Part shown: one piece after another, positions 1 to 30,126 of the stretch
Layout of the letters: each line of letters opens with the position of its first letter
Position numbering within the stretch: the stretch's first letter is position 1
IMG/VR virus record: IMGVR_UViG_3300047554_000378
Span: 1-30,126 of that record
Length of the DNA stretch: 30,126 bases
Source: a virus
Reading direction: 5' to 3' (one strand)
Made by a program: the position numbers and the translations under genes
The notes under the pieces: model-generated
Database searches by the model: none
Seen by the model: only the letters and a program-made list of their open reading frames with translations
Told to the model about the DNA's origin: nothing

Positions 1-112
1 CCCCACTATGCTATACTTCAACCCTAAAATTTCTTGCTAGTATCTCCACTCCGCTTCCTCTTTTAACCTTAGGAGCCAAGACGATTTCGCCCCAAACTGT
101 TAGACTTCTTAC
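1..112. other. Left-edge sequence without an assignable gene
   Basis: One plus-strand frame stays open from base 3 to a TGA at 115-117 and could be the tail of a gene that starts outside the window, but nothing in its translation is recognisable. The last bases hold the -10 element listed at 101-106. I see no other supported feature. Confidence 0.3.
101..106 (+). promoter_or_regulatory. -10 element TAGACT for a leaderless start at 113
   Basis: TAGACT is followed by exactly six bases (TCTTAC) and then the ATG at 113, so the expected transcription start falls on the A of the start codon. The preceding TGT gives an extended -10 (TGnTAGACT). No good -35 is visible. The same geometry recurs at seven other starts in this window. 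Confidence 0.55.
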
Positions 113-349
113 ATGATTGACGACCAGAGAACTCCACTTCAGCGAACGCTCGAACGCCTCGAGCTTTGCCGTGAAGTCATTAAGGACGTCCACCAAGACC
201 TCGAAATCCCAGAGAACCCAGAGCACAAAGCAGACATTTACCTCTCTATAGAGGAGCTTGCACGAGAGGTTTTTCACCTCCTAAATACAGTCAACGACCA
301 CGTATGGGGGCCTCCAGAAGACCCAGACGGAGAAGACGAGGACCTCTAA
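113..349 (+). CDS. Small acidic hypothetical protein
   Basis: This 78-residue acidic protein has no motif I recognise. Its first 60 residues look helical and amphipathic, and it ends in a run of Asp/Glu (PDGEDEDL). The ATG has no Shine-Dalgarno sequence but sits six bases after a TAGACT hexamer, which fits a leaderless mRNA. It is followed 44 bases later by the large secreted coiled-coil protein gene on the same strand. Function unknown. Confidence 0.6.
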   Translation: MIDDQRTPLQRTLERLELCREVIKDVHQDLEIPENPEHKADIYLSIEELAREVFHLLNTVNDHVWGPPEDPDGEDEDL

Positions 350-355
350 ATCCCT

Positions 356-361
356 TACAAT
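356..361 (+). promoter_or_regulatory. Possible -10 element TACAAT before the coiled-coil protein gene
   Basis: TACAAT lies 32 bases before the ATG at 394, between the two genes. No convincing -35 is present. A clear Shine-Dalgarno (AGGAG, 384-388) precedes the start, so unlike its neighbour this gene would be translated from a leadered mRNA. Confidence 0.3.
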
Positions 362-393
362 AGAAGAGGGAGAGCTTTCCACCAGGAGCTCAA

Positions 394-3192
394 ATGTCTT
401 TCAAGTACAAAAAAGGACCGCTGTTTTTCACAACGGCCCTAATTTTTGCTACGCCTATTTGTATAGCGCAAGCAGCACTGCTTCCTAGCGGCGCTTCTTA
501 CGGATTGCCTGTCTCAACGAAACAACAAACGCATACGCAAAAGCAAGCACTACAGGCGTTGCTACGCCCAGCAGGTAGCTTCCTAAGTCAAAACCCTCAA
601 ACGATACAGTCATCTTCAATTCCTTCTTTAGCGGATATTACAAGTCTAGAGGATGCAATCGAAAATGTCAAGGACACACTTCTAACTCTTAGTAAGAAGT
701 CTCCATCTGACCCAGCTAACGCCGAAATCATCCAATCTCAAATTCAGACAGCCCAAAGCAGACTCAGTCTTCTGACCTCTAAGCTCTCCGAACTTAAGAC
801 CGAGTACACCAACTACGTAAAAGCCGAAGCCGCTCTTAACGCAGTACTAAAGAAGTACCAGCAGGCACAGCAAACGGAAAGCTCACTCACTCAAGTTAAG
901 ACCGTTGCCCAGACTTCCTACGAACTAGCGGTTCAGGCTCTAGAAGCAGCCAAGACGGAAGTTACTAGGCTCACGCTCCTACGCGACACTGCCCTTGCAG
1001 AGAAGAACGCTGCCCTACTAGAAGCACAGACAGCAATCAACAACCTTACTGACGCCGAGGCTGCCTTACTCACAGCCCAGTCAGATTACAACCTTGCGCT
1101 CGAGACTAGACAAACAGCTCAAAATGTTCTAAACACAAAGCAGGAACTTCTCACTAACAAAGCAAACTCCCGTGACGCGGCCGTACAGGCTCAAATACAG
1201 GCAAATTCCAACTTTGAATTAGCGTATGAAGCTCTCGACCAAGCACAAACTAATTACGACACCCTGCTGATTCCAGACCCTACGTGGACAATACCTACTC
1301 AACTTGTTCAGCACACTAGACAAGTAGCCAACACCAGACTTGTTCCATACACCGAACTAGTTCAGCGCACGGGCTACGTCTTCAACGAGTCATCCAACAT
1401 TCTTCCGCCACTGTCCGCGACTCAGTGGACAGGCGCAGGCACGGGCTTTCAAGGCTCACAGCCATCAATCAACGAGGGCATTCTCAAGTTCTCTTACATG
1501 AACCAAACGGTTACCTATCAGACCAACGCAAACCTATCAGGCACATTAACCCTAACGGTTGACGTCAAAAACCTAGACCAGAACCGTAACCAGCAGGATA
1601 CCTACGAACTTCGTCTAACAACTTACGACGCATGGGGCAACGTTAATGGCGAGGCGTATTACTACGGAAACAACTGGCACGACTGGAACACGAAAACAGT
1701 AGAAGTCACCCCATCATCTCAAGTGGCTTCATACAAAGTTGACCTGACAGGTTTCGACGCAGGTTACTGGTACGGAACTTATGGACCAGAAATGCGTAAC
1801 CCAAGACTGTCTGGCTACGTAACAACCGAGGTAACTTACTTCGAGGAAGTCACCACTCTTGTTGAAGAGACCTTCTTTACCGAGGAAATCTATTACACCG
1901 AAGAGCCAGTTCTATCTCAGGGAACCATCCAAGTTCAGATTAATGAAGGTGGTCAGGCAACATTTACCGCCCCTCAAGGCGCAGTCTTTGTTTCCAGCAA
2001 CCTACGCTACGAAGCTAAGGACCGCCCTGAGTGCGGCGCAAACATTCAACCAAGTGTCAACGGACTCAACCAAGTAACCATACAAGCACTCAACTCAGTC
2101 TGGGGTGACCCTTGTGGTGGATGGTACAAGCACGTAACTGGAACACTCTCCTACCTAGGTCAACCAACTGCTCCACTAATCAATAACCCAGCATTGCTGC
2201 CAGCATTGCAGCAAGCACAGGAAGAGTATGACGCTGCCCTTGACGCTCTTAATACTGCCGAGGATGATATCGCGTCAGCCCAAGCAGCCTACGAAGCAGC
2301 AAGCGCACAGGAGCAAGAAGCACAGTCAGCACTAGAAGTAGCGGTTGAAGACCTAGCGGTTGCAACATCTGTACTCGACGCAGCAACTTCTACTAAGAGC
2401 AGCGCCGAAGCAACTAAGACTTCTAAAGAAGAAACGCTCACACGTAAAACCAGCGCCTTCACAACTTCACAACAAGAGTTAGATGTTGCAGCTGCAGACT
2501 TAACAAGCAAATCAACAACCGAAGCTACCACTAAGACCGAACTAGAAACTGCCACTTCCAACCTAGAAGCAGCACAGGTTACAACAACTACCACCTTCAC
2601 AGAGAGCACTGTTGCCGAGAGCACACTACTTGCGTCTAGCAAAACGCTTGCGAGTGTCTTTACCGAAACTGCCAAAGAGCCTCTGCCCGACTTAACTCCA
2701 ACCGAGCAACTTCTCATTAAGCCAGCTCCGCCAGTTGTAGAAGAAGAAGGCTCGAAGGAAATCCCTAAGGACCTTTCTGCCGAGAACCTTATGGAAGTTG
2801 ACCTCAACAAAGTAGACCCAACTGAACTTACAGAGGAGCAGGCAGAACAACTAGTTGAAGCCGCTCTCGAAACATTCGAAACTGCCGAGCAAGGTTCCGC
2901 CGAGTATGAGCAAGCTCTTGATGCTCTCTATCTCGCTGCCGAGCAAGACGACATTGTTCTAGACGAAGCTCTAGCAGCCATCCCTGGTCTTGCTGGCGCA
3001 GTAGAGGTTCTGAACTTCCTTGGCAACGCTGGTGCTGACATGTCTCCAAAGGTTCGTGAGCAGTCAGAGAAAGTCGTTGTAACAGCAGTGGTTGCAGCTG
3101 GTGTAGCGGTTCAGGCAGCAGCAGGTGCTGCTACAAGTGCAGCCGTCTCGTCTTCCGCTCCTTCAGGCGGTTCAAGAAGAATAGGAAAGTAA
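394..3192 (+). CDS. Large secreted coiled-coil protein with central beta domain
   Basis: This 932-residue protein begins with a Sec-type signal peptide: basic residues, a hydrophobic stretch over about residues 9-25, and an AQA|A cleavage site near residue 27. Residues about 70-290 and 600-790 are Ala/Gln/Glu/Thr-rich long helices, almost certainly coiled coils. Between them, about 297-595, is a Tyr/Trp/Thr-rich beta region that may be a jelly roll or carbohydrate-binding fold. The last 40 residues are Ala/Val-rich and hydrophobic before a basic tip (RRIGK), which could anchor in or cross a membrane. A clear AGGAG site precedes the ATG. It overlaps the next gene, for a small membrane protein, by one base and heads the cluster that ends with the endolysin. 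Possible roles are a spanin-like envelope bridge, superinfection exclusion or a surface adhesin; I do not recognise the family. Confidence 0.75.
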   Translation: MSFKYKKGPLFFTTALIFATPICIAQAALLPSGASYGLPVSTKQQTHTQKQALQALLRPAGSFLSQNPQTIQSSSIPSLADITSLEDAIENVKDTLLTLSKKSPSDPANAEIIQSQIQTAQSRLSLLTSKLSELKTEYTNYVKAEAALNAVLKKYQQAQQTESSLTQVKTVAQTSYELAVQALEAAKTEVTRLTLLRDTALAEKNAALLEAQTAINNLTDAEAALLTAQSDYNLALETRQTAQNVLNTKQELLTNKANSRDAAVQAQIQANSNFELAYEALDQAQTNYDTLLIPDPTWTIPTQLVQHTRQVANTRLVPYTELVQRTGYVFNESSNILPPLSATQWTGAGTGFQGSQPSINEGILKFSYMNQTVTYQTNANLSGTLTLTVDVKNLDQNRNQQDTYELRLTTYDAWGNVNGEAYYYGNNWHDWNTKTVEVTPSSQVASYKVDLTGFDAGYWYGTYGPEMRNPRLSGYVTTEVTYFEEVTTLVEETFFTEEIYYTEEPVLSQGTIQVQINEGGQATFTAPQGAVFVSSNLRYEAKDRPECGANIQPSVNGLNQVTIQALNSVWGDPCGGWYKHVTGTLSYLGQPTAPLINNPALLPALQQAQEEYDAALDALNTAEDDIASAQAAYEAASAQEQEAQSALEVAVEDLAVATSVLDAATSTKSSAEATKTSKEETLTRKTSAFTTSQQELDVAAADLTSKSTTEATTKTELETATSNLEAAQVTTTTTFTESTVAESTLLASSKTLASVFTETAKEPLPDLTPTEQLLIKPAPPVVEEEGSKEIPKDLSAENLMEVDLNKVDPTELTEEQAEQLVEAALETFETAEQGSAEYEQALDALYLAAEQDDIVLDEALAAIPGLAGAVEVLNFLGNAGADMSPKVREQSEKVVVTAVVAAGVAVQAAAGAATSAAVSSSAPSGGSRRIGK

Positions 3193-3422
3193 TGAAAGAA
3201 AAAACCATGCTCATCCTTGCATCAGGAGTGATGATAGCAATTCTGTTTGCCATCGTTGGCGACTATGTAGTAGCAGCAATCGAAACACAAACAACTGGAG
3301 AACCTGTAGAGGTTTCGTCAGATGTTATGACCCTAGTTCAAACAGCCCTCGGTGGAATCATTGGTATTCTCGGTGGCTACTTTGGTGCAAAAGCACAAAT
3401 GAATAAGAAAGAAGAAGAGTAA
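3192..3422 (+). CDS. Small two-helix membrane protein, holin candidate
   Basis: The 76-residue product has a hydrophobic segment at about residues 6-28 and a second, Gly/Leu/Ile-rich, at about 47-66, then a charged tail (KKEEE). Two membrane helices, small size and a place upstream of a peptidoglycan hydrolase suit a holin, but sequence alone cannot prove pore formation. Its ATG overlaps the upstream stop as TAATG, and its own stop overlaps the next ATG the same way, so translation is likely coupled. Confidence 0.65.
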   Translation: MKEKTMLILASGVMIAILFAIVGDYVVAAIETQTTGEPVEVSSDVMTLVQTALGGIIGILGGYFGAKAQMNKKEEE

Positions 3423-3607
3423 TGAAGAAGTTCCTAGTAGGTCTTTTCAAAGACATCATCGACCAGGCGTGGACACTCCTAGGTATGGCTGTTGCTTGGC
3501 TTGTACTAGAAGGCTCTGCCAAAGAGTTGACTGGAAACCTAATCCTAATCACACTCGCAATTTGGGTTCTCACCTACCCACTACGCCGCGAGAAGGATGA
3601 CGAGTAA
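3422..3607 (+). CDS. Small membrane protein, second holin or antiholin candidate
   Basis: This 61-residue protein has two hydrophobic stretches, about residues 14-30 and 38-53, and a charged C-terminus (RREKDDE). It is embedded by TAATG overlaps between another small membrane protein and a basic protein. Paired small membrane proteins before an endolysin often act as holin and antiholin; which is which cannot be decided here. Confidence 0.6.
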   Translation: MKKFLVGLFKDIIDQAWTLLGMAVAWLVLEGSAKELTGNLILITLAIWVLTYPLRREKDDE

Positions 3608-3825
3608 TGCTAAAGCGTTTCAAGCTCTACCTACAGTTTCGTAAGGAAGTTGACCGCGTTGCTCTCAAGAAGGAAGCAGTGGCTTGGACCAAGGCTTACT
3701 TTAAGAAGCGCAGGATTCCTAACTGGACAGCAGAGTACCAGAACACTTTTGCAATCCATGTTCAGAAGTACATGGCAGCCTACATCCACACCTACGCCAA
3801 AATCAAACTGAACCAAGAGCGGTAA
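3607..3825 (+). CDS. Small basic hypothetical protein
   Basis: The 72-residue, Lys/Arg/Tyr-rich product looks mostly helical and has no membrane segment or motif I recognise. It starts in a TAATG overlap with the preceding membrane-protein gene, so it belongs to the same translation unit. Its TAA stop doubles as the first bases of a TAAAAT -10 hexamer for the next gene. Confidence 0.6.
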   Translation: MLKRFKLYLQFRKEVDRVALKKEAVAWTKAYFKKRRIPNWTAEYQNTFAIHVQKYMAAYIHTYAKIKLNQER

Positions 3826-3828
3826 AAT
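3823..3828 (+). promoter_or_regulatory. -10 element TAAAAT for a leaderless start at 3835
   Basis: TAAAAT, then six bases (ATACCT), then the ATG at 3835. The hexamer reuses the stop codon of the upstream gene. There is no Shine-Dalgarno before this ATG, which supports a leaderless transcript starting the DUF6321-like and endolysin pair. Confidence 0.5.
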
Positions 3829-3834
3829 ATACCT

Positions 3835-4959
3835 ATGTCTGATGAGAATTTGGTACCCGAAGAGCGTGACTTAGCGAACGCTCTAATTACCATTGCCGAA
3901 AAGTATGGCAAGTTCAACGAGGACCAAACAGGCATCTGGGCTGATTATCATGAGCCAGAAGATAACCCTTACGCCGAGATGGGCGTTAAGTGTGGCAACT
4001 GCGTTCTATACCGCGGTGGCGAAGAGTGTGCTGTTGTTGCTTTTAAGGTTGACCCAAACGGTTACTGCCGTTTTGCGGTTCTACCTGATGGCACGGTTGA
4101 CCCAAGCAAAGCACCTGAAGGCAAGACTCCTGGCAACCACGAAGTCCTAACTGCCACTGCAGGTTCTAAACCAGCTCCTAAGAAGGACCAGATTAAGGGT
4201 TCAGACAAGAACAAAAAGGGTTCTGCTGATACTGGTAAGGGCGTCGACTTCACCGAGGCAATCATCACCGCCCTTGAGAAGAAGGTTACAGAACACAATA
4301 AGAAGGCTCCAGCTGGACGCAAGGTTACTCTTGCTAAGTTGAAGGCTGTCTATCGTCGCGGCGCAGGTGCGTTCTCAACTTCTCACCGCCCAGACCAGAA
4401 CCGAAACTCGTGGGCAATGGCTCGCGTTAATGCGTTCTTGAAGCTTGTTAAGTCTGGTAAGCCAACCAACCCTAAGTACACTTCAGACAACGACCTGCTT
4501 CCAAGAATGCACCCGCGCTCCAGCGAAGCTTCTAACTTCTCACCACTAATCGCATCTCTTGTTGCAGCTGCAAACACCGAAGAGTGTCCACCTGCAACTC
4601 AAGACATTGTTCTTAATATTGAAAATCGCCAGAACGCCATCGACAATGTTGGCTATGGCCCACTAAACCCAGACGAACCAAACGAAGAGTTCTGGCAAGA
4701 GAAGGCTGACCGCTGGAAGACAACTCCAGTAGAAGCAAGCAAGAGCATCTGTGGCAACTGCGTCTTCTTTGTTAGAACCCCTAGCATGCTTGACTGCATC
4801 TCTAGCGGTATCGAAGAAGGCGGTTCTGGAGAACAAAACGCTTGGGACGCAATCGACCAAGCAGAACTAGGTTTCTGTGAAGCACTCGACTTCAAGTGTG
4901 CTGCTTCTAGAACATGTAACGCATGGGCTGCTGGTGGCCCCATAACAGAGGAAAAGTAA
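3835..4959 (+). CDS. Cysteine-rich protein with DUF6321-like domain
   Basis: The 374-residue product has three parts. The N-terminal part (to about residue 85) carries a CGNC pair and two further cysteines ending in GYCRF. The middle (about 137-222) matches the pattern I associate with phage DUF6321 proteins: a helix, then RRGAGAFSTSHRP and NSWAMARVNAFL. The C-terminal part repeats the CGNC motif near residue 306 and adds four more cysteines. The paired cysteine groups suggest duplicated metal or Fe-S sites. Related domains occur in structural or head-associated proteins of environmental phages, but a lysis or packaging role cannot be excluded. It overlaps the endolysin gene by one base (TAATG) and has its own leaderless-type promoter. 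Confidence 0.6.
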   Translation: MSDENLVPEERDLANALITIAEKYGKFNEDQTGIWADYHEPEDNPYAEMGVKCGNCVLYRGGEECAVVAFKVDPNGYCRFAVLPDGTVDPSKAPEGKTPGNHEVLTATAGSKPAPKKDQIKGSDKNKKGSADTGKGVDFTEAIITALEKKVTEHNKKAPAGRKVTLAKLKAVYRRGAGAFSTSHRPDQNRNSWAMARVNAFLKLVKSGKPTNPKYTSDNDLLPRMHPRSSEASNFSPLIASLVAAANTEECPPATQDIVLNIENRQNAIDNVGYGPLNPDEPNEEFWQEKADRWKTTPVEASKSICGNCVFFVRTPSMLDCISSGIEEGGSGEQNAWDAIDQAELGFCEALDFKCAASRTCNAWAAGGPITEEK

Positions 4960-6077
4960 TGGCAAAAACACAATGGCCGATTGACGGCACGTTTGGTAAG
5001 ACGTACAAGATTACTAGCGCCTACGGATGGCGCAAAGACCCACTAGGTCGCGCTGACAAGAAGCACCACAATGGCGTTGACCTATGGGGAGCAGCAGAGA
5101 CTATCTACATCGAGGCTTTCCACGATGGCGTTGTTCTACACGCAGGTCCAAGCTCACGCAAGAAGGCTGACGGTTCGGTTGGTGGCTTCGGCTACTACGT
5201 AGTTCTTCAGCACAAGATTGATGGCAAGTTCTACACAAGCGCCTACGCTCACATGAAGCAGGGAACGCTAAAGGTTAAGAAGGGTCAGAAAGTAACAGCA
5301 GGCACAGTTCTTGGTGTCATGGGAACTACTGGCGACTCGACTGGTAAGCACCTCCACTGGGAGATTTGGATTGGTAAGACTCACGGATGGTCGGACAATG
5401 GTAAGGGCTTCGTTGACCCAATCGAGTTCACCAAGGCAATCATTCTCCGCGACCGCGCTCTAGCAGCAGGTGTTCAGGCAACCGCCCCAGACGCTCCAGT
5501 TGCGCCAGCTCCAGTCCACGAAGCACCTAAGAAAGTTGCAGCCCCTAAGGCTGTAGCCGCTCCTGCTACCCCTGCTGCTAAGGCACCAGCTGCCAAAGCT
5601 CCTGCAGCAAAAGCAGCCCCTGTAAAGTCTGTTTACGCAGAGCCATTCCCTGCAAAGCAGCGTGGTGACCTATTCGGAAACCTAGCTCCTTATCGCAACG
5701 GACGTCCTCACCGCGGACAGGACTGGAGTCCAGCTGAGCTATCTCCAATCAAGTCCATCTGCGCTGGCAAGGTTCACAACGTATTCTGGACCGATGTTCT
5801 AGGCTGGGTTATCGAAGTCTGGGAGCCAATCGAGAAGGTCTTCATCCAGTACGCTCACGTTGCCCCTAAGACTGCCACAGTTAAGAAGGGCGACATCATC
5901 AAGCTTGGTCAGGTTATTGGCAAGGTTGGTGGCGGTAAGAACACTAAGTCTGGTTCCGCCAGTACTGGAGCCCACCTGCACATGCAAATCTCCAAGAAAC
6001 CAAATGGTCACCTAGCTGCCTACAACCAGCTAATCGACCCACTCAAGCACATCTTGGCACACTCAGCCAAGAAGTAG
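4959..6077 (+). CDS. Endolysin with two M23 (LytM-type) peptidase domains
   Basis: This 372-residue protein contains two zinc metallopeptidase domains of the M23 family, which cut peptide crosslinks in peptidoglycan. Domain 1 (about residues 15-175) has the metal motif HNGVD (H37, D41) and HLHWE (H131, H133). Domain 2 (about 228-365) has HRGQD (H251, D255) and HLHMQ (H339, H341). Each also keeps the YAH motif. They are joined by an Ala/Pro/Lys-rich linker (about 180-225). I chose the ATG at 4959 because it overlaps the upstream stop (TAATG). There is no signal peptide, so export would need a holin; two candidates lie upstream. A virion-associated role is the alternative. Confidence 0.85.
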   Translation: MAKTQWPIDGTFGKTYKITSAYGWRKDPLGRADKKHHNGVDLWGAAETIYIEAFHDGVVLHAGPSSRKKADGSVGGFGYYVVLQHKIDGKFYTSAYAHMKQGTLKVKKGQKVTAGTVLGVMGTTGDSTGKHLHWEIWIGKTHGWSDNGKGFVDPIEFTKAIILRDRALAAGVQATAPDAPVAPAPVHEAPKKVAAPKAVAAPATPAAKAPAAKAPAAKAAPVKSVYAEPFPAKQRGDLFGNLAPYRNGRPHRGQDWSPAELSPIKSICAGKVHNVFWTDVLGWVIEVWEPIEKVFIQYAHVAPKTATVKKGDIIKLGQVIGKVGGGKNTKSGSASTGAHLHMQISKKPNGHLAAYNQLIDPLKHILAHSAKK

Positions 6078-6150
6078 GTCTAGACAAGGCATAAAGGTGC
6101 ATACTTGAGACGAGTCTCATAGCGCGTAATAAAAGCCCCTAGGAAGAAGT

Positions 6151-6190
6151 CCCTCCGCCACCAACTGACAAGGCGGGGGGATTTCTTTTT
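6151..6190 (+). terminator. Rho-independent terminator after the lysis cluster
   Basis: CCTCCGCC pairs with GGCGGGGG (8 bp, one G-U) around a short loop and is followed by ATTTCTTTTT. It ends plus-strand transcription after the endolysin gene, just at the 3' end of the opposing glycosylase gene. Confidence 0.75.
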
Positions 6191-6665
6191 AGGCTACGTG
6201 CGTCGGCCAGTAGTAGTTGCACTTCTCACAGCACGGCTCGTTGTTGCGGTCTGCAACAGCGCGAACCATGTCTACATAGTAGATAGGGTCTTTGCGGTAC
6301 AGGTTTGCTCGGTGCGTAGTTACTACGCGACCCATGGTATCCATGTTCAGGAACCACTGCGGAAGTCCATCACCCCAACGGTCGATGTTATCTAACGTCA
6401 GCGCCTTGAGGTTTGCTACGTTCTTATCAGTCTTGATGCCACGCTTGTCTGCTTCACGAACACAGGTGAATACATACTCAAGCAGAGCCTTCTCGTGACC
6501 TCTCCACATTTTGACAGCAGGGTGATTACGCCATCCAGCGTGAGGGTCGTCATTCGATAGCACCTTGAGGATTTGGTAACCCTCGAGAATCTGCTTGTTG
6601 AGACGCTTGCTGTCCAGGGCTTTTGCGGACTCCTGGAAGTCCTTGAATGGTAGAAATGTTTGCAT
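6189..6665 (-). CDS. Pyrimidine-dimer DNA glycosylase-like protein (MSMEG_6728 / Pyr_excise family)
   Basis: The 158-residue product matches the pattern of the actinobacterial MSMEG_6728 group related to T4 endonuclease V: MQTFLPF followed by the signature SAKALDSKRLNKQ near residues 13-25, then GWRNHPAVKMWRGHEKALLEY. Members are thought to cut at UV-induced pyrimidine dimers and start base-excision repair. It ends in a cysteine pair (CCEKC) not typical of T4 DenV. It is the last gene of the long minus-strand region and has its own promoter, with the start codon six bases after the -10, so its mRNA is probably leaderless. Family assignment is firm; activity is inferred. Confidence 0.8.
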   Translation of the reverse strand: MQTFLPFKDFQESAKALDSKRLNKQILEGYQILKVLSNDDPHAGWRNHPAVKMWRGHEKALLEYVFTCVREADKRGIKTDKNVANLKALTLDNIDRWGDGLPQWFLNMDTMGRVVTTHRANLYRKDPIYYVDMVRAVADRNNEPCCEKCNYYWPTHVA

Positions 6666-6671
6666 ACTCAG

Positions 6672-6701
6672 ACTGTAGCACCCCTACCTAACACTTGTCA
6701 A
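6672..6701 (-). promoter_or_regulatory. Promoter TTGACA-18-TACAGT for the glycosylase gene
   Basis: On the minus strand a consensus -35 TTGACA (6701-6696) is separated by 18 bases from TACAGT (6677-6672). The ATG at 6665 follows after exactly six bases (CTGAGT), so the predicted transcript starts at the start codon. Confidence 0.7.
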
Positions 6702-6702
6702 G

Positions 6703-6738
6703 TACAAAAAGAAAACCCCCGAACCGAAGTCCGAGGGC
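6703..6738 (-). terminator. Rho-independent terminator on the minus strand
   Basis: On the minus strand a 9-bp stem with a UUCG loop (CCCTCGGAC / GTTCGGGGG) is followed by TTTTCTTTTT. It ends transcription of the genes upstream (6839 onward) and insulates the glycosylase promoter that immediately follows. Confidence 0.8.
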
Positions 6739-6838
6739 TTTCCCACCAGTAGAAAGGAGAACAAACATAAACAACACTATGTCCATCCACTTACCAGTAT
6801 AGGTGGTTTCCATACCTGCGTCTACGAAAACACGCAGA

Positions 6839-7129
6839 TTAGTTCCGAGGGAAAGGTCCACCCTCCCCAAAGTTGTCGTCGTCATCTTCGTCGTCGTCAA
6901 CCATGGAATTAGTAATCTGAGTAATCATGTCTTGGAAAGCACTCAGGGTCTTGCTTAGGTCCTTCGACTTAATCTCGACCTCAATCAGCTCTGCCTTGTA
7001 GATAAGCTTCGCCATGCGGTAACGGTCTGCACGCGACAAATTCTTGAAGGTTGGATTCTGTAGAAGAGTAAAGCCAATCTCTGCGAGGTGACGATTCTTC
7101 TGGAGCTTACGAATCTGACGTTCGCGCAT
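6839..7129 (-). CDS. Hypothetical helical protein with acidic tail
   Basis: The 96-residue product is mostly helical, basic in its first half (RERQIRKLQKNRHL) and very acidic near the end (DDDEDDDD). It has no motif I know. A purine-rich AGGAAGAG stretch precedes the ATG, which lies inside the last codons of the DNA methyltransferase gene (23-nt overlap), so the two are probably translated from one mRNA. The 100 bases after its stop lead to the UUCG terminator. Confidence 0.6.
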   Translation of the reverse strand: MRERQIRKLQKNRHLAEIGFTLLQNPTFKNLSRADRYRMAKLIYKAELIEVEIKSKDLSKTLSAFQDMITQITNSMVDDDEDDDDNFGEGGPFPRN

Positions 7130-7937
7130 TTTTACTTCTTTCTCTTCCTATACAGCTGCCACAAGGTTTACAGCCTAGTCCACACTCTAGCGGAGGTTCA
7201 ACCGAATACCTTGCAACACAGCAATCACAGACTTCGCCTAAGCGGTCTTTGATTACGTTTACTGCTTCAATGTTAGCATCTCCAATAGCATAGCGTCTAC
7301 CTAAGCGTTTGGCAACTGCAGCGGTTGTCCCACTTCCTCCGAACGGGTCAACAACCAAATCACCCTCCCGAGTATGAACCTTGATAAAAGGCTCAATCAA
7401 CTTCTCTGGCTTTTGATTAGGGTAGCCAGTTCTCTCTGCGTTAGTGCTGTTGAACGTAATATCCCAAACAGACGCCACCTTCTTATCCCCTTGGTATTCT
7501 CCCTTTGGAGCTTTCCTCTCCACTCGTGGCACTTCGTCTTCTAGAAATAGGGGCGTCGACGATTTCGAGAAAAGCAAGATTGTGTTGTGCTTATTAGCCC
7601 ACCACTTGCGTGCAGTACGCCCTAACCCAAAGGTCCAGATAATCTCGCCATGAGGATGTAGACCCGCCTCCAGCAACGCACAATAAACTTGGTGAACTGC
7701 TCGATAGTCCAAGCACACAGCAAGTACGCCATGAATAGATAGAACGCGAACTGCTTCATCAGCAACCTCCTTCATAAGTTTAACTACGTCATCGACGGAG
7801 TCATCTCTGTACTTCTTACCAGTTGATTGAATCTTCTGGTAACGGTCCGTTCCATACGGCGGGTCCGTCCAGATTAGTTGAACAGAACCATCCTCGAGCT
7901 GACGCATAAACTCAACTGCGTCACCGTGGTAAATCAC
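7107..7937 (-). CDS. Site-specific DNA methyltransferase (N4/N6) with cysteine-rich tail
   Basis: This 276-residue enzyme has the beta-class order of amino-methyltransferase motifs: catalytic TDPPYG (D25-Y28) first and the SAM-binding DPFGGSGTT (about 197-205) near the end. It should transfer a methyl group from SAM to adenine or cytosine in DNA. No restriction partner is adjacent, so self-protection against host restriction is likely. After the fold ends (about residue 235) comes an unusual tail with seven cysteines (237, 239, 240, 252, 256, 259, 262) that looks like a zinc ribbon. The start is GTG, overlapping the stop of the preceding small membrane protein gene as GTGA. Confidence 0.88.
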   Translation of the reverse strand: MIYHGDAVEFMRQLEDGSVQLIWTDPPYGTDRYQKIQSTGKKYRDDSVDDVVKLMKEVADEAVRVLSIHGVLAVCLDYRAVHQVYCALLEAGLHPHGEIIWTFGLGRTARKWWANKHNTILLFSKSSTPLFLEDEVPRVERKAPKGEYQGDKKVASVWDITFNSTNAERTGYPNQKPEKLIEPFIKVHTREGDLVVDPFGGSGTTAAVAKRLGRRYAIGDANIEAVNVIKDRLGEVCDCCVARYSVEPPLECGLGCKPCGSCIGRERSKNARTSDS

Positions 7938-8104
7938 TCGCGTCTACCGACTAGTCCTACTACAAATAGACCAGCCACGAACACGACAGGCTGTAGCACC
8001 CACCAGAGTAGAACAGAGTCGAATACCAAAGATGCGCCAGTTGCCATCAACTCACCTGATAGCAAGCACACAAAGAACAGACCAAAGGCAGCGCGTCTAG
8101 ACAT
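7934..8104 (-). CDS. Small two-helix membrane protein
   Basis: This 56-residue product has two hydrophobic segments, about residues 6-24 and 31-51, bounded by basic residues (MSRRA at the start, GRRE at the end). The ATG overlaps the ThyX stop (TAATG) and its stop overlaps the GTG of the methyltransferase gene (GTGA), so it exactly fills the gap between them in the operon. That tight fit is the main reason to believe it. Function unknown. Confidence 0.65.
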   Translation of the reverse strand: MSRRAAFGLFFVCLLSGELMATGASLVFDSVLLWWVLQPVVFVAGLFVVGLVGRRE

Positions 8105-8805
8105 TAGGGAGCAACCCTTCCGTTCTTGTTAAATGCTTCGTAAGTTAGAGGCATCTTCTCTGCGAAGAACTCCTCCATCTGCTCCGCGACCATTTCAATC
8201 TCTCGCTGTGGGAAGCTAGGGAAGTGCGTCCCCTCACGCATGGTACGCAACGACAAGAAGTTCATTAGCGAACGAGCGTTCATGGTCACATACATAGACG
8301 AGTAAGTGTTGACAGGAAGCACAACTCGAGCGACTTCTCTAGCAATACCTGCGTCTAGCATTTTTTTGTAAGCCATGTAGGACTCAGTGGTGACTCGCTT
8401 GACTGTTGATGGAGTCATAGCCTTCTGCTCATAAGTGCCTTCTTCAAAGACATAAGCACCTGGCTTACCAACTTGCTTTAGCTTGCGGTCCTCACCTGGC
8501 ACATAGAAGACTGGCGACAGTTCCTTGTAGCGACCGCTTTCCTCATTGTACGAAGCAATGCGGTGACGCATGAACTCACGGAATACGAATATAGGAGCTT
8601 CAATGTAGAAGGTGAAAGCGTTGTGCTCAAATGGAGAACCGTGACGGTCGCGCATGAGGTAGTTGATTAGGCCAGCTTCTTTACTTGCGTCTACGCTATT
8701 GGATGCGCCAGTGCTCACACGAGCAGCCATAGTAACTGCCGAGTCTGACGCCATCGACTGCATTAGCTTTACAGTCATGTCCGAGCGGAATGTGATATCT
8801 GTCAT
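8104..8805 (-). CDS. thyX: FAD-dependent thymidylate synthase ThyX
   Basis: The 233-residue product carries the ThyX signature RHRxxSxNExSGRY at residues 80-93. ThyX makes dTMP from dUMP with methylene-tetrahydrofolate, FAD and NADPH, and is unrelated to ThyA. Length is normal for the family. It supports dTTP supply along with the RNR encoded at 15564. There is no strong Shine-Dalgarno; the ATG lies six bases after TAGACT, itself overlapping the stop of the upstream glycosyltransferase gene, so an internal leaderless mRNA is possible as well as readthrough from upstream. Confidence 0.95.
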   Translation of the reverse strand: MTDITFRSDMTVKLMQSMASDSAVTMAARVSTGASNSVDASKEAGLINYLMRDRHGSPFEHNAFTFYIEAPIFVFREFMRHRIASYNEESGRYKELSPVFYVPGEDRKLKQVGKPGAYVFEEGTYEQKAMTPSTVKRVTTESYMAYKKMLDAGIAREVARVVLPVNTYSSMYVTMNARSLMNFLSLRTMREGTHFPSFPQREIEMVAEQMEEFFAEKMPLTYEAFNKNGRVAP

Positions 8806-8811
8806 ACCTAC

Positions 8812-8817
8812 AGTCTA
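8812..8817 (-). promoter_or_regulatory. -10 element TAGACT for a leaderless thyX start
   Basis: On the minus strand TAGACT is followed by GTAGGT and the ATG of thyX at 8805. The hexamer begins with the stop codon of the glycosyltransferase gene. No clear -35 is seen. Confidence 0.45.
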
Positions 8818-9483
8818 TCGAATCTGGTAAACAGTCTCTTTGTGGTGACGGACTTTCACAGTTGAATCTAAGTAAGTCTTGAAGCCATTCCTGCGGGCAT
8901 TGATACACCACGAGTAGTCTTCTCCAACGTTTAGTTCGAAGTCTAGGTGCTGCCACTTGATACGTTCCATCAGGAACCAAGGGCGGTCACACTTCTCAAA
9001 CACTCCCGACTTCATAGCAATAAAGCCAAAGCCAAGTCCATAGACCTCGTGCAGGGTTTCGTCCAGCATCATAAAGTCTTGCTCGCGAACAACGGTTGGC
9101 TGTCCTGCGCCATCGAAGAAAGCTACAGCCACGCGGCCATCAGGGGCAGTCTGATACATACCGCCGACAACGTCCAAATCACTCTCATAGATTTTCTTAA
9201 AAGCTTCTACAGTCCACTCAACGTCCGAGTCAATCCAGAAGATTTTGCCATAGGTATAAGCACCACCGCCGACTTCGCGGGTGTCCCAATTCGGGACATA
9301 GGAGTCAAGAGCTGTAGCCTCTCGCGTGCTCGAGATTAGCGACCCCTGCTTGTTTAGGAACTTGTAGGTCTTACCCTCAGACTCCAACCAGCGAATCGTA
9401 TCGACCAAGCTCGCTGTGTATTCAGCGTGCAACAGCTTTCCAGGTGTTGCAATTAGTACGTCATAGTGCGGCTTCTCGGTCAT
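8815..9483 (-). CDS. GT-A type glycosyltransferase
   Basis: This 222-residue protein has the pattern of small GT-A fold glycosyltransferases: an N-terminal beta strand (YDVLIATPGK), an IDSDVEW stretch around residue 76 that supplies the DxD-type metal and nucleotide-sugar site, and GEDYSWCINARRNGF near the C-terminus. Phages use such enzymes to glycosylate DNA, virion proteins or host surface. A second, differently built GT-A protein is encoded at 27376. Its ATG overlaps the upstream stop by four bases (ATGA), with AGGACTAAG as ribosome site. Donor and acceptor cannot be told. Confidence 0.75.
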   Translation of the reverse strand: MTEKPHYDVLIATPGKLLHAEYTASLVDTIRWLESEGKTYKFLNKQGSLISSTREATALDSYVPNWDTREVGGGAYTYGKIFWIDSDVEWTVEAFKKIYESDLDVVGGMYQTAPDGRVAVAFFDGAGQPTVVREQDFMMLDETLHEVYGLGFGFIAMKSGVFEKCDRPWFLMERIKWQHLDFELNVGEDYSWCINARRNGFKTYLDSTVKVRHHKETVYQIR

Positions 9484-9893
9484 CTTAGTCCTAACTTCTC
9501 GAGTACATCATCTACTTTAACCTTATAGCCATAGCTACCATTTGTCTGGTCATTAGTAATCCCCTGCTTACCAAGAGGATAGCCTTTTTCCTCAATCAGG
9601 TCTCTCAAGTCCGAAGTGCGGATAACAAGCATCCCATTAGCATTTGGACCAGCGCATACCCACCACTCAGCCTGAGTTGTTCGAATACCAGAGTCTCGAA
9701 GGTCCGACTCATCCGACCAACTAAACTGCTGGCATTCAATGTAGAAGTTGCCATACTTCTGAGCTAGGTAGTCAGTTTTAACCTCAAACTTAGCCCCGTC
9801 ATTTAGGTCGCCAAGAAATGTTCCTAGAAGGTTCTCTCCAACTTTCCCACGCTCTAGGTCGTGGTCAAAGTGCGGATTCCAACCATCAGTCAT
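9480..9893 (-). CDS. Possible PD-(D/E)XK nuclease-like protein
   Basis: The 137-residue product shows the spacing of a PD-(D/E)XK fold: a helix with GKVGENLLGTFL containing a conserved-type Glu, then FEVKTD (the ExK half-motif, about residues 36-41), then NFYIECQQ. This fold is found in restriction enzymes, Holliday-junction resolvases and phage nucleases. The match is by eye and the metal-binding Asp is not certain. It overlaps the genes on both sides by a few bases within the minus-strand operon. Confidence 0.45.
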   Translation of the reverse strand: MTDGWNPHFDHDLERGKVGENLLGTFLGDLNDGAKFEVKTDYLAQKYGNFYIECQQFSWSDESDLRDSGIRTTQAEWWVCAGPNANGMLVIRTSDLRDLIEEKGYPLGKQGITNDQTNGSYGYKVKVDDVLEKLGLR

Positions 9894-10158
9894 CTAGCTC
9901 AGGCTCGTCATCAAGGATTTGCTCTAGGTCTACATATCCAGTATCTCTAAGACCAAGACCAGAAAGTAGTAGTTCAAATGTCTCATTTACAAAAGCTTTT
10001 GCCCTATCTGTCTTCTCTACAATTCCAGAAGAAAGAGCGTAGGCGAGTGGCAATCCGAGGTCGTTATACTCAATAAAGTCCTTGAACTCTTCATCGTCTC
10101 TATAGTTCAGCCAGATATCAGACAGAATCTCGCACTTATTCTTGAATTTCGTTTTCAT
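9886..10158 (-). CDS. Conserved-looking hypothetical protein
   Basis: The 90-residue protein is helical and acidic, with WLNYRDDEEFKDFIEYNDLGLPLAY in two adjoining parts near residues 16-40 and a DDEPELDD tail. It resembles small proteins common in early regions of actinophages but has no named domain I can support. AAAGGACA precedes the ATG, which lies within the end of the previous gene (23-nt overlap). Confidence 0.6.
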   Translation of the reverse strand: MKTKFKNKCEILSDIWLNYRDDEEFKDFIEYNDLGLPLAYALSSGIVEKTDRAKAFVNETFELLLSGLGLRDTGYVDLEQILDDEPELDD

Positions 10159-10336
10159 CAGTGTCCTTTCCGTTGATGAAGTCTAGAAGCATCTGCGAGT
10201 CAAAGTGCTCTCTGTAAATGTAAATACCTGCGTCTAGCTCAATGGCCGTTCTGTGTTCTTCAATCCACTTGCTAATGCGTTCACGCTCAGACTCGCGTCC
10301 TAGCTCAAGAAGCATCTGGTCTGTCTCAACTGACAT
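10136..10336 (-). CDS. Small hypothetical protein
   Basis: I place the start at the ATG at 10336 (MSVETDQM), giving 66 residues, because AAGGAAACTA lies just before it; a longer frame extends upstream without such a site. The product is acidic and helical with no recognised motif. It overlaps the preceding gene by 11 bases and the next by 23. Confidence 0.55.
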   Translation of the reverse strand: MSVETDQMLLELGRESERERISKWIEEHRTAIELDAGIYIYREHFDSQMLLDFINGKDTDENEIQE

Positions 10337-10478
10337 TAGTTTCCTTACTTGCGGCGACGGTTTTGAATTCTGCCTTGCGTGCTCTCTTGGCACTCTCATA
10401 TAGACGCTTCTTCTGCATCTGTCTGTCGTACCGAATCTTCTGCAGAACTACTTCTAGTTCCTTCTCAGCTTCTGTCAT
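10326..10478 (-). CDS. Small basic coiled-coil hypothetical protein
   Basis: Starting at the ATG at 10478 (MTEAEKELE), preceded by GGAAG at the right distance, the product is 50 residues, highly charged and probably one long helix (KELEVVLQKIRYDRQMQKKR). It starts inside the last codons of the cupin gene. No function can be given. Confidence 0.5.
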   Translation of the reverse strand: MTEAEKELEVVLQKIRYDRQMQKKRLYESAKRARKAEFKTVAASKETNVS

Positions 10479-10806
10479 AGTCATCTTCCAATCTCTCGAT
10501 GTCTTCCTCAGCATACACCCCATACATCAATTCCACAAGTCTAATTGGCTTGTCTCCGAGATTGCTGATTCTATGTACCATACCTGCGGCGACGAAAATG
10601 GATTCGCCTACGTGCAGCGACAGGGTCTCCCCGTTTACTTCTACAAGCAGCCCAGGGTCGATAGGGAACCACTTCTCCGAGCGGTTAGCGTGCTTTTGTA
10701 GCGACAGGCGACAGCCAGGATTGATGGTGACAATCTTTACGCATACTGGCGTCTCTTTGTCTTCCAGAATCTCATAACTGCCCCAAGGGCGTTCATATGT
10801 ATTCAT
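10465..10806 (-). CDS. Cupin of mannose-6-phosphate isomerase type II kind
   Basis: The 113-residue protein is a single cupin barrel resembling the C-terminal phosphomannose-isomerase domain of ManC/AlgA: ERPWGSYEIL, PGCRLSLQKHANRSEKW (metal-binding His and Glu), and GESIFVAAGMVHRISN (second metal His). In two-domain enzymes this part interconverts fructose-6-P and mannose-6-P; alone it may be an isomerase or sugar-binding cupin. With the glycosyltransferases here it hints at mannose-linked glycan metabolism. I place the start at the ATG at 10806, two bases after the end of tRNA-Thr, so tRNA processing would leave a nearly leaderless mRNA. An upstream in-frame GTG would lie inside the tRNA and is unlikely. 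Confidence 0.75.
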   Translation of the reverse strand: MNTYERPWGSYEILEDKETPVCVKIVTINPGCRLSLQKHANRSEKWFPIDPGLLVEVNGETLSLHVGESIFVAAGMVHRISNLGDKPIRLVELMYGVYAEEDIERLEDDYDRS

Positions 10807-10808
10807 CG

Positions 10809-10880
10809 AGCCCCAAGTGGATTCCGAGACCACAACCTTCTGTTTACAAGACAGATGCTCTACCGTTGAGCTATTGGGGC
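10809..10880 (-). tRNA. tRNA-Thr (anticodon TGT)
   Basis: The acceptor stem GCCCCAA/TTGGGGC is perfect over 7 bp, and the anticodon stem TCTGT/ACAGA encloses loop CTTGTAA with anticodon TGT, reading ACA. The T-loop is off consensus (CTCGGAA with a T-T closing mismatch). No CCA is encoded. It lies four bases after tRNA-Asp and two bases before the cupin start codon, so all three are probably on one transcript. Confidence 0.85.
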
Positions 10881-10884
10881 ATTG

Positions 10885-10958
10885 CGACCCTGAAGGGACT
10901 TGAACCCTCGACCTCCGCCGTGACAGGGCGGCGCTCTAACCAACTGAGCTACAGGGAC
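10885..10958 (-). tRNA. tRNA-Asp (anticodon GTC)
   Basis: Anticodon stem CCGCC/GGCGG holds loop CTGTCAC with anticodon GTC. The D arm (GCTC/GAGC) and T arm (GAGGG TTCAAGT CCCTT) are standard, and the discriminator base is G as expected for Asp. The acceptor has one T-T mismatch at position 2-71. CCA is not encoded. Its 5' ten bases contain the end of the small gene 10949-11065. Confidence 0.9.
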
Positions 10959-11065
10959 TTGTTTGCTTGTTCTGCGTCTCTGCGTTCTTTATAACACTTC
11001 GGGCAGTAGCTACCTTTAAATCTTATACGATGCTTGCGACATGGATATCCAACAACAGGCTTCAC
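10949..11065 (-). CDS. Tiny zinc-ribbon protein ending inside tRNA-Asp
   Basis: This 38-residue basic product has PCRKH (residues 8-12) and CPKC (21-24), which would make a small zinc-binding knuckle. Its GTG start overlaps the stop of the previous zinc-ribbon gene (GTGA). Its TAG stop lies ten bases into tRNA-Asp, so tRNA processing would remove the stop codon from the mRNA. That odd arrangement lowers confidence, though the cysteine pattern supports a real gene. Confidence 0.45.
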   Translation of the reverse strand: MKPVVGYPCRKHRIRFKGSYCPKCYKERRDAEQANKSL

Positions 11066-11187
11066 TGAGTCTTCCTAACTGTCGTATCTCCGCCACAGCC
11101 AAGGCAGTGGTAGGTCGTGGAAGTAGCGGTCTCGTAAATCTCAATCATCCTGAAACCACAATCTGGGCAGTAAGGGTCTTTAGCCAT
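11062..11187 (-). CDS. Small zinc-ribbon protein
   Basis: The 41-residue product has two paired cysteine knuckles, CPDC (residues 7-10) and CLGC (28-31), separated by about 20 residues, the usual layout of a zinc ribbon. Such proteins bind nucleic acids or other proteins. Its ATG overlaps the previous stop (TAATG), and its stop overlaps the next GTG. Confidence 0.65.
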   Translation of the reverse strand: MAKDPYCPDCGFRMIEIYETATSTTYHCLGCGGDTTVRKTQ

Positions 11188-11492
11188 TAGAAGCCCTCGT
11201 TGTCTAGGGACTTCTTGTAGTCGTCCATAGCCTTTTCTGGGTCGTACTCAAAAGCAAGGAACTCGGCAATCTCTCGGACTGCAACAGCCTTGGTTCCCTT
11301 ACCAGTTTGCATGTAAAGCTCTTCCAGTGCCTTTAGGCGCGTCTGGACATTCTCCTTAGCAGCCTCGACTCCTGCGTCGTAACTCTCGTCACTGTCGTCA
11401 TTGGCGTTGTAGCCAGAGTCCCAACCCTCGTCCCAACCGAGGTCATAGGCTTCTTGAATCAGCTTTTTAAGCTTTTTGGTAATCTTCTTCAT
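11187..11492 (-). CDS. Hypothetical acidic protein
   Basis: The 101-residue product starts with a basic helix (MKKITKKLKKLIQEA) followed by an Asp/Gly/Trp-rich segment (DLGWDEGWDSGYNANDD) and a longer helical part. I do not recognise it. The 90 bases upstream contain GGGAGGA and a possible TAAAAT, but the spacing to this ATG is too long for a clear ribosome site. Confidence 0.6.
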   Translation of the reverse strand: MKKITKKLKKLIQEAYDLGWDEGWDSGYNANDDSDESYDAGVEAAKENVQTRLKALEELYMQTGKGTKAVAVREIAEFLAFEYDPEKAMDDYKKSLDNEGF

Positions 11493-11582
11493 TTACTGGC
11501 CTCCAGCCACTAAGGTATCAACTTCGTACATAACAGAAGGTAAATCCTCCCTATGTAATTTTAAACCTAAGTTTATACAAAG

Positions 11583-11864
11583 TTAGGAGTGTATCCCGCT
11601 AATTGGCTCTACCCAGTCGCGAATAACAGCCATTAGCTCATTTACGTTTAGCTCCAAAAGACGGTCATAGTCCTTCGGTTCTAGAGCGTGTTTCAGTGCT
11701 TTAACTACTCCCTCCATCTGCGTCATTGACTCAGGGGACTGCAATCCCTGTAGAGCTTCAAACACAATAGGAAACGGAAGTCTGGTAAAGCTAGTAGCAA
11801 CTGCTCGGAAAGCAGGAGTGTCAATCTCCACGAATGGAGCTTCGCTTGATTCAAAACTTGTCAT
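11583..11864 (-). CDS. Hypothetical protein, possibly tail-assembly-chaperone-like
   Basis: The 93-residue product is helical. Its second half, ALEPKDYDRLLELNVNEL then AVIRDW, resembles short phage tail-assembly chaperones, in which a DYERL-type helix is common. It sits among small early-type genes rather than tail genes, so I treat the likeness as weak. It overlaps the upstream gene by one base (TAATG). Confidence 0.5.
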   Translation of the reverse strand: MTSFESSEAPFVEIDTPAFRAVATSFTRLPFPIVFEALQGLQSPESMTQMEGVVKALKHALEPKDYDRLLELNVNELMAVIRDWVEPISGIHS

Positions 11865-12106
11865 TAGTCAATCCTACCTTTGTAGATTACGGTGTCAATG
11901 ATTTTGTCTAGGACTTTCGCAACAGTGCTGCCAGCAGCCCACTTACGTCTCTCCTGACGGACGACCAGAAGAATCTTCTCCTCCTGCTCTTTGAGGACAC
12001 CTCGGAGAATCTCTTCTGCAATGCCGTCAATAGTTACTTCTTTAGTTTTTTTATCACAGCAGACGCATTCAGGGCCAGTGTAGGTTGGTTCTTTGAACTC
12101 TCTCAT
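11864..12106 (-). CDS. Hypothetical protein with CxxC motif
   Basis: Start taken at the ATG at 12106 (MREFKEPTY), which overlaps the previous stop as ATGA; 80 residues. Near the N-terminus is CVCC, possibly metal-binding, followed by a long charged helix (about residues 27-70). No family recognised. Confidence 0.55.
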   Translation of the reverse strand: MREFKEPTYTGPECVCCDKKTKEVTIDGIAEEILRGVLKEQEEKILLVVRQERRKWAAGSTVAKVLDKIIDTVIYKGRID

Positions 12107-12330
12107 TTGATACCTAGTTCCTTCTTTACAAACTGCCAAAAGTCTTCAGGGTCTAATACTACTCCGTTGAACATGTTCTCAGGAATCTTTCTGTCCTTAG
12201 GACCCTCGATTTCTTTCTGCTCTGCACGACGCTTACGGAAGTAGTGCTTGGCACACAGTCCGTGACCAAATCGCTTATCAACAGGACATCCAGGCTCTAG
12301 GCAAGGTCCTTCTTTTGACATCTTGCTCAT
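12103..12330 (-). CDS. Small Cys/His zinc-finger protein
   Basis: The 75-residue protein has CLEPGCPVDKRFGHGLCAKHY near residues 10-30 read as C-x4-C, then C-x2-H: a compact zinc site followed by a basic helix (FRKRRAEQK). This layout is frequent in small actinophage proteins and suggests nucleic-acid binding. The ATG overlaps the previous stop (ATGA). Confidence 0.6.
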   Translation of the reverse strand: MSKMSKEGPCLEPGCPVDKRFGHGLCAKHYFRKRRAEQKEIEGPKDRKIPENMFNGVVLDPEDFWQFVKKELGIK

Positions 12331-12548
12331 TTTGACTTCTTCACGTTCTTCTCTTCAAAACCGTACTTGCGTAGGTACTGAACAATGTACTTGAGTGCTC
12401 TCCAGTCAGAGGGCGTGCTTGCAGAGAAGAAGAAGGCTCCGCCTGGCGAAGTCCACTTGTAGTGGTTGTTTTTATTGGCTGAAACTATCCAGCCCTGCTT
12501 CTCAGCATTCTTTATTAGCTCTTGAAGCTCTTTGCGATATGCGGCCAT
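12327..12548 (-). CDS. HicA-like small dsRBD-fold protein
   Basis: Starting at the ATG at 12548, preceded by AAGGAAAGACAG, the product is 73 residues. An N-terminal helix (ELIKNAEKQGW) is followed by NNHYKWTSPGG and ASTPSDWRALKYIVQYLRK, the alpha-beta-beta-beta-alpha layout of HicA-type mRNA interferases, including a His in the second strand. No HicB antitoxin is adjacent, so it may act alone or counter a host system. It is the first gene after the large structured RNA and has its own promoter. Confidence 0.55.
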   Translation of the reverse strand: MAAYRKELQELIKNAEKQGWIVSANKNNHYKWTSPGGAFFFSASTPSDWRALKYIVQYLRKYGFEEKNVKKSK

Positions 12549-12583
12549 CTGTCTTTCCTTACTACGTACTGGCGTGTAAAGAC

Positions 12584-12613
12584 AAGGTAGCACACATTGG
12601 TGGTGGATGTCAA
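12584..12613 (-). promoter_or_regulatory. Promoter TTGACA-18-TACCTT before the HicA-like gene
   Basis: Minus strand: TTGACA (12613-12608), an 18-base spacer, and TACCTT (12589-12584). The start codon lies about 35 bases downstream with a Shine-Dalgarno, so this mRNA is leadered. It would drive the small-gene operon, tRNA-Asp, tRNA-Thr and the cupin gene. Confidence 0.55.
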
Positions 12614-12633
12614 ATCCATTTTAAAAGTTTGTT

Positions 12634-13432
12634 GTGGTGCACGACTGACTAGGTCGCCACCACCGCCCCACTACCGAACTACCTCAGGGGAACTAGCACC
12701 ATTGCGAGCCTTTTCCGACTACTAACGGCTTTGGTATGCCGATTTCCAACCTTCGGGGGAACCACCTACACCACCCTCTTAACGTCGGTGGTCCACGCTA
12801 GAGCAGTCACGCTCAAGATATTAAGGCTCGCAGGAAACCCTGCCAAACGAGAAGAATCCATGGCCATGGTAATCTTCCGAGCCTTAGCGGACTGCGAGGA
12901 ATCGCACCTCGGCAACTCCATACGGAGTACCTCTAGCTACCTTATCCGCGGTGGTCAGGTAGCACAGTCCATCAGGTCGTATTCGCAATGCGGGAGACCA
13001 AACCCTTAACTAGCCGTTAGGTCTTGCGGTTACTCGGATTACTCTCTGCATAGCCGTAAACGGGTTTATTACATTTATCCTAGCACCTGCCGCAGCAAAG
13101 GGTGCTAAGACCAGCCGTTCCGTAGGCTGCCATCAATCTGCGGTCGATGGCTCACGAAGGGAACGTCTGTTTGCTGCCTCACCTGGACTCGAACCAGGAA
13201 CTTACGAGTTAACAGCTCGTCACTCTGCCAATTGAGTTATAAGGCAATGCACAGACTGCTCCCGATTGGGAACTCCCTATCCTAAGAGCAATCTGGCAAG
13301 GCGGGTCACCCTTGCGGGATTCCTGCATTTGGTACAGGGATTTGCGTACTGCGATAGTTACTAACACCTTCGGTTCTTTCGCGTCCCTGCTCTGTCTCGG
13401 CTGAGTTAGTTGTCGCTACACCGAGCACATTG
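12634..13432 (-). ncRNA. Large, highly structured non-coding RNA (GOLLD-like candidate) with nested tRNA-Asn
   Basis: About 800 bases without a believable gene carry many perfect helices on the minus strand. From the 5' side: ACTAAC/GTTAGT, CAGGGA/TCCCTG, GCAAGG/CCTTGC, GTCTGT (13256-13251) pairing with ACAGAC (13170-13165) around tRNA-Asn and extended by GGGA/TCCC, TAGCACC/GGTGCTA, ACTCC/GGAGT, and TGCGAGCCTT (12832-12823) pairing over 10 bp with AAGGCTCGCA (12712-12703). The first of these bases can instead pair with AAGGCTCG at 12885-12878. A final bulged hairpin (12663-12634) followed by a T4 run may be the 3' end. Size, a nested tRNA, phage context and closeness to tRNAs fit GOLLD RNA; ROOL or a new class is possible. 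It probably shares the tmRNA transcript. Exact ends are uncertain. Confidence 0.7.
13174..13246 (-). tRNA. tRNA-Asn (anticodon GTT), nested in the large structured RNA
   Basis: Acceptor TGCCTTA/TGAGGCA (one G-U), anticodon stem ACGAG/CTCGT with loop CTGTTAA (anticodon GTT), and T arm CCTGG TTCGAGT CCAGG are standard. The discriminator is G, as for Asn. CCA is not encoded. Its flanks, GTCTGT and ACAGAC, pair with each other, so the tRNA sits at the tip of a helix of the surrounding RNA. Confidence 0.92.
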
Positions 13433-13782
13433 TGGAGATGGGGGGAGTCGAACCCCCGTCCTGACAAAGTCTATTTGTTCTTCTACACGCTTAGGCAGTT
13501 TGCTTTGTGTTCCCGATGGTTGACCTGCCAGACATCGAGTCAGATTCAATTACGGCTTGAATCGTGGCCGTGGTGCAAGTTGTCCTATTTGTTTAAAGCC
13601 TGACTGCCCACTTAGGACTAGTGCTTTGTCAGGGGTTCTAGAAGCTTTGTCGGTTAAGACTAGGCAGCTAGAGCGAATGCAGAACGAGATTCAGCATTTA
13701 TTTTTTGTAGCGGTTTTACAAGACTCCGCTATCTTGGCGTGCTTCACCAAACTTCAGATGCCAGTCGAAACCAGGCATCCCC
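13433..13782 (-). ncRNA. ssrA: Transfer-messenger RNA (tmRNA)
   Basis: The 5' end GGGGATG pairs with CATCTCC at the 3' end, forming the tRNA-like acceptor. The 5' TGGTTTCGAC motif and the 3' T arm (GGGGG TTCGACT CCCCC) are typical of tmRNA. The tag frame, 13695-13660, reads AESRSAFALAA then TAG; the ALAA end is the usual proteolysis signal. Length, about 350 nt, is normal for one-piece tmRNA. CCA is not encoded. tmRNA frees stalled ribosomes and tags unfinished proteins. It is followed directly by the large structured RNA and preceded by a TATAAT promoter element. Confidence 0.93.
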
Positions 13783-13805
13783 ATTCACTATTTAGTTGTA
13801 AGTAG

Positions 13806-13811
13806 ATTATA
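13806..13811 (-). promoter_or_regulatory. Consensus -10 (TATAAT) for tmRNA and the downstream RNA
   Basis: A perfect TATAAT on the minus strand lies 23 bases before the mature tmRNA 5' end, leaving a short leader for RNase P to remove. The -35 region is weak. It overlaps the 3' flank of the small basic protein gene. Confidence 0.6.
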
Positions 13812-13816
13812 GCAGA

Positions 13817-13951
13817 TTACTGCTTGGTAACCAGACGACGCTTAATTGCGTCAAAAATCTTTGGACGCTTCTTTGAAGCCTTACCGTTTGGACGGTTGTC
13901 GTTGGTAGCTGGGCCAGACTTCTGTCCGCCTCCGCCTTTTCCTTTAGCCAT
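13817..13951 (-). CDS. Small Lys/Gly-rich basic protein
   Basis: The 44-residue product begins MAKGKGGGGQKSGP and continues with many Lys/Arg residues (KASKKRPKIFDAIKRRL), suggesting a nucleic-acid-binding peptide. Its ATG overlaps the stop of the previous gene (TAATG). It ends just upstream of the tmRNA promoter. Confidence 0.55.
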   Translation of the reverse strand: MAKGKGGGGQKSGPATNDNRPNGKASKKRPKIFDAIKRRLVTKQ

Positions 13952-14214
13952 TACTGACCTTCCTCTTCTTTGTTCGACTCCTCGATTGAGTAGCCACGAT
14001 TAGTTGCACGCCACACCGATGCTGCGTGAGCGTCTTCTACTTCAAGCTTGTGCTCTGCATCTTCGTACAGACGAATAATGTGGATGCACGGGTCGCTTTC
14101 TTCAAACTCTTCGGCTTCCTTCTCACTTAGCGGAACACCATCGTGAGTTTCGCAAACTGCTGGACCGCACCAACCCTGGTCAAATCCAAACTTGAGCCAT
14201 TCCTCAAAATCCAT
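13951..14214 (-). CDS. Hypothetical acidic protein
   Basis: The 87-residue, Glu-rich product has three cysteines (one in GWCGPAVCETHDG, whose CxxxxC-x2-H is suggestive of metal binding, and one at PCIHI). AAAGG precedes the ATG. The long leader region upstream contains several hairpins. I do not recognise a family. Confidence 0.6.
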   Translation of the reverse strand: MDFEEWLKFGFDQGWCGPAVCETHDGVPLSEKEAEEFEESDPCIHIIRLYEDAEHKLEVEDAHAASVWRATNRGYSIEESNKEEEGQ

Positions 14215-14378
14215 GCGCTGCCTTTCTACAGAAAACTGTTGCCCCTCACCCGCGCTAACAAAGTGAGGGGCTATTCAGTTGTGCGCCTGATAACTAACAA
14301 GCCTTGATAGTTGTTATCAGTTTTTGCTGCGGGATTGCAGCACTAAGAGGCTAACACAGATAGCACCCCCAACGCAAC
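14215..14378. other. Non-coding stretch with three hairpins
   Basis: No gene is seen here. Three perfect inverted repeats are present: GCCCCTCAC/GTGAGGGGC (14241-14271), CTGATAAC/GTTATCAG (14287-14320) and GCTGC/GCAGC (14326-14341). The second is followed on the plus strand by TTTTT, a terminator shape facing the opposite way to the local genes. On the minus strand all three would fold in the leader of the gene ending at 13951. Confidence 0.5.
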
Positions 14379-14406
14379 AAATCCCCCTGATTTCTCAGAG
14401 GGATTT
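14379..14406 (-). terminator. Hairpin terminator after the 88-residue membrane protein gene
   Basis: On the minus strand AAATCCCTCTGA and TCAGGGGGATTT form a 12-bp stem closed by a GAAA tetraloop, 12 bases after the stop codon. The stem ends in T's, but the following sequence (GTTGCG) is a poor T-tract, so it may be leaky or act as a 3' end protector. Confidence 0.55.
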
Positions 14407-14418
14407 GCTTTGTGTTGT

Positions 14419-14685
14419 TTAGAGGTCGTTGGCTTTCTTGTTGCGGGCAACTTCAGCTTCAGCCGATGATGCGAACGCAATGTTGATTTCATCTTCATCT
14501 AGAACGCCGTCTACAACGTATGCACGCGATAGAGACTCGGCAACTTCCATAATTCCAACAAAAGCAGCAACAAGAGCGGACTGCCAGAGTTCAACTCCAG
14601 CAATCGAACCAGCGGCTAGAACACCGCTGACCTTGAGGATGACAAGCGCAATTGCACGCTTGAAAATCTTCTTTGCAATTTCCAT
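14419..14685 (-). CDS. Small membrane protein
   Basis: The 88-residue product has a basic N-terminus and hydrophobic segments at about residues 10-29 and 34-46, then an amphipathic helix and an acidic, Ala-rich tail. It could be a holin-like protein, but it is far from the lysis genes. The start is supported by GGGAGAATAAC. Its leader contains the 11-mer CTCTTGGGAGA twice, flanking a GGGTT/AACCC hairpin, so two ribosome-binding-like sites compete or one is a remnant. Confidence 0.6.
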   Translation of the reverse strand: MEIAKKIFKRAIALVILKVSGVLAAGSIAGVELWQSALVAAFVGIMEVAESLSRAYVVDGVLDEDEINIAFASSAEAEVARNKKANDL

Positions 14686-14742
14686 GTTATTCTCCCAAGA
14701 GATAGGTGGGTTTATTAACCCTCTCTCCCAAGAGTTACTTCT

Positions 14743-14748
14743 ATTTTA
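14743..14748 (-). promoter_or_regulatory. Possible -10 element TAAAAT
   Basis: A minus-strand TAAAAT lies about 57 bases before the ATG at 14685, between it and the end of the WhiB gene. No -35 is evident. It would produce a leader containing the repeated CTCTTGGGAGA motif. Confidence 0.3.
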
Positions 14749-14755
14749 CCGCACT

Positions 14756-15073
14756 TTACCTGTGGCGTTTTGGGGGAACTACGAGCCTTAGAGGAATACC
14801 TTTACGGGCATTTGCTCTCTGTCTTTCAGTCGTTCCACCCCAAATGCCAAGCTCTTCTGGGTGGTTCATAGCATAAGCAAGACAGGACTGCTGGTAGGGG
14901 CAGGAGAAGCAAACTTTTTTAGCTTCACGTTCGTATGTGTAGGTACCACGTCTAACCATAGAGCCATCAGGGGCCTCATCAGAAAAGAAAGCATCTGGGT
15001 CAGTTTCCGCACATGGGGGAGTCCCGTGCTCCTCAAAGTCAGGATAATCTTCAGGGAGCTGTGGGAGATTCAT
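14756..15073 (-). CDS. WhiB-family Fe-S transcriptional regulator
   Basis: The 105-residue product has the four WhiB cysteines (C21, C55, C58, C64; the last three as CxxC-x5-C) that bind a 4Fe-4S cluster, then the GIWGG turn (76-80) and a basic C-terminal end (TERQRANARKG) that contacts DNA. WhiB proteins are essentially confined to actinobacteria and their phages, which points to the host. Phage WhiBs can dominate host WhiB regulation of division or of superinfection. Start chosen at the ATG at 15073, preceded by AGAAAGAAG, because the upstream gene's stop is ten bases earlier. Confidence 0.93.
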   Translation of the reverse strand: MNLPQLPEDYPDFEEHGTPPCAETDPDAFFSDEAPDGSMVRRGTYTYEREAKKVCFSCPYQQSCLAYAMNHPEELGIWGGTTERQRANARKGIPLRLVVPPKRHR

Positions 15074-15083
15074 ATGCTTCTTT

Positions 15084-15278
15084 CTAAACCCAGGTTTTCT
15101 TTGTGCTGAAGTCACCGCCCTTGAAGTTAATCTTCGGTGCGCTGAATACTCTCAATAGTTTACCGTCGCAACCTTCTTCAGCGCAAGTTAGCTGCTTCTG
15201 CTCCTCGTCCATTCCGCGAGATTCTGAGAAAGTGTGCTCTGAATTTTCCGAGCATTTGTAGTCATAGATAATTGCCAT
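15084..15278 (-). CDS. FmdB-like zinc-ribbon protein
   Basis: This 64-residue product resembles FmdB-type small proteins: IYDYKC at the start, a second cysteine group CAEEGCDGKLLRVFSAP, and the ending NFKGGDFSTKKTW like the usual FKGSGFY. The first knuckle is altered: where CxxC is expected there is CSENSEH, so His or nothing replaces the second cysteine. The ATG is six bases after TAGAAT with no Shine-Dalgarno, just after the terminator of the nrdH gene. It heads the unit that continues to the WhiB gene. Confidence 0.7.
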   Translation of the reverse strand: MAIIYDYKCSENSEHTFSESRGMDEEQKQLTCAEEGCDGKLLRVFSAPKINFKGGDFSTKKTWV

Positions 15279-15284
15279 TTGTCA

Positions 15285-15290
15285 ATTCTA
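15285..15290 (-). promoter_or_regulatory. -10 element TAGAAT for a leaderless start at 15278
   Basis: Minus strand TAGAAT, then six bases (TGACAA), then ATG. It lies directly after the terminator of the RNR-NrdH unit, exactly where a new promoter would be needed. The -35 is not recognisable. Confidence 0.55.
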
Positions 15291-15296
15291 CCGCAT

Positions 15297-15323
15297 AAAA
15301 GAAAACCCCTCCCGAAGGAGGGG
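15297..15323 (-). terminator. Strong rho-independent terminator after nrdH
   Basis: On the minus strand CCCCTCC and GGAGGGG pair around a UUCG tetraloop and are followed by TTTTCTTTT. It ends the RNR-NrdH transcript 14 bases after the nrdH stop. Confidence 0.92.
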
Positions 15324-15336
15324 CTTTCAGCAGTTA

Positions 15337-15564
15337 CTAGTCTTGCTCTACCAGAGTATTGAGCTTATCTAGACGGAATCCAGACCAACTATCCTGACCT
15401 ACCACAACGATAGGTGCAGATGCGTAGCCTTTCTCCTCGATAAGGTCAAACACTTCAGGACTATCCGCAATCATCTTGGCTTCAAACTCGATGCCCTTGA
15501 CTGTTAGGAATCGCTTGGTCTGCTCACAAGCAGTGCAGTTTGGGTTGCTGTATACGATTACCAT
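15337..15564 (-). CDS. nrdH: NrdH-like glutaredoxin
   Basis: The 75-residue product is a glutaredoxin-fold redoxin with active site CTAC (C10, C13), the SAPIVV segment preceding the conserved cis-proline turn, and WSGFRLDKL near the end, which is an NrdH signature. It would pass electrons to the ribonucleotide reductase. Its ATG overlaps the RNR stop (TAATG), so the two proteins are made together, consistent with direct reduction of the RNR C-terminal cysteine pair. Confidence 0.9.
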   Translation of the reverse strand: MVIVYSNPNCTACEQTKRFLTVKGIEFEAKMIADSPEVFDLIEEKGYASAPIVVVGQDSWSGFRLDKLNTLVEQD

Positions 15565-17597
15565 TACTTCTGGTTCTCCACAATCAACTTGACTTCACAT
15601 GCGTCCGTGGTGCAGTAGGCATCGCCAATAGCCTCGATACCGAGACCCTGATAGATGCCAGCAAGAGAGATAGGGAACAACTTACCAGCTGCTTCTTCGT
15701 ACTGCTCTTTTGTAATCTGGGTGTATGGCATCTGTGGGTAGACGTGGTTTCCTGAAGGTAGGAACGACACAGTCTTCAGTTGACCGTCATACATGTGAAG
15801 TACTGACTCAACGTGCTGAGCCTCAGTCTCTGGGTCAAAGGTTACAGTAACCGACACAGAGTTGTCCGACCAGTAACGCTGAGCAGTAGCAGCCAGAGCC
15901 ATCTTCTCAAAGATAGTGACGTCGCGCTCTGCACGCTTCGCACCAGACTTGATTGGGAAGAACACAACCGAAGTAGTGTCTGGGCTTTCCGAAGCTGGCT
16001 CAACAGTGTAGTTAGCCATCTTGAATAGAGCCAGCATTGGGTCGTTGTTACCAAAGCGAATAGCACGCATGAAGTATTCGCCACCTGGAGTCCAGTGAAC
16101 ACCTGGCGACTCACCAGCAAGAATCGATACAGTTCCCGAAGGCTTGACGGTAGTGGTCTTGATTGACTCACGAATACCTAGCCACTCCGAGTAGACGGTG
16201 TCGTACTTCTTAACTACCGCGTAACCCTCGTCCATCCAAGTACGAAGAGTTGGTAGACCGTGAACATCAGCAAAGTTAGCGATACCAGACATTGAGGTTC
16301 CGATGCGACGGTTACGCTGCATGATTGCGTTGGTCTCTTCCCAGTGGGTAGGCATGAGAGTTACAGTCTTGGCGTAGAGGTAAGCGAACTTCAAAGTACG
16401 CTTGTAGTCTTCCAAGTCCTTGTGGCGGTTGAGGTAGGTCTCGACAAGAGTACACATTTCGTAGCTCTCGAGTGACTGCTCTGCACAAGGGTTGTAACCC
16501 ATAATGCGGTGGTCCTTGTTGTTGATTGGGTCACCTAGACGGCCGTATGCCTTCGAGATGTCTTCCCAGATAACGCCAGGCTCACCGTTGCGGATGATTC
16601 CATCGATAATCTTCGAGAAGTCAGTTCCAACGTTCACCATGACCGAGTTGTTTGACATCCAACCCCAACCAGGAATCTCTGGGTCGTAGGAGTTGCGCTC
16701 AGGGAAACGCTCAGCGTTCTTGAGATTCAGGAAGTCCTCGTCGTCAATACGACCGATAAGTAGCTCAGCTGAACGACGAACGTTGCCCGATACAACACAG
16801 CGGCCAATCAGGTTACCGAGGTCAGCAATGTCAACAGTCGTCAACATCTGACCCTTACGGCCACAGAAAATCTGGCTAATCTTGTTGTGAAGCGCAATCA
16901 GCGGGTCTGGACCAGACGCAGTTCCACCAAAGGTTGCAATAGGCGAACCGTATGGGCGAATCTGGTCATAGTTAAAGTCCCACTTAGGCTGGTCTGGCTT
17001 GAGGAACGAGTTGATAAGTGCAACCGTTGACTCCATCCAACCTTCACGGGTGTCAGGGATGTCGTAGTTCTGAGGAGCACCTGGCTCGTAAATCTCAAAA
17101 CCTTTGTCAGCACCCTTGTCGTCAAAGCCAACACCCACACCGAGCATCGATGCTTCCATGAGGAATGCGAATGGCTTACCTGGGTTCTGCTTGGTCATCT
17201 CCAAAGTAGAAACAAAAGCACAGTTCTGCAGAGCAGCCGAGTTCTTCTGAATGTTTACGATTGGAGTTCCCATAACCCAAAGGCCGCGACCTGGAGGCGA
17301 CCACTTGAGGTGGAACAGGGAGTCAAAGAACTCTTTAGCCGAGGCAGCAGCCTTAGCGTCTGACCATGGCAAACGGTTAGCGCGTGCGTGGTCCTTCTGA
17401 ATCGAATAGGTTCCGTTAGTAACGCGCTCACAAACCTCCGCCCAAGTCTCTTTAGTTCCGTCTTCTTTTTTGCGAGAGTACGTGCGAAGGAACGTGATTT
17501 CGCCTACAGAGTTGCCAGCAGCATCTTTGTAACCGAAAGGTGATTCCTTGGACTTGTACTCTGCTACGAACTCTTCATTTAGCTTAAATGAGAACAT
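15564..17597 (-). CDS. nrdJ: Adenosylcobalamin-dependent (class II) ribonucleotide reductase
   Basis: This 677-residue enzyme matches the monomeric RTPR-type class II reductases. The key residues are present with the right spacing: C126 in NCAFVS and C382 as the active-site redox pair, C371 in NPCAEQ as thiyl radical site with E373, and a C-terminal CTTDAC (C662, C667) to accept electrons. C371 to C382 is 11 residues, as in the Lactobacillus enzyme (408 and 419). It reduces ribonucleotides to deoxyribonucleotides with vitamin B12 coenzyme and without oxygen. It is somewhat shorter than the 739-residue model protein. A TATACT hexamer about 45 bases upstream may be its -10, with AAGGA further down the leader. 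NrdH follows with coupled translation. Confidence 0.93.
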   Translation of the reverse strand: MFSFKLNEEFVAEYKSKESPFGYKDAAGNSVGEITFLRTYSRKKEDGTKETWAEVCERVTNGTYSIQKDHARANRLPWSDAKAAASAKEFFDSLFHLKWSPPGRGLWVMGTPIVNIQKNSAALQNCAFVSTLEMTKQNPGKPFAFLMEASMLGVGVGFDDKGADKGFEIYEPGAPQNYDIPDTREGWMESTVALINSFLKPDQPKWDFNYDQIRPYGSPIATFGGTASGPDPLIALHNKISQIFCGRKGQMLTTVDIADLGNLIGRCVVSGNVRRSAELLIGRIDDEDFLNLKNAERFPERNSYDPEIPGWGWMSNNSVMVNVGTDFSKIIDGIIRNGEPGVIWEDISKAYGRLGDPINNKDHRIMGYNPCAEQSLESYEMCTLVETYLNRHKDLEDYKRTLKFAYLYAKTVTLMPTHWEETNAIMQRNRRIGTSMSGIANFADVHGLPTLRTWMDEGYAVVKKYDTVYSEWLGIRESIKTTTVKPSGTVSILAGESPGVHWTPGGEYFMRAIRFGNNDPMLALFKMANYTVEPASESPDTTSVVFFPIKSGAKRAERDVTIFEKMALAATAQRYWSDNSVSVTVTFDPETEAQHVESVLHMYDGQLKTVSFLPSGNHVYPQMPYTQITKEQYEEAAGKLFPISLAGIYQGLGIEAIGDAYCTTDACEVKLIVENQK

Positions 17598-17667
17598 GCA
17601 GATGTACCGCTTCCTTAGGGGTGATTGTTTGTCTTACAAGTATACCTCGACCCCAGAAGGGTGAGTA

Positions 17668-17901
17668 TTACTCAGTTGACAAGAATAGTGCCTCAGCAAT
17701 TTCTTTGCAACTCGGGCAAATCCTTAGTTTTAAAGGGTCTCTGGACGGCACAAAGATTTTTCCACATAGGGCTATTACGGGAGTTCCCATAATATACCCC
17801 TCTGTCACTTCGGAGGATTCGGCGTAATGAGCAAAACGCTCGTTGTTTTCCTCGTCTAAATCAAGGTCAGTCAGTTCGAGTAAATCAGAATCAGTGCTCA
17901 T
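17668..17901 (-). CDS. DUF3039-like small zinc protein
   Basis: The 77-residue product contains YIMGTPVIALCGKIFVPSRD then CPSCKEIAEAL, the pattern of actinobacterial DUF3039 proteins, with three cysteines likely to bind zinc. Its function is unknown. An excellent Shine-Dalgarno (AAGGAGAC) precedes the ATG, eight bases after the stop of the beta-propeller gene, so they share an mRNA. It is another sign of an actinobacterial host. Confidence 0.8.
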   Translation of the reverse strand: MSTDSDLLELTDLDLDEENNERFAHYAESSEVTEGYIMGTPVIALCGKIFVPSRDPLKLRICPSCKEIAEALFLSTE

Positions 17902-17909
17902 AAGTCTCC

Positions 17910-18908
17910 TTAGTTAATTCTAGGTATCGCTACTGGCGTGTAAATTTCATCAATAGGTTCCAAAATACCCATAACCGCATCCGCAGAAATAGTTGCCATA
18001 CGAGCCGCAGCGTCGTGAACTCCATAAGTGATTACAAGTTCACCATCTTTTTTAACCATGCCAGCGGCGAACTCAATGCCAAGACCGTCAAAAATAAATT
18101 CACCAGAAATCTCAATCGGGCTTCCGTAATTGTTGAAGCGCACAAACTGGTGGGTGTACTTCTTTTGGATTGCGTCGGTATAGGCATAGGTGTTTTTGTT
18201 AAACTCCGTGTACCTTTTCAAGTATGTAAAGTGAACTAAACCAAGATATGTCCCATCTCCTAGGCTCAGAAGATTGGTTCCACCTCTAAGACCAGCTAAA
18301 GACTGTAGATTAGTTGCTTTAGATGTAAAAGTTCCATCTTTGTAGGTAGTCCTAGGCCCAGTGACGAAGTCAAAATTAGGATTTGGAGAGTCAGTAGTTA
18401 GCCAGTTCTTTTCTGCCCTGAAAGCATCGTATCCGTCATACTTCTTTACAAAAGTCGCCAAGTTTGTGTTTTGGTTGTATCTATACAAAGCTACTCGACT
18501 AAACGGCGTGTGCTCACGCTCAAGCATTACTGCCGTGAAATACCAGGAATCATCACGCCAAAACAGCCTTGCATCCTCTAAACCCCTAGAAATCGAGGGA
18601 CCAGAGCCGTCAAACCTTATCTTTTGTCTAGTAGCAATTCTCAGGGTGTCCTGGTCTAGGTGAGCAAACCAGATTTCGCTCTTTAGCATGCTACCCCCAG
18701 CAACCACGTTGAGGGCTCCAGTCTTTTGGTTTACTACATAGTTACTAGAGCGAATAGTCATGGCATAGCCATAGGCTGGTGAGAACGCAATACACGGGTT
18801 AAAAGCTGACCATTTATCATTCTCTGGGTCTACAAAGCGGAGAAATTCTTCCGTTTTACCGCCAAAATCTTTAATGCTGGGATACTGAGCCTGAATTGCT
18901 CTTGTCAT
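17910..18908 (-). CDS. Five-bladed beta-propeller glycosidase-like protein (GH130/GT108-like)
   Basis: The 332-residue protein has the repeating strand pattern and motifs of GH130-type beta-propellers: FNPCIAF near residue 36, GLEDARLFWRDD near 110, GGTNLL near 214, and FDGLGIEFAAGMVKKDGEL then VITYGVHDAAA toward the C-terminus. Relatives are mannoside phosphorylases (GH130) or beta-1,2-mannosyltransferases (GT108). The general-acid Asp of GH130 cannot be fixed by eye. It lies divergent to the tail-fibre genes, so it may modify or degrade a surface glycan. The start has only a weak ribosome site. Confidence 0.65.
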   Translation of the reverse strand: MTRAIQAQYPSIKDFGGKTEEFLRFVDPENDKWSAFNPCIAFSPAYGYAMTIRSSNYVVNQKTGALNVVAGGSMLKSEIWFAHLDQDTLRIATRQKIRFDGSGPSISRGLEDARLFWRDDSWYFTAVMLEREHTPFSRVALYRYNQNTNLATFVKKYDGYDAFRAEKNWLTTDSPNPNFDFVTGPRTTYKDGTFTSKATNLQSLAGLRGGTNLLSLGDGTYLGLVHFTYLKRYTEFNKNTYAYTDAIQKKYTHQFVRFNNYGSPIEISGEFIFDGLGIEFAAGMVKKDGELVITYGVHDAAARMATISADAVMGILEPIDEIYTPVAIPRIN

Positions 18909-19028
18909 TGCACTCTTTCAATCTGTAAATAGGTCTATACAAGCATACTACCAGGCTTTAAGCCCACATTAGAACGGCCAAAATGATGTAAAATAAGAGT
19001 TGAGTAACTTTCCCCGAAATGAGATAAA
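18909..19028. promoter_or_regulatory. Divergent intergenic region between the propeller and tail-fibre genes
   Basis: The 120 bases must hold promoters for both directions. Candidates are TAAAAT at 18989-18994 on the plus strand and TATAGA near 18936-18941 on the minus strand, both without clear -35 partners. A second plus-strand TAAAAT overlaps the ATG at 19029 and is too close to be its promoter. Nothing else is seen. Confidence 0.35.
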
Positions 19029-19400
19029 ATGAGCTGCTGTGGACCTACAGGAATTCACAACTTCACATGCAACCAGGGTGCAACTTTTAGTCGCACAATC
19101 ACCTGGAAGGACTCAGCGAACGCTGCTTACGACCTAACTGGCTACACCGCCCGTATGCATGTCCGTGAAACTGTAGAAAGTGCCAACACCGTCATTACTC
19201 TTACAACTGCTAACTCCAGAATTACGCTAGGAAGCAACGCAGCGACTAAGGGACAGATTACTCTAACCATTTCTGCTGCAGACACAGCCAATCTAACGCC
19301 AGCAATCTATGTTTACGACTTAGAAGTAGTTTCTGGCGGGGGTGTTGTTGACCGCCTTATCGAGGGAAACTTCGTAGTAAAGGCTGAGGTGACCCGATAG
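19029..19400 (+). CDS. Beta-sandwich tail/baseplate-associated protein
   Basis: The 123-residue product looks like one all-beta domain: QGATFSRTITWKD, DLTGYTARMHVRE, ITLTISAADTANL, YDLEVVSGGGVVDRLIEGNF. That order is common in phage proteins encoded just before tail fibres (BppU-like N-terminal or Ig-like folds), which may join fibres to the tail. It starts with a cysteine-rich MSCCGPTG. Its stop overlaps the next GTG (TAGTG), so translation is coupled. Confidence 0.65.
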   Translation: MSCCGPTGIHNFTCNQGATFSRTITWKDSANAAYDLTGYTARMHVRETVESANTVITLTTANSRITLGSNAATKGQITLTISAADTANLTPAIYVYDLEVVSGGGVVDRLIEGNFVVKAEVTR

Positions 19401-19828
19401 TGGCTATTGAAAGCAACGACAAACCAAACAGAGTCATAGTTGACAAGCGTGACCAGAACAAAATTGTTGTTCAGGAACAAATCACCAAGATTGAGATTTC
19501 TCAAGGTGGACCGCAGGGTGCAACTGGTCCTCAAGGACCGACTGGCCCTCAAGGAGCGACTGGAGCGACTGGAGCAACTGGCCCAGCTGGTCCAGCAGGA
19601 GCTGACGGTATCGCAGCAGAGGAAGTTGTCGACTTAGTCTCGTATGTTCACAACCAAATAGCAACATCAAACGTATGGACCATAACCCACTCCCTGGGGT
19701 TCTTCCCAAATGTATCGGTATATAACAGTGCAGATACAATGGTAGAGGGAGAAATTGTACATAACGACATCAACTCGCTAACAATTAATTTTTCAGCAGC
19801 CTTCTCTGGAAAAGCACACCTCTCCTAA
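19400..19828 (+). CDS. Collagen-like tail fibre protein
   Basis: This 142-residue protein has a charged head, 11 Gly-X-Y triplets at residues 37-70 (GPQ GAT GPQ GPT and so on) that form a collagen-type triple helix, and a C-terminal beta domain with WTITHSLGFFPNVSVY, typical of fibre tips that trimerise. The start is GTG, overlapping the upstream stop. It is followed by two longer fibre genes on the same strand. Confidence 0.82.
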   Translation: MAIESNDKPNRVIVDKRDQNKIVVQEQITKIEISQGGPQGATGPQGPTGPQGATGATGATGPAGPAGADGIAAEEVVDLVSYVHNQIATSNVWTITHSLGFFPNVSVYNSADTMVEGEIVHNDINSLTINFSAAFSGKAHLS

Positions 19829-19837
19829 GGAAAATAA

Positions 19838-21280
19838 ATGTCTCGTTCATTTCTAACTGGGCTCAATCTAAACAAGAATGAGCTGCTAAATGCCCGCATC
19901 CAAAACTTGTCGACTGCTCCTAGCAGCCCAGTCGCTGGTCAAATCTACTACGACACCGACACCAATCAGCTAACACTTTGGAACGGTACCGCTTGGGTAT
20001 CGCTAGCCGAGGGTGGAGATGTTACTTCGCTAATCAACGCTGCAATTGACGCGCTGACTACTAGTGACATTGAAGAGGGTACCAACCTCTACTACACTGA
20101 CGAGCGCACCCAGGACGCCATTGGCAACGCTATTGCTGCTGGAACTCAGTCTGGAATTACCGTCACATATACTGACGCCAGCAACAAAATTGACTTTACG
20201 GTTGCTGACCAGTTTACTGGTAAAACTACAGATGACCTGACTCAAGGAACAACTAACCTATACTTCTCTAACACTGCAGCTCGCTCAGCTGTCTCTGCTG
20301 GTGACGGTCTAGATTACAACTCATCTACTGGTGTCTTCTCGGTTGACCTCAAGACTTCTGGTGGCCTAGTAATAGATACCACAGAACTAAAAATCGACCG
20401 CACCACCACCGACACTTGGTACGACGCAGCAGGAGCAGCTTCGACAGTTGCTGGAAACCTAACCACTCACGAGTCTGACACAACAACACACGGTGTTACT
20501 GGCTCAATTGTCGGTACATCAGACACTCAGACTCTAACCAACAAGACTATTGGAACCTCTGGACTCGGGTTTGTTAATGGTGGACAGACTTCCACTATCG
20601 CGGCAAGCAACGATGACCTACAAATCTCGGCATCGAACAACATCAGCCTGACCACTAGCACTGGTGACATCATTCTTAACCCAGATGGTCAAGCCTACAT
20701 TGGTTCAGCTGTAGCTGGAAACGACATTCTGACCCAAAACAACCTAGACCAATATATCGGTGACGCTACTGTTAACGGTTCTACTGGAAACACCATCACC
20801 GACCGTATTGCTACTGCTGTCGCCAACCTAGTTGACTCTGCTCCAGCCGCCCTAGACACTCTGAATGAGCTGGCTGCCGCAATCAACGATGACGCTTCGT
20901 TCTCGAGCACCATCACCACTTCGATTGGCACAAAGGTGAGCAAGTCTGGCGACACCATGACTGGTGCTCTTACCCTAAACGCTGACCCTACCAACTCGCT
21001 ACACGCTGCAACTAAGTCTTACGTTGACAACGCTGTATCGACACTAACCACTACATACGCAGCAAGCAACACGCTACTAGAGCCGACTAGCAACGTAGTG
21101 ACATGGGCTGTAACGCATAACCTAGGAACTCGCGATGTAACCGTTCAGGTTTATGAGCTAGCTTCCTACACTCAGGTCGAGGTAGATGTCGTTCGTACCA
21201 ACACTGCTGCAGTCACCCTATCCTGGGTCTCCGCATCTAACGTTGCAGCTGACTCTTACCGCGTCGTAGTGGTAGGCTAG
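19838..21280 (+). CDS. Tail fibre protein
   Basis: The 480-residue protein opens with a short attachment-like region containing GQIYYDTDTNQLTLWNGTAW (about residues 34-53), continues with the fibre repeat DDLTQGTTNLYFSNTAARSAV (two pieces near 129-149), a TLTNKTI motif, then a long repetitive beta shaft, and ends in a small VTWAVTHNLGTRDVTVQVY domain like that of the preceding collagen-like protein. Such proteins bind the host surface. AAGGAAAATAA gives a good ribosome site. Confidence 0.85.
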   Translation: MSRSFLTGLNLNKNELLNARIQNLSTAPSSPVAGQIYYDTDTNQLTLWNGTAWVSLAEGGDVTSLINAAIDALTTSDIEEGTNLYYTDERTQDAIGNAIAAGTQSGITVTYTDASNKIDFTVADQFTGKTTDDLTQGTTNLYFSNTAARSAVSAGDGLDYNSSTGVFSVDLKTSGGLVIDTTELKIDRTTTDTWYDAAGAASTVAGNLTTHESDTTTHGVTGSIVGTSDTQTLTNKTIGTSGLGFVNGGQTSTIAASNDDLQISASNNISLTTSTGDIILNPDGQAYIGSAVAGNDILTQNNLDQYIGDATVNGSTGNTITDRIATAVANLVDSAPAALDTLNELAAAINDDASFSSTITTSIGTKVSKSGDTMTGALTLNADPTNSLHAATKSYVDNAVSTLTTTYAASNTLLEPTSNVVTWAVTHNLGTRDVTVQVYELASYTQVEVDVVRTNTAAVTLSWVSASNVAADSYRVVVVG

Positions 21281-21309
21281 TCCTAGCACACAAACAATAG
21301 AGGTTCGCC

Positions 21310-24300
21310 TTGGCTAGAAAGTTTCTCACACCTGTAGGTCTGCCGTCAGGAGCATCCAACCCTGCGACAGGCTCTGCTGGTGACCTGTTTTATAACACCA
21401 GTGATGGGTTTATTTACAACCACAACGGCACTTCATGGTCTCAAATTGTTGGAGACGGTATGCCAGCTGGCGGAACTACAGGTCAGCTCCTATCCAAGAT
21501 AAACGGCACAGACTACAACACCGAGTGGGTTGACGAGACCTCTATTGCCACCTCCACTGTTAAGCACCTCGTTAAAAACGACTCTGGCGTAACGCTTTCC
21601 AAAGGAACCGTTGTCTACACAAAGAGCGCTAACGGAACTAACATCCTTGTCGATAAGGCAATCGCAACCAATGACACCTACTCTTCTCAGGTGCTTGGAT
21701 TCCTAGAATCAGACCTTGCAGCTAACGAAACTGGCTACTGTGTAAACAATGGCCTAGTAACAAACATCAATACCGACGGAGCAACTGCTGGAGACCCAGT
21801 ATGGCTGTCGGGAACCACTGCTGGTGGTTTTGTCACTGGTGCTGGAAATAAGCCAGTTGCTCCAACTCACCTCGTATATCTTGGTGTCGTCACTCGCGCT
21901 AACTCAAATACTGGCGAGATTTTTGTCCACATCAGCAACGGCTGGGAACTCGACGAACTCCACAATGTTTTGATTGATGGAACTCCTGCTGACAATGAAG
22001 TACTGGCTTACGACTCTGGTTCAAGTCTCTGGAAAAATCAAACAGCAGCAGAGGCAAACCTTTCGGTCGTCGGACACACTCACAGTATTGCAAATGTAAC
22101 GAGCTTGCAAGATTCCCTGGATGCAAAAGCCAATCTCGCTGGAGCATCTTTCACTGGAAACATTTCAACCACTGGCGATGCAAACGTTGCTGGAAAACTA
22201 AATATTACCGCATCCTCGGGCAACGAGGGTGGAGAACTTTTTCTAGCAGCTCCAGCCGCAAACACTTCAATCACCACTGGTGTAAACATTGACATCTACC
22301 AAAACAAACTACGTTTCTGGGAAGCAGGTGGAACTAACCGCGGATACTACGTAGACATTACAGGTGGAGCATCAGCCGTTGGAACTAGCCTGACTGGTGG
22401 TTCTACAGGCGCTATGAACTACGCTCAAACTGAGGGAACCAAGCAATCTGCTATTTCTTCAGTAGGAACAACTATCGTTAGCGTGTCGATTACTACTAAC
22501 GGTTACCCAGTTCTTGTAAACGTCACTGGTGACGTAGAGAACAACTCTGCGGGCGGCTGGGTAGTTCTACAACTATATAGAGGGTCTACCGCTATCGGAA
22601 ACCCTGTTCACGCCGAGTCATCTGCTGGTTCAGAAAACGTTCCATATGCCCTCAGTGTTATTGATGCCCCTTCTGCTGGAACCTACACCTATGCTTTGAA
22701 ACTAAACAACGCAGCAGGTGGAACCTTTAACTTCGGTGAGTCCGATGGTCCAGTAATTACTGCGATTGAGTTGTCGGGTCCTAAGGGTGACACTGGTTCT
22801 GCTGGTGCAAACGGAACTAGCCCTAACGCATTTACAACTATCTCGACTCCGTCTGGAACTAACCCTGTAGCTGACTCGACTTCAGATACTCTTACCTTTA
22901 CTGCTGGTACTGGTATCAGCATTACTGGAGATGCAACCGCAGATTCGATTGCCATTGAGACAAACGGAGCTTCGGCAAACGGTGCGTCAACACTTGTGCT
23001 CAGAGATTCGACTGGAAACTTCTCGGCAAACGTAGTCACCGCATCCACATTCTCTGGCTCTGGAGCATCTCTTACAGCCATCCCTGCAGCTAACGTAACT
23101 GGGACACTAACCAGCACCGTCCTTGGTAACTCAACCGCATATGTTGGAACTACCGCGATTGCCCTAAACCGAGCCTCGGCAAACCAGGGTCTTACTGGAA
23201 TCTCGAGCGTTACGTTCCCTGGTTCTACTAGCGGAACAATCCAACTTCTTGCTAACGCTGCCGCTGGAACTGGAACAGTACTCACTCTCCCAGCAACTAC
23301 TGGAACCCTAGCGCTGACATCTCAGATTCCAACAGTAAATGACGCAACACTAACTCTGGCTGTCTCTGGTGTAGGTCTATCTGGTAGCCAAACCTTCACC
23401 GCAAATCAATCAACTGGTGCTACATTCACCGTAACTAGCAATGCTAACTCAGCTAACGGAGCTTCCACTATTGTGGCCCGAGATGCATCAGGTAACTTCT
23501 CAGCAAATACAGTCACCGCAACCACGTTTTCTGGTTCTGGTGCGTCCCTAACTAACGTTCCTGGTGCAAACGTAACGGGAACACTTACCTCTACAGTTCT
23601 AGGTAACTCGACTGTCTACATTGGAACTACCGCAGTCGCTCTTAACCGCTCAACTGGAAACCTAGGTCTCACTGGAATTTCGAGTGTTACACTCCCTGGC
23701 TCAACATCGGGAACGATTCAACTTCTTGCTAACGCTACCGCTGGTACAGGAACTGTAGTAACCCTCCCCGCAACTACAGGAACAGTTGTAACTACAGGCG
23801 ATTCTGGAACCGTCACTAACACGATGCTAGCTGGGTCAATCGCTAATGCTAAGTTGGCTAACACCGCAGTATCTCTTGGAGCGCAAACCCTAACTCTCGG
23901 TGCAGCAGCTACAACAACTATTTCTGGTATGACTAGCGTTAGCTCGTCCACACTAACCTCTACTGTTGCAACTGGAACTGCGCCGTTTACCGTCACATCG
24001 ACAACTCAGGTGACTAACTTGAAGGCAGAGTTTGCTGGAACTGCAGACCTTGCTAACGCTGTAGCGGTAGGAAACGTGAGTGGCTTGGGAGCAAACGTTG
24101 CTACCTTCCTAGCAACACCTAGCTCGGCTAACTTACTAAACGTAATGACAACCGAGACTGGAACTGGCAACCTAGTATTCTCAACAAACCCTTCGCTCGA
24201 TGGTATAACACTAAACGCTGGAACATCCTTCATCATCGAAGATGCAGACAGCGTTGTCGGTCGTGTAATTGGTTCTGGAAACCTGTTCTATATTCAAGCT

Positions 24301-25131
24301 GGAGCAGATTCAAATGACAGCACTGGTCACATTTTTATGGGCCGCTACGCAAATGCTAACCCAGTTGCCAACATCACACTAAACGCTACTACCACAAACG
24401 TAGCCACCAATCTTCGCGTAGGTAACGACCTGACTATGGTTGGAAGCGCCACCCTAAGAACTGGTGCTTCTACAGCTGGAGACGCTCCACTCTACTTTGC
24501 CTCAGGAACAAACCTGTCGGCTATTGAAGCTGGAGCCGTCGAGTATGACGGAAACGTGTTCTATGGAACCCCGAAGGTAACAAGCACTACTTATGGTAGA
24601 GGTTTGATTCCGACCACTATGGTCTACTCAAACAACACTTCGCCTACAACCACCACTTCAACAGGTGGTGCCACCATTACCCTGAATCCGCTCGGAACCG
24701 CGGTAACTCTTCCAGCTGGCTCGTTTGAAGTAGAGGGATTTGTAGTAGTTCAGGTGAGCAGCACGGTAAACCCAGCGTCTACCCTAAGATTTGGATTTAC
24801 TGGTACAGGCGTAGCTTCAATGCTTTTTGATGAGAAATACAACGCTAACCAGGCAACCTTAACTACTATTGCTGCTCCTACAAATGGTGCCAGAACCTCG
24901 GTAGGAACAGTAAGCGTAGTGAGTAGCCCGACTAGCGGATACTACACACGAGTTTGGTTTAAAGGAATTATCAGAACTTCTTCTACAGCCGCATTTAACC
25001 CTATCTTCACGGTAGTAAATGGTTCTACACCAGCAACAGCCACTCTGACAGCGCAGCCAGACGGATTTATGAAGGTAACCCCACTAAACGGAACTTACAC
25101 TGCAGCAGTTAACATTGGAGGCTGGGCTTAA
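21310..25131 (+). CDS. Large tail fibre / receptor-binding protein
   Basis: The 1273-residue protein starts with TTG after AGAGG. Its first 50 residues match the same pattern as the preceding fibre (FLT, then G-x-x-Y-N-T and NGTSW), suggesting a common attachment element. Near residue 490 is a brief collagen-like run (GPKGDTGSAGANG). A unit of about 115 residues beginning NGAST and running to LPATTGT occurs twice, at about 557-671 and 716-830, nearly identical, so it arose by duplication. The last 200 residues are a non-repetitive beta domain (from about 1085) likely to be the receptor-binding tip. Confidence 0.85.
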   Translation: MARKFLTPVGLPSGASNPATGSAGDLFYNTSDGFIYNHNGTSWSQIVGDGMPAGGTTGQLLSKINGTDYNTEWVDETSIATSTVKHLVKNDSGVTLSKGTVVYTKSANGTNILVDKAIATNDTYSSQVLGFLESDLAANETGYCVNNGLVTNINTDGATAGDPVWLSGTTAGGFVTGAGNKPVAPTHLVYLGVVTRANSNTGEIFVHISNGWELDELHNVLIDGTPADNEVLAYDSGSSLWKNQTAAEANLSVVGHTHSIANVTSLQDSLDAKANLAGASFTGNISTTGDANVAGKLNITASSGNEGGELFLAAPAANTSITTGVNIDIYQNKLRFWEAGGTNRGYYVDITGGASAVGTSLTGGSTGAMNYAQTEGTKQSAISSVGTTIVSVSITTNGYPVLVNVTGDVENNSAGGWVVLQLYRGSTAIGNPVHAESSAGSENVPYALSVIDAPSAGTYTYALKLNNAAGGTFNFGESDGPVITAIELSGPKGDTGSAGANGTSPNAFTTISTPSGTNPVADSTSDTLTFTAGTGISITGDATADSIAIETNGASANGASTLVLRDSTGNFSANVVTASTFSGSGASLTAIPAANVTGTLTSTVLGNSTAYVGTTAIALNRASANQGLTGISSVTFPGSTSGTIQLLANAAAGTGTVLTLPATTGTLALTSQIPTVNDATLTLAVSGVGLSGSQTFTANQSTGATFTVTSNANSANGASTIVARDASGNFSANTVTATTFSGSGASLTNVPGANVTGTLTSTVLGNSTVYIGTTAVALNRSTGNLGLTGISSVTLPGSTSGTIQLLANATAGTGTVVTLPATTGTVVTTGDSGTVTNTMLAGSIANAKLANTAVSLGAQTLTLGAAATTTISGMTSVSSSTLTSTVATGTAPFTVTSTTQVTNLKAEFAGTADLANAVAVGNVSGLGANVATFLATPSSANLLNVMTTETGTGNLVFSTNPSLDGITLNAGTSFIIEDADSVVGRVIGSGNLFYIQAGADSNDSTGHIFMGRYANANPVANITLNATTTNVATNLRVGNDLTMVGSATLRTGASTAGDAPLYFASGTNLSAIEAGAVEYDGNVFYGTPKVTSTTYGRGLIPTTMVYSNNTSPTTTTSTGGATITLNPLGTAVTLPAGSFEVEGFVVVQVSSTVNPASTLRFGFTGTGVASMLFDEKYNANQATLTTIAAPTNGARTSVGTVSVVSSPTSGYYTRVWFKGIIRTSSTAAFNPIFTVVNGSTPATATLTAQPDGFMKVTPLNGTYTAAVNIGGWA

Positions 25132-25298
25132 TGGATAGATTTCACTGGTTTTGCTATTGCCGCACTGAAGGCTGTTTAAATGCAGGAAATGCCAACTACA
25201 TAATTACTGAAGAAAACGTTGCACCAAACCCTGTGTGCGGCAACTGTTCAGTGGCAATCACCGAAATAGTTTCAGTAGAGGACCCTAACCCTCTTTAG
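25131..25298 (+). CDS. Tiny zinc-ribbon protein after the tail fibre
   Basis: The 55-residue product has CYCRTEGC (C8, C10, C15) and CGNC (C36, C39), a small metal-binding ribbon. Its ATG overlaps the tail-fibre stop (TAATG), supporting translation from the fibre mRNA. Its last 14 bases overlap the opposing gene at 25285. Function unknown. Confidence 0.6.
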   Translation: MDRFHWFCYCRTEGCLNAGNANYIITEENVAPNPVCGNCSVAITEIVSVEDPNPL

Positions 25299-25434
25299 GT
25301 CTCTGCCCTGGACGAGGCTTGTATTCGGGTCTAATAAAAACAACTCCATCGTGCTTCATTTCGCATATCCGAGCCAACGAATCCACTACAAAAAGTTCCT
25401 TGCAGACGCTGCATTGGTTATTCGGTTTGCTCAT
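25285..25434 (-). CDS. Small Cys/His protein
   Basis: Start at the ATG at 25434, supported by CAGGAGAACG. The 49-residue product has CSVC (residues 8-11) and a later C-x3-H (CEMKH), a likely zinc site, then a basic Pro/Arg-rich end. It converges on the preceding plus-strand gene with 14 bases of overlap. A GATAAT hexamer at 25460-25465 on the minus strand could be its -10. Confidence 0.55.
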   Translation of the reverse strand: MSKPNNQCSVCKELFVVDSLARICEMKHDGVVFIRPEYKPRPGQRPKEG

Positions 25435-25472
25435 CGTTCTCCTGTGAAGTTGTAACTTAATTATCTCACAGC

Positions 25473-25502
25473 TTGACATGAGCCAGATTTTTGTCCTAGA
25501 AT
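25473..25502 (+). promoter_or_regulatory. Consensus promoter TTGACA-18-TAGAAT
   Basis: TTGACA (25473-25478), an 18-base spacer and TAGAAT (25497-25502) make the strongest promoter by eye in the window. Predicted start is at about 25509, where the sequence reads ATG CAT TAA. Confidence 0.8.
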
Positions 25503-25508
25503 GTGGTT

Positions 25509-25570
25509 ATGCATTAAGTTGTTCCAGCGAGACGACATGCGACGAAAGCCACTCTTCGGAGTGGTTTTTT
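25509..25570 (+). ncRNA. Candidate small RNA of about 62 nt
   Basis: The strong promoter at 25473-25502 is followed within 60 bases by a strong terminator and no real gene, which predicts a short RNA. Its 5' end would be AUG CAU UAA, a two-codon frame at the very start; a 16-codon frame begins at 25538 but runs through the terminator. It may be a regulatory RNA, or a leader that controls readthrough into the gene at 25597. Confidence 0.55.
25549..25570 (+). terminator. Rho-independent terminator with UUCG loop
   Basis: CCACTC and GAGTGG pair around TTCG and are followed by six T's; outer bases GACGAAA and TTTCGTC can extend the stem. It would end the short RNA started at about 25509. Confidence 0.88.
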
Positions 25571-25584
25571 CGTCTCTACGGGTA

Positions 25585-25590
25585 TAGACT
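25585..25590 (+). promoter_or_regulatory. -10 element TAGACT for a leaderless start at 25597
   Basis: TAGACT, six bases (TTTAAT), then ATG. It follows the terminator directly, giving the downstream genes their own transcript start. -35 not evident. Confidence 0.5.
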
Positions 25591-25596
25591 TTTAAT

Positions 25597-25878
25597 ATGA
25601 GTGATGACACCAACAACAGAAAGCTGTATCGAGTCGACTGGAAGTACATCGACCTAGATAAAGGTGTAGATGAAGATTACGCCTACATCGGAGCAGATAG
25701 TCCAGTTGATGCAACTAACGGCATCCCTGGGACTGACTTTGTAGTTAGAGAAGCAACCAGAGAAGAGATGGAAGCCTACGTCGCTGGATATGAAGACGGT
25801 TACGACATTGCAATTATCAGCACCAGGATTGAAGACTTAGATGCTGGCCTAGAGCTAGAGATTGAAGACGAGGACTAA
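25597..25878 (+). CDS. Acidic hypothetical protein
   Basis: The 93-residue product is strongly acidic with an alpha/beta look: LYRVDWKYIDLDKGVDEDYAY, then REATREEMEAYVAGYEDGYD, ending EIEDED. The first stretch suggests a small one-domain protein. I know no family. It has no Shine-Dalgarno and is probably leaderless. Its stop is one base before the ATG of the kinase fusion gene. Confidence 0.6.
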   Translation: MSDDTNNRKLYRVDWKYIDLDKGVDEDYAYIGADSPVDATNGIPGTDFVVREATREEMEAYVAGYEDGYDIAIISTRIEDLDAGLELEIEDED

Positions 25879-25879
25879 T

Positions 25880-26773
25880 ATGAAGGTATACATCGCAGGT
25901 CCAATGAGCGGCTACGAAGACTGGAACTTTCCCGCTTTCTTTGAAGCCGAGCGACAGCTGCTTGAGCTAGGATACGAAGTAATCAATCCAGCACACAACG
26001 ACGGAGCAACTGTTCAAGAAGCTCTGGAATCAGCTGGCTCACCTGACCGACCAAACAACATGTGGTCTTGGTACATGCGTCGCGACCTACCGCACGTTAT
26101 GGAGGTGGACGCCCTCTGTGTCCTCCCAGGTTGGCAGAAGTCAAAGGGAGCAAAACTGGAAGTCCACGTTGCAACTGCCATCGGCATCCCGCTAATGGTT
26201 CTGAAAGACGGCAAACTTGTTCCACGTGTAACCTGCATCGGCATCTCTGGCTGGGCGAGAGCTGGCAAAGATACTATTGCTGACCACATGGTGGAGAACC
26301 ACGGTTATGTCAAGATGTCTCTAGCGTCACCAATGAAGGACGCTCTCTATGCCTTAGACCCTCGCATCACCGTTAATGAAGTTCAAAACACTTCTCTTCG
26401 AGTTGCAATTGATGTTTACGGCTGGGAGGGAATCAAAGAACGCAGCCCAGACATCAGAGGACTACTTCAGCGTTTTGGAACTGAAGTTGGTCGAGTCCAG
26501 TGGGATGAAAACTTCTGGGTAGACATGGCACTTAGCCGCATTCCAGACGGTAGCAAGGTTGTATTTGCTGACGTTCGATTCCCTAATGAGGCTAACGCCA
26601 TCAAGGAGCTAGGCGGAGAGATTTGGCGTGTAGAGCGTTTTGACTCAGGCCCAGCAAATAACCACATCTCTGAGCACGCACTTGACGACTACGCATTTGA
26701 CCACCTAATTCGTAACTACAACGGACTCGAGTCGCTCTACCAGACAGTTACCACAATTCTTACTGACTTATAA
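25880..26773 (+). CDS. DUF4406 domain fused to deoxynucleoside monophosphate kinase
   Basis: Start taken at the ATG at 25880, after GAGGACTAAT; 297 residues. Residues 1-110 match DUF4406, a nucleoside 2-deoxyribosyltransferase-like fold (KVYIAGPMSGYEDWNFPAF and LPGWQKSKGAKLEVHVA). From about 118 comes a P-loop kinase (GISGWARAGKDT, K130) with ADVRFPNEA further on, as in phage T4-like dNMP kinases, which phosphorylate dNMPs to dNDPs. The fusion may couple nucleotide salvage or base handling to phosphorylation. The stop codon overlaps the -10 hexamer of the recombinase gene. Confidence 0.8.
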   Translation: MKVYIAGPMSGYEDWNFPAFFEAERQLLELGYEVINPAHNDGATVQEALESAGSPDRPNNMWSWYMRRDLPHVMEVDALCVLPGWQKSKGAKLEVHVATAIGIPLMVLKDGKLVPRVTCIGISGWARAGKDTIADHMVENHGYVKMSLASPMKDALYALDPRITVNEVQNTSLRVAIDVYGWEGIKERSPDIRGLLQRFGTEVGRVQWDENFWVDMALSRIPDGSKVVFADVRFPNEANAIKELGGEIWRVERFDSGPANNHISEHALDDYAFDHLIRNYNGLESLYQTVTTILTDL

Positions 26774-26774
26774 T
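26769..26774 (+). promoter_or_regulatory. -10 element TATAAT for a leaderless GTG start at 26781
   Basis: A perfect TATAAT overlaps the kinase stop codon and is followed by six bases (TAGTAA) and the GTG of the recombinase gene. -35 is weak. Confidence 0.6.
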
Positions 26775-26780
26775 TAGTAA

Positions 26781-27449
26781 GTGGATGAAAACAAAGAACT
26801 AGCACTACTTTACGCTCGAGTATCGACGCAACTTCAAGTCAATGACGGCGTCTCACTCGATGTTCAAGAGCGTCAACTCCAACAAGCAGCCGAACTAGCT
26901 GGATTCACCAATACAGAAATAGTTCGTGAAGAAGGCCGCTCTGGTAAGTCTATCGCTGGGAGGCCAGCACTCACCGACGCTTTGAAGCGTTTAGATAAAG
27001 GTGAAGCAAAAGTTTTGTTTGTTACCCGCATCGACCGCCTGGCTCGTTCGACAAAAGACTTTCTAAGTATCATTGACCGAGCAAATACAAACGGTTGGCG
27101 ACTAATCATGCTTGACCTTAATTTAGACACCGCAACTTATCAGGGCCGATTTGTTGTAACCATTATGTCTGCCCTGGCAGAGATGGAGCGCGGAATTATC
27201 GCTGAGCGACAGCGTGATGTCCACAAAGACCGCCGCGCTCGCGGAATCGTATGGGGCGTAGATATGGGACCACGTAACAAAACCCCTGAAGAAATCAAAC
27301 AGAGAATTCTGTCTGAAAGAGCTTCAGGGGCTTCGTTTAAAACAATTGCCGACGGCCTAAACCGCGACGAGATTCCTACTCAGAATCTTCGGAAGTGGTA
27401 TCCGACGACTGTGAAGAATCTGTTTGACTCTCTACAGGAACCTCAGTAG
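26781..27449 (+). CDS. Small serine recombinase (resolvase/invertase family)
   Basis: The 222-residue protein has the serine recombinase catalytic domain: YARVSTQLQ with the nucleophile S15, GRSGKSIAGRPAL, VTRIDRLARS and a Glu-rich dimer helix (ALAEMERGIIAERQRD), then a helix-turn-helix-like end (ASGASFKTIADGLN). Its size suits resolvases and invertases rather than large phage integrases. It may resolve genome multimers, flip a segment or mediate integration; no recombination sites were found. Start is GTG without ribosome site. Its last 74 bases overlap the opposing glycosyltransferase gene. Confidence 0.88.
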   Translation: MDENKELALLYARVSTQLQVNDGVSLDVQERQLQQAAELAGFTNTEIVREEGRSGKSIAGRPALTDALKRLDKGEAKVLFVTRIDRLARSTKDFLSIIDRANTNGWRLIMLDLNLDTATYQGRFVVTIMSALAEMERGIIAERQRDVHKDRRARGIVWGVDMGPRNKTPEEIKQRILSERASGASFKTIADGLNRDEIPTQNLRKWYPTTVKNLFDSLQEPQ

Positions 27450-28185
27450 ACATATTTTGAATTTCCAGCATACGCAAGAAGCTTCCAACAAAGCTGTAGT
27501 CTCCAGCGTGCGATAGTCTGACCCAAGGAGCAGCCCAAACATCATTACCAAGCTCACGCCACATCTGGCAGAAAGCGTAATCTTCAGAGAGCAAGATGTT
27601 CTCTGGGTCTGGAGTGATAAATGTAGTGAAGTACTCCGTGATGGTGGTGTCTTCAATCGAGCCGTTGTTGATTGAGTTATTTTTGTATGTCTTACACACT
27701 GGCTTTAGGGCCTCAAACACGTTGCGACGAATAAACATCATTCCAGTACCGATATCGCGAACCTTAAATGGTTCGTTGTATTTGAATGTCTGCTCCTCGG
27801 CTAGAAAGTTTACGGCAAAGTATCCAGCGTATTCTTCTAGGTTTTCCTTACCAGCCAGAGCGGCTTTGCGAACGTTAGGCCAGTTAATTGCTTTCATCGG
27901 GTAGATGCCACCAATTAGGTCTTTGCCTGACTCAACCATCTGCACAACTTCAGCAGCCTTGAATCCGTGGTCTGCATCAATAAACAAAAGAGCATCGCCA
28001 TCAGTTTTTAGAAACTCGTGGACAAGAGTGTTACGAGCTCGAGTGATAAGGCTCTCATTGGTAATTACAGTCTGAAAGACTTGGTGTCCACGCTGATTGA
28101 GCGCAGCTATCAACTCGTATACAGAAGAAACGTATGTGCTTTTAGCGTTGCCGCCATACATCGGGGTAGCGATGCAAATTTTCAT
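27376..28185 (-). CDS. GT-A type glycosyltransferase
   Basis: The 269-residue product begins KICIATPMYGG and has FIDADHGF (about residues 68-75) as DxD-type site, RDIGTGMMFIRRNVF, and LLSEDYAFCQMWRELGNDVWAAP further on, typical of phage GT-A enzymes. It probably transfers a sugar to DNA, a virion protein or host surface polymer. The last 30 residues are Ser/Thr/Glu/Asp-rich low complexity and lie in the overlap with the opposing recombinase gene. TAGGAG gives a good start. Confidence 0.78.
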   Translation of the reverse strand: MKICIATPMYGGNAKSTYVSSVYELIAALNQRGHQVFQTVITNESLITRARNTLVHEFLKTDGDALLFIDADHGFKAAEVVQMVESGKDLIGGIYPMKAINWPNVRKAALAGKENLEEYAGYFAVNFLAEEQTFKYNEPFKVRDIGTGMMFIRRNVFEALKPVCKTYKNNSINNGSIEDTTITEYFTTFITPDPENILLSEDYAFCQMWRELGNDVWAAPWVRLSHAGDYSFVGSFLRMLEIQNMSTEVPVESQTDSSQSSDTTSEDSE

Positions 28186-28206
28186 AAAACTCCTAGAGGG
28201 TGGTTT

Positions 28207-28235
28207 GGGGGGCCAGGCACTACACCTAACCCCCC
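28207..28235 (-). promoter_or_regulatory. Strong hairpin in the leader of the glycosyltransferase gene
   Basis: On the minus strand GGGGGGTTAGG pairs with CCTGGCCCCCC over 11 bp, including two G-U pairs, with a 7-base loop. The wobbles pair only in minus-strand RNA, since the plus strand has C-A at those places. It sits 11 bases before TAGGAG of the gene starting at 28185. Without a T-tract, it is a control or stability element rather than a terminator. Confidence 0.5.
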
Positions 28236-28270
28236 GCGCTGGAGTTTTTCCTCTCCCCAGCAGTTTGTAT

Positions 28271-28276
28271 TCTACA
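28271..28276 (-). promoter_or_regulatory. Possible -10 element TAGAAT before the glycosyltransferase gene
   Basis: A minus-strand TAGAAT lies about 86 bases before the ATG at 28185 and downstream of the primase-helicase stop. No clear -35. It would give a leader containing the strong hairpin at 28207-28235. Coordinates are accurate to a base or two. Confidence 0.35.
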
Positions 28277-28314
28277 ACACTACAAAGTTTACTGTTAGAA
28301 AACTAAGGCGTGTT

Positions 28315-30117
28315 TTAGAAATTCTTCGCTACCGCAGTTAGAGCTCCCCAGTTCGGCTGGGTGTTGTCTGGAACTGCCATAGGACGTAGAACGTAGTTCA
28401 GAATCATAGCGTTAGAGCCTTGACCCTCAATCTTGATTCCGCGGTCAGCAAGACGACGCTGGAAGTTAGTCTGAGATAGAGGACGCTCAGTGCGGGCTTC
28501 AGTCCAACCCTTGTAGATTCCATAGAGGTCACGGATAGGGACAGCAGCTTCCTCAGAAGCGATTACGCGCTCTTCAAGGAATAGACCAATTCGGTCTTCG
28601 TTCTTGCGATACTGCTCAGCAGCCTCACGAACAGCGGTACACATCTCTAGCGGGTCCTTAGCCGAAGAGCCAAGGTACTTAACAGCACCCTCGACAGCCC
28701 AAGCAAGAACAGCAGGAAGACCGCCCTCTGGGTCAAAGAGATAAGCCTTCAAGTCTGGGTCTGGCTTCTCTGGAACGTGGTTCAAGTGGATAGGACGCAG
28801 ACGACGCCACATAGCATCGTCAGTAATCACAGGACGGTGGTTGGTAGTAACCCACAGTTTTGCCTGAGCCTCAAAGGTGAACGGCTGCTCACCTGGCGAA
28901 CGTGCCGAGATTTCAGACGAACCAGTAAGCTTCTTGACCGAGTTCTCCTTGAGACGTTCAGACTCTGGAAGCTCGTCAACCCAAACCATACGGCGACCAC
29001 GAAGCTGCGCCCAGTGGTATTCGTCCGAGCGGTTCGCTGAACCATCGGCAGCTGCAAGAACTCCAGAATCTAGAGGCCATGCATACTGCTTGGTTCCAAG
29101 AGCCTTAACGATTGCTTCAACAAAGGTGTTCTTACCAGAACCAGCTGGACCGTAAACCAAGAACATGAGGTCGTGGTTCTTATTACCAGTGAGCGTGTAG
29201 CCAACTGCTTTTTGCATCCACTCCTGAAGTTCCTTATCCCCGCCAGTGGCGAAGTCGATGAACTGCTCCCAGCGTGGGTTGCGAATACCAGGGGTGTAGG
29301 CAACAGGAGCGCGACGAGTGATGTAGAGGTCAGGACGACCCTTAATCAAATCACCAGTACGTAGGTCGACAACGCCGTTCTGAACACCAAGCAAGTTGGA
29401 GTCACCGTCCCACTGCTCTACGCCAACCACAACACGAGGGTCAGAGTTTGCGCTGACAATCATGTTCTTTAGGCGGGTGTTGGACTTAGCCTGGTTAGCC
29501 CACTTAATAATTTCTTGCTTCTTAGCCTGCTCATCTTCACCCCAGTTAGTGACTTCGGATGCAATAACAGGAGCAATGCGCTTTGAGAGCTCCATCATCT
29601 CCAGATTCTCTACGTCTGGCTTCCAGTAAGTGCCATCCCAGTGGAACCAACCAAGTCCAGGAGTGTAGCGAATAGCAGAACCGTAAGTGTCTACAAGACG
29701 ACGACCGTTACCAGTGTCGGTTAAGGTACGGTTTCCAGGCTGTCCACCATCTTCTTCAGAGATGGCATCCTGGTCCTTTGGAACATCCAAGTTTCCGTTG
29801 TTAATTGCATCGCTTACAGAGAGGCCTGCTTCGACTAGTCGAGTTACGGCACTACCTACAGCATTAGGTCCGCGTGAGCTGCTGGATTGACCAGACGAAA
29901 GCTGAGCCTGAGCCTCTGGGCTAGATGCATCTTGCGCCCACTTCTGGCCCTGCTCCCATTCGGCTAGACCATCCCACATGCGGTTGGTCTTAGGGTTCTC
30001 GGCAACAAAGTCAAGAGCACGACGCGTGTGCATAAGTAGCGAGTTTGGACCTTCAAGCTCCATCGGAGGGCGAACCTTCTCGTGGTTAAAGCGCATCATC
30101 GTGGTCTCAACAACCAT
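28315..30117 (-). CDS. DNA primase / SF3 helicase (D5/P4 type), possibly 5'-truncated
   Basis: The visible 600 residues include a D5-N type region (LGWFHWDGTYWKPD near 159), then an SF3 helicase: Walker A GPAGSGKNT (323-331), Walker B RRMVWVDELPE and motif C KLWVTTNHRPV. It matches the P4/D5 primase C-terminal family, which unwinds DNA at the replication origin. An N-terminal primase-polymerase domain, usual in longer relatives, is absent. The frame stays open to the window edge (three more codons), so the protein may extend beyond; however, GAGG lies five bases before the ATG at 30117 and could be a real ribosome site. Confidence 0.85.
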   Translation of the reverse strand: MVVETTMMRFNHEKVRPPMELEGPNSLLMHTRRALDFVAENPKTNRMWDGLAEWEQGQKWAQDASSPEAQAQLSSGQSSSSRGPNAVGSAVTRLVEAGLSVSDAINNGNLDVPKDQDAISEEDGGQPGNRTLTDTGNGRRLVDTYGSAIRYTPGLGWFHWDGTYWKPDVENLEMMELSKRIAPVIASEVTNWGEDEQAKKQEIIKWANQAKSNTRLKNMIVSANSDPRVVVGVEQWDGDSNLLGVQNGVVDLRTGDLIKGRPDLYITRRAPVAYTPGIRNPRWEQFIDFATGGDKELQEWMQKAVGYTLTGNKNHDLMFLVYGPAGSGKNTFVEAIVKALGTKQYAWPLDSGVLAAADGSANRSDEYHWAQLRGRRMVWVDELPESERLKENSVKKLTGSSEISARSPGEQPFTFEAQAKLWVTTNHRPVITDDAMWRRLRPIHLNHVPEKPDPDLKAYLFDPEGGLPAVLAWAVEGAVKYLGSSAKDPLEMCTAVREAAEQYRKNEDRIGLFLEERVIASEEAAVPIRDLYGIYKGWTEARTERPLSQTNFQRRLADRGIKIEGQGSNAMILNYVLRPMAVPDNTQPNWGALTAVAKNF

Positions 30118-30126
30118 GCGTGCCTC

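Follow-up and report, generated by a model that had tools for sequence, protein, structure and literature searches.

Predicted sigma-A-type promoters placed directly at the start codons of leaderless genes in a group of uncultured, probably freshwater, actinophages

The window analysed here comprises all 30,126 bases of IMGVR_UViG_3300047554_000378, a virus record and not a bacterial genome. With related contigs as long as 137 kb, it probably represents only part of the genome of an uncultured phage. Its phage genes include those for an M23 peptidase, a pyrimidine-dimer glycosylase, an N6/N4 DNA methylase, ThyX, WhiB, a glutaredoxin, a class II ribonucleotide reductase, a serine resolvase and a primase/helicase. 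The RNA genes are three tRNAs and one tmRNA (13432-13782, minus strand, tag AESRSAFALAA), which gave short matches only when four actinobacterial genomes were compared. Around tRNA-Asn and adjoining the tmRNA lies a long stretch with no called genes (12594-13430), where an Rfam search matched nothing besides these two RNAs and which could house an undescribed structured RNA. The nearest cellular homologues of ThyX are actinobacterial, most of them from Microbacteriaceae (Aquiluna, Rhodoluna and relatives) and Demequina, with identities of 66-73%. WhiB genes occur in 27 of 28 large related records as well as in the window. The host is likely a freshwater actinobacterium. Most of the large related phages (records G300-G327) carry two or three WhiB genes each. 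The closest named complete relative by reductase, at 76% identity, is Actinomycetia phage DSL-LC01, from a lake water sample. Comparisons of tRNA and tmRNA similarity singled out no one host.

A sequence-only reading of this DNA had proposed leaderless promoters at eight places where a TAnnnT hexamer stands six bases ahead of a start codon, that is, with its first base at -12. All eight hexamers were found at exactly that spacing. A leaderless promoter is the best supported reading at seven of them, and the eighth, at 25509, does not precede a gene. None of the seven gene starts has a Shine-Dalgarno (SD) sequence of at least four matching bases, in agreement with the claim that most lack one. 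The hexamers had also been called too many for chance, and this held: 8 of the 41 listed starts (two of these start positions are not good starts) carry one, against a family background of 2.2% (P = 2.7e-6). Any single site in the window could nevertheless be a chance occurrence, about one being expected in 41 starts.

Three of the seven sites re-use the stop codon of the preceding gene, as had been noted and as follows from the coordinates. At the DUF5824 gene (3835-4959, plus strand), the arrangement is AAATCA (3800-3805), 17 nt, TAAAAT (3823-3828) and ATG (3835), the TAA of the hexamer being the stop codon of gene 3607-3825. At thyX (minus strand), TAGACT (8817-8812) precedes the ATG at 8805 and its TAG ends gene 8815-9483; the box is found in 5 of 21 homologous upstream regions. 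At the serine resolvase gene (plus strand), TATAAT (26769-26774) includes the TAA of gene 25880-26773 and precedes a GTG at 26781, with an ATG at 26785 as alternative start; 5 of 36 homologous upstream regions have the box. The other predicted leaderless starts are those of a 78-aa gene (113-349, plus strand; TAGACT at 101-106, 6 nt, ATG at 113; box in 10 of 12 distinct homologous upstream regions), the pyrimidine-dimer glycosylase gene (minus strand; TTGACA at 6701-6696, 18 nt, TACAGT at 6677-6672, ATG at 6665), a Zn-ribbon gene (minus strand; TAGAAT at 15290-15285, ATG at 15278; 14 of 46) and gene 25597-25878 (plus strand; TAGACT at 25585-25590, ATG at 25597; 5 of 5). Upstream of the Zn-ribbon gene, the T tract of an intrinsic terminator hairpin enters the hexamer, so that terminator, promoter and start fall within about 50 nt (15276..15325). 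A good TTGACA -35 box is missing at six of the seven gene starts, as it is at most sites generally. One further possible leaderless start, which the sequence-only reading had missed, has a perfect TTGACA, 16 nt, TAGGAT, 6 nt and an ATG at 11864 (span 11862..11892, minus strand). It is ambiguous because it lies within the 3' end of the upstream gene and overlaps an SD-like AGGA.

The hexamer associated with position 25509 belongs to a different kind of transcription unit. The frame opening there reads ATG CAT TAA, only two codons, and its ATG is not kept in homologues; it was rejected as a gene start. A promoter made of TTGACA (25473-25478), 18 nt and TAGAAT (25497-25502), on the plus strand, precedes a putative structured RNA of about 63 nt (about 25509-25571), consisting of a bulged hairpin and a terminator. 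The TTGACA/-10 promoter, but not the ATG, has been retained in four distinct homologous loci (L083, L085, L006 and L041); the hairpin and terminator are also kept in homologous loci, and the fold z-scores range from -3.1 to -4.9. The RNA has no match in Rfam, where the only hits in the window were the tRNAs and the tmRNA. From its conservation and predicted fold, the 25509 hexamer is read as the promoter of a conserved small non-coding RNA. The predicted leaderless start of gene 25597 follows directly 3' of the small-RNA terminator, with terminator, promoter and ATG again within about 50 nt (25549-25599, plus strand).

The pattern was then counted in 205 related viral loci (3.2 Mb), collected by homology to the reductase, a DUF4406/kinase protein, the peptidase and DUF5824. 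Genes were called with our own program, which uses codon usage and start-codon type only and never the upstream sequence. TAnnnT was found at exactly -12 in 288 of 2,996 non-redundant gene starts (9.6%), and at 0.6-3.5% (mean about 2.2%) at the remaining offsets from -40 to -6. In a control with 10,270 internal in-frame ATGs it stood at -12 before 1.2%. The binomial tail is about 1e-95 when homologous starts are counted as independent. The share of such starts per locus is fairly uniform (median 10%; zero in 8 of 106 related loci), and an independent set fetched with WhiB had the box at 20 of 116 starts. Search over all starts, with controls, was strongly positive in the related phages as well as in actinobacterial genomes, and the TAnnnT pattern at start codons is real. 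T4-like phages showed no enrichment (9 of 298 starts at -12, background 10.5). In DSL-LC01 the box precedes 3 of 150 annotated starts, or 5 of 130 when our gene caller was used, and these low counts indicate that the leaderless habit is not universal in the group.

Genes separated by short gaps could place a TAA or TAG near -12 by coincidence, with the offset chosen after the fact, and part of the data fits such an origin: the hexamer overlaps the stop codon of the preceding gene at three of the seven window sites, and re-use of the stop accounts for 24 starts with a 9-nt gap (in 24 of 55 the hexamer opens with the TAA or TAG that ends the preceding gene). Against it, the enrichment holds in independent data and is strong for gaps longer than 12 nt, no rise is seen at the in-frame neighbours -9, -15 and -18, and TAT or TAC opens 113 of 291 hexamers. 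An artefact of upstream stops or of reading frame was rejected on the last two observations, and chance with stop-codon coincidence, refuted for the group, is scarcely credible. The box occurs at 0.9% of the starts of overlapping genes versus 9.5-20% of the others, peaking at 20% for intergenic gaps of 13-40 nt. Among 198 long-gap leaderless starts, ten, among them the window site at 15278, have an intrinsic terminator ending 20-31 nt upstream, its T tract entering the promoter.

The sequences surrounding the hexamer have the anatomy of a promoter. A logo aligned on the hexamer has a weak TTGACA at -35..-30, T at -17, G at -14 (55%), A or G at -9, A at -8 and a pyrimidine at -1; T-17 and G-14 belong to a TRTG extended -10 element. 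The TTGACA stands 17-18 nt from the hexamer, and a match to it at five or more of six positions occurs in 33 of 304 leaderless starts and in 45 of 1275 comparison starts (P = 2e-6). With the -35 and the extended -10 at their canonical positions, the hexamer has the features of the -10 box of a primary-sigma promoter. A peak at -17 was considered as a second spacing class and discarded, since 65 of its 106 members also have the -12 box and it represents the first T of TRTG. When half of the sites were used to train a -10 matrix that was then scanned over the held-out rest, a sharp peak at -12 and a broad one at -29..-60 were separated by a valley at -14..-28. Such a profile is expected if leaderless promoters coexist with leadered ones and short leaders are few.

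The hexamer could instead be an AU-rich ribosome-binding element that replaces the SD sequence on longer transcripts and is no promoter. It lies close to where an SD would stand, and the two are inversely related: an SD of at least four bases is found at 20% of the starts with the -12 box, 56% of the others and 29% in shuffled sequence. A translation signal, however, would not be expected with -35 and TRTG promoter elements beside it, nor to be absent where genes overlap within operons. The -10 matrix also recurs at the distances of leadered promoters, a promoter of this kind also stands before a non-coding RNA, which indicates that the hexamer is a transcription signal, and the experimentally tested counterpart in Deinococcus acts as a promoter -10 region (PMC12340547). 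We consider a purely translational role very improbable.

The exact position of the first transcribed base is a separate matter. The spacing between -10 and +1 varies in bacteria, and actinobacterial genomes have a peak at -13 too, so that transcription might begin 1-5 nt upstream of the start codon and yield near-leaderless mRNAs. The single sharp peak at -12 and the pyrimidine at -1 (82% of the starts with the box versus 36% of the other starts) fit better with +1 at the A of the ATG, and initiation slightly upstream appears unlikely. ATG is the start codon in 97.6% of the starts with the box, compared to 88.5%.

Comparison of orthologues adds the evolutionary behaviour of these sites. Among homologues of the DUF5824 gene, 34 of 46 distinct upstream regions have TAnnnT at -12 and also keep the -35-like AAATCA, while mean identity over -45..-13 is just 36%. 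The glycosylase gene has the box in 9 of 21 homologous upstream regions, and all nine members of its leaderless family have a TTGACA-like -35. These alignments show the putative promoter box retained across divergent phages while the surrounding upstream DNA diverges. Box and SD are mutually exclusive among orthologues (P = 2e-6); for thyX, an SD is present in 9 of the 16 homologous upstream regions without the box. Orthologues without the box being more often SD-bearing, the same gene seems to be served in some phages by a private leaderless promoter and in others by SD-led translation.

A second -35 word may exist. In part of the leaderless set, AAATCA occupies the position of TTGACA, as at 3800-3805 in the window, and it is kept in three families (DUF5824, that of gene 113 and a third), none of which ever carries TTGACA. 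Counting one member per family, it was found in about 8 of 130 versus 3.8 expected, a weak excess (P = 0.036), and genome-wide it occurs 26 times with a 17-nt spacer versus roughly 8 at other spacings. The AAATCA class is an unproven lead. That there are two -35 classes, TTGACA and AAATCA (followed by C or G), the latter a temporal class read by a WhiB-remodelled sigma-A, we regard as rather improbable, and the redirection of sigma-A to AAATCA by WhiB is speculation. A search of 28 related records for a phage sigma factor found no Sigma70 region 2, and region-4-like matches covered just a short part of the model.

The best explanation, and in our judgement a very probable one, is that the hexamers belong to sigma-A-type promoters at which transcription begins on the A of the start codon, so that the mRNAs are leaderless. 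The hexamers would be the -10 boxes of primary-sigma (sigma-A/70) promoters, many with the extended TRTG element, read by the RNA polymerase of the host. The spacing would make the A (or G) of the start codon the first transcribed base, and the resulting mRNA would open with AUG, with neither a 5' leader nor an SD, to be translated most likely by the leaderless route common in actinobacteria. Single genes in tightly packed operons would in this way have a private promoter directly ahead of them, in some cases inside the upstream stop codon or just after a terminator. The transcription start at the start codon, the dependence on sigma-A, the mode of ribosome engagement and the host are all inferred from the sequences compared here. 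If so, uncultured, probably freshwater actinophages share the leaderless style of their hosts at about one in ten of all starts, and leaderless initiation is widespread in a virus group for which earlier predictions were confined to isolated cases. Programs that call start codons by SD only may misplace such starts in metagenomic phages, and the exact -12 box could allow the promoters of these phages to be mapped directly from their sequences.

The same peak was observed in actinobacterial genomes. TAnnnT stands at -12 and -13 in 17.6% and 8.8% of starts in low-GC actinobacterial loci and in 8.6% and 6.5% in a 400-kb stretch of Aquiluna, and at -12 in 18.1% and 13.7% in two other small low-GC actinobacterial genomes. 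The phages thus appear to use the host style with a narrower spacing. A literature search on leaderless genes of phages or of freshwater actinobacteria found no survey of this group among the open-access papers searched. TA-led genes have been described (Zheng et al. 2011, PMC3160421) as having TANNNT about 12 bp upstream in place of the SD, averaging 19.2% of genes in actinobacteria, with a TG element in some low-GC genomes. Assignment to this class is the best explanation for the predicted leaderless starts of these actinophages, where TANNNT is likewise above chance about 12 bp upstream and the SD replaced. The class was described in cellular genomes, whereas here it concerns uncultured phages and about 10% of starts; unlike that description, the phages have a sharp single 6-nt spacing and a clear TG element. 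The leaderless transcriptome of M. tuberculosis (Cortes et al. 2013, PMC3898074) shares the TANNNT -10, initiation of transcription at the start codon and the lack of an SD, although those starts were mapped by RNA-seq and the phage starts are predicted from sequence. In cluster O mycobacteriophages (the Corndog group, PMC4351075), SigA-like promoters were also predicted whose +1 coincides with the start codon's first base, but these are few per phage and in a different phage group, while here there are hundreds across many related phages. In Deinococcus (PMC12340547), a cellular system from a different phylum, TANNNT lies 6-7 bp upstream of ORFs and its function was verified by mutations in reporters.

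Follow-up and report, generated by a model that had tools for sequence, protein, structure and literature searches.

A tmRNA-headed region of a probable actinobacterial phage likely encodes a modular array of small structured RNAs

The window, a 30,126-base IMG/VR virus record from a freshwater phage, carries on its minus strand, between the tmRNA and the next gene, a series of small structured RNA modules that recur, singly and in other combinations, in related viral contigs. We regard it as likely that this region, 12634-13430, forms the distal portion of a stable-RNA operon headed by the tmRNA in an actinobacterial phage, organized as a tRNA-punctuated array of independent small RNAs freed by tRNA processing. 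The region is bounded by the tmRNA (13782-13430, minus strand) and the next minus-strand gene and encloses a tRNA-Asn (13246-13173, minus strand). Read along the minus strand, the order is tmRNA, module A (96 nt), a spacer, tRNA-Asn, a second spacer, module B, module B2 and module C (184 nt). The gene set of the window includes a WhiB-like regulator and a ribonucleotide reductase (RNR) whose best match among phage records is that of Actinomycetia phage DSL-LC01 (76%), and the host is therefore probably an actinobacterium. The features of the region are as follows.

13430..13782, minus strand: tmRNA with tag AESRSAFALAA, head of the array (Rfam RF00023, 139.6 bits; ARAGORN)
13334..13429, minus strand: module A, 96 nt (four sequences: window, L094, L007, L099)
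13425-13421/13400-13396, minus strand: hairpin of module A
13410-13405/13365-13360, minus strand: pseudoknot of module A, from loop to downstream
13390-13384/13340-13334, minus strand: closing stem of module A
13247..13333, minus strand: window-specific spacer U1, containing the local hairpin 13295-13284/13263-13252 of 12 bp (fold z -3.45)
13173..13246, minus strand: tRNA-Asn (GTT) (ARAGORN; Rfam tRNA, 64.2 bits)
12971..13172, minus strand: spacer U2, window-specific, with strong local hairpins (z -2.97 for 13172-13040, -1.36 for 13110-12973)
12889..12970, minus strand: module B, tRNA-like cloverleaf (fold z -3.81; homologues L031, L100)
12970-12965/12894-12889 and 12911-12895, minus strand: acceptor and T-arm (loop UGCGAUU) of module B
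12823..12885, minus strand: module B2, two hairpins enclosed by the closing stem AAGGCTCG/CGAGCCTT (12885-12878/12830-12823) (four sequences)
12633..12816, minus strand: module C, six helices and a proposed pseudoknot 12799-12795/12785-12781 (five sequences)
12584..12613, minus strand: promoter-like TTGACA-18-TACCTT preceding the next gene (start codon 12548), read by eye and not reported by the consensus scan

An earlier note on this DNA had described the region as gene-free structured RNA, one ornate molecule of roughly 800 nt with the tRNA-Asn nested inside it. The absence of a believable gene, the structured character of the RNA and the internal tRNA-Asn, called by both ARAGORN and Rfam, were all borne out; the single large molecule and the two helices singled out in its support were not. 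The minus strand of 13431-12620 has a folding energy of -308.8 kcal/mol (z -3.87) and beats 20 of 20 shuffles. Because folding energy alone is weak evidence, homologues were sought via the adjacent protein, the RNR gene and DNA patterns; the pattern scans behind the resulting set require exact matches, and more distant relatives would escape them. Rfam scans of the region (gathering score and E<10) returned the tRNA, the tmRNA and sub-threshold chance rows only, and the blastn matches listed against phage records were to tRNA-Asn or due to chance.

Module C is present in the window, in L006 (and a second contig, L008), L007, L090 and L094, with 80-88% identity to the window across phages. Across five sequences, its 33 pairs are formed in 99.4% of cells and 11 of them are changed on both sides, a covariation score reached by 0 of 500 shuffles; when partners are slid by 1-3 columns, no pair is changed on both sides. 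This compensatory change in homologues is what is expected of C as an independent structured RNA. Folding energy does not reveal the module (z -0.36 for 12816-12690) whereas covariation does. A pseudoknot within C, AGCGU/ACGUU, was spotted by eye and pairs in 24 of 25 cells; re-dealing the strands among the sequences does equally well in roughly 10% of trials, which leaves the pseudoknot supported without being proven. Between the window and L006, C is 88.0% identical, compared with 76.7% for the tmRNA and 76.5% for the neighbouring gene. A covariance model of C (R1) matches four other viral records with E values of 4e-70 to 4e-64, all four having been used in building it. Scanning GTDB genomes with the C pattern gave three loci, and R1 found no match in the genomes of L095 and L096, in locus L097 or in 198 genomes of the same class.

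The evidence for module A is of the same kind. Its 18 pairs, including the pseudoknot, are formed in 94.4% of cells across four sequences, seven are changed on both sides, and none of 500 shuffles attains this score. A follows the tmRNA in L094, lies between tRNA-Asp and tRNA-Thr in L007 and stands just before tRNA-Ser in L099. Neither A nor C matches an Rfam family, whether the gathering score or a limit of E<10 is applied. This, together with the strong compensatory change, bears out one alternative offered by the earlier note, a new class of RNA: A and C represent two candidate new RNA families supported by covariation, and the RNAs of the array are mostly undescribed. For B2, the stem is paired in 100% of cells in four sequences and two of its pairs show changes on both sides; as 27 of 500 shuffles score as high, the evidence for this stem is moderate.

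Module B resembles a tRNA without being called as one: neither ARAGORN nor the Rfam tRNA model (RF00005) reports a tRNA at 12889-12970. It has acceptor, D-like, anticodon-like and T arms, with U, C and A at T-loop positions 54, 56 and 58, and differs from tRNA in carrying G at position 55 and, in the window copy, an anticodon-like loop of 4 nt. The cloverleaf, in which the acceptor adjoins the T arm, is kept through base changes, consistent with a tRNA-like structure. The same cloverleaf plan recurs with different pairs in M1t, the tail of module M1, in L015, L037, L040 and L044, and L100 fuses the head of that module (M1h) to the B tail. In seven B and M1t sequences, with segments chosen by hand, all acceptor, D-like and T-arm pairs form; one anticodon-like pair fails in L031 and L100.

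The two spacers keep A and B of the window from direct contact with tRNA-Asn. The U1 fold is equalled by 0 of 200 shuffles, and U1 is missing from L094, in which some 5 nt separate A and tRNA-Asn. The U2 pattern has no exact match in IMG/VR. With no homologues found, the structures of both spacers rest on folding energy alone. Both U1 (13333-13247) and U2 (13172-12971) fold strongly and may be further modules.

In related viral contigs the modules turn up one at a time and in altered order, their ends mostly 0-5 nt from those of a tRNA or tmRNA. L094, the nearest relative by synteny, has the order tmRNA-A-tRNA-Asn-B2-C and lacks 373 of the 798 nt of the region; relative to it, the window has two insertions at module borders, of 87 and 286 nt. 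In L006 the order is tmRNA-B2-C-tRNA-Leu-D-tRNA-Asn, in L007 Asn-C-Gly-E-Asp-A-Thr and in L090 Asn-C-Asp-E-Thr, B2 being placed in these orders by alignment. Modules D, E, G, H, K and M1 are found repeatedly where related contigs carry tmRNA and tRNA genes, and many lie 0-5 nt from tRNA ends. Comparison of the phages shows that modules are gained, lost and swapped between them at tRNA boundaries.

Several of these elements have features of their own. D, G, H and the known manA RNA line up one after another between tmRNA and tRNA-Gly (L032:15063-15869; L031:15133-15721; L019:12745-13449). H is tRNA-like but lacks a D arm, and D, G and H match no Rfam family in the scans made. Module K (L009:6268-6540; L010:15100-15379) is about 280 nt long and follows tRNA-Asn, and by eye its copy in L009 ends in a tRNA-like acceptor and T arm. 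The manA model (RF01745) scores above cut-off in 7 of 16 related records (55-67 bits), mostly within the same arrays; in the window it gives no row, and none of A, B, B2 and C matches it. The isolated Rhodococcus phage Francesca (L109) contains manA at 3984-4166 (72.9 bits) with no feature annotated beneath, between a tRNA-Met ending at 3980 and a tRNA-Lys starting at 4168. In related phages as in Francesca, this structured RNA of about 180 nt occupies gaps in tRNA arrays, a place between two tRNAs that misfits its proposal as a 5' UTR element (PMC2864571). The other tRNA gaps of Francesca are comparable in length, several of them 120-230 nt with no matched Rfam family; apart from manA, the module profiles gave only one weak B match in this phage, between tRNAs (E 0.006). 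In a 23-kb stretch of lake phage DSL-LC01 around the shared RNR gene, the matches seen were confined to tRNAs and a single coding stretch.

Taken together, the compensatory change in C, A and B2, the cloverleaf common to B and M1t, the reshuffled module order and the occurrence of manA in the same gaps argue for an array in which A, the tRNA-like B, B2 and C would be independently folding small RNAs strung between tmRNA and tRNA genes. A single transcript may run from the tmRNA onward: that the region shares the tmRNA transcript is likely but unproven, given that it lies on the same strand, that A begins at most about 5 nt from the tmRNA end and that no terminator-like site was found. A simple consensus scan of 12540-13900 returned no terminator-like site, including after C, and one promoter-like match only, at chance level and inside B2. 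As modules mostly lie within a few bases of tRNA ends, ordinary processing of tRNA 5' and 3' ends (by RNase P and 3' tRNA nucleases) would release each of them as a separate stable RNA, B perhaps serving as an extra processing signal or tRNA mimic. The freed RNAs may act in trans during infection; as a guess, their targets could be the translation or tRNA machinery or tRNA-targeting defences. Against this model, A and C are known from only four to five sequences, the homologue-free spacers U1 and U2 part A and B from tRNA-Asn in the window, no terminator was found after C, and the order A-Asn-B2-C common to the window and L094 could mean joint action.

That common order also counts in favor of a different reading, in which the region is one multi-domain GOLLD/ROOL-like RNA of about 800 nt with C as conserved 3' domain and a variable, tRNA-containing 5' part, perhaps forming a multimer. 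The layout does resemble GOLLD, which has a conserved 3' region, a less conserved 5' region and sometimes tRNAs in its linker, and is found in phage tRNA islands (PMC12286853); here, too, tRNA-Asn lies inside and tmRNA upstream, and the whole region folds better than shuffles. The likeness to GOLLD (RF02032) is thus one of layout, as a large structured RNA of phage tRNA islands with a conserved 3' part, whereas the conserved 3' module here is just 184 nt long and other phages have it by itself. ROOL, too, is a pseudoknot-containing phage RNA located close to tRNA islands (PMC12286853), differing from the region in that no ROOL row appeared at E<10 when all 4227 Rfam families were scanned. The GOLLD model matched neither the window nor 16 related records; a search of 296 genomes and 14 controls was equally empty, leaving the GOLLD negative without a positive control and its sensitivity not shown. 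For the GOLLD-like membership put forward in the earlier note, neither the GOLLD nor the ROOL model gave a match in the window, either by gathering score or with the limit set to E<10. The long non-coding RNAs of phages K and ICP1, which have been compared with GOLLD/ROOL on grounds of location or size (PMC9241854, PMC7567579), are likewise long phage RNAs; the passages considered describe them by location, length and abundance. Against a single molecule, C directly follows tRNA-Asn without B or B2 in L007 and L090, A occurs without C in the examined stretch of L099, and L094 has tmRNA, A, tRNA-Asn, B2 and C without the 87- and 286-nt pieces. The long-range contact offered as glue fares no better. 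This 10-bp pairing of 12832-12823 with 12712-12703 is present in the sequence and not conserved in homologues; it joins the 3' strand of the B2 stem to a piece of C, and some 10-bp pairing arises in 16.5% of shuffles. GGCTCGC, on the 12712-12703 strand, is unchanged in all five C copies while the B2 strand tracks its local partner or is absent, identifying the local stem as the conserved one; the competing partner at 12885-12878, which the earlier note had also named, is thus the pairing that holds (100% of cells, four sequences, two double changes, equalled by 27 of 500 shuffles). Similarly, the helix GTCTGT/ACAGAC proposed to enclose the tRNA is expected by chance in about 5% of cases in the flanks, shares its 5' strand with the 12-bp local hairpin 13295-13284/13263-13252, and no homologue bearing those flanks was found. 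As relatives carry the same pieces in other combinations, the region is probably a modular array and not one giant RNA cage, and we consider the single large RNA unlikely.

Two further readings carry far less weight. C ends about 85 nt before the start codon of the gene at 12548-12327, and manA, found in the same arrays, has been proposed as a 5' UTR element (PMC2864571), so that C and its neighbours might be cis-regulatory, riboswitch-like leaders of this downstream gene. The promoter-like site between C and the gene counts against such a function, as it is common to relatives with other elements there: a similar TTGACATC...TGTGTGCTA stretch precedes the homologous gene in L006 and L015, where tRNA-Asn comes before. 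Moreover, in L007, L090 and L006 a tRNA and not a coding gene follows C, making the leader very improbable. Slightly less probable still is that the spacers are decaying, functionless remnants of tRNA genes. The resemblance of B to a cloverleaf rejected by tRNA models fits this idea, which is strongly disfavoured by the compensatory changes in A and C and, less strongly, in B2, and by the better conservation of C than of the neighbouring gene.

In the modular array preferred here, small modules, each open to testing by itself, occupy the kind of place typical of GOLLD, ROOL and phage K RNAs. We know of no function for these large phage RNAs beside tRNAs. More tentatively, and with somewhat less than even confidence, we suggest that phage tmRNA/tRNA islands may serve generally as cassettes for small structured RNAs acting in trans, drawn from many unrelated families (manA among them) that are exchanged at tRNA boundaries and set free when the tRNAs are processed. 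If so, the gaps between tRNAs of large phages would be RNA genes and not spacers. The region also supplies a cloverleaf-like module, B, that escapes tRNA finders. The appearance of manA, proposed as a 5' UTR element, as a module between tRNAs calls that reading into question, and its presence in such a gap of Francesca, an isolated phage of Rhodococcus, makes the matter accessible to experiment.

Follow-up and report, generated by a model that had tools for sequence, protein, structure and literature searches.

A candidate small-RNA gene shared by five lineages of freshwater actinobacteriophages

The window, by which we mean the whole stretch of DNA analysed here, is an IMG/VR virus record of 30,126 bases that encodes a WhiB regulator, tRNAs, a tmRNA and a ribonucleotide reductase that is closest, among named phages, to that of Actinomycetia phage DSL-LC01 (Dishui Lake; 76% identity). 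The phage is a freshwater actinobacteriophage, and the viruses of all five lineages discussed below are freshwater-type actinobacteriophages. Its tmRNA gene is complete (13432-13782, minus strand), specifies the tag AESRSAFALAA and lies near genes for tRNA-Asn, tRNA-Asp and tRNA-Thr. The locus of interest (Table 1) separates two small divergent genes. One encodes a zinc-ribbon-like protein without a match in Pfam or in 84,980 bacterial and archaeal genomes, although the gene is widespread in related phages (L031-L075). The other encodes a 93-aa protein for which we found no match in Pfam, in PHROG or among named phages; the DNA from 25001 to 26000 likewise matched no named phage. A single open reading frame at 25889-26773 fuses a DUF4406/nucleoside 2-deoxyribosyltransferase-like domain to a deoxynucleotide monophosphate kinase.

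Table 1. Features of the predicted small-RNA locus and its neighbours (positions in the window)
Feature	Position	Strand	Basis or remark
Small zinc-ribbon-like protein (CxxC, CxxxxH), divergent neighbour	25285-25434	-	46 IMG/VR loci with relatives
Promoter of the small RNA	25473-25502	+	-35 TTGACA 25473-25478, 18-nt spacer, -10 TAGAAT 25497-25502
Predicted small RNA	25509-25574	+	Promoter and terminator positions; CM R1 match 25511-25571, 26.1 bits
AUG CAU UAA frame	25509-25517	+	Sequence; judged incidental
Hairpin 1	25511-25540	+	Fold and paired changes; loop CCAGCGA
Intrinsic terminator hairpin, UUCG loop, six T's at 25565-25570	25541-25574	+	Fold; same place in five lineages
Predicted leaderless promoter of the 93-aa gene (TAGACT, 6 nt, ATG)	25585-25596	+	
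93-aa acidic protein, downstream neighbour, outside the RNA	25597-25878	+	Relatives in IMG/VR

The promoter-like sequence matches the sigma-70-type consensus at 11 of 12 positions, which makes it the top site of its kind on both strands of the window and the only one to reach that score. About 60 nt downstream lies the terminator, which reads GACGAAAGCCACTC-UUCG-GAGUGG-UUUUUU-CGUC. Transcription is predicted to begin at 25509, since the leaderless genes of this phage (see below) imply a spacing of 6 nt between the -10 element and the first transcribed base, and the 3' end of the RNA is predicted within the U-tract or just beyond it. The segment 25509-25577 folds at -26.7 kcal/mol (z -3.56), a value equalled in 2 of 200 shuffles. 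A terminator scan of the window did not list the hairpin at 25541, though it is clear in the fold, probably because part of the U-tract pairs inside the stem. The ORF list holds no plus-strand frame of at least 50 aa between promoter and terminator, in agreement with the earlier note, according to which no gene fits there; on the opposite strand, only a 62-aa frame (25461-25649) overlaps the predicted RNA. GC skew gave no origin signal at this site. The strong promoter-terminator pair, 60 bases apart, from which the earlier note had started is thus confirmed by the consensus match, by the fold and by its rarity in shuffled sequence, where an 11/12 promoter followed within 150 nt by a terminator-like hairpin appeared in one of 60 dinucleotide shuffles of the window (mean 0.017). 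As a class, promoter-like sites show no enrichment in the window, a point in favour of chance, by which a promoter-like and a terminator-like sequence would lie together without a joint role. The rarity of the pair in shuffles and its conservation in five lineages make such a coincidence extremely unlikely.

The promoter, the short RNA and the terminator recur at the same site in five distinct IMG/VR lineages (the window and L002; L003 and L004; L005; L006; L007 and L008), which are the loci where the 93-aa and zinc-ribbon genes face each other. The order is the same in all five: TTGACA, a spacer of 17 or 18 nt, TAnnnT, 6-8 nt, a hairpin, the terminator hairpin and the downstream gene. Conservation of the promoter-terminator pair in related phages had been proposed as a check on the small-RNA reading, and loss of the terminator in close relatives named as evidence against it; the pair is kept in the five lineages, and all of them have a stable hairpin with a T-tract at the same place.

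The predicted RNA consists of a bulged hairpin and, directly 3' of it, the terminator hairpin. In the relatives, the structure runs from GUAU/AUAC through a UAA bulge and UCCAG/CUGGA to a single nucleotide and the terminator, and the first base of the hairpin is the predicted +1 (GUAUUAAUCCAGUACUGCGAGCCUGGAAUAC in L003), whereas in the window hairpin 1 begins at +3 and combines the same UAA bulge with the stems GCAU/AUGC and GUUGUU/GACGAC. Between window and relatives, 6 of the 9 model pairs of hairpin 1 are changed on both sides with all cells still paired. In an alignment of the five distinct sequences, fitted to the model, 98% of cells are paired and 8 pairs are changed on both sides, most of these compensatory changes falling on one branch, that of the window; no shuffle reached such a count, and every slid register gave at most two pairs changed on both sides. 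When the 3' arm of the window hairpin was shuffled, the structure of the relatives formed in only 108 of 200,000 cases. A covariance model trained on three relatives only, with the window left out (CM R1), recovered L007 with a score of 48 bits and the window with one of 26 bits (an E-value of 0.011 in 368 kb of sequence), the best matches outside the training set in those 368 kb and above all unrelated sequence, while its reverse-strand matches mostly reflect the symmetric terminator stem. Taken by itself, hairpin 1 has no greater folding stability than shuffled sequence (z -0.3 to -1.2, including -0.8), and in L007 the lowest-energy fold departs from the model inside the hairpin. L003 and L006 differ at 2 of 31 sites in hairpin 1 and at 9 of 17 in the promoter spacer (Fisher p 5e-4), but compared with third codon positions in the 93-aa gene the hairpin is only marginally better conserved (p 0.054). 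Among unpaired positions, the UAA bulge and some dispersed bases of the loop (UNCNGMGA) are invariant.

The distribution of the unit follows its neighbourhood. It is absent where either the 93-aa or the zinc-ribbon gene has other neighbours: relatives of the 93-aa gene in L009 and L019-L024 have other upstream sequence without such an RNA, and loci lacking it have different genes in the slot beside the zinc-ribbon gene. Searches of whole records found one copy per record in the five lineages; CM R1, run against the closest phage with a name, DSL-LC01 (129 kb), and 23 related IMG/VR records, detected no copy outside these lineages and no second copy inside them. None of 19 other related records, DSL-LC01 among them, carries the RNA, and 11 of the 19 encode a full-length reductase 76-91% identical to that of the window. 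The absence of the unit beside other neighbours and from these 19 records indicates an accessory RNA gene that occupies one slot beside the zinc-ribbon gene; that the latter faces different neighbours in different lineages makes its upstream side look like a gene-swapping slot. A scan for the promoter plus GTATTAA returned 90 stretches, with the structure only in contigs already known, one for GCATTAA-type patterns fitted only the window's own lineage, and the RNA pattern had no match in the 84,980 bacterial and archaeal genomes.

The 93-aa gene itself seems to be transcribed separately. In all five lineages its ATG is preceded, after 6 nt, by a conserved TAnnnT (TAGACT in the window; TAGGAT, TAGGAT, TAAGAT and TAGCAT in the relatives). 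This is the layout of the leaderless promoters mapped in Mycobacterium tuberculosis, where TANNNT accompanies more than 3,100 start sites and roughly one gene in four is leaderless (PMC3898074). Of 42 gene starts in the window, 8 show TAnnnT at a distance of exactly 6 nt (an approximate count, the genes having been picked by hand from the ORF table), compared with 2% of all ATGs (p 2e-6); examples are the starts at 113, 3835 and 25597 on the plus strand and at 6665, 8805 and 15278 on the minus strand. Such frequency suggests widespread leaderless transcription in this phage. The minus strand repeats the arrangement of 25541-25597 at 6744-6665 and at 15328-15278: a strong terminator, UUCG- or GC-rich, closes the preceding gene, and a leaderless promoter with its gene comes immediately after. 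By the same layout, the terminator at 25541 most likely ends a separate transcript. Terminators placed right before leaderless promoters could also help in annotating these phages.

These observations bear on the start-stop frame AUG CAU UAA, on which, according to the earlier note, held ribosomes might decide readthrough to 25597. The frame does stand at the predicted 5' end in the window, but it is confined to that lineage: the four relatives begin with GUAUUAAU at +1 and have no start codon there, and the window has one because two extra bases (AU) precede GCAUUAA. From this comparison the frame is best seen as incidental, although in an actinobacterial host a 5'-terminal AUG could bind ribosomes in the window's lineage alone. 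The ribosome-controlled switch finds no support, since the AUG is not conserved and the 93-aa gene is preceded by a predicted leaderless promoter of its own. More generally, the unit might be an attenuator or leader of the 25597 operon, in which transcripts from 25509 usually stop and a signal sensed by hairpin 1 permits readthrough. Its terminator does lie some 25 nt ahead of the next gene, which has the same orientation, and all five lineages keep the two together, but there is no conserved leader frame, no conserved Shine-Dalgarno sequence for a read-through mRNA and, by inspection, no conserved antiterminator partner within hairpin 1 for the invariant GCCA arm, and relatives of the 93-aa gene at other loci do without the unit. 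The predicted leaderless -10 element conserved between the terminator and the 93-aa gene weakens the attenuator reading further, and we consider it unlikely.

On the other side, a conserved element upstream of the zinc-ribbon gene (ATTATCTCAC) stops 2-3 nt short of TTGACA in all five lineages, and this gene lies outside the predicted transcript. So close an arrangement would suit a model in which transcription matters and the RNA does not, the overlapping promoter repressing the zinc-ribbon gene while the terminator shields the next one. We hold this to be very unlikely, as it leaves unexplained a hairpin that is kept by paired changes and has diverged less than the promoter spacer. A complementarity noticed by eye between AAGUUGU in the window RNA and ACAACUU in the leader of the zinc-ribbon gene was dropped, the RNAs of the relatives lacking it.

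We therefore favour the small-RNA reading, supported by a unit conserved in five lineages, compensatory stem changes and invariant unpaired bases. The promoter, the terminator, their conserved position, the covarying hairpin and the separate promoter of the next gene point to 25473-25574 as a probable independent small-RNA gene of a freshwater actinobacteriophage, a reading to which we assign a probability of about 0.72. Host RNA polymerase carrying the housekeeping sigma factor would start near 25509 and stop at the U-tract near 25570, releasing an RNA of 62-65 nt composed almost wholly of two adjacent hairpins, the 5' one presenting the UAA bulge and the UNCNGMGA loop and the second being the terminator. 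With both ends buried in stems, this RNA should be stable. It would most likely act in trans, through the bulge and the loop. Since the stems vary freely around a fixed bulge and a few dispersed fixed loop bases, and no conserved unpaired run reaches 6 bases, we lean slightly towards a protein, or a contact that depends on the shape of the loop, as the means of recognition, over classical seed pairing with a single mRNA; pairing with a target outside the DNA analysed here is almost equally likely.

Base pairing would make the RNA an antisense or trans-acting regulator that contacts a particular mRNA through its loop, as OOP or sar RNAs do. The loop is exposed, and pairing with mRNA, the largest class of prokaryotic small-RNA action, is the mode of several phage small RNAs (review PMC12197685). 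Yet the RNA lacks a conserved unpaired seed of at least 6 bases, and no gene known to be conserved lies opposite it. Nor did it pair significantly with gene starts in the window, a small part of the phage genome: among 38 of them no target stood out, and the result was equalled by 151 of 200 shuffled RNAs. We regard this mode as possible rather than probable; it is a sub-case of the independent small RNA, so that the two probabilities overlap. A more tentative proposal, and a doubtful one, is that the locus encodes a minimal RNA family serving as a protein-binding decoy in actinobacteria, a bulged hairpin joined to a terminator with scarcely any free single strand, which would capture a host or phage protein such as a transcription or translation factor or a nuclease.

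In Rfam 15, no family reached its gathering cut-off at this site in the window, L003 or L007, and RNAI, the best match below threshold, scored 21 bits where 47 are required. Judged by sequence, the putative RNA is a new family of phage small RNA, with five lineages so far. The OOP RNA of phage lambda is likewise short and made from its own promoter to an intrinsic terminator (both predicted here) within a compact regulatory region; it is antisense to cII (its role is covered in PMC12197685), whereas the RNA described here has no gene known to be conserved opposite it and has a different conserved 5' hairpin. Attenuators with leader peptides, like the predicted RNA, yield a short transcript that terminates shortly before a gene. 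Here, however, no leader frame and no antiterminator is conserved, and the next gene has its own predicted promoter. The put RNAs of phage HK022, which make polymerase ignore terminators, also form hairpins near the 5' end of a phage transcript, whereas here a terminator directly follows the hairpin. Actinobacteria are a major group of freshwater bacteria and, to our knowledge, small RNAs of the phages infecting them have been little described; an RNA of 62 nt whose ends are predicted, whose fold can be tested and which has compensatory variants in nature would offer a way into how these phages use RNA. Phage small RNAs as a kind are already known (PMC12197685), and the trans-encoded examples from phages and prophages considered from that review resemble the present one in having an autonomous promoter and terminator, no protein product, a structured RNA and a phage origin. 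Those examples come from proteobacterial phages, some being Hfq-dependent, and the review mentions neither actinobacteria nor mycobacteriophages.

Elsewhere in the window, on the minus strand, TTGACA-17-TAGACT lies inside a 932-aa gene, and a terminator-like hairpin follows at 440-414, some 200 nt away; the stretch 671-414 may possibly specify an antisense RNA against the 5' end of that gene.
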